Positions 1-64,000 of a stretch of 64,000 nt of DNA are shown in pieces. The notes under the pieces were generated by a model. It saw nothing but the letters and a program-made list of their open reading frames with translations, searched no databases and was not told the DNA's origin. The stretch's first letter is position 1. Every line of letters starts with the position of its first letter. A program made the translations under genes and the position numbers. Source of the stretch: Symbiodinium sp. CCMP2592 (Eukaryota; Sar; Dinophyceae; Suessiales; Symbiodiniaceae); NCBI GenBank assembly GCA_905221615.1, contig CAJNDT010004680.1:372001-436000 (forward strand). The letters are read 5' to 3'.

Positions 1-1260
1 TGTATGTAGCATCAACAAAAAATAGCATCTAGTATCTAGTATGGAGCATCAGCAAAAATGCCCGCATATAGTGTGGAACATCGCATGGAGTATGGAGCAC
101 CTGCAAAAATACAAGTCATGTCATGCCTTTGGTTCCTTCGCGGTATTGTGGTGTTGGCACTCTGCCTCCCACTAAGCCGTTGATTTCGGAACCAGATCCT
201 GGTCTGCAAAATGTTCGATGTGAAGAGTTTGTAAACATGCTATGAGCAAAGAAGCTGTCCTACAGAGAAGCCGTTTAACAGGCACTTACAGCACTTTCTG
301 CACATGGAGCAGGTAGGTTCGAGACGTCTGGTCGTCTGTCAGAGCGAGGAACAGAGAGGGTGCGGATCTTGGGGCTGGGGGGAGATGACCATATGTATAT
401 ATATATATATGTATGTATATCTTTTTATTTGTTGGTTTAAATCCATTTTCACCTATTTGTATGTATTTATGAAATTTATATTCATAATTTAGGCACAATC
501 AAGAAATATGTTGGTAGTGTAGGCTTCTACCAGGCCCCCCATGTACTGCCGAGTGCTGGGTCTCGGGTTTAGGGTGTCGGGCTTTGGGCTGAGGGTCTGG
601 GGTTTAGCGGACGAAAAGGGACTGGAGAAAGGCTTTAGCATCATGACCATTAACTGTTGACGCATGAGTATCACTACCACTACTCCATTGGCTTTAATTT
701 TTGTTCTTTTTATTAGCCAATGATTGCTACTATATGCACAAAAGCCTCTAGGAGGCCGATAGAACTGAAAAGCCTCAAGGAGCTGTCTAACGGGTACAGG
801 ACGGTGTGAATCACAGTCACTGTCCCTCTTACATGGAGACTCCCATCCCGTCTTGGAAGCTGGAATACCACAGGGAACCAGGATGGCACAGGAACGCAGA
901 ATGGCGCAGGTATCGCGGCGAATGCAGCAACATCCTCACAAGGATGACCTGGCCCCGGCCTGGCTTCTAGTCACGCCTCCGCCCTAAGCGCAAAAGCGCA
1001 AAGATCCAGCCGAATCCTCACACACCAACTCCAACGTCGAAGCCCTCGCCCAAACCGTCCAGTCCAAATCCTGATAATCAGAACCCGGCGTCCCCGCCCT
1101 AAGAGCCCAAGACCCTACACAGATTCTCCAGATCCTGGAGGCTAAGCCTTTTTCGTCTCCGTTTGGAGTCGCACAGTTTCAGGGGGCATGTGCAGATCTG
1201 CAAGGCACTACACGGCCCACTTCTGACTCTGAGACACCTGAAAACCCTACTCCTCCCCTG
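1..1260. other. Spacer, no gene recognised
   Basis: I see no supportable gene. The first 120 bases hold a loose repeat of a unit like ATGGAGCA followed by GCAAAAAT. There is a short TA tract near 395-415 and scattered TTTAGGG-like motifs near 560-610. The rest is unassigned. Confidence 0.5.
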
Positions 1261-1264
1261 CAGC

Positions 1265-1510
1265 TCACATGCTTACCATCTCCATCTTGTCATGCACTTG
1301 GTTGTCCTGCCTCTCCTCCTCCACAGCCTCTGAATCTGCAGAGTCTGGATTTCCGGCCGCCTGTTTGCCGATGAGTGTCCGCTGCTCGAAGACAAAAGCA
1401 ATGTCACTTTGCGGATAGCGCTTGACAAAGACAGCCGCAAAGACCAGTGTCGTCATGGACAGAAAGCCGCCCATGCTTGTGAAGAGATCAAAAAACTGAG
1501 GAAAGACGCC
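1265..1510 (-). CDS. 3' exon of a membrane protein gene (candidate)
   Basis: Reading on the minus strand gives a frame with FFDLFTSMGGFLSMTT, a hydrophobic segment (LVFAAVF), then a charged tail rich in E, D, Q and K that ends at a stop at 1265. The composition is that of a C-terminal transmembrane helix with a short cytoplasmic tail. It lies downstream of, and on the same strand as, the membrane-protein exon at 2401-3063, so the two may belong to one gene. I could not find a junction between them that keeps the frame. The 5' limit is uncertain because a repeat starts at 1541. No function can be assigned. Confidence 0.4.
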   Translation of the reverse strand, partial: GVFPQFFDLFTSMGGFLSMTTLVFAAVFVKRYPQSDIAFVFEQRTLIGKQAAGNPDSADSEAVEEERQDNQVHDKMEMVSM

Positions 1511-1540
1511 TGGGTCTGCTCTTACAGGTCCCTTGAATGA

Positions 1541-1613
1541 CTTAGTTGCCGAAAGTCACGAGTCCAAAAAGGTGCTAAAATCATGCCAATATGCACTCAC
1601 TCAGCTACTAAAG
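1541..1613. mobile_element. MITE-like repeat, CTTAGTTGCC family
   Basis: It starts with CTTAGTTGCCGA and ends with CTCAGCTACTAAAG, an imperfect inverted pair. The same family forms introns at 29259-29369 and 37705-37803. Confidence 0.55.
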
Positions 1614-1702
1614 ATAATGAAAAATTTACGCTCATGCTGACGAACATGCTATACAAAGCTGAACGCTCTTTTCAGCAACGGCGGATCTCTGCTTATGCTT
1701 TA

Positions 1703-1806
1703 TGGGTGGTTGTCAAGATTATGGCCGCTTTTTGGGTCCCTATTATAATACGGCACCTGATATGTAGGGTACCCAAAAAGGGCCATAATTGTGACAACCA
1801 CCCATA
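1703..1806. mobile_element. MITE-like repeat, GGTGGTTGTCAA family
   Basis: This is a near-perfect palindrome of about 100 bp. It begins GGGTGGTTGTCAAGATTATGG and ends with the complementary sequence. Other copies lie at 10104, 24208 and 50125, and the last of these is an intron. Confidence 0.7.
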
Positions 1807-2400
1807 TGATACACAAAACTGTATGCTCTTTTCAGGAACCGCCCTGGTACCTCTGGTCAGGGTGACCAATAGGGGATCCTAAATGTAGCACCCTTATCAT
1901 AAGGACCCCCCATCTGAGGTACCCCTAATTTTCGGAAAATCTAAAGCCCTTCTAGAGCGCTGCAAAGGTATCCTTATAGCAACCCTTTAAAGCAGCCCTA
2001 AGGTACCCCTAATTTTCGGAAACTCCCAGATACCTCTATAAACCCTAAACCCTAAAGCCCCAAAGCCACCTCTGGTCAGGGTGACCATGACCACCGGATC
2101 CTTGAAGAGGATGGTTGCGGCTACCGGCTTGCCGAGGCTCGGCGCCGAGCCGGTGAGCTGCCTCCTGAGCTACTAGTACCCTTAGAACCAGAAGAACAAC
2201 AGGGTTTAGGGTTTAGGGTTTAGGACAACATTATTCTTTAATAGTCCCCTTAAGTTATATTATAAGAAAAATACAGCATAATTCCTAAGAGCAGTAAAGC
2301 CTCCAGGTGCAGGGCGCCTCCCCGCCAGACTCCCGGACAACTACCTCGGCTCTTCAGTCGCCTGCTGCGAAGGAGTAGATACATTCTTGGGTTAGTCATA

Positions 2401-3063
2401 TTACGATGGAAAACCAGAAGAGAAAACATGGTAAAGGAGTGTACCACTGAGCCGCCCAGTTGCTGAAGTCGTCAGGATCTGACTAGCCTGGGAAGTGAAC
2501 CCAGAACTCCAGCCATGCTTGGCCACGGAATACCTCACCATGGGATACTCATCGCTCCGGAGCTCGGTCACGTAGCGCCAGCCCGTCTCGGTGTTGAGCA
2601 TCAGCCAGTCGATGGTGAAAGGCAGAGGACGCGTGCAAATGCTGGCCGTCGCGGGGATCGTGAGGTCTGCATTCAGGAGATCCACAACCACGCAGTTCAG
2701 CTCAAAGCCGGAAAATGGGATCGTTTGCCTCCTCACCTGCGAGACCAGCTGGGTGGACTTCGCACTTAGTGGCTGCTTCTCCAAAAGCCATAACAAGTCT
2801 TCGGCGCCTGTGTACGTCTCTGGGATTCCAATTCCAATGCTGTCAATTGCTCGCCCAGAGGTTGGTGGGTTCGGGTGTGCGCAGACTGCCCACTCACCAA
2901 AGTGCTTCAGGGTCTCCGTACTCACATCTACAGGTGGATCTTCGGCAGAGCTGATGATCTCTAAGCTTCGTTGGGCCAGATAGACAAGAACACAGCCGAT
3001 CATGAAGAACTGAAGTGCGCAGGCACACCGCCTGTACTCCTTCACTACTCGTGTGTAGTCCAT
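2401..3063 (-). CDS. Membrane-anchored hypothetical protein
   Basis: An open frame of 220 codons starts at an ATG at 3061-3063. Residues 14-32 are hydrophobic (CALQFFMIGCVLVYLAQ) after a short basic N-terminus, which fits a signal anchor. The rest is a soluble-looking domain with several Cys residues (WAVCAHP, ELNCVV, SICTRP), which suggests a lumenal or extracellular position. The last 20-30 residues read less convincingly. The true exon may stop earlier and splice to the membrane-tail exon at 1265-1510, but no donor-acceptor pair could be fixed. I do not recognise the family. The composition and uninterrupted length argue for a real exon. Confidence 0.5.
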   Translation of the reverse strand: MDYTRVVKEYRRCACALQFFMIGCVLVYLAQRSLEIISSAEDPPVDVSTETLKHFGEWAVCAHPNPPTSGRAIDSIGIGIPETYTGAEDLLWLLEKQPLSAKSTQLVSQVRRQTIPFSGFELNCVVVDLLNADLTIPATASICTRPLPFTIDWLMLNTETGWRYVTELRSDEYPMVRYSVAKHGWSSGFTSQASQILTTSATGRLSGTLLYHVFSSGFPS

Positions 3064-4400
3064 GGCGGAAGTCCGCAGGCCCGGAAGTCCGTAGGCCTAT
3101 CGGAGTTGCACACTTTAGCGTTGGTTTGGGTCTTAGGGTTCAGAATCTTTTTTGAGCTCCTTTTCTCCAGTGCCTCGAAAGGTCTGAGAGGCCAGGACAG
3201 TCAGGACAGCTAGGCTCTTCTCGCCTCAGGCTTCAGAGTTTAGGGTCTAGAGTTCTTGGGGCGGGCTAACCTGAGCAAACCGCACGCTAGGCAGCTCTCG
3301 TGCTAACAGTTCACGTGCGCTTCCAGCTTTGCTGGACGACGGCTAGTGGAACGTCATTTACGCGGAACACTCGTGGGAAACATGCGGGCTTAGATTGCAC
3401 TGATTCAACTTGCATGCTTGTCACATGGATCTGTTCTGGCTCGGGCCAAAATTCCTGGAACTGTCGAGAAAGCTTTAATGCATGCAATGGGTCAAGGTCG
3501 TTTCTTCAGAGGGAGTTTGTAGGATGACAAGGTTTAGGGTGGAAAGGTTTATCCTCCCTCCCGGGTCGGATAGTTGGAGCCTCAGACTAGACCAGCTAAG
3601 CTCCACAACTGACTTGAGGACCAGCTTGCAGCTGCAGCCCTGAGAATCTTTCCAAGGAATTGCGGAGTCTGTGAATGAGCTGGGTCGCAAAGAACAGCCG
3701 GAAATCCCGCAAAGAAAAGGACATCCAATGCTCATCAATCCAGGAACAGCCCTCTTGCCGAAATTCCAGCATGCACGTCCCCAACATGCGTGCCGAGTCA
3801 CAACTGTCCGAATCGCATACAACACCTGGCTACCGACTGCGCTAGAGCAGTACGTAGGCACGAACATCGCAACAAAAGCGTCGGCTGGCCAACTACAGTA
3901 GCTCACAGCTCTCGAAGGGCTCCGAGGCTGGGATGGAGCTAGGTGGGGGAATCTCATATAAGATTCCTTTCACAAGGAAATCCTTAATCCTACCCGTATA
4001 CTTTCATCCCACATTTGGTGGCCTTGAAGGAACTCTTTAAGGAACCCTCCCAGGAACCCTTTTAGGATCCCTTTAAGGCTCCATTTCAATGAGGATCATC
4101 CCACCTTTTGAGGTCTCTGACCTTTACACTGAAAAGGGACAGTCTGCGGCATCATGCCCTCTGGAAACTGTTTAGGGTTTAGGGTGCTTTGGGGGTTTAG
4201 TTTAGGGTTTACCCTAAACCGTTTAGGGTTTGTCTACCACGGCATCGTAAAGAGCATGTTTCTGCTTGCGGTGGAGTGTGCAAGAGTTCTAAGACTAACA
4301 CTGATACTCATACAAACACTAGTACTGATACTAGTACTCCTACTACTACAACGACCAACACTAGTACTAAAGCGCAAACCTAACAGAAATACAGTACTTC
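3064..4400. other. Spacer with weak open frames
   Basis: Open frames occur at 3475-3957 on the minus strand and 3671-3901 on the plus strand. Neither has a recognisable domain and they overlap each other. From 4000 the sequence turns into repeats of the AAGGGATCC and TTTAGGG type. I see nothing certain. Confidence 0.4.
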
Positions 4401-4500
4401 TATGGGAGTTTCTGAAAATAGGGGACCCTAATATGGTACCCTAAATAATAGGATCCTCCCAAAATAAAGTCCCCCGAATGTTCGGAAACTCCCATATAGA
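4401..4500. mobile_element. MITE-like repeat, GGGAGTTTCCGAAAAT family
   Basis: A palindrome of about 100 bp. It begins TATGGGAGTTTCTGAAAATA and ends TTCGGAAACTCCCATA. The same family forms introns in the LRR gene. Confidence 0.7.
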
Positions 4501-5314
4501 CTCAAGCAAGGCGGCACCTCGTCTGCCAACGCCGCGGCCTTCTCGTAGGGGCCCTGCACCTCACGCCTGCGAACTACCAAGGCGCAGCCGGGTCGTGACG
4601 CCCTCGACCCTGAACTCCAAGCAATACTTGTTGGTTCATGGGCTTCATGGGTAGTTATAAGTGGGCAGATAAGCCCCCTCATGATTTAGGTAAGTCTGGT
4701 TACCCTACTTATAATCCCAATTCCTATCCGTGTCGTCTGCCAGATGCGTCGCTGCTTCACCGGCTTAGGCTACAAAAGGCACGGCGAGGTACGACCCGCC
4801 GAGGCTGCGGCTTACAATGACCTCACATGGCGTTGAGTTGAGCCAGTAACCCCTTGATGAGAAGAGTACGTACCCGTCTTCCCAGTATTCTGTTCTACTA
4901 AGGAGACTCCAAAAAGTCGTGGATGCAACACCTGCTGCATCAAAGAGCAGTGTACTGACACGAAGTAGATAACTGAAAAACCCTAGGCTAAACCCATAAG
5001 CACAAGAGCTCCCTAAACGCATGCCAGACCTGTGACGCTAATGTTTTGGGTTTTGGGGCTTACCTAAACCCTTTTTCCACAGGCTTGATTAGTGCTCGCC
5101 CACCCTTTTTTTTGAACCCAGGCTCTGTGTTATCAGCTGGGCAGCAGGCATAATTCCTGCCTGCCCACCCTAAACCTCAATCTTTTAAGCCCTAAACCCC
5201 CACCAACCCTGAGCTCGAAAGGTTCCAGCCCCTTCTCTCCTGGCGTCCAAGACAGCACTGGACATGACGATGCCACCAACCGCCATGAGGGGTAGCGTGA
5301 CCAACCTGAGTGGG

Positions 5315-5420
5315 ACTGCTGATGGACAAAATCCTGCATGACCCTAGTAAGGACTCTAAACTATGGGAATAATGGTATATTCCTTATTCTGGGTGTAATG
5401 CAGGATTTTGTCCATCAACA
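5315..5420. mobile_element. MITE-like repeat, GATGGACAAAATCCTGCA family
   Basis: Terminal inverted repeats read CTGATGGACAAAATCCTGCA and the reverse complement, with a GGAATATACC-like core. Copies also lie at 6768, 9997 and 11440. Confidence 0.7.
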
Positions 5421-5510
5421 GGATGGGCTCCTTTCGGTGTAAGGGTCTCAGGCTACTTGTAGGTTGCAGGGGCTACTCTTTGGGGGTTACTCCTAGGCTT
5501 ATATACCTTA

Positions 5511-5630
5511 CTTAGAGGATCATGGGACTTAGTAACTGTGGTTATAATTAAGGTAACTGTACTTAGAAAGACTTATAACCCCAATTAAGGTACTTATAAC
5601 CATACTTCCTAAGTCCCATGATCCTCTAAG
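5511..5630. mobile_element. MITE-like repeat, CTTAGAGGATCATGGGACTT family
   Basis: Perfect 20-base ends: CTTAGAGGATCATGGGACTT at the left and the reverse complement, finishing CTCTAAG, at the right. The interior is also self-complementary. The ends carry the CTTAG/CTAAG signature seen in several intron-forming families. Confidence 0.75.
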
Positions 5631-5755
5631 TAGGCTTATGTACCTTAAGGTTTGGGCTTTCGGTCCTACCCGGCGGCTCTCAACAAGCACTCCTTTTGGG
5701 ATTTCTCCGAGGGTTTTGTGGATCTTAGAAAGCTTCTGCAAGGAACCGTCTAGTG

Positions 5756-5985
5756 GGGAACCTAAACCCCTCAACCCCTAAACCCCCAACCCCTAAACCC
5801 CTAAACCCCTAAATCCCTAAACCCCTAAACCCCCAAACCCCCTAACCCCTAACCCTCGACCCCTAAACCCCTAAACCCCTCAACCCTAACCCCTAAACCC
5901 TTGACCCCCCTAAACCCCTAAACCCCTCAACCCCTAACCCCTAAACCCAAAACCCTAAAACCCCTAAACCCTAGTTCCAAAGCTT
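5756..5985. repeat. Degenerate telomere-like array
   Basis: Run of CCCCTAAA, CCCCTCAA and CCCTAAA variants. It is an internal array, not a chromosome end, because unrelated sequence continues on both sides. Confidence 0.8.
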
Positions 5986-6021
5986 TAGACTCTGCTTTTC
6001 CGGCTCGCAGGGCTGCACTTG

Positions 6022-6213
6022 CAGGTTCATGGGGCAGATATGATACGTCTAGGGTTATAAGGGGTTTAGGACTAGGATTCCTTTAAGGGTTCTATAGGGT
6101 TTAGGTTTTAGGGTAGGTCATATGTAGGGTTATAAGTAGAGTAGCTATGCTTATCGCCCATATTAGTGGACTTACGACCCCGCTTTAAACTTATAACTAC
6201 CCATGAACCTCGT
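6022..6213. mobile_element. MITE-like repeat, GGAGGTTCATGGG family, long copy
   Basis: It starts GCAGGTTCATGGG and ends CCCATGAACCTCG. The interior holds TTATAACCC-type motifs typical of this family. It is longer than other copies, perhaps through a nested insertion. Confidence 0.55.
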
Positions 6214-6436
6214 GGCATCGTGTTCGCGCTAATCATGCCTTCAGGTTGCAGGGGCTGCGGCTCTATTAGCCGCACCGTATAGAAGAACATCTCGCGATTG
6301 CAATCTCGCTATCCCGTGCCTCTGGCCTCTAGCTGCCAAGGAGCATCAGCAGTGCAATCTCCCATGACCTTCGTTCACCGTTGACTCTTTCAGTCAGCAG
6401 GCACTGAAACACATGCTGCACCGTTTCCCCGCACAA

Positions 6437-6662
6437 AATGCAAAGCCCTCCTCATCCTAGGCCTCTGAGACTCCCCTAAACCCTAAACCAATGCAAAGCC
6501 CTCATCCTCGGCCTCTGAGACTCTGAGGAGGGGGTTTCCCAAACCCCAAACCCTAAACTAAACCAATGCAAAGCCCTCCTCATCCTCGGCCTCTGAGACT
6601 CCCCTAAACCCTAAACCAATGCAAAGCCCTCATCCTAGGCCTCTGAGACTCTGAGGAGGGGA
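6437..6662. repeat. Four-fold tandem duplication joined by CCCTAAACC
   Basis: A segment ATGCAAAGCCCTC...GGCCTCTGAGACTC occurs four times. The copies are separated by CCCTAAACCCTAAACC-like linkers and arranged as two slightly different double units. Confidence 0.8.
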
Positions 6663-6745
6663 CAGAAAGAAACCGATGCCCAGGCCGATGCAGACCCCGG
6701 CGAAGGCCATGACGCTGACGCCGAGTTTCGATCCGAAACCTCGGG

Positions 6746-6890
6746 TACTTAGAGGATCATGGGACTTACTGTTGATGATATAAATCCTGCATTACCTGAA
6801 GGACCCTAAACTATGGGAGTTATGGTATATTCCGTATTATGGGTCATGCAGGATTTATATCATCAACCGTAGTAAGTGTAGGGTTCCTTA
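6746..6890. mobile_element. Nested MITEs: GATGGACA-type copy inside a CTTAGAGG-type copy
   Basis: CTTAGAGGATCATGGGACTTA is interrupted by a complete palindrome of 6768-6870 (GTTGATGATATAAATCCTGC and its complement). GTAAGTGTAGGG then follows. Confidence 0.65.
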
Positions 6891-7014
6891 AAGGGACTTA
6901 TAGGGTTCCTTATAAAGGGGTCTATAGGGCTGAGGGAGTACTTAGAGGATCATGGGACTTAGTAAGTAGGTTATAATTGGGGTTATAAGTCCCCTAAGTG
7001 GGGTTATCCCATAA

Positions 7015-7102
7015 AGTTGGAAACCGAATTAAGGCCAAATAGGGCTGGGGTTCCCTAGACTTTTACTCTTAGGGATTGAGACAATTGGGTTTCCAACTTT
7101 TT
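7015..7102. mobile_element. Palindromic repeat, AAGTTGGAAACC ends
   Basis: It begins AAGTTGGAAACC and ends GGGTTTCCAACTT. It is a single copy of this type in the window. Confidence 0.5.
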
Positions 7103-8680
7103 GGCTTCGAGTGTAGGGTTTCGGCGCTCACACTCGGACAATCCAGGGCTTAGGGGTTTAAGGCTTGTGGGAAATCTTCAGTAAACCTGGTAGGGCTTGT
7201 AAGGTTTAGGGTTTAGGGCTTATGGGGTTTAGGATTTTTGGTTGAACGACCCTTTTCCGTCTCGCTGGGAGTCTGAAACCTCCACTGGGCGTTTGGATGA
7301 GCTCTCTTATAGGCTCATCTGAGCAAAGCCTGCGAGGCACTTGCACCGACATCACGACACCAAGACACCGTAGTCCATCACTCGTCAGCATGGTTTTGGG
7401 TTAAGGGTTTGGGGTCTCAGGGCGTATAAGGTTTATAGGCTTGAGGGTTTAGCGTTTACCCACAAATTGCCGAGAATCCTACACACCCCGGTTCGCCCTC
7501 GAATCATGTCATTTCGGCCTCGTCTTTGGCACTCCCGCGCTGAACCGGCATGAAACATTATGATTCAGCAGGTCAGGGAAACATACCGCACCAACATTCC
7601 GAGATGCCCTCGGCGAACGTCTCCAGATCCGCGCTCATCTCCCCTGTAAGTTGAGGACTTGTTGGCCGAGAGCTGTGTCTGCACTTCCGAGGCTTTGGGT
7701 GTAGGGTGTAGGAGACCCTGCCTGCAAGTCCGGCAACTGAGAACTATACCCCCCTTAGTAACATGTGTAATATTCTCTTGGATTTTATATGAGCAAAAAT
7801 ATAAGTTAATTCCTAAGGAGACTATAGAGGAATAGTGCTTCAACTTGTAAGAGAAACCCGAGCAACTGAATACCACTTAAATGGGCTTCCTCGCTCACAC
7901 TCGGACCACCAAGGGGCGAGGCAAAGGGTTCGAGGTCCTGTTGAGTGAGACTAATGTAGGAACTATAAGGATTACTATAAGGGATCTATAAGGATTACAA
8001 TAAGGGACCTATAAGGGTACTGTAAGGGGTTCTATAATGTAGGAACCTGATTAAGGAAACCTGGCCTTGCTTAGGGTTCCTTTAAAGGGGCCTATAAGGG
8101 TTACTGTAAGGGATCCATAAGGGTACTACAATAGTGTGGGAACCTGATTAAGAAAACCTGGGCCTTTATTGGGTTCCCTATATGAAACCTACTATTTTGG
8201 GCTTTTTAACACTCGCACTCGACGCATCAGGCGAGGTTTGGGGTGAACCTATTCCGCCTGTCAAGGAGCGATCCTACAGAGAACCCCCTGCCAACTCAGG
8301 TAGGGTTTAGGGGTTGAAGCACTACGTATTCTCAAGTAGCCGGTTTTGGAGACTGCAGAGACCCGCCTGGAAGCGCTCCGGGCGAGTGGGTGTCAAACCA
8401 GCCGACGTCCCGATGCAACATCGCGTCGAAATACCTCCAAAGCGTGAGGTTTAGATGTTTGGGGTTCCGGAGTGAGCCCAATGCCCTGCAATACAACCAT
8501 ATACCTTGCCGAAAATCATGCTCAGGATCAGATCAACTTATACCTCAGGGGAGCTCGAGCCCCATAACCTGAATCCTAAACCCTGAACCCCAAAGCGACA
8601 TCGGGCTAATTGGCCGGGGCAAGTCTTTGAAGTGGGTCGGAGGCATCTCCACTTCAATCTGGCCTTAACCAATCTGTAAC
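7103..8680. other. Spacer with partial repeats
   Basis: There are scattered TTTAGGG motifs and partial copies of the AGGAACCTGATTAAG repeat at about 8034-8210. An open frame at 7565-7876 on the minus strand has no recognisable feature. No gene can be supported. Confidence 0.45.
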
Positions 8681-8790
8681 ATAGGGGCCTTAATGACTAT
8701 AATAGGGCTTTCGGATATATAATATATTGTACCATAAACATAATAAGGAACTCCCCAAATAGTATTGGCAATGTTTAAGCCCCTGTATTG
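8681..8790. mobile_element. MITE-like repeat, ATAGGGGCCTTAAT family
   Basis: It starts ATAGGGGCCTTAATGAC and ends TTTAAGCCCCTGTAT. Related copies lie at 25864, 30996 and 55884, with a partial one at 59534. Confidence 0.65.
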
Positions 8791-8932
8791 GGCTCAAGCT
8801 GGGACTCCAAAATGTCCGGTCGACCCGCGAATGCGTTCAGAACGTTTCGGGTTTGGGGTTTAGGGTTTAGGGGTTTAGGGCTTAGGGACGTTTGACAGGG
8901 TTTTGGATATCGGCTTTGGGTTTGGAATGAGG

Positions 8933-9049
8933 CATACATTAGAAGCTGGCCCCACCCTGTAATAGTGACTATAAGGAATATTATTAGGGCCGTACTATAT
9001 TCCTATTATACCACTATTACAGGGTGGGGGCAGCTTCTAAGACATACAT
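8933..9049. mobile_element. MITE-like repeat with 7-bp CATACAT direct repeat
   Basis: The element 8940-9042 has inverted ends TAGAAGCTG and CAGCTTCTA, with an inner CCCCACCCTGTAATAGTG palindrome. CATACAT lies at 8933-8939 and again at 9043-9049, which looks like a target-site duplication. Confidence 0.7.
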
Positions 9050-9569
9050 GACTGTTCCGAAGAATGCCACAAGTTGTCATGTCTCAGAGGTGCACAGTCC
9101 ATGTGTTGCAGCAGACCGGGGTCTTTACGACTAATATAGTTACCAAGTAAGTTAATTAGTTCGAAAGTTAGTTATTTAGTTAGTTACTTAGCTAGTTACT
9201 TAGGGCTTAGGGGTCATGACGAGGGATCTCGCACCAACTCTAATCACTGACTCCAGACACACAGAGGAGCCGTATCTTGCAACTGTCATCTACAGTGTCT
9301 ACATGGTCACCCCGAAGGGTGCCGGAAACCTACAGGGTTATCCTGCAGAAGGGCTGCGAAGGCCTCGGGAAAAAACACTTGCTTCGGCCGAGATGCAGCG
9401 TTCGCATCTTCGCCAGCTGGCTGTCCACAAACCTTGCTACAAGCTTCTCACCTTCCGCACTGCACTTGCTGCACACAAGCTTAAACCCTTTTTCATAAAC
9501 CCCAAACACTAAGCCCTTAACAACCCTAGCCACTGAACCCCAAACCCTAAACTTGTGAAGATGTCGCTG

Positions 9570-9680
9570 CTTGGAGGTTCATGGGTAGTTGTAAGTAGGG
9601 TTATAAATAGAGTATCTATACTTATAACCCCTATTAGGGGACTTATAACCCTACTTACGAAGTCCCATGATCCTCCAAGT
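9570..9680. mobile_element. MITE-like repeat, GGAGGTTCATGGG family
   Basis: It starts CTTGGAGGTTCATGGGTAG and ends CCCATGATCCTCCAAG. The interior is TATAACCC-rich and palindromic. Confidence 0.7.
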
Positions 9681-9768
9681 GAACAGGTCGTCCTTATAAT
9701 AAGGATCCTACTATTTAGGGTACTATATTGAGGCCCCCTATTCTCGGGCACCCCCATGTCGCTGAATA

Positions 9769-9897
9769 GGGCCCCAAAAAAGCACATAAGCAAAACTTAG
9801 GATAGGGATATCCCATATAAGCCCCCGTATAGTGAAGCCCATTAAGGTAGGGATATCCCTATAAAAAGTTTATGCTTATGTGCTTTTTTGGGGCCCC
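9769..9897. mobile_element. Palindromic repeat, GGGCCCCAAAAAAGCAC ends
   Basis: Long inverted ends run GGGCCCCAAAAAAGCACATA to TATGTGCTTTTTTGGGGCCC. The inner palindrome contains GGATATCCC. Confidence 0.7.
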
Positions 9898-9996
9898 ATG
9901 AACAGGTCCAAAAAGCCATGGAAACGCGAAGCCCTGGAGAGCAGCCGCGCCGCAGACACAGCATCCAATCCTCAGTTGGCCCATGTGCTGTGATAC

Positions 9997-10096
9997 GGCT
10001 GATGGACAAAATCCTGCGTTACCCATTATAAGGAATATACCATAGTTCCCATGGTTTAGAGTCCTTGGGTTCATGCAGGATTTTGTCCATCAACAG
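9997..10096. mobile_element. MITE-like repeat, GATGGACAAAATCCTGC family
   Basis: It starts GGCTGATGGACAAAATCC and ends GGATTTTGTCCATCAAC. Confidence 0.7.
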
Positions 10097-10103
10097 TAAC
10101 TAT

Positions 10104-10208
10104 GTGGGTAGTTGTCAAAATTAGGGTCCCTTTTTGGGTACCCTAAATACCAGGTGCCTTATTATCATAGGGACCCAGAAAGTGACCATAATTTTGACAA
10201 CCACCCAT
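10104..10208. mobile_element. MITE-like repeat, GGTGGTTGTCAA family
   Basis: It starts GTGGGTAGTTGTCAAAATTA and ends ATTTTGACAACCACCCA. It lies 7 bp after the previous element. Confidence 0.7.
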
Positions 10209-10689
10209 GTGCAATATACCATAAACTATACTCTAGATTCTATACTATACAAGTTTTAAAAAGTCATCTGCAACCTAGAGCTACATCTAGAAGTGTATAT
10301 ATATATATATATATATACATTTTTTTGGATACCAACATGATTATGCTGTATAAAGCCTATTCTCCGCGTCGGCCTCGCAGCTATCCCGCAAAACGTCATC
10401 ATCCTGTGGAGCAACACAAACAGTGTGGAGCATTCACGGCCGAGGTGCACAACAAACTTCAGTGCAATTTCGCCAACCTGGAGCCATTGAAGGAGCGCTT
10501 GCAAAGGACCAGTTCGCTACGGCCACCCATCCCATCAAACCCTGTGTCTAAGCCAATCGTAGCTAGTTATAGTTGAGAAGACACGCATGGCCGACACTCC
10601 ACGACAGAGCATGTCAGTGAAAGAGGCCATACATCGAGGCAGTTTAAGGTGCTCACGCTTTCCATCATCTGGTCGTTCGCAGCGGCATG

Positions 10690-10920
10690 CAAAGCCTGCG
10701 ACAACTCAAAGCGGCAACTCTTCTACCAACGACTAGCTCTTCGGAGGGGTCCACCCCTAGCATCTGAAATCCAGGGTGCTGACTGCATCCTATTTCTGCC
10801 TGAAGCTGCTCCGTGGTGATGTTCGCGAAGGATTGGGCATCGAAGTCGGCGGAAACCGATGTGCCAAGCCCATCGATCAAGTCTCCCCACCTGGCAGTGA
10901 GCACTTGCGGATCTCTGAAC
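10690..10920 (-). CDS. Candidate exon, unknown protein
   Basis: A minus-strand frame reads LTARWGDLIDGLGTSVSAD and then a balanced, acidic soluble stretch (FANITTEQLQAEIG, LGVDPSEELVVG). The composition is protein-like, unlike the surrounding repeats. No domain is recognised and no splice sites could be fixed. It may equally be a chance open frame. Confidence 0.3.
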
Positions 10921-10999
10921 CCTGCCGATCTAAGAAAGCTTAGGTTGCCTTATTGGGATCAATACCCCCAAACCCCATTTTATCTTCAAAGCCGCAGAG

Positions 11000-12690
11000 T
11001 TGAGACTTCGCGTTGAAGTCTAGGATACTCAGCAGGCCGGCAAGCCTGAATCTACTGAAAAGAATCCACTAAACCAGCGAACCCTCCACAGCTGAATAAA
11101 CTCAAACCCCAAAATCCAGCCAAGTTGAAAGCCGAGCGGCATGAGAATCATCCTCGGATTTTGCAGGCACACCGGGTTGCTAGGCGTGACATGTCTCTCC
11201 CCGAAATCCGGCCAAAAACGCAAAGTTGTCTTAGAGATCTCAACTTCAACTTCAGGATATTTCAACCTGAAGGCTTCAAACTCACAACCCGGCAAGCCCA
11301 AAGCCCTCCAAGCCCTGACACCCTCAATCTGGGGGACCTTAGCCTACCAAAACCTGCTTTCCCGATGAATTCCTCATTAGGGTTCTCGTAAGAACCTACA
11401 AACATGTAGGATATGGTAGGTTATGGTATTCCTTAGATACGGTTGATGATATAAATCCTTCTGCACTAAAAGGTGGAATATACCATGATTCCCAAAGTCT
11501 AGGGTCAGTAGGGAAATGCAGGGATTATATGCTCATATATATGTATCATCATGATCAACCGCATTCCTTACGGATGCTATTATAAGAAGCAATGATGAAT
11601 TCAGGGTCTGCTACTAGGGATCCCTCAAGGAGCTGAAGGAATACAAGCACGTAGATCCGGGCATTAGTTTTTGATAGGTGTAAGGTTTAGAGCTTGCCTA
11701 CAGTCTCCATTTGTTTTTGGGTACACCAAATGTATATCAGAGGAGTCCACCCATAAAGTTTGCTAACCAAAAAAGAACTGAACTGCAATGGAGCCATGGC
11801 AATCGCAGGAGCCAGAGTTTCACTGGCAGCACCTGCCATCTTGCAAACGCCTAAACCCCAGAACCCTTCAATGCCCAAACCCCAGACCCTAGACCCAAAA
11901 CCGTAAACCCCAAAAAACCGACGAAACCCTAAAAACCTTTTTTGGAGCAGGGGCCCCCAAACCCTAAACCCCAAAACCGCTAAACTCGAAGAGAACCCCA
12001 ACTCTGAAGAACTCCGACAGAGGCACGCGGGTTGCCCGGCGCCGTGGGCGAACGCCCCGAGAAAGCCCAGAGCCTCGCTGCAATCAAGGAGTTTTGGGTT
12101 TAGGATTTTTAGGGTTTAGGGTTTAGGATTTAGGGTTTAGGGTTTGGGGTTTAGGATTTAAGGTTTCGTCGCCCGGGGCACACGTTCTTAGCAGAGGGAG
12201 AAGACAACCCTAAACCCCGAACCCTAAACCCTAACAGGGACAAAACGACAGGAAGTCTGGCGAGCTATTCCGTGCTTGCGCTTACGACTGCCGTAACCTA
12301 CCTAATCCTACTCTTGTTGTAACAGTCCCTGTAAGGTTGATATTAGGGTTCATAGTAAGAACCTGCAAAAAGGTGGTTTAAGGTAGACTAGAGACTTCTT
12401 GGGATGTGACTGCCAATACACCATAGTAAAGACAAAGACGGATGCGTTGTTTGTACCAGGCCTCTGTCAAGGGTTGAGGGTTTAGGGGTTTAGGGTTCAG
12501 GGCCTGGTATGATACACAACCTGTAAATAAACCCCTGACCCTATCACCTCAAAACCTAGATATATTACATGCCGGAGCATTTAATCTAGCCCCCGTACTA
12601 GACCCCAAACGTCTGCAGCCCTAGACCTAAGCCTTCCAACCCAGATACAGTAGTACATGAACAAAGGACCAAAAAGGATGTACTCGTGCA
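11000..12690. other. Spacer
   Basis: Overlapping weak open frames at 11029-11391 have no recognisable domain. A palindromic repeat lies at 11440-11561. TTTAGGG-like runs lie at about 11860-11980, 12090-12165 and 12475-12505. No gene can be supported. Confidence 0.4.
11440..11561. mobile_element. MITE-like repeat, GTTGATGATATAAATCC subtype
   Basis: It begins GGTTGATGATATAAATCC and ends GATCAACC, with the GGAATATACC core shared with the copies at 5315, 6768 and 9997. Confidence 0.6.
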
Positions 12691-13233
<543 letters not shown>

Positions 13234-13446
13234 CTCTAGACGGCTTTCGTCGATCGTGTCGTCTACGGTAGGGTAGCCTACTGCCCGGCCCTGATCGGCC
13301 CAGTCAAAATCACAGGACCCTGATCGGTCCAAGCCCTGATCGGCTTCTTGCTAAAACAAGACCTCTTGGTCTCTATTGATCGAAAATGCTCTACGGAGCA
13401 ATCATACGCAGTTTAGGGCTTGATTGCCCAGTTGCAGACAGGACTG

Positions 13447-14562
13447 ATGCCCTTTCGTTCTTACAACAGCCGTCAGTCTGATCAAGTAACTGTTCTCCCC
13501 TGGACAACTGACTTCGCCATGGCCTCCTGGTCATCATCATCATGGTCTAACAGCGACTCCAGCAACAGCTGGGACAACCGACAGCAATGGAATCGATGGA
13601 GCAAAGAAGACAAATGGGACTCCAAATACTCAGAGAAGTCGTGGGAATGTGTTGCCAGTCCCACGTATCAAACTTTTTCTTTGCCGTCTTCTTTTGTGTC
13701 TGATGACCAGCACTATGACAAGACCCCTTTGGGCAAAGGTGCTCATGTGCTGCATAAGTTGGTTCAACCCACAGAGTGGTCTCGCAAAGCGGGGCTGGCC
13801 GGCCGTGATGTCAGCGACATCCGTGCCTTTGAGCTTGCCCATCGAGGCCTTGGAGATTTCTCATTTCGATTGTTGTCGGAAGGACGGCACCAGAGTATCG
13901 TCGGGGCTCGAAGCGGCCAAGAATCGGTACTCATTACTGCATTGTTGAAGAAGCTTCGTGAAAGTGGTCTTTCTATCGATGAGGCAGCAAAAGCCTGCCA
14001 TACTTCGGCTCCTCCAGACAAGCATAAGGAAGCAATGCGATTCATGGAACCGCTTGCTCAAGAACTTTTGAATTGTGTTTTGGCCAAAGCGCCTCCAACA
14101 AATCCGGATGCCTCCGAAGAACTTGCCAAAGCTAAAGCCAAATTGGCTGAGCATGGCATTGCTATGTCTCCTCTGAAAAGGAAGGCGACTGAAGATCCTG
14201 AGCCTGACTCAGGACGACGGGCAAAGCCTGCCATGCCCATTGCTGAGCCGGAATCCCAAATGGAAGCTGAACAGCTCCTTAAAGATCCGCAACGAAAGCT
14301 GGATACTCGTCCCAAAGGAGCCACAGATGACCATGTCACTGAATGGCTAGCCACTTACAAGAACAAGCCTGAGTTTAAAGGCAAGTATCAAATGTTGGTC
14401 AAGCATGTACAGACTGTCCAGAAGCTTCTCAAAACTGAAGCATCTAAAGACCAATTGGTTGCAGCTGCTAAAGAGTTTGGACTGGATCCAAAGTTGGCAT
14501 CCAGGCTGTCCATCAAGAATTTGTCTACTGTGATTGCTGTTGCACAATTTCAAACTGCTTGA
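13447..14562 (+). CDS. Penelope-like element ORF1, unknown, possibly nucleoprotein
   Basis: The frame opens upstream at a TTG. The first in-frame ATG is at 13447 and a second one lies at a Ser/Trp/Asn-rich stretch (WSSSSWSNSDSSNSWDN). The N-terminal part is low complexity. A central folded-looking part follows (GLGDFSFRLLSEGR, SIDEAAKACHTSA), then a Lys/Ala-rich helical region with a basic LKRKATE patch. The C-terminal segment is predicted helical and ends AVAQFQTA. Its position before the RT gene suggests an ORF1-type RNA-binding or structural role, but no known fold is recognised. It ends 63 bp before the GIY-YIG/RT ORF. Confidence 0.7.
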   Translation: MPFRSYNSRQSDQVTVLPWTTDFAMASWSSSSWSNSDSSNSWDNRQQWNRWSKEDKWDSKYSEKSWECVASPTYQTFSLPSSFVSDDQHYDKTPLGKGAHVLHKLVQPTEWSRKAGLAGRDVSDIRAFELAHRGLGDFSFRLLSEGRHQSIVGARSGQESVLITALLKKLRESGLSIDEAAKACHTSAPPDKHKEAMRFMEPLAQELLNCVLAKAPPTNPDASEELAKAKAKLAEHGIAMSPLKRKATEDPEPDSGRRAKPAMPIAEPESQMEAEQLLKDPQRKLDTRPKGATDDHVTEWLATYKNKPEFKGKYQMLVKHVQTVQKLLKTEASKDQLVAAAKEFGLDPKLASRLSIKNLSTVIAVAQFQTA

Positions 14563-14625
14563 CTAGCAGTTCAATGCCAACATCTTGCTGCTTCAAGCAA
14601 ACAAGAGACCAAGCAGCAAATTTGT

Positions 14626-17322
14626 ATGTTGGGAGAGGCTGTGACGTTCTTTTTGCACCACTGTCCGGGCTTCAACAAAGAGTCTGCACTGTGGGCCCAA
14701 GGCCTGCTTCATCTTCTGTTGCTTTTTTACTTTCAAGAAGGATCTCCGTCTTCGTATGCTGAGACCATTCGACAGAAGCTTCAGCAGTTCCGGGTGCACC
14801 CCGCCACTTACACGTGGCCGAGATTTCAATCACAAAATGCGGTGTATATGAAAACAGCAGTGGATTGGCGCCATTTTTCAAGCATTGAACATTACAGGCA
14901 GCCTTCCACATTCATGTACATAGGCTCCACCAGCCAATCTGTTTTTCGAAGAGAGTCCAACAGATTCTCAGTGGCCAGGAAGCTGGCAAACGGGGGCGAA
15001 GCTCAGGCCGAGCTAGCCATCCGATACTGGGTGTCCAATCAGTGTCTTGAGCAGTACACTTTGTTTCTCGTTTCTCCATGCTCAACTTACAAGGAAGCAT
15101 GGGTAACGGAACACTGCTTAATTGGGATGTGGCAACCCAAGCTGAATCACCCGTACATCACCTCCTTTTTGAAAAGGAGTGCATTGGGCTTTAGACCCAA
15201 CAAGAGAGTTCGACACAGTGTGTCTTCTAGGTTCGGGTTAAGACTGTGGAGAAAACTGAGAAAGAAGCTCCACAGACAACTTCAGCCCGTTCCTTTTCAA
15301 CTCAAGAGAAGGTCGGCATGGGAGATACTATTCAATCTTACATGCTTCAGCCGTGCCCCCTTTGAAGAGGCAAAAAAGCTGCGAAGCGACCGATACCTTC
15401 CAGATGAGATTTACTCTTTGGTTCGCTTGAGCAACTGCCTGGAAGAGCCTGGCAAAAGTAAAGCCAGGAAGGTGCTCAAAAGTGTTTGCCAATTCCGAAA
15501 CATGTCCTGGCCAATGGCAACACTGGGCTTGCAGCTGAAATTCACTGCATCCCCAAGCTTTGGGTCAGATGTCTCTAGATGGATCCGAAAGCTTGTATTG
15601 GCACACAAGCCGATCCTTATACCTTTTCACCTTCCAGTCTGCAAAGTCAGAGAGCAACCTCATCAGTCTCTCAAAGACTTCATGCACAATTTCAAAGACT
15701 GGGACCAATGGTTACAGAATCACTCTGTTGATGAAGCACCATGCCCTTGTACTTACTATGCCAAACTACTGCCGGAAAAGTGCCTCACTCGAGGCCATGT
15801 TGTAGCAGGCATAGAACAACTTGGCAGTCTTCACCGCTCCTTTGAAAAACTAGGGAGTGGTAGTGCATCTTCAGCCTTTTTTCCTTCCAAAAGAGAATTT
15901 TTCAATCACAACACCCGTCTGTTTGCATCTTGGCGGCGCAAGCACTGTCTTCCCAAGGGTGTTGATATAGCTTTTCAGCAATTTCTCGAGCAACAATGGA
16001 GCAAACACCTCGATCACCTGGGCCAAGAAAATCGGCTCACATGGAGAGATGTCTCTGCTGCTCGCGATTTACTGCACCGACAGTTCATTGTTCATTGCGA
16101 AGACCATGAGCCGAACCATCTTATGGTCTTTTGTCTCAAATTCTACCTCCAAGCTGCCATGAAGACCTGGCAGGATCCAGATGTTTTTGAGCCTGTGGAA
16201 GGCTCCCAAGAACTCTGGAACCATAGAGTTTTTCAACAGATTCCCGCCATACTGAAACGACGATATAGATGGGGAATCAATGCTTCCGGCACTTTGCCTG
16301 TTGGGTTCGTCTTTCTCAAACGCAAGAAAGAATTCTTGAAAGGGAGGACGATAATATCGTACTCCAACAGCTGTATCAAGAAGTTGTTGATCGCAGCTGC
16401 ACAAGCGATTCTTTTGATGGTTCGCTTGGTCTGGCCTGAAGCAATGGGCCTAGCAACTACCCCCCAACTTTGGAAGAAGCTGCATCAGTTTCTCCGCCGC
16501 AACCCTTCCATGGTGCATCTCGCTGAAATCAATGATGATCTCGTGGGATTTTTCAACTCTGTGCCCAGACAGCAAATCTTGGATTTGCTGTCGATGCTTG
16601 TACAGATGTATCAAGATCAGGAGTACCCTCCACATATTACGGTTTCCCTAAAAAAGCAACCCAATTGTGAGTCTGCTTGGCCTGGTAAACCCATGGCAAA
16701 GGGAGCCAAACACATTAGGTTTCTTCATGTTTCGGACCTGACTGCGATTGTACAGACCTCGTTCCAAGCAGGAGTGTTTACCACTCTCGGCTTATTGTTC
16801 AGGCAACACCGGGGCACTTGTATAGGTAACCAAATCAGCCCGGTCCTCAGCAGTCTTCCGGTAATTCAGCGAGAATCTTGTTGGCAAAGAGAATGGCACC
16901 AGTTCCTGGAATCTGCGCGGTTCTTTGACAACCAAGCATCGGAACTGTTTGTCTGCAGATATGTTGACAATCGACTTGTAGTGTGCGATGAAAACTTTCT
17001 GTCGCACCAATGCATGAAAGATTTTCAACACCTCTCTTTTTACGGAGGAACTATCCAGCTGGAAGAAGTTACGAATCATCAATTTCTGGGCTTCCGGCTC
17101 AACATGGCCAACAGAACAGTGACCTACCTGCAACCAGACAAAGCCTGGTCAATCAGAAACCCAAGATCTGCAGGAAGTTGGTCCACTCGAATTTCAGGCT
17201 ATTTATCTCGCAAAGCTTTGATTGTACAGTACGCATGGCCTCCGAGCAGTCGCAAACATCAACTGCAGGCACTTCGCCAATTGTACATAGATAGAGGCTT
17301 CCCTGCAGACTTGTTGACCTGA
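14626..17322 (+). CDS. GIY-YIG endonuclease plus reverse transcriptase (Penelope-like)
   Basis: 898 codons from an ATG. Residues about 96-180 carry a GIY-YIG-like domain: FMYIGSTSQSVFRRESNR (YIG at 98-100), then E162 and N174 in EHCLIGMWQPKLN, the expected spacing of the catalytic Glu and Asn. The RT follows: a KGRTIISYSNS block near 575, motif A DLVGFFNSVP (Asp about 638), which matches the Penelope DVVSLFTNVP type, motif B GTCIGNQISP (730-739), motif C YVDN (779-782) and HQFLGF near 818. Motif C has Asn where most RTs have the second Asp. The nuclease lies N-terminal to the RT, as in Naiad/Chlamys elements. The product should nick DNA and copy the element RNA by target priming. It is intact, with no frameshift. 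Confidence 0.85.
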   Translation: MLGEAVTFFLHHCPGFNKESALWAQGLLHLLLLFYFQEGSPSSYAETIRQKLQQFRVHPATYTWPRFQSQNAVYMKTAVDWRHFSSIEHYRQPSTFMYIGSTSQSVFRRESNRFSVARKLANGGEAQAELAIRYWVSNQCLEQYTLFLVSPCSTYKEAWVTEHCLIGMWQPKLNHPYITSFLKRSALGFRPNKRVRHSVSSRFGLRLWRKLRKKLHRQLQPVPFQLKRRSAWEILFNLTCFSRAPFEEAKKLRSDRYLPDEIYSLVRLSNCLEEPGKSKARKVLKSVCQFRNMSWPMATLGLQLKFTASPSFGSDVSRWIRKLVLAHKPILIPFHLPVCKVREQPHQSLKDFMHNFKDWDQWLQNHSVDEAPCPCTYYAKLLPEKCLTRGHVVAGIEQLGSLHRSFEKLGSGSASSAFFPSKREFFNHNTRLFASWRRKHCLPKGVDIAFQQFLEQQWSKHLDHLGQENRLTWRDVSAARDLLHRQFIVHCEDHEPNHLMVFCLKFYLQAAMKTWQDPDVFEPVEGSQELWNHRVFQQIPAILKRRYRWGINASGTLPVGFVFLKRKKEFLKGRTIISYSNSCIKKLLIAAAQAILLMVRLVWPEAMGLATTPQLWKKLHQFLRRNPSMVHLAEINDDLVGFFNSVPRQQILDLLSMLVQMYQDQEYPPHITVSLKKQPNCESAWPGKPMAKGAKHIRFLHVSDLTAIVQTSFQAGVFTTLGLLFRQHRGTCIGNQISPVLSSLPVIQRESCWQREWHQFLESARFFDNQASELFVCRYVDNRLVVCDENFLSHQCMKDFQHLSFYGGTIQLEEVTNHQFLGFRLNMANRTVTYLQPDKAWSIRNPRSAGSWSTRISGYLSRKALIVQYAWPPSSRKHQLQALRQLYIDRGFPADLLT

Positions 17323-17449
17323 AAGTGTCAAAACTCCGATTTCTTGGGTCTTGCACGACATTTGCATCGTTGGATGTGTACATATTTCTTCAATACTGTA
17401 AGCTGGGCTCGCGACGACTTTTATAGTCTGCCCCTCGGGTACCCCAGCT

Positions 17450-18505
17450 ATGGCATCGTACGTCTTTCAGTTCTTCTGCGGCGAATCCCAAGGATCCAAT
17501 CCGCAGCCACGTGTTCTTGCATTGCAAGGACCAGTTGAGGAAATACATCCTCAACCCCGACCGAGACCAGCCTTATCACATCGGGCACACAATGCCTCCA
17601 GATCCCCTTCGAGGCGTCGTGCTAGAACTTCTCGCTCACGGAGGCCACGGCGAAGCCGTACACCGAGAAGGACCCGACCACAGGTGAGTACACCAAGGTA
17701 TCCTCCGGGCAACTGGCGAGCCCCAGCACCTTGGGTTCCACCACCAAGGCAGGTCATGCCGCCACCTTCAGCACCACTGCCTCCACCTTTTCCTCCCCCG
17801 GGCAATGTGACAGCATACTGGGTTCCACCACCGCCGCCTTTGTCACCACCAGTGGCCACACCTTTTGCGGCTCCAGATCTGCGGAAGCCAGCTGAACCTC
17901 GCACACCGCCGAGGTTAGCCAGGCCCAACAAGGCACCGCAACAGCCGGTGCCAACAGTACGAGCCCCAGCAGCTGATCTTCCGGGCCCAAACCAGCCCAC
18001 AAAGCAGGCCAAGAAAGGGCCAGCGGCCTCCAATCAACTGGCCCCATTGGAGAGCCAGCAACAGATTGATGATCAGTTTTTTCGGAGCCTCATGTGTGCC
18101 AACATCAATGATGTTGAAGACCAGCTGGAAGTCCAGCTGTCGGGATTTTCAGCAACAGATCATATACCGGGAGGGATGACCACCCTGAGCCAATACCTTT
18201 TCTACCGTCAACAACTTTTAACGGCTCCTTTCCCGGATCAATGGGTTATGGCTCCCTGGCAAGCACTGCGAAGCAATGCAGCCCGGACGGCAATGGTTCG
18301 TAAGTACCAGCGCCCCTTCGCATCTCTCAAAGACCCTGAGAGACAACGATGTGCCCGGTTTTTGCTCAGTTTGTTTCCGGAGCCTGTGCCACAGAATACA
18401 ATCGGCACAGAAGAGTTTTTTGGCTTCGTGGACTGCATTTTGCAGTCCAGACTTCACTATGAGAGGCACTTCGAAGAAGGTGCACAGCTGTGGACCAGGG
18501 CATGA
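17450..18505 (+). CDS. Penelope-like element ORF3, Arg/Ser- and Pro-rich protein
   Basis: 351 codons from an ATG, 127 bp after the RT ORF. Residues about 45-75 form an Arg/Ser cluster (RSPSRRRARTSRSRR), as in RNA-binding proteins. Residues about 80-190 are Pro-rich and disordered (PPPSAPLPPPFPPPG). The last 150 residues look folded (DQFFRSLMCANINDVEDQ, RQRCARFLLSLFPEP). No family is recognised. The last codons lie inside the left arm of a 136-bp perfect inverted repeat, so the 3' end may have been altered by that rearrangement. The basic N-terminus suggests nucleic acid binding. Confidence 0.65.
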   Translation: MASYVFQFFCGESQGSNPQPRVLALQGPVEEIHPQPRPRPALSHRAHNASRSPSRRRARTSRSRRPRRSRTPRRTRPQVSTPRYPPGNWRAPAPWVPPPRQVMPPPSAPLPPPFPPPGNVTAYWVPPPPPLSPPVATPFAAPDLRKPAEPRTPPRLARPNKAPQQPVPTVRAPAADLPGPNQPTKQAKKGPAASNQLAPLESQQQIDDQFFRSLMCANINDVEDQLEVQLSGFSATDHIPGGMTTLSQYLFYRQQLLTAPFPDQWVMAPWQALRSNAARTAMVRKYQRPFASLKDPERQRCARFLLSLFPEPVPQNTIGTEEFFGFVDCILQSRLHYERHFEEGAQLWTRA

Positions 18506-18619
18506 AATCTCGCCAGATTGTTCTCATATCTGGTGCATGCATTCTTGCCCTTAATGTGATTGCTAGGCAATAAGCCTGCAAAAACCACTCCAGAACAATT
18601 CTTGGTTGAGTGGAAACAC
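18484..18619 (+). repeat. Left arm of a 136-bp perfect inverted repeat
   Basis: It is the exact reverse complement of 18761-18896, with a 141-bp spacer between the arms. It overlaps the last codons and stop of ORF3. Confidence 0.95.
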
Positions 18620-18749
18620 TTGCAGGCGAGCTGTACAACTCCTGCACCCCAATTGGGGTTTGTTGTACTTCTGCCGTAAAAAGAAAATGTATCTTCGTGA
18701 GGTTCCAGGCCAGCTACACCATGATCCGTAGGGAGGATCTTGCCTGTAG

Positions 18750-19193
18750 CCAAAATGCCGGTGTTTCCACTCAACCAAGAATTGTTCTGGAGTGGTTTTT
18801 GCAGGCTTATTGCCTAGCAATCACATTAAGGGCAAGAATGCATGCACCAGATATGAGAACAATCTGGCGAGATTTCATGCCCTGGTCCACAGCTGTTCTT
18901 CGGACAAACGCTGGGCAATTCGGTTCGCGGCAGCTCGAATTGATTTTGTGTTCGTTCTTTCAGAACGAAGCAAAGCTGACTATCCTCAGCAACAGAGCCG
19001 ACAGCGCCGCAGAACTAAAGTTAAAGCTGTCGGAGATGAGCCTACTTTGGCTCTGGCAGATGGCCCTCCAGATGACGACTGGGGCCCATGGGCTGATCCA
19101 AAAGCCCCTAAGATAGAGCTGCCTGAGGAACCGGAAGAAGAGAACCTCATGGCAGCAGCGGCAGCTTTTTCAAATGCTTCAGCTGCAAGCTGA
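18750..19193 (+). CDS. Penelope-like element ORF4, no ATG, acidic tail
   Basis: The frame is open from 18750 and ends at 19193. No ATG is available before the final residues, so the start is non-ATG, spliced in, or was lost when the inverted repeat formed. After the repeat arm the protein reads SSDKRWAIRFAAARIDFVF, then a basic patch (QSRQRRRTKVK) and an acidic segment (PDDDWGPWADP, ELPEEPEEEN). It ends with an Ala-rich tail. This composition is clearly coding. No family is recognised. Confidence 0.5.
   Translation, partial: PKCRCFHSTKNCSGVVFAGLLPSNHIKGKNACTRYENNLARFHALVHSCSSDKRWAIRFAAARIDFVFVLSERSKADYPQQQSRQRRRTKVKAVGDEPTLALADGPPDDDWGPWADPKAPKIELPEEPEEENLMAAAAAFSNASAAS
18761..18896 (-). repeat. 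Right arm of a 136-bp perfect inverted repeat
   Basis: Exact reverse complement of 18484-18619. It leads straight into the open frame that ends at 19193. Confidence 0.95.
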
Positions 19194-19246
19194 TTCAATT
19201 CGTACAGCAAGAAAAGAATGTGCATGCCTCGTGTGCTTAGTGTTCA

Positions 19247-19792
19247 ATGTTGCAAGATCCTGCATATGCAAATCTATGCCAGGATATAAAGTTTTGGCTC
19301 CCATGCTGTCTGGTCTGTGTATTGGCCATGGATCAAGCTGTGGAGCATCGGCAGCCTTCACCTGTTTCATCAACGTCCTCGTGGCATTCTGCTTTTGATC
19401 CTCCTGAAGAAGCTCGTTCTTCTCGTGAGCAGAAGATAAGTCTCAAAGACGAAGCTTCTCGCAAGAAAAGCAAGAAGCATAAATCCAAGAAATCCAAAAA
19501 GATTTCAAAGGATAAGGATCAAGCCAGTGAGAAACATTCTTTTGCAGTTGAGTCAACCACCTCCCGCGTTGTCTACACCGGGGACGTGGTAATTGATGCC
19601 ATTTGCAACAGCAAGCCTGTTTCTGCCCCTACTGGGACCAATACCAGGGTGTACAAAGGCAAAGGAGTAGCCAAAATGATGGCTCGAAGCGGTTTTCGGT
19701 GTGCATGCCATTATGTGCGTGCCCACCTTTGTCCCTTTAGGCTCATCGCCAATGAATTTGGCGCCGAGACACAGTTTCACACTTCAGAGTAA
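19247..19792 (+). CDS. Penelope-like element ORF5, Lys-rich protein
   Basis: 181 codons from an ATG. An internal ATG at 19328 (MDQAVEHRQPSP) may be the true start, because the residues before it are Cys- and Leu-rich. A strong basic run at about residues 70-90 (SRKKSKKHKSKKSKKISK) resembles a nuclear or nucleolar localisation or RNA-binding segment. The C-terminal half contains Cys and His residues (FRCACHYVRAHLCPF) that could bind a metal. No family is recognised. It follows ORF4 after 53 bp. Confidence 0.6.
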   Translation: MLQDPAYANLCQDIKFWLPCCLVCVLAMDQAVEHRQPSPVSSTSSWHSAFDPPEEARSSREQKISLKDEASRKKSKKHKSKKSKKISKDKDQASEKHSFAVESTTSRVVYTGDVVIDAICNSKPVSAPTGTNTRVYKGKGVAKMMARSGFRCACHYVRAHLCPFRLIANEFGAETQFHTSE

Positions 19793-19851
19793 AGCCATTT
19801 AGAGCTTCGTTGTGTTAGCCAGAAAAGGCAATCTTCCTTCTGAGTGATTTC

Positions 19852-20538
19852 ATGCCGAAAACCTGCGACAATTTTCATCAACTGCAGGCTTCATCGCCTT
19901 TATTCAGTAATCCACTCTCTCTACAAAGCCACATGTCGGCCCTGTCGCTGGTTGTGTCCGAACCTGCCATTGTGGCAAGAGTGGTATCTTTTGTTTCATC
20001 GCGAAAGCACATCTTCTTCTTCTACTACAATCCGGCGTTTTGGACCGAAGAAGATCGCGATCAACTTGAGCTTGAAGACTCTTCCGAATCAGAAGAGCCA
20101 TACCCGGACAGTGCAGCTCGTGTCATTTCTGATCGCATTCGTCAACGCTTTCGCTCTGTTCTGCCTGCTGATACTTCACTTGCACTTGGGAGCCTTAATT
20201 ATGGGTCCATTCGCGAACATTTTGTACAAAGAGAGTGCCCAGCACAGCCACCTGGCTGGCCCAATGTACTCTATGTACCTGTAATGTACAACGCGGCACC
20301 AATGCCACAGATCACCTTCTATGGGGCGGTCAACCGAGTCTTCTTTCGATCTGTCCTTTATCTCTATAAAGGAACACTGTACATTGCTTTTCGGCAATTG
20401 CTGTTACAATCTCAGCAGAAAGCCATCTTTTTTGATTGGCTCTGCACCGGTCGAGAAGATCGATTCCGAGTGAGTTCTACTCTTATTTCCGATTTGCGAG
20501 TGTTTCGTGTCATTTCACCCCTGGCCGATCTGCCATAA
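19852..20538 (+). CDS. Penelope-like element ORF6, unknown
   Basis: 228 codons from an ATG, 59 bp after ORF5. It contains aromatic-rich segments (HIFFFYYNPAFWTEEDRDQ), an acidic patch (LELEDSSESEEPYPD) and a strand-rich C-terminal region (VLYVPVMYNAAPM, VFFRSVLYLYKGTLYI). A single soluble domain is likely. I cannot name a family. Compact packing with the other ORFs on the same strand suggests it belongs to the element. Confidence 0.6.
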   Translation: MPKTCDNFHQLQASSPLFSNPLSLQSHMSALSLVVSEPAIVARVVSFVSSRKHIFFFYYNPAFWTEEDRDQLELEDSSESEEPYPDSAARVISDRIRQRFRSVLPADTSLALGSLNYGSIREHFVQRECPAQPPGWPNVLYVPVMYNAAPMPQITFYGAVNRVFFRSVLYLYKGTLYIAFRQLLLQSQQKAIFFDWLCTGREDRFRVSSTLISDLRVFRVISPLADLP

Positions 20539-20658
20539 TCATCTGATGGCGACGCTGAAAAGACCACGGCTGATCGTAGAAGATCCTTGTTTTCAACGAT
20601 TTCACTGCTGAAATACCTCCGTAGTCTGTGGCTTTCAGTGGAGTGTACTGAGTACATC

Positions 20659-20913
20659 ATGTCGGACCGGAGCCGATCTCGTTCTCCGCAGATTTCATGG
20701 CGTTTCTACTGGTCTAAAAGCACGGCAGCTGATGGTCAAGACCATTGGTGGAAAACGTGGTTCCCTGCGACCCAGCACTGGATCCAAACTCGCCTCACTG
20801 CGGACAGGTTCTGGAGCTCAAGCTCATATCAGCCCGAGACTACCAGTGCTCCCTCCAATCGCACTGATTGCTCTGAGTCTCCTCGAAAAAGGAAGAGGAA
20901 CACTTCTCCGTGA
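20659..20913 (+). CDS. Penelope-like element ORF7, small Arg/Ser protein
   Basis: The frame is open from 20587. The first ATG is at 20659 and gives 84 codons starting MSDRSRSRSPQ. It is rich in Ser, Arg and Trp and ends with a basic motif (SPRKRKRNTSP). The RS repeats are of the type found in splicing and RNA-binding factors. It is short and lies just before the right terminal repeat. Its coding status is likely but not certain. Confidence 0.45.
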   Translation: MSDRSRSRSPQISWRFYWSKSTAADGQDHWWKTWFPATQHWIQTRLTADRFWSSSSYQPETTSAPSNRTDCSESPRKRKRNTSP

Positions 20914-21133
20914 AAGTTCATTGCTGCATGTTTAATTCGGTCTTGCCAGCATTCAAGCTGGCCATCAATTTCTTTAACAGTATGTAAGGCTGCGTACCCA
21001 TAAATGGGACTCGCAACCACCATTGATCTGTGTTACACAGCACCGACTGGGCGGTAGTGTAAAAATGCGCCCTAATATTCCTTGATACTGTGACGCCATC
21101 AAGGCTACCCCGCTATGCGGGGTGTGTGTGTGG

Positions 21134-21421
21134 AACACCTGTTTGCCAAGGTTTGCAGATTTGCATAGTTTGTGCAGGGGGGCAACCCCGTGAGCATAGC
21201 TGGTTGCCCAACGAAGAGGGCTATGCCACGGCTGATACTGGGTCTGGTCAACCCAGCGTACCTGCCAGTGTTTCGCAAGTGTTATGGCTTGGGGCTAAGC
21301 CGAGAACCCCAATAAGTGTGTGTGATGTTACTGCCTAGTGGCTTAAAATCCTATACCTCTATGTTGAAAGACTGAGTTCCGACAATTACCATCAGTCCAG
21401 AGGGAGGATTGCACGAGTGTG
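21134..21421 (+). repeat. Right 288-bp terminal direct repeat
   Basis: 286 of 288 positions match the left copy. It is preceded by a short GTGTGTGTGTGG tract, and its last TGTG runs into a long TG/TGTC microsatellite. Confidence 0.9.
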
Positions 21422-22002
21422 TGTGTGTGTGTGTCTGTGTGTCTGTGTCTGTATGTCTGTGTGTCTGTGTGTCTGTGTGTCTGTGTGTCTGTGTGTCTGT
21501 GTGTCTGTGTGTCTGTGTGTCTGTGTGTCTGTGTGTCTGTGTGTCTGTGTGTCTGTGTGTCTGTGTGTCTGTGGGTCTGTGTCTGTGCGTCTGTGTGTCT
21601 GTGGGTCTGTGTGTCTGTGTGTCTGTGTGTCTGTGTGTCTGTGTGTCTGTGTGTCTGTGTGTATGTGTGTCTGTGTGTCTGTGTGTCTGTGTGTCTGTGT
21701 GTCTGTGTGTCTGTGTGTCTGTGTGTCTGTGTGTCTGTGTGTCTGTGTGTCTGTGTGTCTGTGTGTCTGTGTGTCTGTGTGTCTGTGTCTGTGTGTCTGT
21801 GTGTCTGTGTGTCTGTGTGTCTGTGTGTCTGTGTGTCTGTGTGTCTGTGTGTCTGTGTGTCTGTGTGTCTGTGTGTCTGTGTGTCTGTGTGTCTGTGTGT
21901 CTGTGTGTCTGTGTGTCTGTGTGTCTGTGTGTCTGTGTGTCTGTGTGTCTGTGTCTGTGTCTGTGTCTGTGTCTGTGCGTGTGTGTGTTTCTGTGTGTGT
22001 GT

Positions 22003-22051
<49 letters not shown>

Positions 22052-22064
22052 TGTGTGTGTGTGT
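21417..22064. repeat. (TGTC TG)n microsatellite at the right edge of the Penelope-like element
   Basis: About 650 bp of TGTGTGTC units that grade into pure TG at the right end. Frames reading SVCLCV or THRHTD are repeat artefacts. Confidence 0.95.
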
Positions 22065-23298
22065 ATTCATCTATATACCTATAAGCCAGAACTGCATGAC
22101 ATTATAGCTGCACCGTACACATGTGAATATTCATGAATAAAAAAGTGCAAAAAGATGCATGTATGTGTAGACATGAAGATGCAAGGAGCCAGGACAAGCT
22201 TCTCCTTGCACGTCGTCAGCCTCAAAGACTATAGGGGCCAGAGTTTGGAACACTCCAACATTGAACAGTGTGTGGGGCATACTGGGCTGTAATTACAATA
22301 AGGAACTCTCTCTCAATATGGAACCTTACCAATAAAGGAACAATGTATCGGGGCATCTTAGACTGTAGTTACAATAAGGAGCCCTTGATAACAAGCGAGC
22401 AGTGTCTTGGGGTATATTGAACTGTAACTACAGTAGGGAATGCTAATATTCGAATTTGGGTCTGTTTAGGGTTGAGGGTTTCGCGGTATTCGGGTGTTGG
22501 GTGTTAGAGTTTGGGGTTCGGGCACACCTAGGACGATGGCTTTGGTTCCATGGAGAGCAAGCTTCCGAAGATTCGGGAGCTTCGGTTCGTTTTTGGGCTC
22601 GATAGGGTTCTATAAGAGTTCTATAGGATTCTGTAAGGGCTCTATAGGGTTCTATAAGTTCTACAGGTTTCTGTAAGGGTGGTCTTGGGCGTGTCAAGTC
22701 TTCTCCGAATCAAACTCCTTTGGCCAAGCCGTGTGCTCGTTCATGCAGCTTCTTTGAAAAGGACGCTGGGAACGCTGGCTCCGAACGTACTAAGAAATTA
22801 CAAACAAACAAGCGTATGTATACATAATGTGTGTATGTATGTGAATGCTTGCATATGCATGTAGTTACACACACACATATATATATATATATATACATAC
22901 ATACATATATGTGGACATGCATACGGTGTACATACATACATACATACATACATACATACATACACATACCTACATACATACATGCTCGTAATATTCCTCT
23001 TGCGTGAGTGTAAACATTTATATACACACACCTGTATATATATATATGTAGAAAAAACCGATCAATATATCGATAGATAGATCAAAACAGGTAGATAGAT
23101 ACATGGGCAGGTAGACGATTGATAGGTAGATGCATAGATAGATCGTGAGCTAATTAACCTTGCTTGCACTCTGAAATTGCGCCTCAAGTGGGCGCGCAAC
23201 GAGCAAGCGCAGATTTCTAGAACCCACCAGTCAGGCATCTCCATCACCCCCTTCGGCAGGTCTAGTGTCTGGGAATCGGGATCGGAAGATCGCGCAAT
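22065..23298. other. Spacer with simple repeats
   Basis: No gene is seen. There are loosely repeated AATAAGGA and GGGGCAT motifs at 22250-22440, TCTATAGGGTT repeats at 22595-22680, a TA/CATA tract at about 22870-22985 and GATA-like repeats at 23060-23150. Confidence 0.5.
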
Positions 23299-23402
23299 CT
23301 TAGTTGCTGAGTTCATAAGCCCCCCAAAGTGCACACTTTCAGTTTTATATAGTGGGTAATATTATCCCAAAAGGCGTTGGTGTGTCCACTCAGCAAGTAA
23401 GG
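23299..23402. mobile_element. MITE-like repeat, CTTAGTTGCTGAG family
   Basis: It starts CTTAGTTGCTGAGTTCATAAG and ends ACTCAGCAAGTAAG. Confidence 0.65.
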
Positions 23403-23635
23403 CAAGAAGGCATAGCAGTTAATGGCTTCAGAGATGTCGAGCCTGCGGTTGCAAGACTCCATGCGACTCCGTATCCAGGTTCGGATACTGGAAGTTTGGG
23501 ATTGGGTATACATCCCCAGCTGCTGTCACAAATCTGATACAGTGTGCATGCCAGGCAATCTAGAATTTCAGTGTTAGAGAGGCCTGTTTAGAAGTGTTTC
23601 TGCAACCGGGTGTCCAGCAAGCCATACATCCCAAA

Positions 23636-23815
23636 CCCGAAACCCTAAACCCCAAACCCTAAACCCGAAACCCTAAACCCCAAACCCTAAACCCTGAACC
23701 CGAAACCCTAAACCCGAAACCCTAAACCCCAAACCCGAAACCCTAAACCTGAAACCCTAAACCCGAAACCCTAAATCCTAAGCCCGAAACCCTAAACCCT
23801 CAACCCCAAACCCAA
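23636..23815. repeat. Telomere-like array with CCCGAAA variants
   Basis: Alternating CCCTAAA and CCCGAAA units. Confidence 0.85.
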
Positions 23816-23885
23816 GGCTGCTTTGCGTCCACGCTGCGACAGCAACGTGGCCAGGGAAGCTTTGCCACCCCACCTTTAACTTTAC

Positions 23886-23965
23886 TTGGAGGCTCATGGG
23901 TAGTGATAAAATGTAGGGTAACTGTACTTATGACCCATATTAGGGGACTTCTTACCCCACTTAAA
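23886..23965. mobile_element. MITE-like repeat, GGAGGTTCATGGG family, one end only
   Basis: The left end ACTTGGAGGCTCATGGGTAG is present. The right end is missing or degraded. Confidence 0.5.
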
Positions 23966-24049
23966 ACTATACCTTAAACCCTAAATCTTATAGAACCCTT
24001 AAAGGAACCCTAGACCCCAATCTCGGGTTCCTGGAGATCGCCCCAGCTT

Positions 24050-24160
24050 TGAGGGTTTAGGGGTTTCGGGTTTAGGGTTTAGGGGTTTAGGGTTTAGGGT
24101 TTAGGGTTTAGGGTTTATGGGTTTATGGGTTTTGGGCTTAGGGTTTAGGGTCTGACTGCC
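24050..24160. repeat. Telomere-like array (TTTAGGG)n
   Basis: Run of GGTTTAGGGTTTAGGG with single-base variants, in the opposite orientation to the array at 23636. Confidence 0.85.
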
Positions 24161-24207
24161 AGTGCTTTGGCATGACACACACCTAGGTCTCTGTTGTTTG
24201 CAAATAT

Positions 24208-24311
24208 AGGTGGTTGTCAAAATTATGGTCCCCTTTTTGGGTCCTTATTATGGTACGGCACCTAATATTTAGGGTACCCCAAAAAGGAGCATTAATTTTG
24301 ACAGCTACCCA
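24208..24311. mobile_element. MITE-like repeat, GGTGGTTGTCAA family
   Basis: It starts AGGTGGTTGTCAAAATTATG and ends AATTTTGACAGCTACCC. Confidence 0.7.
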
Positions 24312-24404
24312 TATATCTGTGGAGACCATGGCAGCCGAGGAACTCCTTCAATTCCTCGCACTTCTCCTGAGCGCCACCATCACATCATCGTATCTTACAC
24401 CGGG

Positions 24405-24488
24405 CATATATGGGAGTTTCCGAAAATGGGGGACACTAGAATCGACCCCAGAATAAGGTGGCCCCTATTTTCGGAAACTCCCATATAA
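24405..24488. mobile_element. MITE-like repeat, GGGAGTTTCCGAAAAT family
   Basis: It starts CATATATGGGAGTTTCCGAA and ends TTCGGAAACTCCCATATAAG. Confidence 0.7.
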
Positions 24489-24577
24489 GGCACCATAGGA
24501 ACCTTTGCAGCTCACGGCCATGTCTGTCCTGAGCCTCTCTCTTCTTTTTGTCCTTGTCGCTTTCCTGGTTCAGGGTA

Positions 24578-24680
24578 TGCTTGGAGGTTCATGGGTAGTT
24601 AGAGGTGGGGTCATAAGTCCCCTACTATGGTTTCTAAGTATAGTTACCCTGCTTATAAACCTACTTATAACTGCACAGAG
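24578..24680. mobile_element. MITE-like repeat, GGAGGTTCATGGG family, one end only
   Basis: The left end CTTGGAGGTTCATGGGTAG is followed by the TTATAA-rich interior. It runs into the next repeat. Confidence 0.5.
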
Positions 24681-24682
24681 TA

Positions 24683-24789
24683 ATGTAAGAACCTGATTTA
24701 GAAGCCTTGGGCCTTTGTTAGAGTTCCTTATATGAATCCTACTCTTATGGGGTCATAGGCCCAGGGTTTCTTAATCAGGTTCCTACGTT
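24683..24789. mobile_element. MITE-like repeat, GTAAGAACCTGATT family
   Basis: It starts ATGTAAGAACCTGATT and ends AATCAGGTTCCTACGTT. A second full copy lies at 37930. Confidence 0.7.
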
Positions 24790-25863
24790 GTAGGGATACA
24801 AAAAACATGTACGAGGTACGAGGTTGAATTCGCAAATGTGGCACACATCCTGGTTTTGGGTTTAGCGCTTAAGGATACAAGCAAATTAGAGGCACATGCA
24901 GTGGCGATGTCAGAGAGCGTGCGTTCGTTCCAGCTGCTGGACATGCGGTGTGTCTCGGATGACACCTCAAGTAGAGGCCTAAAGGAAGAAAAACGGCTTT
25001 TGTCAAGGTTCTCTATGAAAATTAACATACATAATACACCCCGCCGCAAAACCCTATGCTAATTAAGGCCCTCCCTATATTGAGTATAGACTCGGATCCC
25101 GCCTGCGGGGTTACCTCCAAATCCGCGAGTGCGTCGATGTCAACAAAAGGGCTCTTCGGGGACGCGTGGATTGGCGTGAACTCTGCCTGCAACCGACGGC
25201 TCTGCTTTAAGGGGCATTATCCTACAGTCTACAACCTGAACCCCACAGCCCTAAACGCTCGTACCCTAATAGAAGGGCCTTGATACTTAGAATAGGGTTT
25301 TGGGGCATAGTGTACCATGGTTATAATAAGGAACCCCTACCCCCTAAACCACCCGGTACTGCTGTACTAGGCCAAGACAGAAGCATGCTCTCAAGAGGAT
25401 GCCACCTGACACAACGCTCGGCCCTTTTGGACCTCTCTCCGGGCAGGGTTAGGATTTAGGGTTTAGGCTTTAGGGGTTCGGATTTGGGGTTGAGGGTTGA
25501 ATGCAGGTGCCAGCGTAGCAGCAGTAAGCAGTGGAAAGAGCTACTATTCCTCGTTCGTCCGAGCTCTGCATCAGTTCATGCCACGGGTTCCTCTGCCTTC
25601 GCGGGGAAGGGCCTAAAACCGACGGGGAAGGGCCTAAAACCGAGTCTGAACCGTAAGCTCACTGCCCCGACACATTGGGCCATCCACAGAAATCTGTTTC
25701 TGCATGTTCAGGTACAGCTCTCATCATCACGTCACCTACTAGTCTCGGTTGTAGGTGTGGGGCCCTTAAAAGCAATTGTGAGTAGGGACTCTTTCGGAAG
25801 CATAAAGGCAAACTAAAGAGCAGAGTTTCCCAAAGTGCCACCTAGCTATCTACCTGACCATGC
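24790..25863. other. Spacer with weak coding hints
   Basis: Open frames on both strands at 24783-25062 and 25056-25283 have protein-like composition but no recognisable domain, and the strand cannot be decided. A GGGAAGGGCCTAAAACCGA duplication lies near 25600. Confidence 0.35.
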
Positions 25864-25967
25864 ATAATGCAGGCGCCTTTATAATTGGAATGGGGTTTAG
25901 CGGGGTATATTATCATAAAATATGGAGCCGCAAAGCCCTATTCTAATTTTGAGGCCCCTGCATTACG
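25864..25967. mobile_element. MITE-like repeat, GGGGCCTTAAT family variant
   Basis: It is flanked by ATAATGCAGGC and GCCCCTGCATTA, an inverted pair. The interior matches the family at 55884. Confidence 0.55.
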
Positions 25968-26431
25968 CCCTTCTCCAGTCTGGCGGTCCCGCTGTTCAGC
26001 CGGGCCTTCCCGTTTATGCTATGGGCATTTCGACAAACAAGGGACTGTCATATAGCACCCCGAAAGATAGGATACTTATAACAAGGACCGCACTTAATCA
26101 TACGGCTTTAGACGACAACGCATAAGGACCCCACATACGGTACCCTGATTTTCTGAAACTCCCCTGTCTGCACATCCGGTCTCGTCATTCTGGCTGGGCC
26201 TCGCTTCGCTCGCCCGGCACCGCTTCGGACATCGCCCCGCGCGGAAGCTGCAAACTGGCGTCCGGATGAAGTTTTTGGAGCACAAAATGCTGAGCCGGGA
26301 TGCGTCAATAGCCCAAACGCTATGCCTTACCCCTGTGGTGCTTCAACACAGATGCAACCAAGACAGAACGTGCATGCAGCAAAGCATAGGGCTGTCATGT
26401 GCTTCAGGGCTTCAGGCTCAAGGTGTATAGT

Positions 26432-26614
26432 TTAGGCTGTCAGGCTTGAGGCTTCTGTAGACTGAGAAGTTTCTTGCAGCATGTAGAACACATGCTTGGA
26501 GTTATCTAACTCCGATGCCCAACTCATGCGTTGAAACCCCTGTCTCATCCGGTGATTGCCCCATGTAGGACTCAAGCCCTCCTCTTTCAACTCCGAAAGC
26601 ACGACTGTCTCCAT
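26432..26614 (-). CDS. Candidate exon, unknown
   Basis: A minus-strand frame of 60 codons begins METVVLSELKEEGL and ends at a stop. It has balanced composition and no recognised domain. It may be a short 3' exon of an unresolved gene, or chance. Confidence 0.25.
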   Translation of the reverse strand: METVVLSELKEEGLSPTWGNHRMRQGFQRMSWASELDNSKHVFYMLQETSQSTEASSLTA

Positions 26615-26962
26615 ACGTGCGGACTACTGCCGAATCGTGATGCGAACCCGAACCCAAGGAGTTAGTCTGCGTCGTAAACATTCGATGATCGCTCTTCTTC
26701 TTGAAGTGGGCCCAGGCTCAGCCTCAGCCATCACCGATGAGGCGTTAGCACAACGACGTCGACGGGTGAACCACACATAAACTCAAACCAGCGAGCAGCG
26801 AGACGTACGCAGCAATGCCTAGAATCTGCAGCGTGGCCGCCTGCCTGTACATGCCTGTACTCTCCCTCCTGCTCCTCATGCCCTGCTCTCTCCGGATATG
26901 ATATGCCCGATATGCCCTATAAGTCCTTCCCAGAAAGTGTGTTTAAAAAGCGTCCGAAACGA

Positions 26963-29900
26963 TCAAACCCAAAACACACTGGGCATCTCTTTTCGACCGG
27001 GCATCTCCAGCCGAGGAACCAAGGGACGGTTGTACACCAGGTGAACCTCCAGACATGTCTTTCGTCTGATCGATGCATTTCCTTCCACATCCGTGGAAGC
27101 ATCGACGCTCTCCGGAGGGCTGCTTTGGCCTCTCTTTTTGGAGGACTCTGCTGGCAAATCTCGCGACAGACAGCATGCCTCTAGTGTCGTAAATCGGTGG
27201 TCCCGAGTCTGCCTCTGGGAACACCGCGGCCGGGGCGGCTCGGTGGGCAGAGGAAGGAGTGTGCCGAGTTCCTCTGAGAGCCGCAAGGCTTCTTCGTGTG
27301 GAGATGCTGTTGGGGACCATCTCTGCGACGACTCTGGCACCAGGGCCACATGCGACGCAGTGGCCAAAGCTGAAGCAGATTGCCTTGGCGGAGTGGGTGG
27401 AGGCGGGGTGAGCGTGCCGAGTTCCTGTGGCAGCCGATCAGCTTTTCTGCATGCGCAAACCGTTGAAACCCACGCCGACGATTCTGACACCGGCGGCGCA
27501 GTGCTCGAAGGTGAGGCTGTATGGCTGAGCGGAGTGGGTGCAGTAGGCCTCGCCTCGCCCGCAGGCACCTGGGGGGTGGTCATCATTGGAATTCTGCCGA
27601 TTTCCTGCGGCAGCCGCAGGGCTTTTCTGTCTGGGAGCCCACATCCGGTTGCTTTCCATGCTTGTGACTCTGGCACCAGCTGCACGCGCAGCTCGAGGTT
27701 TGAAGCTGAAGCCTGGCTTGCTTTTGTCGCTGTAGGACGCAACGCCACTCGCGGTTCCTGTGGCTTGCCTGCATGCAACTTCGGTCTGGTCATGATGGGG
27801 GCCGGTGCCGGGGAGAGCACGCGTGACATGCAGCTTTGCCAACCTCGGCCCAAAACCCAAAGAAATAAAAGTTGAAACTTTCAGAATCGACTAACTTATA
27901 AGAACCCCAAAAGTTGAAAAGTTGAGTTTACAGCCAATAAGCAACTTTGCATCTTGGACAGCGAGTCTGGCGTGGACTCACTCGATGGCTGCTGGGGCTG
28001 AGGCCAGCTTGGAGGGGGTGGAAGCGAGGAGGGCGGAGACTCGCTCAACGGCGGATGCCGGATCGCTGCTGTTGGAAGGGCCAGGGCCGGCGACTTCGCA
28101 ACAGTAACAAGTGGCTTGGCCAAAACCAACCTGCACTCTATTTCTAGTGGACGCCCTCTTTGCGACGGCTGCGCCTCTCCCTTTGGAACAAGCTGGCCCG
28201 GTAGTCGTGGTGGCAGCTCTCCAATGCTAATGCTAGGTCTGGGAGGGGCCTCTGGCAAGTGCGCATGCGGTATGCGACCTTGCGGTTCGCCATACCTATA
28301 CTGAACTTAGAACCCTGCAAAAATTATAATTTTAGCTGTTTCTTAGGGATTATAATAACCAAAAATGAAAAATTGTTTCTAAGTACCCCTAAGATACCAG
28401 GACAGAGAGTCTGGCATGCTTCGGCTGGAGGGCTCGGTTGACCAGCTTGGGAGATGCGGATCCGGCAGCGTAGGCGGCGACTGCTGTGGCACTCCCGGCT
28501 GACGCCGAAGAACCTTTGCCTGAGTTGTCCTTCAAGCCCTTTGAAAGTTATTTACAGTTATGGTTCTCTACAAAATAGTATGGGGGAAATTTAAAAAGAT
28601 CCCAAAACTTACCTTTGGTTAGTAGGGAATGGAGGAATGGGGTAAAATTATAACTACTATTACTAGCTGGGTTGCTGGCATCTTCATGTCCGCTAGCGAC
28701 TTCGGGACCAACTTCATCCTTGGGGTGATCGGTGAGGTGCCATGGAAGTCAACAAGCACGACCAAGGGAGCGTGGGGCGACACATTGCTGGGAGTCAGCA
28801 GCGAGAACTCGGGAGCCTGCCGTATCTGTTGCTTCCGCATCTTGCTCATCGGCAGCTGCGGCTGCATCTCCAACAGGGTTGGCGTGCGCGATAGGCTGAC
28901 ATTGACTGCCTCAAGAACAGAAAAGCTGCAAATAGCACCGAATGCCGCGAGGACAAGAGTGATGTTGGCAAGCAACATCCAACTCGGCCAAGGGCTGGCA
29001 ACAATGACATCGGTTGTGGTAGTGGTGGTCGTGGCTGTTGTGCTAGTGCTCGAGGTGCGGGTCTGTGTGCTGGATGTGCTGGATGTTTGAGTGCGGGTCG
29101 TGCTGCTACTGCTGCTTAAACTGGAAGTCGTGGATGTACTCGTACTAGAAGTTCCAGTTGTGGATGTTGTAGAGCTGCTGGTAGAGCTGCTGCTCGTGTG
29201 AGATGTGCTGCTCGAACTTGAGGTTTGGCTGCTCGACTTGGTTGAAGAGCTTGTAGTCCTTAGTTGCCGAGTTCATAAGCCCGATTTTTTAACTTTCAGC
29301 TTCAAGAGGGTTTCATGAGTTTTATGATCCCAAAAAGTTTAAAGTTTATAAACTCAGCTACTAAGAGTCTGTGTTGTTGAAGTCGTGGTGACGGAAAAGG
29401 ACCACAGGTCCCCACAGAGGGTGCCATTGTACCTGGGCTTCGGGAAGAAAGTAGGGTTTAGGGTTTAGTGTTTAGGGTCATTTGCATAAGCATCCCTTTA
29501 AGGACCAGCCCAAACAAAACAGCAATGAATTACTTGTCCAGCATCGTACAAAAATACAAGTTATCCTTCAAGGGGCTATAACCCCTCCACCCCTCAAAAA
29601 ACAAACACAAAAATACTTCGACCTTCTCTGCTACTGAGGTACCCCCCGTGGATGTAGATGATTTGATTTCCACTGTCCCAAGCGGCTACATGTGACCAGC
29701 GTCCCGATGGACCAGCGTGCTCTGCTGAAATCAAACTCCAGATGTTCTGCTCTGACTCGTATCTCCAAAGGTCTTGTTTGGGGAAGCCGTCGTTGCCGCC
29801 GTGCAACCAAAGCATGCGGCTTTGGTCATCCCAAACGGCTGTGTGGCCTGACCTCGCACTTGGACCGGCATCGAATGAGATTTCTCTCCAACTTCCGGTG

Positions 29901-30674
29901 GATGCATCCAAAGTCCAAAGATCCCCCAGTAGCAGAGAGTCGCCGAAGCCGCCATGTATCCAAAGTGCCTGGCCAACCCCATCCCACGCGGCAACATGGT
30001 GCGATCGTGCCGGTGGCGCGCCACTTGGCGCCAACTCCCACCATCCGTGACCCTGATCACTGTAGCTCCACAAGTCTGACAAACGGCTAGTGCCGGTCCA
30101 GCCACCATGCACCCAAAGAGAAAAGGTGCCTGGAACCCAGACGGCCACATGCCCCTGCCTTCCGGCCGGTCCGGCATCATTCGACACCTGCACCCAAATG
30201 CCAGAACGAAATCTCCACACGTCTCGAAACCAGGTGGCTGTTTGGCTGTTGTGCCCGCCATGAACCCAAAGAGCCTGGTTGGCAGAATCCCAGCCAGCAG
30301 CATGCAAAGTCCGTGCTGCCGGCGCCTCAGCCGTCACTGTGCGGGTCCAGGAATCGGAGGTGGCGTCGAAGGCCCACAAATCCTGGGCTGTAGCTTTGGG
30401 GCCCTTGAAAGTCTGTGTGAAGTACCTCTATAAGAACCATAAAAGGAAGTTAAACAGCTTGCCAAAGGTGCCACCTAGAATCGCCTTCCAGGTTGCTTCC
30501 GCCATGGATCAGCAGTACTTGCCTCGCCTCGTCCCAGGCACCGACGTGCTCGGACCGTGCCGCCGGACGGACGAGGCCGGCGTCCGTCAAGTCCGCCAGG
30601 CGGCTCCACCGTCCCAAAGCCATACACCACGAGCAGCAGAAAGGCAGCCAAGCAGCAACCGGGCGACTTACCAT
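26963..30674 (-). CDS. Kelch receptor A, type I membrane protein (7 exons)
   Basis: Exons: 30674-30483, 30382-29643, 29432-29370, 29258-28676, 28519-28398, 28295-27946 and 27843-26963. They join to 976 codons plus stop without a frame break. The start at 30674 gives a signal-peptide-like N-terminus (VAAWLPFCCSWCMALG). Residues about 22-325 hold Kelch-type repeats (WVHGG, LWLHGGN, HVAAWDS). Residues 325-415 are a Ser/Thr stalk. A transmembrane helix lies at about 420-445 (ITLVLAAFGAICSF). The cytoplasmic tail has repeated QLVPES and RLPQELGTL blocks. A surface adhesion or sensing role is likely. It is a tandem paralogue of 34205-39192. All six introns show a 4-nt direct repeat. Start choice is the least certain point. 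Confidence 0.8.
27844..27945 (-). mobile_element. Introner-like intron, GT-AG, Kelch A intron 6
   Basis: Joins ATGCAAA to GTTGGCAAAGC. GTTG is present at the donor and at the start of the next exon. 102 bp. Confidence 0.75.
28296..28397 (-). mobile_element. Introner-like intron, GT-AG, Kelch A intron 5
   Basis: The GTAT direct repeat flanks an insert starting CTTAGGGGTACTTAG and ending GTTCAGTATAG. The same family forms a GA-AG intron in the LRR gene at 42564-42666. 102 bp. Confidence 0.85.
28520..28675 (-). mobile_element. Introner-like intron, GC-AG, Kelch A intron 4
   Basis: GCAA at the donor and at the next exon start. 156 bp. The interior contains a copy of the CTAGTAGGGAATGG-type repeat also seen at 40282. 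Confidence 0.75.
29259..29369 (-). mobile_element. Introner-like intron, GA-AG, Kelch A intron 3
   Basis: The GACT direct repeat flanks an insert with inverted ends CTTAGTAGCTGAGTT and AACTCGGCAACTAAG. 111 bp. Paralogue B has no intron here. Confidence 0.85.
29433..29642 (-). mobile_element. Introner-like intron, GT-AG, Kelch A intron 2
   Basis: GTAC on both sides, 210 bp. It splits the codon run for HGGYNGTLCGD, which is continuous in paralogue B. Confidence 0.8.
30383..30482 (-). mobile_element. Introner-like intron, GA-AG, Kelch A intron 1
   Basis: GATT on both sides, 100 bp. The same intron with the same GATT is present in paralogue B (38754-38866), so it predates the duplication. Confidence 0.85.
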
Positions 30675-30759
30675 GCTGGGATCCGACGCAAACCCACCCC
30701 GAACGCAACCCCTAGTTGCCAGATGCTCATGCATTTCTGAACCGACAAATGCATGGACT

Positions 30760-30874
30760 ACTTGGAGGCTCATGGGTGGTTATGAGTAGGGTTATAAGTA
30801 GGGTATCTATACTTGTAACCTTTATTATTGGGGGACTTATAAGCCCACTTATAACTCCCCATGAACCTCCAAGT
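30760..30874. mobile_element. MITE-like repeat, GGAGGTTCATGGG family
   Basis: It starts ACTTGGAGGCTCATGGGTGG and ends CCCATGAACCTCCAAGT. It lies just upstream of Kelch gene A. Confidence 0.75.
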
Positions 30875-30995
30875 ATCTTGCTGACTCTACAACAGCTATG
30901 GCCCCCAAGAGCTCAAGCACGGAACAGGCCACCAATCCTTCGGATGAGGTGGTACTCGGGCCACATCGACGACGGAGCAACCGCTGTCGTACGCA

Positions 30996-31091
30996 ATATA
31001 GGGGCCTTAAATTGAAGAGGTTTTGGGGCAAATTTGGGGGCATATAATAAGGAACCCGAAATAGTGTGGGTAATTATTTAGGCCCCTATAG
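30996..31091. mobile_element. MITE-like repeat, ATAGGGGCCTTAAAT family
   Basis: It starts ATATAGGGGCCTTAAAT and ends ATTTAGGCCCCTATAG. Confidence 0.7.
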
Positions 31092-32168
31092 CTGGACCTC
31101 TGCCCGCGATCGAACACTGCCCCACCAATTCATTGGTCGAAGGCCGAAGATACACAGGTACATGGCGAACCTTGGCAAGCTCTCCGTGAAGGCCAGAATT
31201 ACACAAGGTGCCGGCTCATGTCTGAAGCTCGAAATACCACGACAAAAAAAACTTGTCATGTGCACGAATAAAACTCCTTCACTAGTTGCAAGCTTTGCCA
31301 GCTTTCGGGCTGCTTTTTCGGATTTCGCGAAAGCGCTGTGCGATTGCAAACCCTTTTTTGGACGAGGTCTCTCTGACATGAAAGCCCTAAACCTATCCAA
31401 AAAGAAAGCAACGAACTAGCCAGTTAAGCTTTAACAGAGGCAGCTGCGATGCTTTTCTCTGGGGGCACCACCACGGAGATCAAGCGTAAAGGAGCTACTG
31501 TATGGCTTCGCAGAGTGCATCATTGCTGCATCGGCGGGCCCAAAGCGTCCCTCTTTGTTTTGTCGGTGCAGGGATGTAAAGGCAAGCCGAGGCAAGTTTG
31601 ACTCTTGCAAATTTTGTTGGGACCAGCCGTGGCTCGTCTTGAGCCGGCTAACACCAAGAATTGAGCTAAACTAGGAGGTGTCTTCTGAAGGTGCCAGCAG
31701 CGCACGATGCATGAAGCTAACATTCGTATCCGACCCGCATTAGTATGAATGATACTCTGTGTACAAAGTTCAAACCCGCAACGCGAACTTTCTCCTGAAA
31801 GGCTCTTCTGACACAACACTGCGCTGGCATACCCTAGTGCTCCAGTTACCGTGACTAAGGGGCTACTGGGTTGCATACATGATGATAACTTGCAGTTCAA
31901 AACAGGCAACTCAAGTCCAGGAATGTGTCATTACTGACGCTTGCTGCAAGAATGAAACTGCTTTCGTAACGACAATGCACACAGCTCTGTCCCTCTCTTT
32001 GAATCACAGCAAGACAGACAAACAAATAGACAGAAAGATTGACAAACGAGACGTCGATTTAGAGGCTACATCAGATGGTCCGACATTAGGATAGTACTGC
32101 ACATGCCGAGTAACAAGGATGTGCTCTTAAGATGGTTTAGAGCAAGTGTAGTTGGTAGGGGGTGCCTG

Positions 32169-32214
<46 letters not shown>

Positions 32215-33270
32215 GATGACGACTACCACTACTACCACTACCACTGCCACTACTCACTACTGCCAATGCGACTGCGACTGCGGCGGCGCCTAAGACTACA
32301 GCCACGACTACTGCGGCAGCTACTTCTTACTCCTACTCCGACTGCAACTGGGACTGCGACTACTGCTACCACTACAACTGCCCCACACCGCGACTGATAC
32401 TACTACTGCTACTACTACTACAGCCTCAACGCTGCGACCACAACGACGATTATTACCACAGAACACGATAGGACAGAAAACAATAATGATAGTTCAAGTA
32501 TAGTGCAAAACAATCTCTGTAAAAACTGCCAACATATGAAGGAAAAGAATATACAACAGGATAAAACAATAGAAGAATATGAAACAACACGAAATCATAC
32601 CAAGTAAGATAAGGCAAAAAAATAACACTACATGAAATGCTGCAAAGGAGTATTAAACAAAGAACAATATCAAACAATATGAATTTTGTATAAAATGATA
32701 CAAAACGAGAAATAAATACCATCTTGATATACTCTGCGATTTTCTACCTATACAAGGATCGACGGATCGATAGACAGACAGGTATATAGACATGTGTATG
32801 TGTATGTATATGTATGTATGTATGTATATATACATATATGTGTGTGTGTGCGTGTGTACATAGGCATATTGAGAGCACACAGCAGCAGTTCGCTAGTGGG
32901 AATAATCGTCCTCAGCGCTATCAGCCTCGTCATTGTAGCAGTGCGGACAATGACACGGCCGCGTGTGTGTCACAGATATGCTACCTGTATGTGACGACAG
33001 TCGTAGCCATAGATAAAATCGAAATCGGTGTTCTTTTCTGCTCTTGTCAGGCTCTAGTATAACATAACACATTGTACTATAATGTGTATATATATATATA
33101 TATATATACAATAATATGTATGTATATATACACACATGTCTCAACGTTGACTCTACTTGTACCTGTGTAAGCACGATACGTCGCACGCGCTGGCTCCCTT
33201 GCTCGCTCTCAACTTTGAAGAGCGCAGAGAGCAAGGAGCCCTTCCTTGCCGCTTGGCACATCTGGCACAA
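31092..33270. other. Spacer with simple repeats
   Basis: Opposed open frames of about 100 codons at 31066-31419 have no clear domain. The section 32160-32460 is CTA/CAC trinucleotide rich. AT-rich sequence and TATG tracts follow at 32780-32860 and 33080-33130. No gene can be supported. Confidence 0.4.
32168..32215. repeat. (CTA)n microsatellite
   Basis: About 16 CTA units, followed by degenerate CTACCA repeats to about 32265. Confidence 0.9.
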
Positions 33271-33273
33271 CCC

Positions 33274-33393
33274 ACTTGGAGGTTCATGGGCAGTTATAAG
33301 TGGGATTATGAGCAGGACAACTACTTCTACTTATAACCCATATGAAGGAACTTTTAAAACCACACTTATAACTAGCCATGAACTTCCAGGTAC
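33274..33393. mobile_element. MITE-like repeat, GGAGGTTCATGGG family
   Basis: It starts ACTTGGAGGTTCATGGGCAG and ends CCATGAACTTCCAGG. Confidence 0.7.
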
Positions 33394-33621
33394 TGGCACT
33401 GCGCGGAGAACGCACGCTTTCACTGCCGATGAGGCCTCAGAAAAACTGTCAACTTTCATGGCATGGTGGTTTCTGAAACGACTTGGGCGGCCCATACACC
33501 GAATTGTGCCGGAGGTGCGTGAGCGCGTTGAGCATATCGTAATTGTCTTGATCCGGCATCCGGAAATGAGAACTTGTAGAGGCGATCCTCGGCTTTCTTT
33601 GCGCTTCGATTGTTTGCCAGG

Positions 33622-33725
33622 TGGGAGTTTCCGAAAACAGGGGACCCTAATATAGTACCCTAAATAGTAGGATCCTTATTATAGGGACCCCCAGATAAGG
33701 TACCCCTTTTTTCCGGAAACTCGCT
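33622..33725. mobile_element. MITE-like repeat, GGGAGTTTCCGAAAA family
   Basis: It starts TGGGAGTTTCCGAAAACAG and ends TTCCGGAAACTCGC. Confidence 0.7.
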
Positions 33726-34204
33726 GGTGGTGCTGCCGGATGGTAACCAACCAGCCAAAAAGCTTCGTCAGGATGGTTTTCAGTTTAAACCCTATAGCCC
33801 TAACTCAGTCAAAAATCAAACTCCATGTAGGTTCACATACGCGACTAAGTATACTTCCTTTCTAAATAGTAGAGTAGAGCCCTGACGTCCAGACCGTCTT
33901 CTGCACAAACCGCGTTCTGCACGCTGGGCACTACTGTTGTCCCCCAGCACTGTGAAGGAGTCTACGTCGCCAGTGCTACAGACTGTGACACTGTTCCACA
34001 ACCTACTGAAGCAAGGCTCACAGCAGTGGACCCTCAACCCTATTCAGCGCCGACCCGCGATGGATACAAGTTTGCCAACGCACACAGACAGAGTGCAGAA
34101 GACGGCACGGCGCCGCTGGGATTGACGCGCTAACTAAGCAAGTATGTCCATTGAGTCTTGGTGCTTTAGCTTCAAACTCAGCGGTGTGGCAAAACACAAA
34201 ATTC

Positions 34205-37200
34205 TTAAGTGCACCCAAGCTTCGGGGACCGCATGCTCTTTGGACTTTTCCCCTGTCTCTGCCGCCTGGACCCGAGCCTTCGCTTGCGGGGGGACAGACG
34301 TGTGCTCCGGTCTGGCATGTCCGAAAACCTCTTGGCGGACTTGGCTTTGAAGCCCAATTCGAGAACTGCGCAAGGCTTCGGCAGCTGGACATGCGGCTCA
34401 CACGGAGTTGCGGGGACTGGCGGTGGCGGTCTGCTTGGCGCGCTTTGGTGCTGCCATGGTCTGCTTTCCGGCGGCTCTAACCTGCAAAGGCTGGGAGCCG
34501 GCAGGCTGGGTCGTCCCTGCCTGAGCTCCCTCTGCGGTAGAGGCTTCGATTGAGAGCAGAGCTCTCCTGGCTCCCCGATTCCTGCTCCCGATGGGTATCT
34601 CACGAAAAGTGTTTGGGGCAAGTGCAGCTGACAAAGGTCGGGGTCTTTCAGAAGCCGTCTCTGTGTCTCCATCGAGGGCCAGGCTGGCTTTTCAGGCACC
34701 AGCTGCACTCGAGGTTGGCTGTGAGGAACACTGTGGTATGGAGCCTCTGATATGCCAGAGCGCTGGGAGGGCCGCTTGGAAGGCGATTCTAACCTGGTAG
34801 AGCTGGGGGTGAAGGCTGGCGGTATTCTGTCTTGTGGTGCCGGATGCCTTGACAGGTCTTCATGCTCCCGGCTGGACACGTAATCACTCGACGGACGGTA
34901 GAAGCTGGCAGATTCACCCTTGTCTGGCTCCGGTGGCAGCACTGGCGATCTCTGAGGCTCTCTCCATGGACGCCGGCATGCTTTTGACGGAAAGTCCTGC
35001 GATTCTGGAACCAGCTGCACCCTCGGAGTAGCTGGTAAAGCGCCCAGGAAGTGAACGAAGACCACCAAAGGCGGGCATGGCGACCTTTGGCAACCGGGTG
35101 GCGGAGCAAACGCGTGAGCCGTCGGCTGTCCTTTTCTTTCTGGACACTTCGATGCTTGTGGCTCCGACAGCCGCACGTCGAAAGCTGGAAAAGGAACAGT
35201 TGCCAAACGGAGAGCATGGCAGAGAATAGACGCGATGCATGCTGCACCGCAGGCTTGTAAGATCACAAGTGACATGGTGACCACAAGGCTATCTGGAAAC
35301 GGGCTGGCGATGACAAGTTGGGTCGTGGTAGTGGTTGTGGATGCGGTGGCTGTGGAAGAGCTGGACGTGACCGTCGTCTGGGTGCTGGATGTTTCCGTGG
35401 ATGTCGTGTGCGTTGCTGAAGTGCTGCTTGCAGTGGTGGAAGTCGTGCGGCTGGACGTCCCAGTGGTTGAGGTACTGCTGGTAGATGTTGTCGAGCTGCT
35501 GGAGCTGGTGATTGTACTGCTAGAACTACTGCTCGTTGGCGAGGTGCTGCTGGAACTGGAAGTGTAAGTTGTGCTACTGCTCGAGCTAGACGTGCTTGTC
35601 CGGCTGGTGGAGCTAGTCGTACTCAATGTCGTGGTCGGCGAGGTGCTGCTAAGAGATGTTGTGGAACTGGTACTGGTGCTGCTGGAACTGACGGTCGTTG
35701 TAGAGGTTCTGCTGGAACTAGAGGTGCGACTCGTGCTGCTACTCGAAATGGAGGTGCTTGTCGTGGAAGTGCTCGAACTTGACGTGCTGGTTGAGGACGT
35801 GCTCGTGCTGCCAGTTGAGGTAAAGGTTCGCGATGTTGTCGTACTCAGCGTCGCGGTCAGCGATGTGCTGCTAAGAGATGTCGTGGAACTGGTACTGGTG
35901 CTGCTGGAACTGACGGTGGTTGTAGAGGTGCTGCTGGAACTAGAGGTGCGACTTGTGCTGCTGCTCGAAGTGGATGTGATTGTGGTGGAAGAGCTCGAAC
36001 TTGACGTGCTGGTTGAGGACGTGCTCGTGCTGCTAGTTGAGCTAAAGGTTCGCGATGTTGTCGTACTCAGCGTGGCGGTCAGCGATGTGCTGCTAAGAGA
36101 TGTTGTGGAACTGGTACTGGTGCTGCTGGAACTGACGGTGGTTGTAGAGGTTCTGCTGGAACTAGAGGTGCGACTTGTGCTGCTGCTCGAAGTGGATGTG
36201 ATTGTGGTGGAAGTGCTAGAACTTGACGTTGTGGAACTGGTGCTGGTACTGCTGGAACTGGTGGTGTGACTTGTGCTGCTGCTGGAAAAGGAAGTACTTG
36301 TCGTGACGGTGCTTGTCCTGCTGGTTGAGGTAGTGGTGTCTGATGTAGAGGTACTCAGTGTCGTGGTCGATGAAGTGCTACTGGTGCTGATGCTCGAGCT
36401 GGAGGAACGTGTCGTGGAAGTGCTAGAACTGCTGCTCGTTGGCGAGGAGCTGCTGGAACTGGAAGTGTCACTTGCGCTACTGCTCGAGCTAGAGGTGCTT
36501 GTCCGGCTGGTTGAGCTAGAGGTGCGTGATGTTGTCGTGCTCAGCGTCGTGGTCAGCGAGGTGCTGCTAAGTGATGTTGTGGAACTGGTGCTGGTTGTGC
36601 TGGAACTGGTGGTTTGGCTTGTACTGCTGCTGGAAACGGATGTACTTGTCGTGGCCGTGCTTGTCAGCGAAGTGCTGCTAAGAGATGTTGTGGAGCTTGT
36701 ACTGGTGCTGCTGGAACTGACGGTCGTTGTAGAGGTGCTGCTGGAACTAGAGGTGCGACTCGTGCTGCTACTCGAAATGGAGGTGCTTGTCGTGGAAGTG
36801 CTCGAACTTGACGTGCTGGTCGAGGACGTGCTCGTGCTGCTAGTTGAGGTGGATGTGAACGTATGGCTGCTGGTGCTGCTGCTCGTACTGCTAGATGAAC
36901 TAGAGGTACTGGATGTGAATGTGCTGGAGGTGGTGCTGCTAGACGTCCGACTGGTTGAGGTACTGCTGGTGGACGCTGTGGAGCTGCTGCTTGTGCTGGA
37001 GGTACTGCTTGCCGTGGATGTGGAACTAGTACTTCGTGTGGTCGAGGTTGTGGTGACAGTGAAGGACCACAGGTCGCCACAGACGCTTCCATTGTATCCA
37101 CCGTGGATGTAAACGACCTGGTTGTGGCTGTCCCATGCAGCAACATGTGACCAGCGCCCAGATGGACCGTCGTGCTCTGCAGGGATCAAGCTCCACAAGT

Positions 37201-39192
37201 TCTCCCCAGAATCGTATCTCCAAAGGTCTTTCGTGAGGATTCCGGCATTGCCACCATGCAGCCAGAGCACCTGGCTTGCGTCGTCCCAGACGGCCGCATG
37301 TCCCGACCTCGCTGTCGGGCCTCCATCGAAGAGCACTCTTGTCCAAATCAGCGTCACAGCATCCATAGTCCACAAATCTCCTAGCAAAGAGTCTCCGTAG
37401 CCACCGTGGATCCAGAGAGCTTGCCTTGTGCCATCCCACACAGCAACATGATGGGAGCGGGCCGATGGAGAATCGCCTGGTGACGAAGACAGCTCCTGCC
37501 ATCCGTGGGCTTGCGTGCTGTACTTCCACAAATCTGACAAGTGCTCGACACCTGTCCAGCCGCCATGCACCCAAAGAGAAGAGGTGCCTGAAACCCAGAC
37601 TGCAGCATGTGCCTGCCTCCCAGTAGGCCCGGCATCACTGGAGTCCAATGTCCATGTCCCGGACTGCAGCTTCCAAACATCTCGAAACCAGGTGGCCGAT
37701 TGACCTTAGTTGCGAAATAACTCAACCTTTCACTTCTAAAGGGATGATTAGAAGACTATACGAATCCCACGAAGTGTACAGCACGCTCATTCGGCCAACT
37801 GACTGCTGTGCCCACCATGAACCTGGGCTTTGAAGTAACCAGGCAGAAAAAGTATATAGACTTCTATTTCACAATGGTTCCCTTTAGGTACTGTAACCCT
37901 AAACCCCCAAAAAAAGCGTTAAAGTATGGTAATGCAGGAACCTGATTAAGCAACCTTGGGCCTTTATTAGGGTTCCTTATATGAATCCTACTACTTTGGG
38001 GTTATAGGCCCAGGATTTCTTAATCTGGTTCCTACATTATTATAGCAACCTTATGGATCCCTTATAGTATCCCCTTACAGACCCCCTAGGCCCCCAGGGT
38101 TCCTACCTTACTCCCACTCCAAAGCCCAGGAACCCACAGGGTTTCTTAATCCGGTTCCTACATTATTACTCCAAAGTCCAGCCCTAAACCCTAAACCCTA
38201 AACCGCTACATTACTCAGTATAGGGTTTAGGGTTTAGGGTTTAGGGTTTAGGGTTTAGGGTTTAGGGTTTAGGGTTACTCCCAAGCCCAGGAACCCACAG
38301 GGCAAAAGTATTAAAGGATTGTACTCCAAACCCTAAACCCCAAGCCCTAAAACCTAAAAAGCCCAGGAACCCACAGGGCCCTACACCCTAAAACCCTAAA
38401 TCACAAAACCCCTAAACCCTAAACCCCTTAAATCCCTAAACCCCTTAGATCCTAAAACCTAAAAAACTTAGGAGCGCACAGGGCCGTCTCTGCCGGATCC
38501 TACATTATTACTCCAAAGCCCAGCCCCAAACCCTAAACCCTAAACCGTTACATTACTCCCAAACCCTAAACCCTAAACCGTTACATTACTCCCAACCGTA
38601 AACCCTAAACCCGAAGCCCTAAAAAGGCCCAGGAACCCACAGGGCCGGCTCTGCCGGATCCCAACCTGCGGCGTGCGCTGCGCGGGCGGCCGGCGCCTCG
38701 GCCGTCACCGCACGGGCCCAGGAATCGGAGGCGGCGTCGAAGGCCCACAAATCCTGGGCTCTGGCTTCGGGGTTTGGGGCCCTTCAAAGTCTGTTTGAGG
38801 AAATACCTCTACAGGAACCATAAACAGGAAAACTGAAAATTTTGCCGAAAAGTGCCACCCAAAATCGCCTTCCAGGTTGCTTCCGCCATGGATCAGCAGT
38901 ACTTGCCTCGCCTCGTCCCAGGCGCCGATGTGCTCGGAGCGTGCCGCCGGGCGGACGAGGCCGGCGTCCGTCAAGTCCGCCAGGCGGCTCCAGCCTCCAT
39001 AATTATGATTAGTTCTACCATTATTATGAATATTATTACTATTATTCTTATCATTATGAATATTATGACTATTATTGCTGTTGTTGTTCTTCTTATTGAT
39101 TTTGTGACTATTACTATTACTATTGTCAATATTGTTATGCCTCCGCGAACTACGCGAACTGCGGAGAAGAAGAGCAGAGCAGCAGCCGACAT
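34205..39192 (-). CDS. Kelch receptor B, type I membrane protein (5 exons)
   Basis: Exons: 39192-39141, 38994-38867, 38753-38637, 37822-37804 and 37704-34205. They join to 1271 codons plus stop with no frame break. The ATG at 39192 gives a signal peptide (MSAAALLFFSAVRVV), followed directly by the mature start GGWSRLADLTDAG. Kelch-type repeats fill about residues 20-325 (SLWVHGGW, ALWIHGGY, VLWLHGGN). A very long Ser/Thr stalk covers about 325-900, a transmembrane helix about 910-935 (VVTMSLVILQACGAA), then a Pro-rich tail with two PRVQLVPE blocks. Exon 4 is only 19 nt. The stalk is about six times longer than in paralogue A, probably by slippage of Ser/Thr codons. Open frames on the opposite strand of the stalk are shadows. 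Confidence 0.8.
37705..37803 (-). mobile_element. Introner-like intron, GT-AG, Kelch B intron 4
   Basis: GTCA on both sides, 99 bp. It ends CGCAACTAAG, as in the CTTAGTTGCC family. Paralogue A is uninterrupted here. Confidence 0.85.
37930..38042. mobile_element. MITE-like repeat, GCAGGAACCTGATTAAG family, inside an intron
   Basis: It starts ATGCAGGAACCTGATTAAG and ends CTTAATCTGGTTCCTACAT. Confidence 0.7.
38220..38275. repeat. Telomere-like array (TTTAGGG)n
   Basis: Eight near-perfect TTTAGGG units inside the large Kelch B intron. Confidence 0.9.
38754..38866 (-). mobile_element. Introner-like intron, GA-AG, Kelch B intron 2
   Basis: GATT on both sides, 113 bp. Shared with paralogue A. Confidence 0.85.
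38995..39140 (-). mobile_element. Introner-like intron made of AT-rich repeats, GC-AG, Kelch B intron 1
   Basis: The intron is an ATT/ATA-rich tract of 146 bp. GGAGGC is found at both ends. Removing it joins the signal peptide codons to GGWSRL in frame. Paralogue A is continuous here. Confidence 0.7.
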
Positions 39193-40281
39193 AGGATGCC
39201 CGCCATCGGGGTGCAAGGCCACGAGTACGAACTCCACACAACGCGATGTCGGACCCTAACTACTTCCGCCCCGTGGTAAGCTCCATGATTGCAATGAGCT
39301 AGGTTTCCATGCTCCTTTCATAGCTCCGACAATGTAATCCACTGGAGCCGCATCAGCGATTGAAAAGACCGGTCAATCAAGCTTTGCTGCGCTGCGCCTA
39401 CGTATTGTCTGATCGAGCATGAAAGGCCCTGTGCCGTCATCGAAGCGTCGGCAGAAGTCAGCAGACACGAAACCCTAAGACATACAAGCCACGGAGTGCC
39501 ACAATGCATGCAGTCTAGTTTGCGTTGCACGTTCTACGAAGTTGCGGAGCACTCAATCGGCGTTTGCCGATTGTGGCTCGCTTCGTCGACTGTTGCCTGT
39601 GGTGACATTCGCCACCTGCTGGTCAAAGTGAAACGAAGGCAGGCATCGAACAAGGGCTTAGCATAGGGTCCTCGATGATTAGAGCGGAGTTTTGGTGATT
39701 TTGACGTAGTATACTAAAACAATGAGAAGGAACCCCCAAGGAGCAGTCATAATACAAGTACGTAGCTATTCTGGCTTCTGTGTTAGTGCTTTGCGCTGGG
39801 ATGTTTGAACCCCGTCTCGGAGGAATGAGGTTGGGCGTAGGGTTTAAGGGTTGAGGATTTGGGGTTGGAGGACTTTGGGTTTTTGTCGCTCTCGGAGGAC
39901 TTAGGGTTGACCTGGGCCCTAAGGAACCTACCTGTTTATGGTCCCCTAAAATGATTTCTTGATATGAGTCCCTAAAAAGGTAAGTTATTTGGGGTTAAGG
40001 CAGGGCTTAGGATCTACCTGAACCTACCAAAGCCTAACTTCTTTGCGGGTTCTTAATATACACCCGAATATAGATTTCAATCGGACCCTACCAAAAGATA
40101 GGTTTCGTGGGTTAAGGTGGGATAAAACATTTTATGGAATATAGGGGTTGAGGATTTAGGGTGTAGGATCTCAGGTCTTGTCTGGAGTATAGGGGAAGAG
40201 ATGCTGCCAATCCGCTCAGATCACGGCGACTGTTCCGGAGCGTGCATTGCCTGCAATGGACGGGACGCTGACTCCCTGGTG

Positions 40282-40374
40282 CTTAGTAGGGAATGGGGGA
40301 ATGGATCCCTATAGTAGTCCCTAAAAAATCCCCAATAATAGTCCCCATAACCCATGCCCCTATTCCCTACTAAG
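40282..40374. mobile_element. MITE-like repeat, CTTAGTAGGGAATGG family
   Basis: Inverted ends CTTAGTAGGGAATGGGGGAA and TATTCCCTACTAAG. The CTTAG/CTAAG signature is present. Confidence 0.75.
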
Positions 40375-40557
40375 AACCAGACAGTCAACTTGCGCCGGCC
40401 GTGAGACCTGGCCCCCAAGCCCCAAACCCTAAACGCTACACCCTAAATCCTAAAGGGTCAGCCATAAAGCCAAACCTGCACCCTAGCCCTAAGCCAAAAC
40501 CCTACTCCCAAACACCAGAACCCAAATCAACCATATAGTACGCCTCAAACGGGGCAG

Positions 40558-40675
40558 ACATATGGGTAGTTCCCTAGAGTATTCATATTGTGGTCCTTTT
40601 CACAGGGGTGCGGTATTGCTTTGGGGGATCTAAAGGTGGACTTTAACTTAGACAACTAACTGCCCATGTCAATTT
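40558..40675. mobile_element. Palindromic repeat, GACATATGGGTAGTT ends
   Basis: It starts GACATATGGGTAGTT and ends AACTGCCCATGTC, an imperfect inverted pair. Confidence 0.45.
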
Positions 40676-41208
40676 GGAACTCGTTCAAGCCTGGCCGTCA
40701 GCCTCAAAGCTCCTCCAACTTCCATTCGAAGCCGAGACCTCGACCTTTCGGGTCGAGTGTTTAAGTTAGTTGTATGTATGCATGTATGTATGTATGTATG
40801 TGTGTATTGTATGTATATATATATATATATACATTTAGCAGATATGTGTGTATGTGGTTGTATGTGTCAACATTCGCGTATAAAAACATATGTAGGGAGA
40901 GAGACAGGGAGAGAGAGAGTTTAGCCTTCAAACTTTCTAGAAACTGTAAACAGTTTGGGCCCCAAAAAGTGTTTATTTAGCTCAACAAATCGTGGCGGAA
41001 ACGTGTTGACTGGGTTGTTTTCGAGCTGGGGCCCGGCTGTGCCTTCGTGGGCGCTGGGTTCCTTAGGGGAGAAACCCCTTTGTAAACCATAGCCCTAAAG
41101 CCCTAAACCCCTGAAGCGCATCCTTTCTTTAAGGGCTGGCCTCAGTACCTTGATAGCATCCCCTAAGAAGGACCCCTTTAAAGGAACCCTGTTCTAATCA
41201 TTACTGTA

Positions 41209-41291
41209 CTTAGTTGCTGAGTTCATAAGCCCCAAAAAGTGTGCGCTTTCAGTTTCATATTGGCTGATATTGTCCCCAAAAAGCTAAGTTA
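41209..41291. mobile_element. MITE-like repeat, CTTAGTTGCTGAG family, partial
   Basis: The left end CTTAGTTGCTGAGTTCATAAG is present. The right end is degraded. Confidence 0.5.
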
Positions 41292-41438
41292 ACGGAACAC
41301 TTAAAGGAACCCCTAAAGACACCCCAAAAGGAACCCCTAAAGGGACCCCTAAAGGAACCCTTACAGGAACCCCTAAAAAGACCCCTACCCTTAAAGAACC
41401 CCTATAAAGGGACCCTTAAAGGAACAGAAAGGTACCCA

Positions 41439-44400
41439 TTAAGGGGGCGGGGAGCCTTGCATCCGAGAGAATGCATCCTTGAGGAAGGCGCGCCCTTCTT
41501 CGGTGGTGCAGTTTTGGGACACACGGAGTCTCAGAGAAGTCAGCTCCTGGGTTTCCCACTTTTGGGGCTTGGGGTGCTTAGGGATTTAGGGTTTGGGGTT
41601 GAGGGGTTGAGGGGTTTAGGGTTGAGGGTTGAGGGGTTTAGGGGTTTAGGGTTAAGGGTTTAGAATTTGGGGTTTGGGGGCTTGAGGTATGCCTTTACAT
41701 ACGCAGGATACCCGGTTTCCTGGTATCTATTTTGAGACACGCCTAAAGATCAAAGGATAAAGGGTAGTACTTGGGAACCTAGGCTCCTTCAGCTGGCCCA
41801 GGCCGGTTGCTAGGGCGAAGCAGCCACTGGCCTCGATCCTGTTCTCTGCAACTGCCAGGCTTAAAGCCTGAGCTTTGAAGTAACCAGGGAGAAAAAATAT
41901 GAACGTTCATTTCATAATGGTTCCATTAAGGAAAAAAGTATTACAGTATGGTACCCTAAACCCTAAGCCCAGAAGCAGTCAGGTGCTGCAGTTGGCCCAG
42001 CGTCTTCGCTAAGGCATCGCAGCCCTGCCCCGTGAGGCAATCTCTCTCCAGGTCCAGGCCTCTTTGAAGTGGCCAGAGAGAAGGGTTTAGGGTTTAGGGT
42101 TTGACTTCTATTTCATAATGGCTCCTTTTACTTTAAGTAGGCCTAAGCCCCAAAGAAGTCTTGAAGTACGGTACTCCAAAGCCCAGAAGCTCAGGGAACG
42201 GAGCTTCTGCAGCTGAGCAAGTGATCCCAGTGCGTTCACCAAGCCGGTGCAACCCACAACCTGGGCTCTTGTTCTTGTTAAAGAAATGTAACTTAAGGCG
42301 TCATAATAAGGAAACCCTCATATTTGCCGCAGATCCCTAGATCAACTTAGACGAAGTTCCCCAATAAAATGATAAGGAAACCCGATGATGTCCCAAAGAT
42401 CCCTGTATTCTGGTAACTTGAGCGAAGTTCCTTAAGACGAGCCCAGCAGCCGAACCGATGGCTCCCCTGAGACCCAAGTGGAGGATCTCCACTCGCTGGA
42501 GTTTCCCCAGGGCCTGTCCAAAGGCCGTGTACAAAGAGGCCCACCGGGTCTTGCCAAGCTCTCCTATACTGAACTTAGAACCCTCGCAAAAATTATGATT
42601 TTAGCTGCTTCTCAGGGATTTTCATAACCAAAAAATACAAACTATTTCTAAGTATCCCTAAGTCTCGTTGGAGAAGGAGGTGTCGATTTTTCGGCCGCTT
42701 CTCCATGTCCAGGCTCACGAAAGCGAGGTCCCGGAGCTGAGAGAGCGTCTGTGTCCAGGCAGTCAGTGCTATGTCCTTCCTCCACCTGGGTTGCAGTTTA
42801 AATCATTCCTCATGAGGACAACTCACAATATCATCCTAGTGCCACCTAGCAAGAAAAACATCAAACAACCCTTCAAACATCTCAATCCCCGAAAAATCTC
42901 CACCCCGAGGTCCCGAAACCCAGCCACGTGTTGAATCCGATGTCCAAGCTCAGGGAGGAAAGCTCGGGAAGCTGCCCCAAGACCTTTGCCAGATCACGGC
43001 ATCCGGCGTCTCCTTATGTCGGCGAGCTCAAGGATAGCCTTTTTCAACCAATATATATATATATATATACATATATACATATATATATATAGGGAGTCTA
43101 GTGACTAGTGCCCCCAAAAAAGATAAAAGACTAAGTACACTGTTTTTCGGAGTCTCCCATGCAGTTGGACCTCAAGTTCAAGGTCACATGTTTCAGCTGC
43201 TGCAGCCGACGAAGTGCTGCGCTCAAAGCACGGAAGCCTGCGTCTCTGATAGAGTTGCAGCTCATGTCCAAGCTCCTGGGTTCTTGGTTTAGGGTTTGGG
43301 GTTTAGGGTTTAGGGTGCCCAAGCACAATCTGGGTTCTTCTTAAGGATCTTAATGGGAGTTTCCGAAAATTAGGGGTACCTTGTTTAAGGGTCCTTATAA
43401 TCAGGATCCTGCTATGTAGGGTACTAAATTAGGGTCCCCTTTTTTCGGAAACTCCCTAGTTTAAGTTACCATAATGGGGCTTATAGTGAATATTATGGTT
43501 TCTTGATGATGGTAGACTTAAATTAAGTTCCTTAACAAGAGCCCAGACTCATGGTTGTGAGCCACTGCAACTTGCCGAGTGCATCTGCCAGGGCAGTGCA
43601 CCCCAAGTCGTCCACGAAGTTATCGGCAACATCCAAACCAATAGATCTCAGCTGCTGCAGCTGGCTTAGTGCTCCTGCCAAGGTACTGCACACTGAAGCT
43701 CCAGCCCTGCGATGTCTTGCTGCACTGGCCAGGTATAGCTCCCGAAGATGACCCACCACTCCTTTCAAAGCCTTGGGTGAAGCTTCGATCGTGCGCCGCC
43801 GAAGACTCACCAGGGTGACGTGCCGTAGCCTTCTCAAATTTCCCACTGCCTGGGGATTCCGAAACTAGGAGACCCTAATATAGTACCCTAGAGAGTGGGA
43901 TCCTTATAAGGACCCCAAAATAAGGTGCCCCTAATTTTTGGAAACTCCCGGCCTCCAGGTACTCCGCCCAGGCGTCACCGCTGATTTCCTTGTTCCCCCG
44001 GAAGCTAACCCTCATGCTGGTGAGCTGCTGCATTTCGCGCAAGTTCAGTGCCCAAAGTAGGCACCCTGTGTTGTTGATCTGGTTGTCATCGAGGTGCAAG
44101 TTCATGGTGGTGAGCTGCGGCGAGTGCCGAAGCTTTTCTGCCAAAGCTCTGCAGCCTTCATCACCGATAGAGTTGGACCTCAAATTCAAAGTCACGGACT
44201 GAAGCTGCTTGAGCTGGCCCAACGCCTCTGCTAAGGCAGTACATCCAGCATCTTGGATCGACCTGGGAGTTTCCGAAAATAGAGATTTTAATATAGTACC
44301 CTAAGTAGTAGGAGCCCTATTCTAGGGACCCCCTAATACGGTACCCCCTAATTTTCGGAAACTCTAATTGAAACCCGCCTTATAGCACCCTTTAAAGGAA

Positions 44401-45035
44401 GGTACCCCTAATCGGAAACTCTAAAAACCCTTCTAGAGCCCTTTAAAGGGACCCTTATAGTACCCTTATAGTAACCCTTGAAAGGACCCCTAAGGTACCT
44501 CAGAAGCCTTATAGATCCCTTTAAGGAACCCTTATAGATCCCTTTTAAAGGTACCCCTAGTTTTCGGGAACTCCCACATGGACCTTGCTTTCATGTCCAA
44601 GCTCAAGGATGTGAGCTGCTGCAACTTTCCGATGGCAGGTAGCACGTCGCAACCTCGGCAAAGGACGAACCCCAAAAACCTCCGAAACCCGAAGGCCGTA
44701 CATTAGGGTTTAGGGTTTAGGGTTTGGGGTTCAGGGTTTAGGGTTTAGGGCTTCGTGAGGTTTGAAAGGCTTAACCGCGGAAGATCCGAGCTGAAGCCTA
44801 CCTCAACTCTCTGAAGCCGCAACCCTCAAGCGCTAGCCCTCCATCCAAAAACCCAAACCCCAGGCTCTCAACTCCTCCGCCCTGTAAGCCCTCATCCCTG
44901 AACCCTAAACCCCAAACGTTAAACCCTGATAAGCCCTCATCCCTGAGCCGCCCACAAGGCTCGCTTTGCATCGTGAGCTTCAGCCGCATCAACGGAGAAC
45001 CCAGGGCGGAGATGATCTCAACGAAACGAAGCACC
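41439..45035 (-). CDS. Ribonuclease-inhibitor-like LRR protein (at least 12 exons)
   Basis: Exons from 5' to 3': about 45035-44935 (start not fixed), 44653-44584, 44262-43953, 43849-43551, 43275-43157, 43012-42928, 42785-42667, 42563-42451, 42260-42191, 42059-41977, 41867-41787 and 41546-41439. From the second exon on they join to 484 codons plus a TAA stop with no break. The protein is a chain of LRRs of about 45 residues with the pattern LGQLKQLQSVTLNLRSNSI followed by DEGCRALAEKL, the ribonuclease-inhibitor type. A protein-binding scaffold role is likely. All 11 introns are 100-320 bp repeat insertions. Upstream exons may extend the gene. Confidence 0.8.
41547..41786 (-). mobile_element. 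Introner-like intron, GA-AG, LRR last intron
   Basis: GAGC on both sides, 240 bp. Confidence 0.8.
41868..41976 (-). mobile_element. Introner-like intron, GC-AG, LRR gene
   Basis: GCTT on both sides. The insert begins CTGGGCTTAGGG and ends AAAGCTCAG. 109 bp. Confidence 0.8.
42060..42190 (-). mobile_element. Introner-like intron, GC-AG, LRR gene
   Basis: GCTT at the donor and GCCT at the exon start (one mismatch), 131 bp. It is related in sequence to the intron at 41868. Confidence 0.75.
42261..42450 (-). mobile_element. Introner-like intron, GC-AG, LRR gene
   Basis: GCTG and GTTG (one mismatch), 190 bp. The insert begins CTGGGCTCGTCTTAAGGAAC and ends AAGAGCCCAG. Confidence 0.75.
42564..42666 (-). 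mobile_element. Introner-like intron, GA-AG, LRR gene
   Basis: GAGA on both sides. The insert begins CTTAGGGATACTTAG and ends GTTCAGTATAG, the same family as 28296-28397 with a different target site. 103 bp. Confidence 0.85.
42786..42927 (-). mobile_element. Introner-like intron, GT-AG, LRR gene
   Basis: GTGG on both sides. The insert begins CTGGGTTTCGGG and ends TGCAACCCAG. 142 bp. Confidence 0.8.
43013..43156 (-). mobile_element. Introner-like intron, GA-AG, LRR gene
   Basis: GAGAC on both sides, 144 bp. It contains a TA tract. Confidence 0.75.
43276..43550 (-). mobile_element. Introner-like intron, GA-AG, LRR gene, with nested repeat
   Basis: GAGT and GAGC (one mismatch), 275 bp. The outer ends are CTGGGCTCTTGTTAAGG and AGAACCCAG. 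A complete GGGAGTTTCCGAAAAT palindrome (43354-43457) sits inside. Confidence 0.75.
43850..43952 (-). mobile_element. Introner-like intron, GC-AG, LRR gene
   Basis: AGGC on both sides of a GGGAGTTTCC-type palindrome. 103 bp. Confidence 0.85.
44263..44583 (-). mobile_element. Introner-like intron, GT-AG, LRR gene
   Basis: AGGTC on both sides, 321 bp. The ends are of the GGGAGTTTCCGAAAAT type, with a complete short copy at 44266-44363 and a related longer stretch. Confidence 0.8.
44654..44934 (-). mobile_element. Intron, GC-AG, LRR gene, with telomere-like run
   Basis: 281 bp, containing TTTAGGG repeats. The frame joins as GAG GGT TGC. The direct repeat is weak here (GCTT against GTTG). Confidence 0.55.
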
Positions 45036-45930
45036 TGCTCCTCACCTCACTTTGCAAGACCACTTTGTACAAGCGGGATTATGAGGGTTCAGCGTTCCTT
45101 TAAGGGTTCTATAGCATTTACGGTGTAGGTTTAGGGTAGTTTTAAATGGGGTCCTAAGTCCCCTAATACGGGTTTAAAAGTATCGTTACCCTACTTGTAG
45201 CTCTAATATGGCTACCCATGAAGCTTCAGGCAACCCGAGTGAAAAGACACGCTGCTGCAATAGCCCATGCATGTGTCTCTATATACACCTATATGAACGG
45301 ATCGACCAATATGAAGGGAGGAAGGCAGCCGGGCAGCCAGGCAGGCAAGAGAGATAGATAAATGGACAGATAGGCAATAGACAGGTTGGTAGATAGACAG
45401 ACCGAGTGGGTGCTTGATTGAATGGCAGCTAGACAAGCGGGTAAATGTTGGATTATGCACATACGCCTAGCCTGTATGTTGCTGCTGCTACATACGAGTA
45501 GAGCATCGATAGTACTTTAGGCAATCTTTTTAGCTCTGCGCCTGTGCTGCCACCGACGCTAATTTGAAACCGCGGGTGCTCTTGATCTGAAAACACTGAC
45601 GAGCTCCTTTTGGGTTCAGAGTTTCTTGAGGCTAAAACCTAAACCCTAGGGGTTAAGGATGGTTAAAGGCCCAGGTTTAGGGCCAGCTCTGGAATCAGTT
45701 CTCCGTCCGCGGAGTCTCAGACTAAGTCCAGGGCTGGTAAGCAGGAGGCTCAAGCTGTCGGCCTTTTGATACTCGGTGTCGCCAGGCTCCTTGCAATGGC
45801 CAAGCAAAGGCTAGCTGGGGTAGCCTTCAGGGTCTACGGCCTCGGCGTTCGAAGGTAGGATTTTCCCTGGGGCCAGAGGTTGATTGACTTCAGGAGTACT
45901 GCCAGAACCACGACTGCCTAAATTCCTTAA
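45036..45930. other. Spacer or unresolved 5' region of the LRR gene
   Basis: A partial GGAGGTTCATGGG-type repeat lies at about 45105-45230, and AGATAGA-like repeats at 45350-45400. No exon could be fixed. Confidence 0.4.
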
Positions 45931-45949
45931 ACCCTAAACCCATGAAACC

Positions 45950-46135
45950 TCCATCCAGAAACCCTTTAATGGCGCCACGTGTTTCATCCACTCGGGAATT
46001 GAGGTTTCTCCCTCTGCTCTTCGTAGCTCCCATGTCCCACAAGATGCACCGTGCCTCTGCATCGATGAAGAAACCGACGTCCCGGTGAACCACTTCACGC
46101 TTGCGGCCCTGCATTGCAGCTTGGGCGTAGTGGCC
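45950..46135 (-). CDS. Candidate exon, unknown
   Basis: A minus-strand frame reads GRKREVVHRDVGFFIDAEAR and then LWDMGATKSRGRN and DETRGAIKG. It has balanced, charged composition. A second frame on the same strand is also open, so the assignment is tentative. It could belong to the LRR gene upstream or downstream of it. Confidence 0.3.
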
Positions 46136-46287
46136 CGGGGGCCGGGAACATAGGTAGCAGCCAACATCAGCAAACTACGGTGAAGACAACTCCGGATTCT
46201 GGATGAGAGCGACTTGCTTTCAGAAAGTTGCAAGAGCTGCTAATCTGTCATGTGCTATACTTTGTTGTACACAAAACCCTAATTAAG

Positions 46288-46289
46288 CC

Positions 46290-46331
<42 letters not shown>

Positions 46332-46332
46332 C
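46288..46332. repeat. (TC)n microsatellite
   Basis: About 20 TC units. Confidence 0.9.
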
Positions 46333-46404
46333 AGCCATTCGAAACGTCAAGAGACCCTAAGCCCTTTTTACACAGAATGCTTTGAACCCTAAACCCTGAG
46401 CCTT

Positions 46405-46515
46405 GGCGTACTTGAAGATCGTCAGGGCGCAAGGCCCAATGTCGTTTTCGCTGACGTCCAGCTTCGTTAGTTCTGGGTTGTTCGCCTGGCGAATTTCTCA
46501 TCATCCGCCAAGCTG
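46405..46515 (-). CDS. LRR exon of a second ribonuclease-inhibitor-like gene
   Basis: A minus-strand frame reads EIRQANNPELTKLDVSEND and then IGPCALTIFKYAKAQ, a typical LRR. It follows the LRR exon at 46610-46820 on the same strand. The intervening sequence has no open continuation, so an intron is likely. It may be the 5' part of the LRR gene at 41439-45035 or a separate gene. Confidence 0.5.
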
Positions 46516-46609
46516 ACTGAAGTCCGTTTTGGGGGGCTTGAGGGTTAAGGGGTGGGAGTGTGTTTCGGGGTTCAGCGCCAGTTGGCTTCAGGGTGTAGGC
46601 AGGGTTTTT

Positions 46610-46820
46610 CTATACCGCAAGTATGTTCAGGATGTTCGGGAACCTTACAGACTGGACTTTGAGGTCAAACACCAGACTTGAATTCCCCCTGCAGCCGCTG
46701 CAGCCTGCCTTGACCAATGCCACGACACCGTCCTTGATATTGTTCTTGCGCAGGCTAAGGCTTTTCAGCGCTTTGTTCTGTTCCAGCGCCTCCGCACAGA
46801 GGCCGCCGCAGATGCACTCA
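46610..46820 (-). CDS. LRR exon of a second ribonuclease-inhibitor-like gene
   Basis: A minus-strand frame reads GLCAEALEQNKALKSLSLRK and then NNIKDGVVALVKAGC, which is the LRR consensus of this type, followed by SSLVFDLKVQSVR. The limits are approximate. The plus-strand open frame over the same bases is a shadow. Confidence 0.55.
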
Positions 46821-46873
46821 GTTGCCCTATGCTCTGGACGTGTACTGTGAGGCAGAGAGTCCCCAATTAAACC

Positions 46874-46970
46874 ACTTAGAGGATCATGGGACTTAGTAAG
46901 TATGGCTATAAGTACCTTAATTGGGGTTATAAGTATTTGTAAGTACAGTTATCTTAATTAACACCTCTCC
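46874..46970. mobile_element. MITE-like repeat, CTTAGAGGATCATGGG family, one end only
   Basis: It begins CTTAGAGGATCATGGGACTT. The right end is missing. Confidence 0.55.
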
Positions 46971-46980
46971 TGACCTCCGA

Positions 46981-47751
46981 TCAAGAGTTCAGGGCCTCGG
47001 CACATGCACTCGCACAGGCAGGCTCGGCTTCCAGCAAGAGTCCAGGCAACCATCTTGCTACCGGGATATGTGGGTTATATATATATATATATATTTGTAT
47101 ATATAGGGTTTGGGATTCAAGTTTGGGGTATATAGTCTCTAAATATTCCGCAGCAAGCAATCTGCTTTTGTTTGTAAGCGGTGATTCGACCGTGCACTGC
47201 CGCGGCAACGTCCCCAACAAGGCTAATGTCGGGGCCTCAAAAATCAGAATTGACTGTTGGGGCATATTTAAAATCAGAAAAATCCTAAGAATTATAAGAT
47301 TAAGAACCCCCAAGAGTAGCATAGGTAATTATTTAGGCCCCTATATTATGAACAGCCAGCCTTCGCAAGGGCACATGCACTGCTGTCATCCATGCCGCTC
47401 TGGTCCACAGACAATGCCAGAATCTGCATATGCATAATGGCCTGCGAGAGTCCAGAACCTCTATGCACACAGCTTGTGGGGGAAAGCACTTCTCCTGTTT
47501 GGTGCGGGTCCGGGTCGGGCCGAAAAACCCGACTGGCTACAACAGCAAGGCGTCAACCTGAAATCCCAACCACTGCACGCCAGCGAAGAATCTCTCCCTC
47601 CGAAAAAACCCTCCCACACCCTAATCCCAACCTCGCAAACTCCAAAGTTTCAAACGCCCCGCATTTCGCAAAGCACTCCGATATCGACACGTCCAATCAT
47701 GAAGCTCCCTACTCTACAGCGAGTGAAAGTAGGGAAAGTACTGATGAACGA
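46981..47751. other. Spacer
   Basis: A TA tract lies at 47075-47092. A degraded GGGGCCTTAAT-type repeat lies at about 47226-47347, ending ATTTAGGCCCCTATA. Open frames near 47392-47802 have no recognised domain. Confidence 0.4.
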
Positions 47752-47841
47752 CGCCTAACACATGTGAGCGCAGGGAACAACCGCTTGTGGGAGCACGCCT
47801 AACACATGTGAGCGCAGCGAACAACCGCTTGTGGGAGCAAA
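47752..47841. repeat. 45-bp tandem duplication
   Basis: CGCCTAACACATGTGAGCGC followed by GAACAACCGCTTGTGGGAGC occurs twice in a row with one difference. Confidence 0.85.
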
Positions 47842-49881
47842 ACCCTGCACCCTACCGCATACTGTAGGCGCCTTGATGGAATAGGGCTTTTTGGGGCTGT
47901 ACCTGTACTTATAAGGGGGAGCCAAGGGAAAAGTTTTGCAACTTTTGTTCAGGCCCCTGAATGAATTCTGCTTCCTCCATCGAATGCTTGGCACCTTGAG
48001 CATGCTTGGGAGCTGCACAGGGAGCTTGCAATTCGTGATCTCAAGAGTCCTGGGCCGACAAAAACGATGAGGGTTTAGGGGTTTTAGGGCTTTAGGGGTT
48101 TAGGGTTCAGGCTTTAGGCTTTAGGGGTTTAGAGGGGTTTATAGGGTTTTGGGGTTTAGGGTTTTCGGGTTTTGGGGCTTTAGGATCTCGGTCTAGGGTT
48201 CTTTAAGGGCTCGTTTAGGGCTTTAGGGGATCTATAAGGGTTACTATAAGGGCACTATTTCTTCAATTAACGGTACCATAGGATCTTGGGTTTAGGGTTT
48301 GGGAGTTTGGGGTTTAGGGACCTTCCAAACTTAGCCGGAATGCGCATTTCAGCAAAGAAACCGTATGGTAATTCCAAAGAAGAATAGAAAACAATCTGTC
48401 TTAGACAGACCCAGCTAGAAGGCACTGTTGCGGCTATCAGCACTGTTAGAGTTAGACGACATGCAGCACTTGCGGGTTCAGTTCAATGTGCAGCCAATGT
48501 CGTGTGTCTGGCTCAACTCGCTTGGTTTGGCATGCTCGTGTTCGCATGTTCCTGGTGCTTGCTCTTGAGCTGGTGTGCGTTTTGACAACAACGAAAGAAG
48601 TCGCCTGAACGTGGATCACTTGCCTTGATCATGCTGCTGCGGAGTGGCTTGCTGCAGTAAAGGTGGCAGACACTGGTATGCAGACAGCATTGCACACATT
48701 GCGAGACAAACTGGGGACTCGTGACGAAAACACTCTTTAAGGTGCTGTAATAGGGTTCTCTGCTCGGGTTCCCTTCACGGTACTCTAATCCCTTGTTAAG
48801 CACGGACTTGCAGTGTATTATAGCACCTGAAGCCTAAACCCTTTATTGGAACAGGCATGCCTCGCCTTGACTTGGCTTCCTGCACAACCCGGGCCGCGTT
48901 CTCACCGAGGGTTTGAACAAACCAACCGTTCCCAGCTTCGGATGTTGCTTTGCACTCTCACAATGGCACAGTCTTTTTGTTATCCAAGGCGCAAAGGGGA
49001 TCCGAAACAAATGTCCCGGCGCCCACCCCCCCCCACCGCCCCGGCCGATCCCAACGTCCCTGTGGTGAAGTTGCGATGAAACGATAAAGCATCGAATCTT
49101 CCCGGTTCAGGCATTACGCGGCTGCTAGCAATGCAGATAAGGTTGGGCGTTCTCTCTTCACAGTTTGCGACATTTGTGAATCCGCCCTCCTGCCTCATGC
49201 CGGCGTCCCTTGCCATTCCGCCACATGTCATGCAAACCGTAGCAGGTCATCAACACCAACCTCTTGCCCAAAGCGCCACTCGTTTCCACATCCGGCAGCA
49301 TTCGTCTGTGATGTTCCATGCTGAGATCCCAGCCCAAAATGGTAATGCGCGCTCTCGCGAATGCTTCGTTCGCTACCGGAGGTCAACATTGGAGCCTGAT
49401 GGCTTCACACTCCGGGTCTGCGATCCTTTCGGTGCTCTTTGCTGTAACAGCTGGCCAATGCTTGTTTGTGCTGCGCCTCTTTGAAACTAGTCCCTTATTG
49501 GGGAGATTGCACTCCCTGGGTTATTGCAGAGGACCTGGCAAGTTGTACGGAGGAGGGCCAGCCACTGCCGTAGCCAAAGGCCAGCACCACAACCAACAGG
49601 GTATCAAGCTCTTAAACTCTTAAATTAAGGACCCATTGACATGACGACGCTCTTTAAGAACTGAGAGCACGTGTTGATTTGCTGGGTCACCGTGTTCACG
49701 ATCCAGTCAGTCAAGGCTAGGGCTTCGGTAGCTCTGCTAAGCGAGCGACCGCCCAGAACAAGACAGGAGCGGACCTGCACAACAGAGGAGCGACCCGGCA
49801 AGACGACAAACTGCAGCTCTTCAGCTGGTCTTTGGCACGAGTCCAGGGGAGATTAAGGAGTGGCAAAGGAGCGTGACGATA
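47842..49881. other. Spacer with weak open frames
   Basis: TTTAGGG-like text lies at 48065-48320. Open frames at 48980-49231 (minus) and 49131-49484 (plus) overlap and carry no recognised domain. No gene can be supported. Confidence 0.4.
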
Positions 49882-52800
49882 TTATTTCGTTAGTTCAAGC
49901 AGACGAGCCCATGGCCTACCTGGCCGGCCACTTTCCTTGCCGAGATACTCAAGACCTGTGTAGTGCTGCAGGGTCTCCATGGCAGATTCAAGCTCCCTCT
50001 CTCCCAGCGAAGAGAGCTTCAGCTCTTTGATGGCCTTCGCCCTATACTGGAAGACTCGCAGCTGCAGCTGCCTGACGAACTTGGCGTCCTGGGCATGCGA
50101 AAACGTGAGGCCACCCTCCTTCACCTGGGCGGTTCTCAAAATCATGGTCCTATTTGGGTCCCTTTTATAATACGGCACCTATTATTATTTAGGGTACCCC
50201 AAAAAGGGACCCTAATTTTGACAACCACCCACCTGGGTTTCGAAGGCTTCGGGCGTCATCGGCAGCTCGCCTGCAGGGTCTGCCTCGGTGCTATCCACCT
50301 CCCAGGACCGGGAGGTGGCAGTGCGGCTCGCCGACCACTGCGTCTCCGAAAAGCACCATCCGCGCTTCAGGAATGGAACTTCATTCAAGAGAAGGTCCGA
50401 CACGGCCTAAGTTCTTGTGGAACCTAATCGTCGGTATCGATTTTGTTGGGATTTCATGCTAGTGACAGTACTGGATACATCTTCAGTACCGCAAACAAAA
50501 AACGACGGAATCAAGAACCAAGCTGCTACCTCCTTCACGCACTTCTCAGGCTCGAAGTACACTTTGAGCCGTTTGGCATTCTCGTGCTTCCACTCGGCAG
50601 GCGTGAGACGCGCAATGCGCAGCGTGCGCGTGTGCTCGTGCGCATACATCGCGTGTATGCCTTGCACGGCCCTCTGGTAGCATTGCTCCTCGTCGGAACT
50701 TCTGACGAACTGGAACAAGGACATATAATCCAAGAATACCCACGGTTTCGGCCGCTTGGAGGACAGTGCTAGTCCTTTCGCCGAAATCTCTCCACCCTCC
50801 ACCGACATCTCCGCTGTCTCCCTCGATCGCTCTTGCCAGAACTCCTCCAGAGCGAGGAAACCCTAAACCCTAAACCCTGAACCCTAAACCCTAAACCCTA
50901 AACCCTGAACCCTAAACCCTAAACCCTAAACCCTAAACCCTCAAGAAAATGATAAATAGAAATTGCTTGTCCTTGTTTGTAACCACCGCTAAGGCCCAGC
51001 ATTTCGGATAAAACTGGCGTTAGCTTCTTGATAATCCAATTTCGCACAACCACAACCTCAACCATTAACTCAACCCAGCCAACTCAAAACAGCCACCCGA
51101 TCAAAAACGGAACAAGCTTCTTGATAAACCAATTTCTCCATAACCTCCAACCCAGGCCCACCTTCCAATCCCCCAAATCCAGGTCCCAAACCCCAAATCC
51201 AGAATCCAGGTCCAGCCCCAAATCCAGGCACCAGGCCCTCCAAGCCCAGGCCCCAGACCCCAGGCCCCCAGGCCCACCCCAAATCCAAGCTTCAAAAATC
51301 CAGCCCCAAATCCAGGCCCAGTCTCAAATCCAGGCCCCAGACCCCAAATCCAGGTCCAGTCCCAAATCCAGGCCCCAGGCTCCAGACCCCAAATCCAGGC
51401 CCCAGGCCAGGCAATCCAGATCCCAAACAGCCCCAAATCCAGGCACCAGCCAGACCCCAGGCTGGCCCCAAATCCAGGCCCCAGCCCCAAATCCACACCC
51501 CCACTCCCAAATCCAGGCCCCTAAATCCAGGCCCCACATCCCAAATCCAGGCCCAGTCCCAAGTCCAGGCGCTCCACACCCCAAATCCAGGCCCACCCCA
51601 AATCCAGGCCCAGTCCCAAATCCAGGCACCAGGCCCCAAATCCAGGCTGCAGTCCAGCCCAGTCCCAAATCCAGGCCCCAGGCACCAAATCCAGGCCCCA
51701 AATCCAAGCCAGGCTGCAGGCCCCAAATCCAGGCCCCAGACAAAGCCAGGCCCAGGAATCCACGTCCAGTCCCAAATCCAGGCCCCAGGCCCCAAATCCA
51801 GGCTCCAGACCCCAAATCCAGGCCCAATCCCAAAAGCCTGGTGCCTGGATTTGGCTGGACCTGGATTTGGGCATTGGCATGGAGACTGTGGTTTTTTGGG
51901 GGGGCTGGATTTGGGACTGGGCCTCGATTTGGGGTGGGCCTGGATTGGGGGGGCCTGGATTTGGGTGGATTTGGGGCCTGTGGGCCTGGATTTTTGGATT
52001 TGGGGTCTGGAGCTTGGATTGGGGCCCTCCAAGCCCAGCCCAAATCCAGACCCAGTCCCAAAAGCTTCAAATCCAAGTCAGTCCCAAATCCACGCCCAAG
52101 AAATCCAGGCTCCAGACCCCAAATCCAGGCCCAGTCCGAAAAGCCAAGCTCCAAACCCCAAATCGAGGCCCCAAATCCAGGCCCCAGACCCCAAATCCAG
52201 GCCCCCCAGGATCAGGCTCCAGAGGCCCACCCCAAATCGAGGCCCAGTCCCAAATCCAGGCCCCCCCAGAGCCCCAGCCCCAAAGCTCCAGCTCCCCCCC
52301 CTCAGCAAATTTCAAAACATGATTCGCAAAAAAAAACGTTTCGTTCAAAACGTTTCGGTCAAAACGTTTCGGTCAAAAGGTGTGAGTTCAAAAGAAGAAA
52401 CGTTCCCTTGAAAAGTTTCGGTGAAAACGTTTCGTTGAAAACGTTTCGTTGAAAACGTTTTTGGCCCCCCCCCCCCCCCCCCCCCAGGCCCCACAAGCCC
52501 CCCAGCAGCCCCAGTCCCAGCAGCCCCACCAGCCCCAGCAGCAGCCCCCCACACTTTCGTTCGAAACGTTTCGTCGACAAGCTTTGGGGACTCAATTTCT
52601 GTGATGGTTCGACCCCAGCCCAGCCCCAGCCCCCGCCCCCGCCCCAGGACGGTCAAATCTCGCTCCGCTCCAAAGTTTCGTCCAAAACGTTTCGCAGCCC
52701 CCCAAGAAATTTGAAAACATGGTTCGCAAAAAAAAAACTCCGCCCAAAACTTCCAGTCAAAACTTTCGCACAAAACGTTTTTGGGACCCAAACCCTTAAC

Positions 52801-53681
52801 AATTTCTATAAACCCTGAACCCTAAACCCTGAACCCTAAACCCTAAACCCTAAACCCTGAACCCTAAACCCTGAACCCTAAACCCAAAACCCTAAACCCT
52901 AAACCCTAAACCCTGAACCCTAAACCCTGAACCCTAAACCCTAAACCCTAAACCCTGAACCCTAAACCCTGAACCCTAAACCCTAAACCCTAAACCCTAA
53001 ACCACAATCCTCCAGAGCGAGGACAATCCTCGAAAGCTGATACCCCCAGGGATCAGGATGCTCCCGGGCCTCCCAGCCTGGGTTCTTGTTACCTTTAAAG
53101 GTAAAGGGATCTATAGGGATTCTATAAGGGTTATAGGGTTTAGGGTTGAGGGATGGGGTTTATAGCCTTAAGGATCTTGTTACCCTAAGGACTCATATAG
53201 GGCTCCTTTAAAGGGATCTATAAGGGGTCCTTTAAAGGGATCTATAGGGTTTAGGGATCTAAGGACTCATATATTGAGGCTTTTGGGCCCCAAAGAGCAT
53301 ACTATATAAGGCTTTTGGGATATTTTGATCCCTAGGGTTAAGGAATTCAATTCAATTACCATACGTTACTAGGGATCCATAGGAAATACTGGGGATCTTG
53401 TTTTTTGGAACTCAATTTCAGTTGCCATACTAGGGCTCTATAGGAAATTATCAGTTACCATACTAGCGATCTATAGGACATACTCAGTTACCATACTGGG
53501 AATATAACGGAAATAATAAGGTTTCCGTATTCTGGCAACTTAAAGTAAGTTGCTTAACAAGAGCCAAGCAACAGTGCGAGACTGAAATGATGAGGCTCAC
53601 CTCGGACTCATCCCGTCTCGCCCACTCCAGCACCTGGCGCACATGCATATTCATGCACGTCAGTTCTACGTCAAACCGCAT
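49882..53681 (-). CDS. HET-like protein (5 exons)
   Basis: Exons: 53681-53570, 53077-53010, 50844-50527, 50406-50233 and 50124-49882. They join to 304 codons plus a TAA stop without a frame break. Readable motifs are VSHCCWEAREHPDPWGYQL near residue 35, PWVFLDYMSLFQ near 95, a YAHEHTRTLRIARLTPAEW segment, and GWCFSETQWS near 180. The layout of W-(hydrophobic)-D-x-x-S-x-x-Q, then a helix with MYAHE, then RGWC-x-x-E resembles HET-domain proteins (WIDxxCINQ, then RxWTxQE). The HET link is an inference from motif order. The role is unknown. The 53681 ATG is assumed to be the start, but an upstream exon is possible. The second intron is a 2.2-kb insertion. Confidence 0.75.
50125..50232 (-). mobile_element. 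Introner-like intron, GT-AG, HET gene intron 4
   Basis: CAGGTG on both sides of a GGTGGTTGTCAAAATTA palindrome, 108 bp. The family also has free copies at 1703, 10104 and 24208. Confidence 0.85.
50407..50526 (-). mobile_element. Introner-like intron, GC-AG, HET gene intron 3
   Basis: GCAG and GCCG (one mismatch). Ends CTTGGTTCTTG and CAAGAACTTAG are an inverted pair. 120 bp. Confidence 0.75.
50859..50942. repeat. Telomere-like array (CCCTAAA)n, left end of insertion
   Basis: About 12 units of CCCTAAA and CCCTGAA, directly next to the 16-bp direct repeat. Confidence 0.95.
51165..52315. repeat. Minisatellite CAAATCCAGGCCCC with internal inversion
   Basis: Tandem units such as CCCCAAATCCAGGCCCCAG. 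From about 51840 to 52025 the units run on the opposite strand (CTGGATTTGGG). The 474-codon plus-strand frame is a repeat artefact. Confidence 0.9.
52330..52795. repeat. AAACGTTT-rich palindromic block
   Basis: More than ten AAACGTTTCG-like motifs separated by short spacers. A run of 21 C at 52465-52485 and a CCCCAGC-rich part lie in between. Confidence 0.85.
52806..53003. repeat. Telomere-like array (CCCTAAA)n, right end of insertion
   Basis: About 28 units of CCCTAAA and CCCTGAA in the same orientation as the array at 50859. Confidence 0.95.
53078..53569 (-). mobile_element. Introner-like intron, GC-AG, HET gene intron 1
   Basis: GCTT and GCTG (one mismatch), 492 bp. Ends TGGCTCTTGTTAAGC and AACAAGAACCCAG match the LRR introns at 42261 and 43276. 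Confidence 0.75.
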
Positions 53682-53689
53682 CTGTTTCG

Positions 53690-55110
53690 ATGCAGCTCAG
53701 ATACGGGCCTGGGGTGTGTGTGGGGTACTGGTCTAGAGTTTATGGTAAGATTCAAACGCTTTCAATCTGCTCATGTTTCTTGTAGACATGGGTTTAGGGT
53801 TTAGGGTTTACGCCTCGTCGTGCGTCACAAGATCCTCCAGGTGGTCCTTCTCTGCTTCCTGCCGCCGTGGCAGCCGCTCTTTATCTTCCTGAGTTGGCCT
53901 TTAAACACCCTGAAAAATATTTACATATAGGGTCCCTTATAAACCCAAATAAGGAAAATAAAAAATGTCCCAAAATCCAACCTATCTTCGTGCAGCTTCT
54001 GCAGGAATTCCGTGCGGACCTGAAGTCTGAACCACGCGACGGTTTAGATGGGGTTTTGGGCTTAGGGCTTAAGGTTTAGGGTTTGCGTTTTTTTTGTTTG
54101 TTTTTAACACTCCTTTTTCTGCCGTGGTATGACGAAAAGCGGATATTCCGCTGGGCAGCATGCGCAGGAATATATCTGGCACGCAGACTCAGACACCTCA
54201 AGTCCCCCCGAGAAAATGCATACATGGAGGTTCATGGGTACTTATAAGTGTGCTAATAAGTCCCCTAATTCTAGGGTTCCTTTAAAGGTTCTACAGGGTT
54301 TAGGGTTTAGGGTAGTTATAAGTGGGCTAGTAAGTCCCCTAATATGGGTTATAAGTATAGTTACGCAACTTATAACCCCACTTAGAACTACCCATGAACC
54401 TCCAAGTACTCCTCTGTCAGCATACCGCAAACCCTTGACCCTACCCGATCCCTAAACCCCTAAGCCAGCATGTCTAAATAAACCCAGCAAGCCCTAAAAG
54501 CCCTTTTTTTGCCACTGGACTCAAGTCTAGCCAGTCTACGACCCCGCTAAAAGCCCTAAACCCGAAACCCCTTCAGAACTCTAGAGCACTCTAAAGAATG
54601 CACAACCTCCCAAGGGCCGTGCGAGTCGAATGTTGGCATCCACCAGGAAGTGAGCTAGAGCTTCCCGGTCGCTCAGATCGTACTGCTTCGCCTGGTATGC
54701 GGCTTAGGGTTTATAGGCTTCAGGGGCTTAGGAGTTTAGGGTTTAAGGTTTACACTCTCGCAACTCGGACTTGCCAGACGAGGTCAGGGTTTACGGTTTG
54801 AGGTTTTGGGCTTAGGGCGTCGGGGTTTAAGGCCATGGGCTTACGAGCTTTGAGGGTTTAGGGCTTCTCTTAAGGGTTTAGGCTCTCGCAACTCCGACTT
54901 GCCAGGCGAGTTTTAGACAAAGGTTCAGGGATAAGGTTTTCGGGTTAAAACTTTAACCCTAAACCCTTTTGCTGCGGGCTTGCTTGCAAGGACGCCTGGT
55001 AGTTTGTTAGCATTTAGGGCTTGAAGGGTTTGGCTCCTTTAAACAGCCCTTCTAGAGGAACCCTCTAAAGGAACCCGTTCTATAAAATAAGCGAAGCACC
55101 TAGATTACAG
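53690..55110. other. Spacer
   Basis: TTTAGGG-like runs lie near 53790-53810 and 54690-54990, plus the MITE at 54224. No gene is recognised. Confidence 0.45.
54224..54407. mobile_element. MITE-like repeat, GGAGGTTCATGGG family, enlarged copy
   Basis: It starts ATGGAGGTTCATGGGTAC and ends CCCATGAACCTCCAAGT. It contains an inner duplicate of the TTATAAGTGGGCTA segment. Confidence 0.7.
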
Positions 55111-55119
55111 ATATCTAAA

Positions 55120-55370
55120 AGGTGGTCTTTCGGTGTGCTCCTCTGCAGCTGTAGGAACTGCTGGTACACGGGCTATCTTTTCGACCTCGATCTTCTCGTC
55201 CGGAGGCAGCACCTGCTGTTCAGTTTCTAAGGCATGCCGATGCCGGAGTCCAGCGTGCTGGGGTGCAGGCTTGAGATTTCATAAGTTCTGGCGGCGAAAT
55301 CTACGAGAGATACGTGCAGATACTTCAAGTCCTCAGCAAGACACTTAGCCGTCTGCCTGACCTTCGGGGC
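55120..55370 (-). CDS. Candidate exons, unknown
   Basis: Two minus-strand frames look coding: AKCLAEDLKYLHVSLVDFAA upstream and EQQVLPPDEKIEVEKIARVP downstream. They are in different frames, so a short intron or frame change would be needed between them. No domain is recognised. Confidence 0.3.
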
Positions 55371-55528
55371 AGTCTCGATGCCCTAAACCCTAAACCCTCA
55401 ACTGCCAATGCTGTGCGCCGATAACTCAGCTTACTGGACAAATCCTGTCAGGCAAGCTGTAGTCCACTGTTCAACCAAACTACCCTGCAGTGCGGGCTAG
55501 TCCTTGCGAAGTAAGAGCGAAAAACCCA

Positions 55529-55632
55529 CTTCGATTTGGGAGGGGACCCTAAAAAGCACCCTAAATAGTAGGAGCCTTATCATAAGGACACCAAATTAAG
55601 GTATCCCTACTTTTTGGAAACTCCCATTTCGA
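55529..55632. mobile_element. MITE-like repeat, GGGAGT/ACTCCC family, with 8-bp direct repeat
   Basis: TTCGATTT is found on both sides of a palindrome that starts GGGAGGGGACCCTAA and ends TTTTTGGAAACTCCC. Confidence 0.65.
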
Positions 55633-55689
55633 TTTATATAGCCCTTTAAAGGGGCCCTTATAGTACCCTTTTAGTAACCCTTTAAAGGA

Positions 55690-55790
55690 ACCCGTAAGGT
55701 GCGTGTGGATGCCTGGCTTTCAGCTGGAGGATCAGCTGATGGACTTCCGCCCGTCTTGAGGCTCTTCTCCCGGCGCAGCGGCGCCTGCTG
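55690..55790 (+). CDS. Candidate exon, paralogous to 58715-58825
   Basis: A plus-strand frame reads VDAWLSAGGSADGLPPVLRL. The exon candidate at 58715-58825 reads VDAWLAALGSAIGLPVVSML, so the two are clearly related. Conservation of protein sequence supports coding. The function is unknown. Confidence 0.4.
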
Positions 55791-55883
55791 CGTTCTCAAT
55801 CTAGGGCCTTTAATAGCTAGAATAAAGTTCCTTTCAAGGGTTCCTGCAAGGGATACTATAAGGGATCTACAATGGGGTTCTGC

Positions 55884-55989
55884 AATATAAGGGCCTTAAT
55901 AGTTAGAATAGGGTTTTGGTGCCATATTATACCATAAATATCATAAGGAACTCCCAAAATAGTTTTGGTTGTTATTTAGGCCCCTATAG
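55884..55989. mobile_element. MITE-like repeat, AGGGCCTTAATAG family
   Basis: It starts ATATAAGGGCCTTAATAG and ends TTATTTAGGCCCCTATAG. Confidence 0.7.
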
Positions 55990-56835
55990 GTTGACTGTGA
56001 GGCTCGATCAGAGATGGCGGGAGCCTCTGCTATCCAGACCATGTGTCATTCTTGAAAAATTTGAAAATACAAACCAATCTAAAAATTTAACATGAACTCT
56101 TCAAAAATCCAAGACTATGCGACGTCTGCGGCACCGCAGCATTTGCCCAGGTTCGACGAATCGAGTTACATTATGCTGCCTAGGCTGCTTCTGTTCAAAA
56201 GCATTCTCAGAGCAAAATGGACCACGCTTTTTTTGCACATGGTTTGGGTTTAGGGTTGACAGATCACTGCCTGTAAAATAGGTTCAAGTCATGTCGGTCT
56301 TCACGAAGAAAATCCAAGCCAAAGGTGGTGCAGCAACATAGGGTTCTTACTTGCAGCGCTTAGAATAGAATCATTCAAACAATGGTTTGGTGCGCGGTAT
56401 CGTGTACGACTAAAATGTCACAAGGCTTGCTTTGATATTGCCATTAGTATCTTTGCTATCACTCTGTTCTTCTTTATCTTCATTACCAAGTATTCAGACC
56501 CCAGACCCTACATTGCATCGGCGAAATGGGGCCGGTCGGAATGCTAGCAAACGCACCCCGATCTCCCAAAGCCAATCCTGCGCTTCCACGCCAGGACGGT
56601 GCCGTGCCGCTTAGGGTTTCAAGCTTAAGGGCCCAGAGTGTTGATGTCAGATTTCCCAGCTGTGTTAGGGACATCATGCCAATCCGCGCGCTGACCCTTT
56701 CTTCCCGCCTCCTTGTCGTTGGAGCGGCTTGGCTGGGTCACGGGTGCATGTAGGTCTCTAGCTTCCTTGCTGTCTGCCTCCGGAGCATGATGCGAGCCTA
56801 GCCACCCTTCGACCCCAGTGCAAAGCAAATTGGGA
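55990..56835. other. Spacer with weak open frames
   Basis: Opposed open frames at 56526-56828 have protein-like composition on both strands and no domain. No call is possible. Confidence 0.35.
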
Positions 56836-57183
56836 TAGTCGGGTCCCAGAACGGTAATGACCGTAACAGTAGTAATCTTAACAGTTCAAATCAACCTGCA
56901 CAAAGTACCTGGGGCAGTCACAACGGTTTCAGTAGCTGCCGCACCTCTGGAGGATCTGCTGGCGGAGGTAGTGGAGGCTCCTTGCAATGCTGAGGCAAAG
57001 CGATAGTCGGGTCCCATAACAATAACAACGGTAACAATGTTAGTCTTAACAATTCAAATCAACCTGCACAAACTGCCTGGGGCAGTCACAACGGCTTCAG
57101 TAGCTGTCGCACCTGTGGAGGATGTGCCGGCGGAGGTAGTGGTGGCTCCTTGCAATGCTGAGTCGAAACGACAGCCGGGTCCC
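56836..57183 (+). repeat. Tandem repeat of about 170 bp encoding a Gly-rich C-terminus
   Basis: Two full copies. In the plus frame each reads NQPAQ, WGSHNGFSSCRT, a GGGSGGSLQC tail and a stop. A third partial start (GGGTCCCATAACCATAA) follows. Synonymous and conservative differences suggest duplicated 3' exons. Confidence 0.65.
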
Positions 57184-57498
57184 ATAACCATAATATCACT
57201 AACAATAGTAATGATAATGATAATAACATCACGAATAACGAACAAAAATAATAGCACCAAGAATAGTTACGATCATAATAGCAATAATGATAATGATAAT
57301 TTTGTCGCCCACAAGTGATAGTAGTAATGGTAGTTACGATATTCATGGCAACAATACTAATAACGATTACAGTAGTAATAGTCATAAACACAACATAGTT
57401 ACAGGAACTCCGAACAAGCCTTCAAACCATCTGCCTCTGAAGGAGGCGGCAGCGATGCTGCCGCGCACGAAGGTGGTGACGCTGCAGGCTCCTTGGCA

Positions 57499-57502
<4 letters not shown>

Positions 57503-57533
<31 letters not shown>

Positions 57534-57552
57534 GCACATATATATATATGAA

Positions 57553-57625
<73 letters not shown>

Positions 57626-57644
57626 CTTTGTATATATGTAAATA

Positions 57645-57679
<35 letters not shown>

Positions 57680-57690
57680 GTATATATATA
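57503..57690. repeat. (TA)n tracts
   Basis: Several long TA runs separated by short unique pieces. Frames reading YIYIYI are artefacts. Confidence 0.95.
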
Positions 57691-58235
57691 TATATATGTG
57701 TGTGTGAATGCGTATCTGTTTATTTGTTTGTTCATGTTTATATCTATAAACTATAAACTACGTAGCTATACTCAGTATACCAGACTATACTCTTCTACTA
57801 TACTGTACTGTATCATACTATACTAAACTATGTATATTATACTATGTAGGTGTGCATTATATTCTATGTACATTATACTTTGTATACGAAACTATTTATA
57901 TTGCACTATAGTGAACTGTATTCTACGGTATTACACTATATTAGACTAGATGACATATTTGCTGTATTATACCATACTAAACTATACTACACTGTACTAG
58001 ACGATAGGCTCTATGCTACTATTTTGCCTTCTATTATGTGCAATATTATGGTACGAGACACTAACGTGCAACCTTTAATGCAACAAGCCTCCCAAGCATT
58101 TGCTTCGGACGCAGGCGGCGGTGATGCTGCAGCCTCCTGGCGTGTGCATGCAGAGCAAGATGCTTAAGGTAGGGCGCCACAAACTAGCAGAGCGCAAGGC
58201 ACGCCTCCTGCTTCTCCTGAAGCCGGATCTGTAGC
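57691..58235. other. AT-rich spacer
   Basis: Dense TACTATACTA-like degenerate repeats to about 58020. A short Ala/Gly-rich frame (SDAGGGDAAASWRVHAEQD) follows at 58105-58165 and may be an exon remnant. Confidence 0.45.
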
Positions 58236-58239
58236 TAAG

Positions 58240-58412
58240 GAGTGGTGAGCAGGTCCTGCGCAGGCCCAGGGACTGCTTGTTGCGACTCGCCCAGGGGCAG
58301 CTTGGCCGGCATCACCTGCATCAAGGAACAGCTACTGGCTTTGACATCCCGATGGCCTACGGAAGAGTCCTTACACACCTGACGCCCCAGCAACGTGTTG
58401 CAGTGCCCATGT
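58240..58412 (+). CDS. Candidate exon, unknown
   Basis: A plus-strand frame reads LRLAQGQLGRHHLHQGTATG and then FDIPMAYGRVLTHLTPQQRV. It runs to a CCCAT|GTATGT donor-like site. It has protein-like composition and no recognised domain. Confidence 0.35.
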
Positions 58413-58714
58413 ATGTAGTAGTGGGATGTATGGGGTATGTGTTAGTTGGCGGTTGTCTTCGGATATGGTGTGTCAAGTGTAGTGAAATGAAATCCTGCAA
58501 TCGTGCTTGGGGCCGAGCGGAGATGCTTGAAGCCCTCACCCCTAACCCCTAAACCCCGACCCCCAAACCCCCCACAGCAGCACGCTTCGGACATCCGGGA
58601 GCAACCCCCACCTCGAAGTTTCAGAACCCTCAATAGCGGCATCGTTTGTGGAAGGACTGCGTATACAAGGGCGCCCCGATTTTGCTTTTGCGGCTGCGAC
58701 TGATTGAACCCTAA

Positions 58715-58825
58715 ACCCTACCCCATCTGGCCTTCGAGGTGGATGCCTGGCTTGCAGCTCTAGGATCGGCCATTGGACTTCCCGTCGTCTCCATGCTCTT
58801 CTCTGTGAGCTTCGCCTGCGGCTTA
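58715..58825 (+). CDS. Candidate exon, paralogous to 55690-55790
   Basis: A plus-strand frame reads FEVDAWLAALGSAIGLPVVS. See the entry at 55690. Two similar exons 3 kb apart suggest tandem gene copies. Confidence 0.4.
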
Positions 58826-59533
58826 GGGTTTCGGGTTTACCGACCCTTTTTCAGCACGGGCTTTGAGTGTATGCCGGCGAGCTGAAACCGTTCAGGGCTT
58901 AGAGTTTACGCTTTCGTCAAGTTGAGCATGGTGCAGAGATTGGGGAAGCCAAGGGCAGTTTGGTGGGTTTCCAGCAATTACGGGTAACTGGTCCTTATGA
59001 CAGGGATCCCTTCTATTCTGTATGAATGCCAGCTACACGAAAAGCTTCAGACGGCAGGTCCTTCAATCAACCGGGACATGAGGTCTACAATAACGACAGC
59101 TTTATCAGCTTTCTTTTGATGCTTCTTATTCGTATTGTTTCTGTTGAAACTGGTGTTTACATTTATTGGTCAACCTAGAAGAATAGGGTTTAGGGTGTAG
59201 GGCACTTCCACCCGGAACATGGGGCCGAAAGCCGCAATCCTGGAACTCGACTAACAATCCTTGAACCCTAAACCCATAACCCTGAACCCTAGACCCAATC
59301 CCTTTTTCAGCTCCCTGAACCCTTTTTTGCATCAGGACTTGTGCAATCGCCTGAACACTGACTTCCACAATGCAAAGAATTTGAAACTGTACAAGCAGAG
59401 AGAACTGTTTCGGAGCCCTAAACCCTAAAACCCTCACACCTAAACCAAGCCTAAACCCGAGCAAGGTTCCTCCATCCCATCGTCGTCAGCTGATGCCGGG
59501 CTATCTGCGACAGAAACCGCCTTCCGTCAGGAT
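58826..59533. other. Spacer
   Basis: TTTAGGG-like motifs in both orientations. No gene is recognised. Confidence 0.45.
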
Positions 59534-59600
59534 CGCATGTAACATAGGGGCTTTAATAATTGGAACAGGGTTTTGGGCTCCTTTAAACCCCTCGGCACCT
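59534..59600. mobile_element. Partial MITE, ATAGGGGCTTTAATAATTGG
   Basis: Left half of the ATAGGGGCCTTAAT family. The LINE begins at about its right edge. Confidence 0.5.
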
Positions 59601-59636
59601 ATGACCTGGTCTGCGACGTGCATACCGAGGGTGACT

Positions 59637-61169
59637 ATGCAGGCCAGTGAGGTGAGGCAGTGCACGTCGGCTACTTGGGTAGCTGGGTACAATGCATCGG
59701 ATATGCTCCTTTCGAATCCGACTTATGCGGATGCTACATTTCTGGTGTGCCAATGCTTGTGTTACATGCAGTGTGCGTGGTACCAATCCAAGAAGGACAT
59801 GAATCAGCGAGCTCATTGTGAGCATGGGAATGGGGCGAAGGGAAGCCAGAAGGGGAAGGGCAAGGGCAGCGGTAAGCAGCAGATTCAGAATCCCAATAAC
59901 AGCGGTACAGTAGAAGAACGCAATCAGGAGTTTCTGCGACAGATGAAAGAAGCGATTCCAGAGCAGGCCAAGATTAGGATGCAGACTACGTTGATCGATT
60001 CCGAATGGAATGTGCCTGTGGTACCGTACCAGCATCTTGGAGCATCAGGGGGTGTGGCGGTTGTGCCGAGAGACGAGCTTCCATCAATTGTGGCAAGGGT
60101 AGGGTTTACTGGCAAAGCTACTGCGGTGGTTGTGGTCCAGCATCCTGACGAGTTGGGGTTGAAAGCATACCCGAGAAGCCATGTTTCGTTCACGCTTTCA
60201 GTGGCAGGGGCGGACGGGGCCAGAGAGTACATATCCGCAAAGAGATGGCTTGTTCAATTGGGATTCGGTGACCAGGTGAGTAGGGTCGTGGAGGGGGAGC
60301 AGATCTATGTTGAACAGAAGATGAAGAAGATGACGGCACGGTTTTCCAAGAAGAGGGGATGGGATGATGGGGAAATTCCGGCAAGCATCATGATGAACCA
60401 TCTGGAGCAGCTTATTCCTGATTTAGCGGTTGATCAACTCCAGAGCAGGATGAACGGATCCTTTGCATTCTATTGCCATGAGGATTTCATTGATGACGTT
60501 CTCTGTGCTTCGGGTAAGAACGGGATTTTTATCAAATGTCAGTCCGATGATGTTGCTCCCTTGGAACTTTTATGGCTGCCCGAAACTATGTCTTTGACGG
60601 ATGCACTCAACATGACGAAGGACAAAAGGGTGATTGGTTTAGCTGAGAAGGGGATGAGTGGAAGGTTGGCGTTAAGGTTCAAGACGAATGATGCGCTTGC
60701 CAATTTCGCCAAGGAGTACAAGTACGTTGATACATCACATTTGGCGAGGTGGAAGGTGTCAGGGTATCCACTCAACGGGGGATTGCATGGACTTTCGTTG
60801 CTATTGGGGAGTCGTAAGTGGAAGGATGTTAGCGTCGTGTACATGGACTCCAAGGAAGCTGTGTTTCAGTCGTCCAATCGTGGGAATGACTTACCGTTGT
60901 ACTACATGGAGGCGGGGCAAGGCCAGCAGGTCAAGTTCAAGGCGCTCAACGCGGTGGCTAGGGGTATGCAGCGTCAGGATAGGGAGGCTGGTACATCATC
61001 CGGGACTTCTATTTTTCCAGAGCGTCGTGCACCACGTGAGGAGCGTCAGAAGGCTTTTCTCCAGCGTCTCAATGACAAAGGCCCGAATCCGAAGGCTAGT
61101 CAAGTTAGGCCGCGGGAGGGAGCTCACACAGGTGAAACGCCTCCGCCAAAGGAGCGCAAGGAGGGGTGA
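59637..61169 (+). CDS. LINE ORF1 protein
   Basis: The frame is open from 59493, but its first 48 codons cover a partial MITE. The ATG at 59637 (MQASEVRQCTSA) gives 510 residues. Near residue 40 there is a Cys cluster (LVCQCLCYMQCAW), then a Lys/Gly-rich basic stretch (KGSQKGKGKGSGK) that could bind RNA. The middle looks folded (GASGGVAVVPRDELPSI, AAGATG-free strand-rich segments). The C-terminus is basic and Pro-rich. No RRM or esterase signature is recognised. Its position before the endonuclease/RT ORF supports an ORF1 ribonucleoprotein role. Confidence 0.7.
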   Translation: MQASEVRQCTSATWVAGYNASDMLLSNPTYADATFLVCQCLCYMQCAWYQSKKDMNQRAHCEHGNGAKGSQKGKGKGSGKQQIQNPNNSGTVEERNQEFLRQMKEAIPEQAKIRMQTTLIDSEWNVPVVPYQHLGASGGVAVVPRDELPSIVARVGFTGKATAVVVVQHPDELGLKAYPRSHVSFTLSVAGADGAREYISAKRWLVQLGFGDQVSRVVEGEQIYVEQKMKKMTARFSKKRGWDDGEIPASIMMNHLEQLIPDLAVDQLQSRMNGSFAFYCHEDFIDDVLCASGKNGIFIKCQSDDVAPLELLWLPETMSLTDALNMTKDKRVIGLAEKGMSGRLALRFKTNDALANFAKEYKYVDTSHLARWKVSGYPLNGGLHGLSLLLGSRKWKDVSVVYMDSKEAVFQSSNRGNDLPLYYMEAGQGQQVKFKALNAVARGMQRQDREAGTSSGTSIFPERRAPREERQKAFLQRLNDKGPNPKASQVRPREGAHTGETPPPKERKEG

Positions 61170-61251
61170 GGCTGATCGAGGCGAAAATGTTTCACTACGA
61201 TGCCATACTACGGCAAGGATTCGTGCACTACGAGGGCGCATCACTTTCAGA

Positions 61252-64000
61252 ATGATTGGTTGGTGGGCCTATCTTTTCGTACTTGCATTGTGCAGAAATC
61301 GTACTATGCATTCGGTTAATGGTAATTCGGTTGCGGATGTCTCTGACTTTTCCGTGGCGACGATCAACTCGAATGGGGTTAATGCGCCGGGCAAGTTTAT
61401 GAATATCTGTGGTATGCAAGAGGATGTGGTTGCTATATGTGAAACACATGCAACTGACAAGACACAGAAAGTGCTGAACGATATGGATGCAAAGCGTCAA
61501 ATTTTTTGGGGAGCGCCGGTCGGTTCCAAATCTCGTTGTGGCGTTGCCTTTCTTGTGAAGAAATCCACGAACTGGGCTGTGAAGCCTATCTTATTTCAAG
61601 GAGCTTGTCTGGAACATTACCGTTTGGGTCGTTTACATGCCATACAGGTTTTTCGTGGGAAAGGAAAGAGATCATGTATTCTGTATTGCGTGTATGGGCA
61701 CGCTGGAGCAAGATGGGAGAGTGACAAGAAGGAGATGTTACATGCAATGTTACGTGATATCTTTCAGGATGCAGTGATGCGTGGAGGGGTTCCCGTCATG
61801 ATAGTTGGTGACTACAATATTCAGCTGGACGAGAGTGCATATTTGCAAAGTTGTATTGCGTGTGATTGGACAGACGCGGCCCGGTGGTCTGAGCAGGATG
61901 GTCCGAGTCAGCTTACGTCTCTCAAAGGTGGAGGGTCTCGGATTGACATGTGTATTGTTAACCATTGTGCAGCGGCTTTGTGTAAGTCGTGCCGTACTTG
62001 CGATGCCCCAGTACGCACTGATCGTGTTGTTTCTGTGGTATTCAGGTGGCCTTTGGCGGCCCAGACCCGTTACCTGGTCAAACACGTGGGTTTAAAGGGG
62101 CGATACAAGGATCCTCCGTTGCAGTATTCCCCACCGCAGGCGAGTTCCTTTGAGGTCCGGCAGCTGCTTGCGCGACATGAACTGAACAAGGCTTTTGGTG
62201 TGTGGTGTCGGGAGGCTGAGAAACTGCTTGCTAACATTCCTATCGTGTTTGGAGGAGTTGAGAATTATGATGAGGGGCAGGGTCGAGGCAAAGTGCGGTT
62301 TCAGAAGCTGTGTTGTTATCCGGCCGTGGCGGGTGAGACTGCGATGACTTTGAGAATGCGGCAGATTGCTTCAGCGATTCGGAGGTCCGAGGAGTTGCAC
62401 GTCATGCGAGCGTTTGGTTTTCGGGCTGAGCAGACATGGCGAAATCTTCGTAAGGTCAGGCCTCATCTTGATGATGTGACGCGGAGTTCTTTTGATGAGC
62501 ATTTTTGGAAGGGACTTACGAAGGAGAATGTTGCAGGGTTATTGGTGGTGCTGAAGGAGTGTTTCCAGCGAGTACAAACGGAGTGCAAGTATGCAAGGTT
62601 GAATGCGTGGAAGAGGCGCATGTGGGCATCAGATCGTGAAGCTCATCGTTGGTTGCGTGGTGAGAGCAAGCCTTTGAGTACAGTCATGAAAATGAATGAT
62701 GGTACATATTCTGCCAATGAGGAACATCAGCTTAAAGCCATTTTGGATGCGTGGAAGCCGATTTTTGGGAAGTTCAAGGACCGTGAGCCCAATGTTGACA
62801 GGTTCTTCGAGTTTTTTGGCAGCGGGATGCGTCGCTCTCCTATGGCGGTGGACAATATCACGGGCGATAGTTTGGTAAAAGCTGCACTTCGTACGAAGGC
62901 CAGTTCGGCGGGGTTGGACCAGTTCAGACCTGAGTCTTTAACAGCGCTTGCAAAGTGGCACCCTCAGATCTTCGAAGGACTAGCTCTTATACTGAATTAC
63001 ACTGAGGTGCACGGTGTCTGGCCTGACGAGGTGTGTTATGCATATACAGCATTGGTTCCCAAGGACGAAACGCAGCCTGAGGCACAACCCACAGATTTTC
63101 GTCCGATTACTGTGTTAAGTGCTGTTTATCGTTTGTGGAGCAAGGTGAGGTTCGATGACGCGCTCCTTTGGCAAGAGGACTGGATTGATGGTAACGCGTG
63201 GGGGTGTCGTCCGCGACGAGGGGCTGACAGTTTGGCGATGTCCATTTCGTTGCATTTGGAGCGTGAGGCGACTCGGGGTAGAGCAGTCGGTGGCGTTGCG
63301 TATGATTGCCGCAAAGCTTTTGATTTGATACCGGTGCAACTTCTGTTTGAAGCGATGAGGCGGAGGGGATGTTCGGAACGGCTTCTCAAGCCTTTGCAGT
63401 GGATGTATGATCACTTGCAGCGGTGCTTTCGTTTGCGTGGGAATTGCGGTGAATGGTGGAAGAGTGACAATGGATTAACTCAAGGCGACGCGTTGTCTAT
63501 GATTGGTCTGAACTGTGTTGTTACTGTCCTTCTTGAATATACAAGACAACATATTCCGCAGGTTGTGGCGTCATCGTATGCGGATGATATTTCGGCCGTG
63601 GCCTCCTCTACTACCAAGGAAGGACTTCGTGATGCTGTCCGCCGTTTTCACCGTGTGGTACAGGCATATGAATCATGTGACGCTGGGGAGGTGAATGTCA
63701 AGAAAACGTTTACTTTCGGTGATGACGCTTTGGCGAAGCTTTTGCATGACACTATGGACCACAAGAAGCAGTTCGTGGTGGTTGGTGGGTCGTTTGTCGT
63801 TGACGAGGTGTTGGATGGCCGTACTGAGCTTGAGTGTGAACGGAGTAACAAATGGCATGGTACGATCCGTCGTCTTCGGCATGCCCCTTTTCACTGGAAG
63901 AGGCAGTGTCAAACACTTTTGGCTACCCAGAGCCAGGCATGCTATGGCCAGGGGACGCATTCCTTTCAATGGGAAGTGGATACTCTCAAGCGTATGCGAA
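61252..64000 (+). CDS. LINE ORF2: APE-like endonuclease and reverse transcriptase (3' partial)
   Basis: The frame runs open from the ATG at 61252 through the last base (at least 916 codons), in the +1 frame relative to ORF1 and 82 bp after its stop. Endonuclease motifs: ICETHATD (Glu 64), VGDYNIQ (Asp 187, Asn 189) and GGSRIDMC (230-232). The usual SDH motif reads RTDRVVS at 255-261, with Arg where the catalytic His is expected. RT motifs: DFRPITVLSAVYR, motif A YDCRKAFD (684-691), motif B LTQGDALS (744-746 QGD) and motif C SYADDIS (YADD 776-779). It copies element RNA at a nicked target. The end of the RT and any RNase H or zinc knuckle lie outside the window. Shorter open frames in other phases are shadows. 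Confidence 0.85.
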   Translation, partial: MIGWWAYLFVLALCRNRTMHSVNGNSVADVSDFSVATINSNGVNAPGKFMNICGMQEDVVAICETHATDKTQKVLNDMDAKRQIFWGAPVGSKSRCGVAFLVKKSTNWAVKPILFQGACLEHYRLGRLHAIQVFRGKGKRSCILYCVYGHAGARWESDKKEMLHAMLRDIFQDAVMRGGVPVMIVGDYNIQLDESAYLQSCIACDWTDAARWSEQDGPSQLTSLKGGGSRIDMCIVNHCAAALCKSCRTCDAPVRTDRVVSVVFRWPLAAQTRYLVKHVGLKGRYKDPPLQYSPPQASSFEVRQLLARHELNKAFGVWCREAEKLLANIPIVFGGVENYDEGQGRGKVRFQKLCCYPAVAGETAMTLRMRQIASAIRRSEELHVMRAFGFRAEQTWRNLRKVRPHLDDVTRSSFDEHFWKGLTKENVAGLLVVLKECFQRVQTECKYARLNAWKRRMWASDREAHRWLRGESKPLSTVMKMNDGTYSANEEHQLKAILDAWKPIFGKFKDREPNVDRFFEFFGSGMRRSPMAVDNITGDSLVKAALRTKASSAGLDQFRPESLTALAKWHPQIFEGLALILNYTEVHGVWPDEVCYAYTALVPKDETQPEAQPTDFRPITVLSAVYRLWSKVRFDDALLWQEDWIDGNAWGCRPRRGADSLAMSISLHLEREATRGRAVGGVAYDCRKAFDLIPVQLLFEAMRRRGCSERLLKPLQWMYDHLQRCFRLRGNCGEWWKSDNGLTQGDALSMIGLNCVVTVLLEYTRQHIPQVVASSYADDISAVASSTTKEGLRDAVRRFHRVVQAYESCDAGEVNVKKTFTFGDDALAKLLHDTMDHKKQFVVVGGSFVVDEVLDGRTELECERSNKWHGTIRRLRHAPFHWKRQCQTLLATQSQACYGQGTHSFQWEVDTLKRMR

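What the first reader, a model, noticed from the sequence alone, without database searches (positions are those of the whole stretch)
26963..53681. 25 introns whose splice donor is one copy of a target-site duplication: an introner system with GT, GC and GA donors
Seen: in four genes I can place 25 introns at single-base level. Nearly all have the same few bases at the donor and at the start of the next exon. Exact cases are GATT, GTAC, GACT, GCAA, GTAT, GTTG, GTTC, GTCA, GTGG, GAGA, GAGC and GCTT. A few have one mismatch, and one (44654-44934) matches poorly. The donors split about evenly: 8 GT, 9 GC, 8 GA. Exons joined on this rule stay in frame over 976, 1271, 484 and 304 codons, which is a strong internal check. 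Known: introner elements and GC/GA donors are described in dinoflagellates. Inference: insertion duplicates a 4-nt site starting with G, the left copy becomes the donor, and the element brings the AG. Any GN donor seems acceptable, which would remove most limits on where an insertion can become an intron.
Basis: partly seen in the sequence, partly recalled or inferred. Interest (0 to 1): 0.9.

Follow-up and report, generated by a model that had tools for sequence, protein, structure and literature searches.

The report
Transposon-made introns in coral-alga genes
Many introns in three genes of a Symbiodinium alga look like small transposons whose insertion copied four bases, one copy becoming the start of the intron; this route to new introns is real here but has already been published for the same genus.

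Summary
The repeat is real. I mapped 33 introns in three minus-strand genes of a Symbiodinium (gene B matches a Symbiodinium sp. CCMP2592 protein); 30 of 33 junctions agree with a homolog or paralog. Donor bases 2-4 equal the start of the next exon in 71 of 99 cells (27 by shuffling, at most 47 in 20,000 shuffles); agreement falls to background at base 5, so the duplication is 4 nt. In 24 introns it flanks an element that mostly starts CT (16 of 24) and ends AG. Introns of one family align from exactly base 5, and four introns are absent from the window's own paralog. 'Any GN donor' fails: GG is 0 of 33 (P about 1e-4). The mechanism (4-bp duplication, inverted ends, element supplies AG, duplication supplies the donor) is printed for Symbiodinium microadriaticum (Gozashti et al. 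2022). Genome-wide copy number is untested: the genome search answered none of nine requests. No RNA of this strain was examined.

The parts
26966..30777 (-). Gene B: kelch beta-propeller, Ser/Thr-rich stretch and tail; introns B1-B6 (start codon not fixed)
   Evidence: 1010 open codons when spliced; Pfam kelch; P0004 'Lztr1 [Symbiodinium sp. CCMP2592]' 100% identical over the 330 residues searched and identical at the six junctions, though it departs 14 residues after B6
34208..39002 (-). Gene A: paralog of gene B; introns A1-A3 (5' end not defined)
   Evidence: 1256 open codons; gapless across A1-A3 against P0004-P0008, and P0010 from four residues before A1
41440..54012 (-).
   Evidence: 949 open codons; P0124 588 of 658 identical over query 288-945; P0125 spans D4 to L8
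30383..30482 (-). Intron B1, GATT/GATT
29433..29642 (-). Intron B2, GTAC/GTAC; absent from paralog A
29259..29369 (-). Intron B3, GACT/GACT, inverted ends; absent from paralog A
28520..28675 (-). Intron B4, GCAA/GCAA
28296..28397 (-). Intron B5, GTAT/GTAT; same family as L7
27844..27945 (-). Intron B6, GTTG/GTTG
38754..38866 (-). Intron A1, GATT/GATT; counterpart of B1 (79% over 94 nt)
37823..38636 (-). Intron A2, GTTC/GTTC; absent from paralog B; contains TTTAGGG repeats
37705..37803 (-). Intron A3, GTCA/GTCA; absent from paralog B
53889..53989 (-).
   Evidence: gapless to P0002, 7 of 13 residues
53634..53813 (-). Intron Dm, GCGT/GTGC, no duplication
   Evidence: gapless to P0002, 8 of 13 residues
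53078..53572 (-). Intron D1, GTTG/GCTG (junction moved by 3 nt)
   Evidence: gapless to P0002 (10 of 13) and P0003 (11 of 13)
50845..53009 (-). Intron D2, flanked by a 16-nt exon duplication and TTTAGGG arrays; not transposon-type
   Evidence: homologs P0002 and P0003 have a gap here
50407..50526 (-). Intron D3, GCAG/GCCG
   Evidence: weak homolog support, 3-5 of 13 residues
50125..50232 (-). Intron D4, GTGG/GTGA; TGGGTGG...CCACCCA family
   Evidence: gapless to P0125 and P0001, 11 of 13
48050..49948 (-). Intron M1, GTAT/GACT, 2 of 4
47442..47994 (-). Intron M2, GTGC/GCCA, 1 of 4
46790..47360 (-). Intron M3, GCTG/GCGC, 2 of 4
46486..46708 (-). Intron M4, GCAG/GCGA, 2 of 4; P0124 and P0125 have a gap here
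46109..46401 (-). Intron M5, GCTC/GGCC, 2 of 4
45790..46054 (-). Intron M6, GCAC/GAGC, 2 of 4
45046..45734 (-). Intron M7, GCCC/GTGA, 1 of 4
44654..44955 (-).
44263..44583 (-). Intron L2, GTCC/GTCG; GGGAGTTTCC family
43850..43952 (-). Intron L3, GCCG/GCAG; GGGAGTTTCC family
43276..43550 (-). Intron L4, GAGT/GAGC; CTGGGCTCTTG family, with a nested GGGAGTTTCC element
43013..43156 (-). Intron L5, GAGA/GAGA
42786..42927 (-). Intron L6, GTGG/GTGG
42564..42666 (-). Intron L7, GAGA/GAGA; 88% identical to B5 over 99 nt, from base 5 to the last base
42261..42450 (-). Intron L8, GCTG/GTTG
42060..42190 (-). Intron L9, GCTT/GCCT
41868..41976 (-). Intron L10, GCTT/GCTT; 3' part shared with A2
41547..41786 (-). 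Intron L11, GAGC/GAGC
25744..25845 (-). Copy of the B1 intron family outside the three genes (71% over 102 nt, aligning from base 5 of B1 to its end); no 4-nt duplication at its ends

Best explanation
About 24 of the 33 introns are introners: short non-autonomous DNA transposons of several families. Insertion duplicated 4 nt. The element begins mostly CT and ends AG, so its 3' end is the splice acceptor, and the left copy of the duplication, G followed by A, C or T, is the donor. Shown from sequence: the 4-nt repeats, element edges at base 5 and at the last base, homology between introns at unrelated positions, inverted ends as a group, and a paralog without the intron at four sites. Inferred: the transposition itself, that these four are gains rather than losses, splicing by the spliceosome at these exact bases, and purging of insertions whose duplication does not start with G and then A, C or T. 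The other nine lack the signature; eight are probably older introns or decayed introners, and D2 arose another way.
For: Match confined to bases 1-4. Introns B5 and L7 (different genes) align from base 5 to the last base at 88%; D1 and L4 align from base 5 in both at 76%; A2/L10, L2/L3 and B4/D0 share their 3' parts to the last base. CT at +5,+6 in 16 of 24 against 1 of 9. Inverted ends: own-pair score 188 against 137.8 expected for the 24 (maximum 183 in 20,000 shuffles), 42 against 44.1 for the other nine, P 0.69. Paralog sequence uninterrupted at the sites of A2, A3, B2 and B3. P0124 gapless at 17 of 18 junctions M1-L11. P0004 identical at the six B junctions. Same layout printed for Symbiodinium microadriaticum.
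Against: No RNA of this strain was examined. Inverted ends are weak in many single introns: 7 of the 24 (B3, D1, D4, L2, L3, L4, L8) lie in the top 5% of cross pairs. Nine introns do not fit. Of three copies of AG-ended intron families that I looked at outside these genes, none has a clean 4-nt duplication directly at its ends: 23298-23402 has GCAA with one extra base, 41213 and 25744 have none. In the paralog the uninterrupted 4-mer equals the duplication only at A2; it differs by one base at A3 and B2 and by two at B3. The split into 24 and 9 was made partly by the match itself, so class comparisons are after the fact. I first placed 25 junctions by eye with the repeats in view and checked them against homologs afterwards.
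Confidence: 0.9

Rival explanations
1. The matching 4-mers are only a shared splice-site consensus (G at the donor, G after AG).
For: Base 1 is G on both sides in all 33 introns as placed.
Against: Bases 2-4 match within introns far above between-intron shuffles: 71 against 27.3, maximum 47 in 20,000.
Confidence: 0.02
2. The introns arose by tandem duplication or break repair with filler DNA, leaving short repeats of variable length, not by transposition.
For: D2 is flanked by a 16-nt exon duplication next to TTTAGGG arrays, and two or more TTTAGGG or CCCTAAA units occur in 11 of 33 introns.
Against: The match ends sharply after 4 nt, and introns at unrelated sites share sequence from base 5.
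Confidence: 0.05
3. The repeats reflect the choice of junctions.
Against: Where homologs fix the spliced product they keep the match: P0124 is gapless at 17 of 18 junctions, L1 rose from 2 to 3 of 4, and D1 kept 3 of 4 while gaining the CT edge. M6, which could have been given 3 of 4, was set by homologs and counted as unmatched.
Confidence: 0.03

Closest known systems
Introners of Symbiodinium microadriaticum (Gozashti et al. 2022 PNAS, PMC9860276; section 7 with the Fig. 2 legend read, passages)
   Same: 4-bp duplications, inverted ends, 3' splice site carried by the element, 5' splice site taken from the duplication; GC and GA donors reported among introner families in general
Introners of Polarella glacialis and other dinoflagellates (Roy et al. 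2023; paper not held, known here from passages of the review PMC11453091)
   Same: Many families, recent intron gain in dinoflagellates
   Different: Ends and duplications could not be compared
Amoebophrya introner elements (Farhat et al. 2021, PMC7789003; abstract and passages seen)
   Same: Inverted repeats of 8-20 nt and direct repeats of 3-5 nt at intron borders
   Different: Their splice motifs are highly variable; here every intron, as placed, is G(A/C/T)...AG
Identically repeated intron boundaries in Crypthecodinium cohnii (Mendez et al. 2015; not held; content recalled, cited in PMC7789003)
   Same: Same bases at both intron borders, kept once in the mRNA (recalled)
   Different: As I recall, length 2-9 bp and not tied to transposons in that paper

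Membership tests
Introner (DNA-transposon type) | Homologous introns at unrelated positions | tested here: met
   B5/L7 88% over 99 nt; D1/L4 76% over 84 nt; A2/L10 82% over 66 nt; L2/L3 78% over 103 nt
Introner (DNA-transposon type) | Target-site duplication at intron borders | tested here: met
   Match at bases 1-4 only, with shuffle control
Introner (DNA-transposon type) | Terminal inverted repeats | tested here: met
   Met for the 24 as a group (188 against at most 183 in 20,000 shuffles); singly, 7 of 24 are in the top 5% of cross pairs
Introner (DNA-transposon type) | Site uninterrupted in a homolog | tested here: met
   A2, A3, B2, B3 against the window's own paralog; gain or loss not polarised by an outgroup
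Introner (DNA-transposon type) | High copy number in the genome | not testable with these tools
   The genome search answered none of nine requests:
Introner (DNA-transposon type) | Removed as an intron from RNA | tested here: inconclusive
   A 2154-nt contig encodes a relative's protein in the spliced order (P0124), transcript-like by inference; no RNA of this strain
Amoebophrya-type introner elements | Highly variable splice motifs, most not GT, GC or GA...AG | tested here: not met
   All 33 introns are G(A/C/T)...AG as placed
Euglenid nonconventional introns (definition recalled) | End-pairing hairpin in place of conserved border bases | tested here: not met
   AG is constant as placed; in 7 of 22 folded duplication introns at least 8 of 20 shuffles pair their ends as well or better, including B5 and L7

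The most novel reading that the evidence does not exclude
Two intron classes share one gene: ones without the duplication, mostly after an exon ending AG (7 of 9), and introner ones that mostly lack that exon signal (4 of 24; Fisher P 0.002, after the fact) and carry arbitrary bases 3-4. If real genome-wide, the Symbiodinium spliceosome finds the introner donor by little more than a G not followed by G, without exon-side pairing, and the known GT/GC/GA mix of dinoflagellates is largely the record of where transposons landed.
Probability: 0.25. Interest if true: 0.55.

Novelty: already known. Interest (0 to 1): 0.27.

Why it matters
It is a worked example, at single-base level, of new introns made by transposons in a coral-symbiont type of alga. 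It suggests that gene-finding in such genomes can use the 4-nt rule together with the element edge to set junctions: two placements were off, and in both the better site carries a 3-of-4 repeat. The missing GG donors and the two intron classes are simple predictions for the whole genome.

Tried and rejected
Hairpin pairing of the two intron ends as a general requirement: over the 22 duplication introns of at most 330 nt (of 24), mean pairing of the first with the last 30 nt is 9.8 against 3.8 in shuffles, and 10 of 22 exceed all 20 of their shuffles, but in 7 of 22 at least 8 of 20 shuffles do as well. I do not propose it as obligatory. Four introns without the duplication were folded too (4.0 against 3.0).

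Whether copies outside genes also duplicate G-first sites: three copies of AG-ended intron families were looked at, none clean; undecided. Copies outside these introns of the families ending TGGG...CCCA are flanked by TA, TG, TATA or GG, and one (near 55538-55626) by a longer repeat, so D4, L2 and L3 probably recruit splice sites differently from the CT...AG families, and their 3-of-4 match may reflect a duplication of another length.

A scan of viral contigs for the B5/L7 end found nothing.

Junction caveats: inside an exact repeat homology cannot choose the base; I anchored on AG before G. D2, D3 and M4 are poorly fixed by homologs; B4-B6 rest on P0004 alone. M6 would match 3 of 4 if its donor were 3 nt upstream, but that makes the protein one residue shorter than P0124 and P0125.

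Literature searches were made; none was aimed at whether the missing GG donors or the two intron classes are in print, so I claim no priority for them. Table 2 of PMC10666404 lists only GT, GC and GA, but its authors' pipelines were modified to accept just GC and GA besides GT, so it is no independent test of GG.
Full report
WHAT WAS CHECKED. The genes of the finding lie on the minus strand. I first placed 25 junctions by eye, with the repeats in view, then checked and corrected them against paralogs in the window and homologous proteins, and used homologs to define eight more introns (M1-M7, Dm). Gene B (30777-26966) and gene A (39002-34208) are kelch-repeat paralogs (Pfam for gene B; alignment of both). 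P0004, named Lztr1 of Symbiodinium sp. CCMP2592, is 100% identical to gene B over the 330 residues searched and agrees at all six junctions, departing 14 residues after B6, so the window is most likely from that strain or one very near it. Spliced with 24 introns the gene is open for 949 codons.

JUNCTION CONTROL. Against P0124, 17 of 18 junctions (M1-M7, L1-L11) are gapless; at M4 there is a gap. Two placements change. D1 becomes 53572-53078, giving SHCWEAREHPDP as in P0002. D0, Dm and D4 are gapless to at least one homolog with 7, 8 and 11 of 13 residues identical (D4 only 3 of 13 to the distant P0003, and at a gap in P0002); D3 is weak (3-5 of 13); D2 falls in a gap. In all, 30 of 33 junctions are supported by a homolog or paralog; D2, D3 and M4 are not well fixed.

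THE REPEAT. Over the 33 introns, 15 match at 4 of 4 positions, 10 at 3, 6 at 2 and 2 at 1. Base 1 is G on both sides throughout. Bases 2, 3 and 4 match in 25, 21 and 25 of 33 (shuffled means 10.6, 8.3, 8.3; none of 20,000 shuffles reaches these). Base 5 matches in 5 of 33 (5.9 expected); for bases 6-12 between 22 and 51% of shuffles do as well. The duplication is therefore 4 nt. A1 and B1 are one shared intron counted twice, and B5/L7 are one family, so the 33 are not fully independent.

THE ELEMENT. BLAST between introns shows homology starting at base 5 of both introns and, for B5 and L7, running to the last base (88%, 99 nt); D1 and L4 also start at base 5 (76%, 84 nt). A2/L10, L2/L3 and B4/D0 share their 3' parts to the last base. 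B1 has a copy outside the genes at 25845-25744 that matches B1 from base 5 to its end. CT stands at +5,+6 in 16 of the 24 duplication introns and in 1 of the other 9. Inverted ends are significant for the 24 as a group (188 against 137.8, maximum 183 in 20,000 shuffles) and absent in the nine (42 against 44.1, P 0.69); singly only 7 of 24 stand out. The paralog is uninterrupted at A2, A3, B2 and B3; its single 4-mer equals the duplication at A2, differs by one base at A3 and B2 and by two at B3. Together these support transposon insertion, with the donor in the left duplication and AG in the element.

WHAT DOES NOT FIT. M1-M7, Dm and D2 lack the signature. D2 has 3 of 4 matches, but is flanked by a 16-nt exon duplication and telomere-like TTTAGGG arrays (that TTTAGGG is the telomere unit is recalled). 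These nine are longer (180-2165 nt, against 99-814 with 11 of 24 between 99 and 113), and their upstream exon ends AG in 7 of 9 against 4 of 24 (Fisher P 0.002). The class comparisons are after the fact and the classes were set partly by the match. No donor is GG: 0 of 33, P 1.0e-4 against 24.3% GG after G in the coding sequence; 0 of 24 duplication introns, P 0.0013. Three copies of AG-ended intron families looked at outside the genes show no clean 4-nt duplication, so whether the G-first rule comes from the transposase or from selection by splicing is open.

LITERATURE. Gozashti et al. [quoted passage not shown] Donor mixes of about 24-37% GT, 44-58% GC and 17-20% GA, and AGG acceptors of 96-97%, are listed for the Symbiodiniaceae and Polarella columns of Table 2 of PMC10666404 (passages). 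Farhat et al. 2021 (passages) report direct and inverted repeats at Amoebophrya introners. Huff et al. 2016, Roy et al. 2023 and Mendez et al. 2015 are not held; what I say of Mendez is recalled, and of Roy taken from a review. I therefore file the phenomenon as already known. What this work adds is the base-level map, the corrections, the sharp 4-nt edge and the missing GG donors in this window; I did not search whether the last two are in print.

CHANGES ON RE-READING.

Noticed in passing
50845-53009 (-): Intron D2 (2165 nt) is flanked by a 16-nt exon duplication (TCCTCGCTCTGGAGGA) and has TTTAGGG arrays just inside both ends, with a long CCCAAATCCAGG-type repeat between; it looks like break repair with telomere-type filler rather than transposition.
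   Followed up: partly
13420-17322 (+): Two long ORFs (380 and 898 aa) without a Pfam match; by eye the second has reverse-transcriptase-like (YVDN) and GIY-YIG-like stretches (motifs recalled), so perhaps a retroelement.
   Followed up: partly
18484-18896: A perfect inverted repeat with arms of 136 nt and a spacer of 141 nt.
   Followed up: no
5511-5630, 5316-5421, 6767-6871, 9571-9678, 10000-10092, 54223-54406: Small inverted-repeat elements outside the mapped introns whose ends are flanked mostly by TA (once each TG and GA), unlike the 4-nt duplications of the introns.
   Followed up: partly
1703-1804, 10105-10207, 24209-24311, 4403-4494, 24411-24483, 33622-33725, 55538-55626: Copies of the TGGGTGG and GGGAGTTTCC families outside the mapped introns, flanked by TA, TG, TATA, GG or (the last) a longer repeat; introns D4, L2 and L3 belong to these families.
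   Followed up: partly
59385-61169 (+): A 594-codon open frame without a Pfam match.
   Followed up: no
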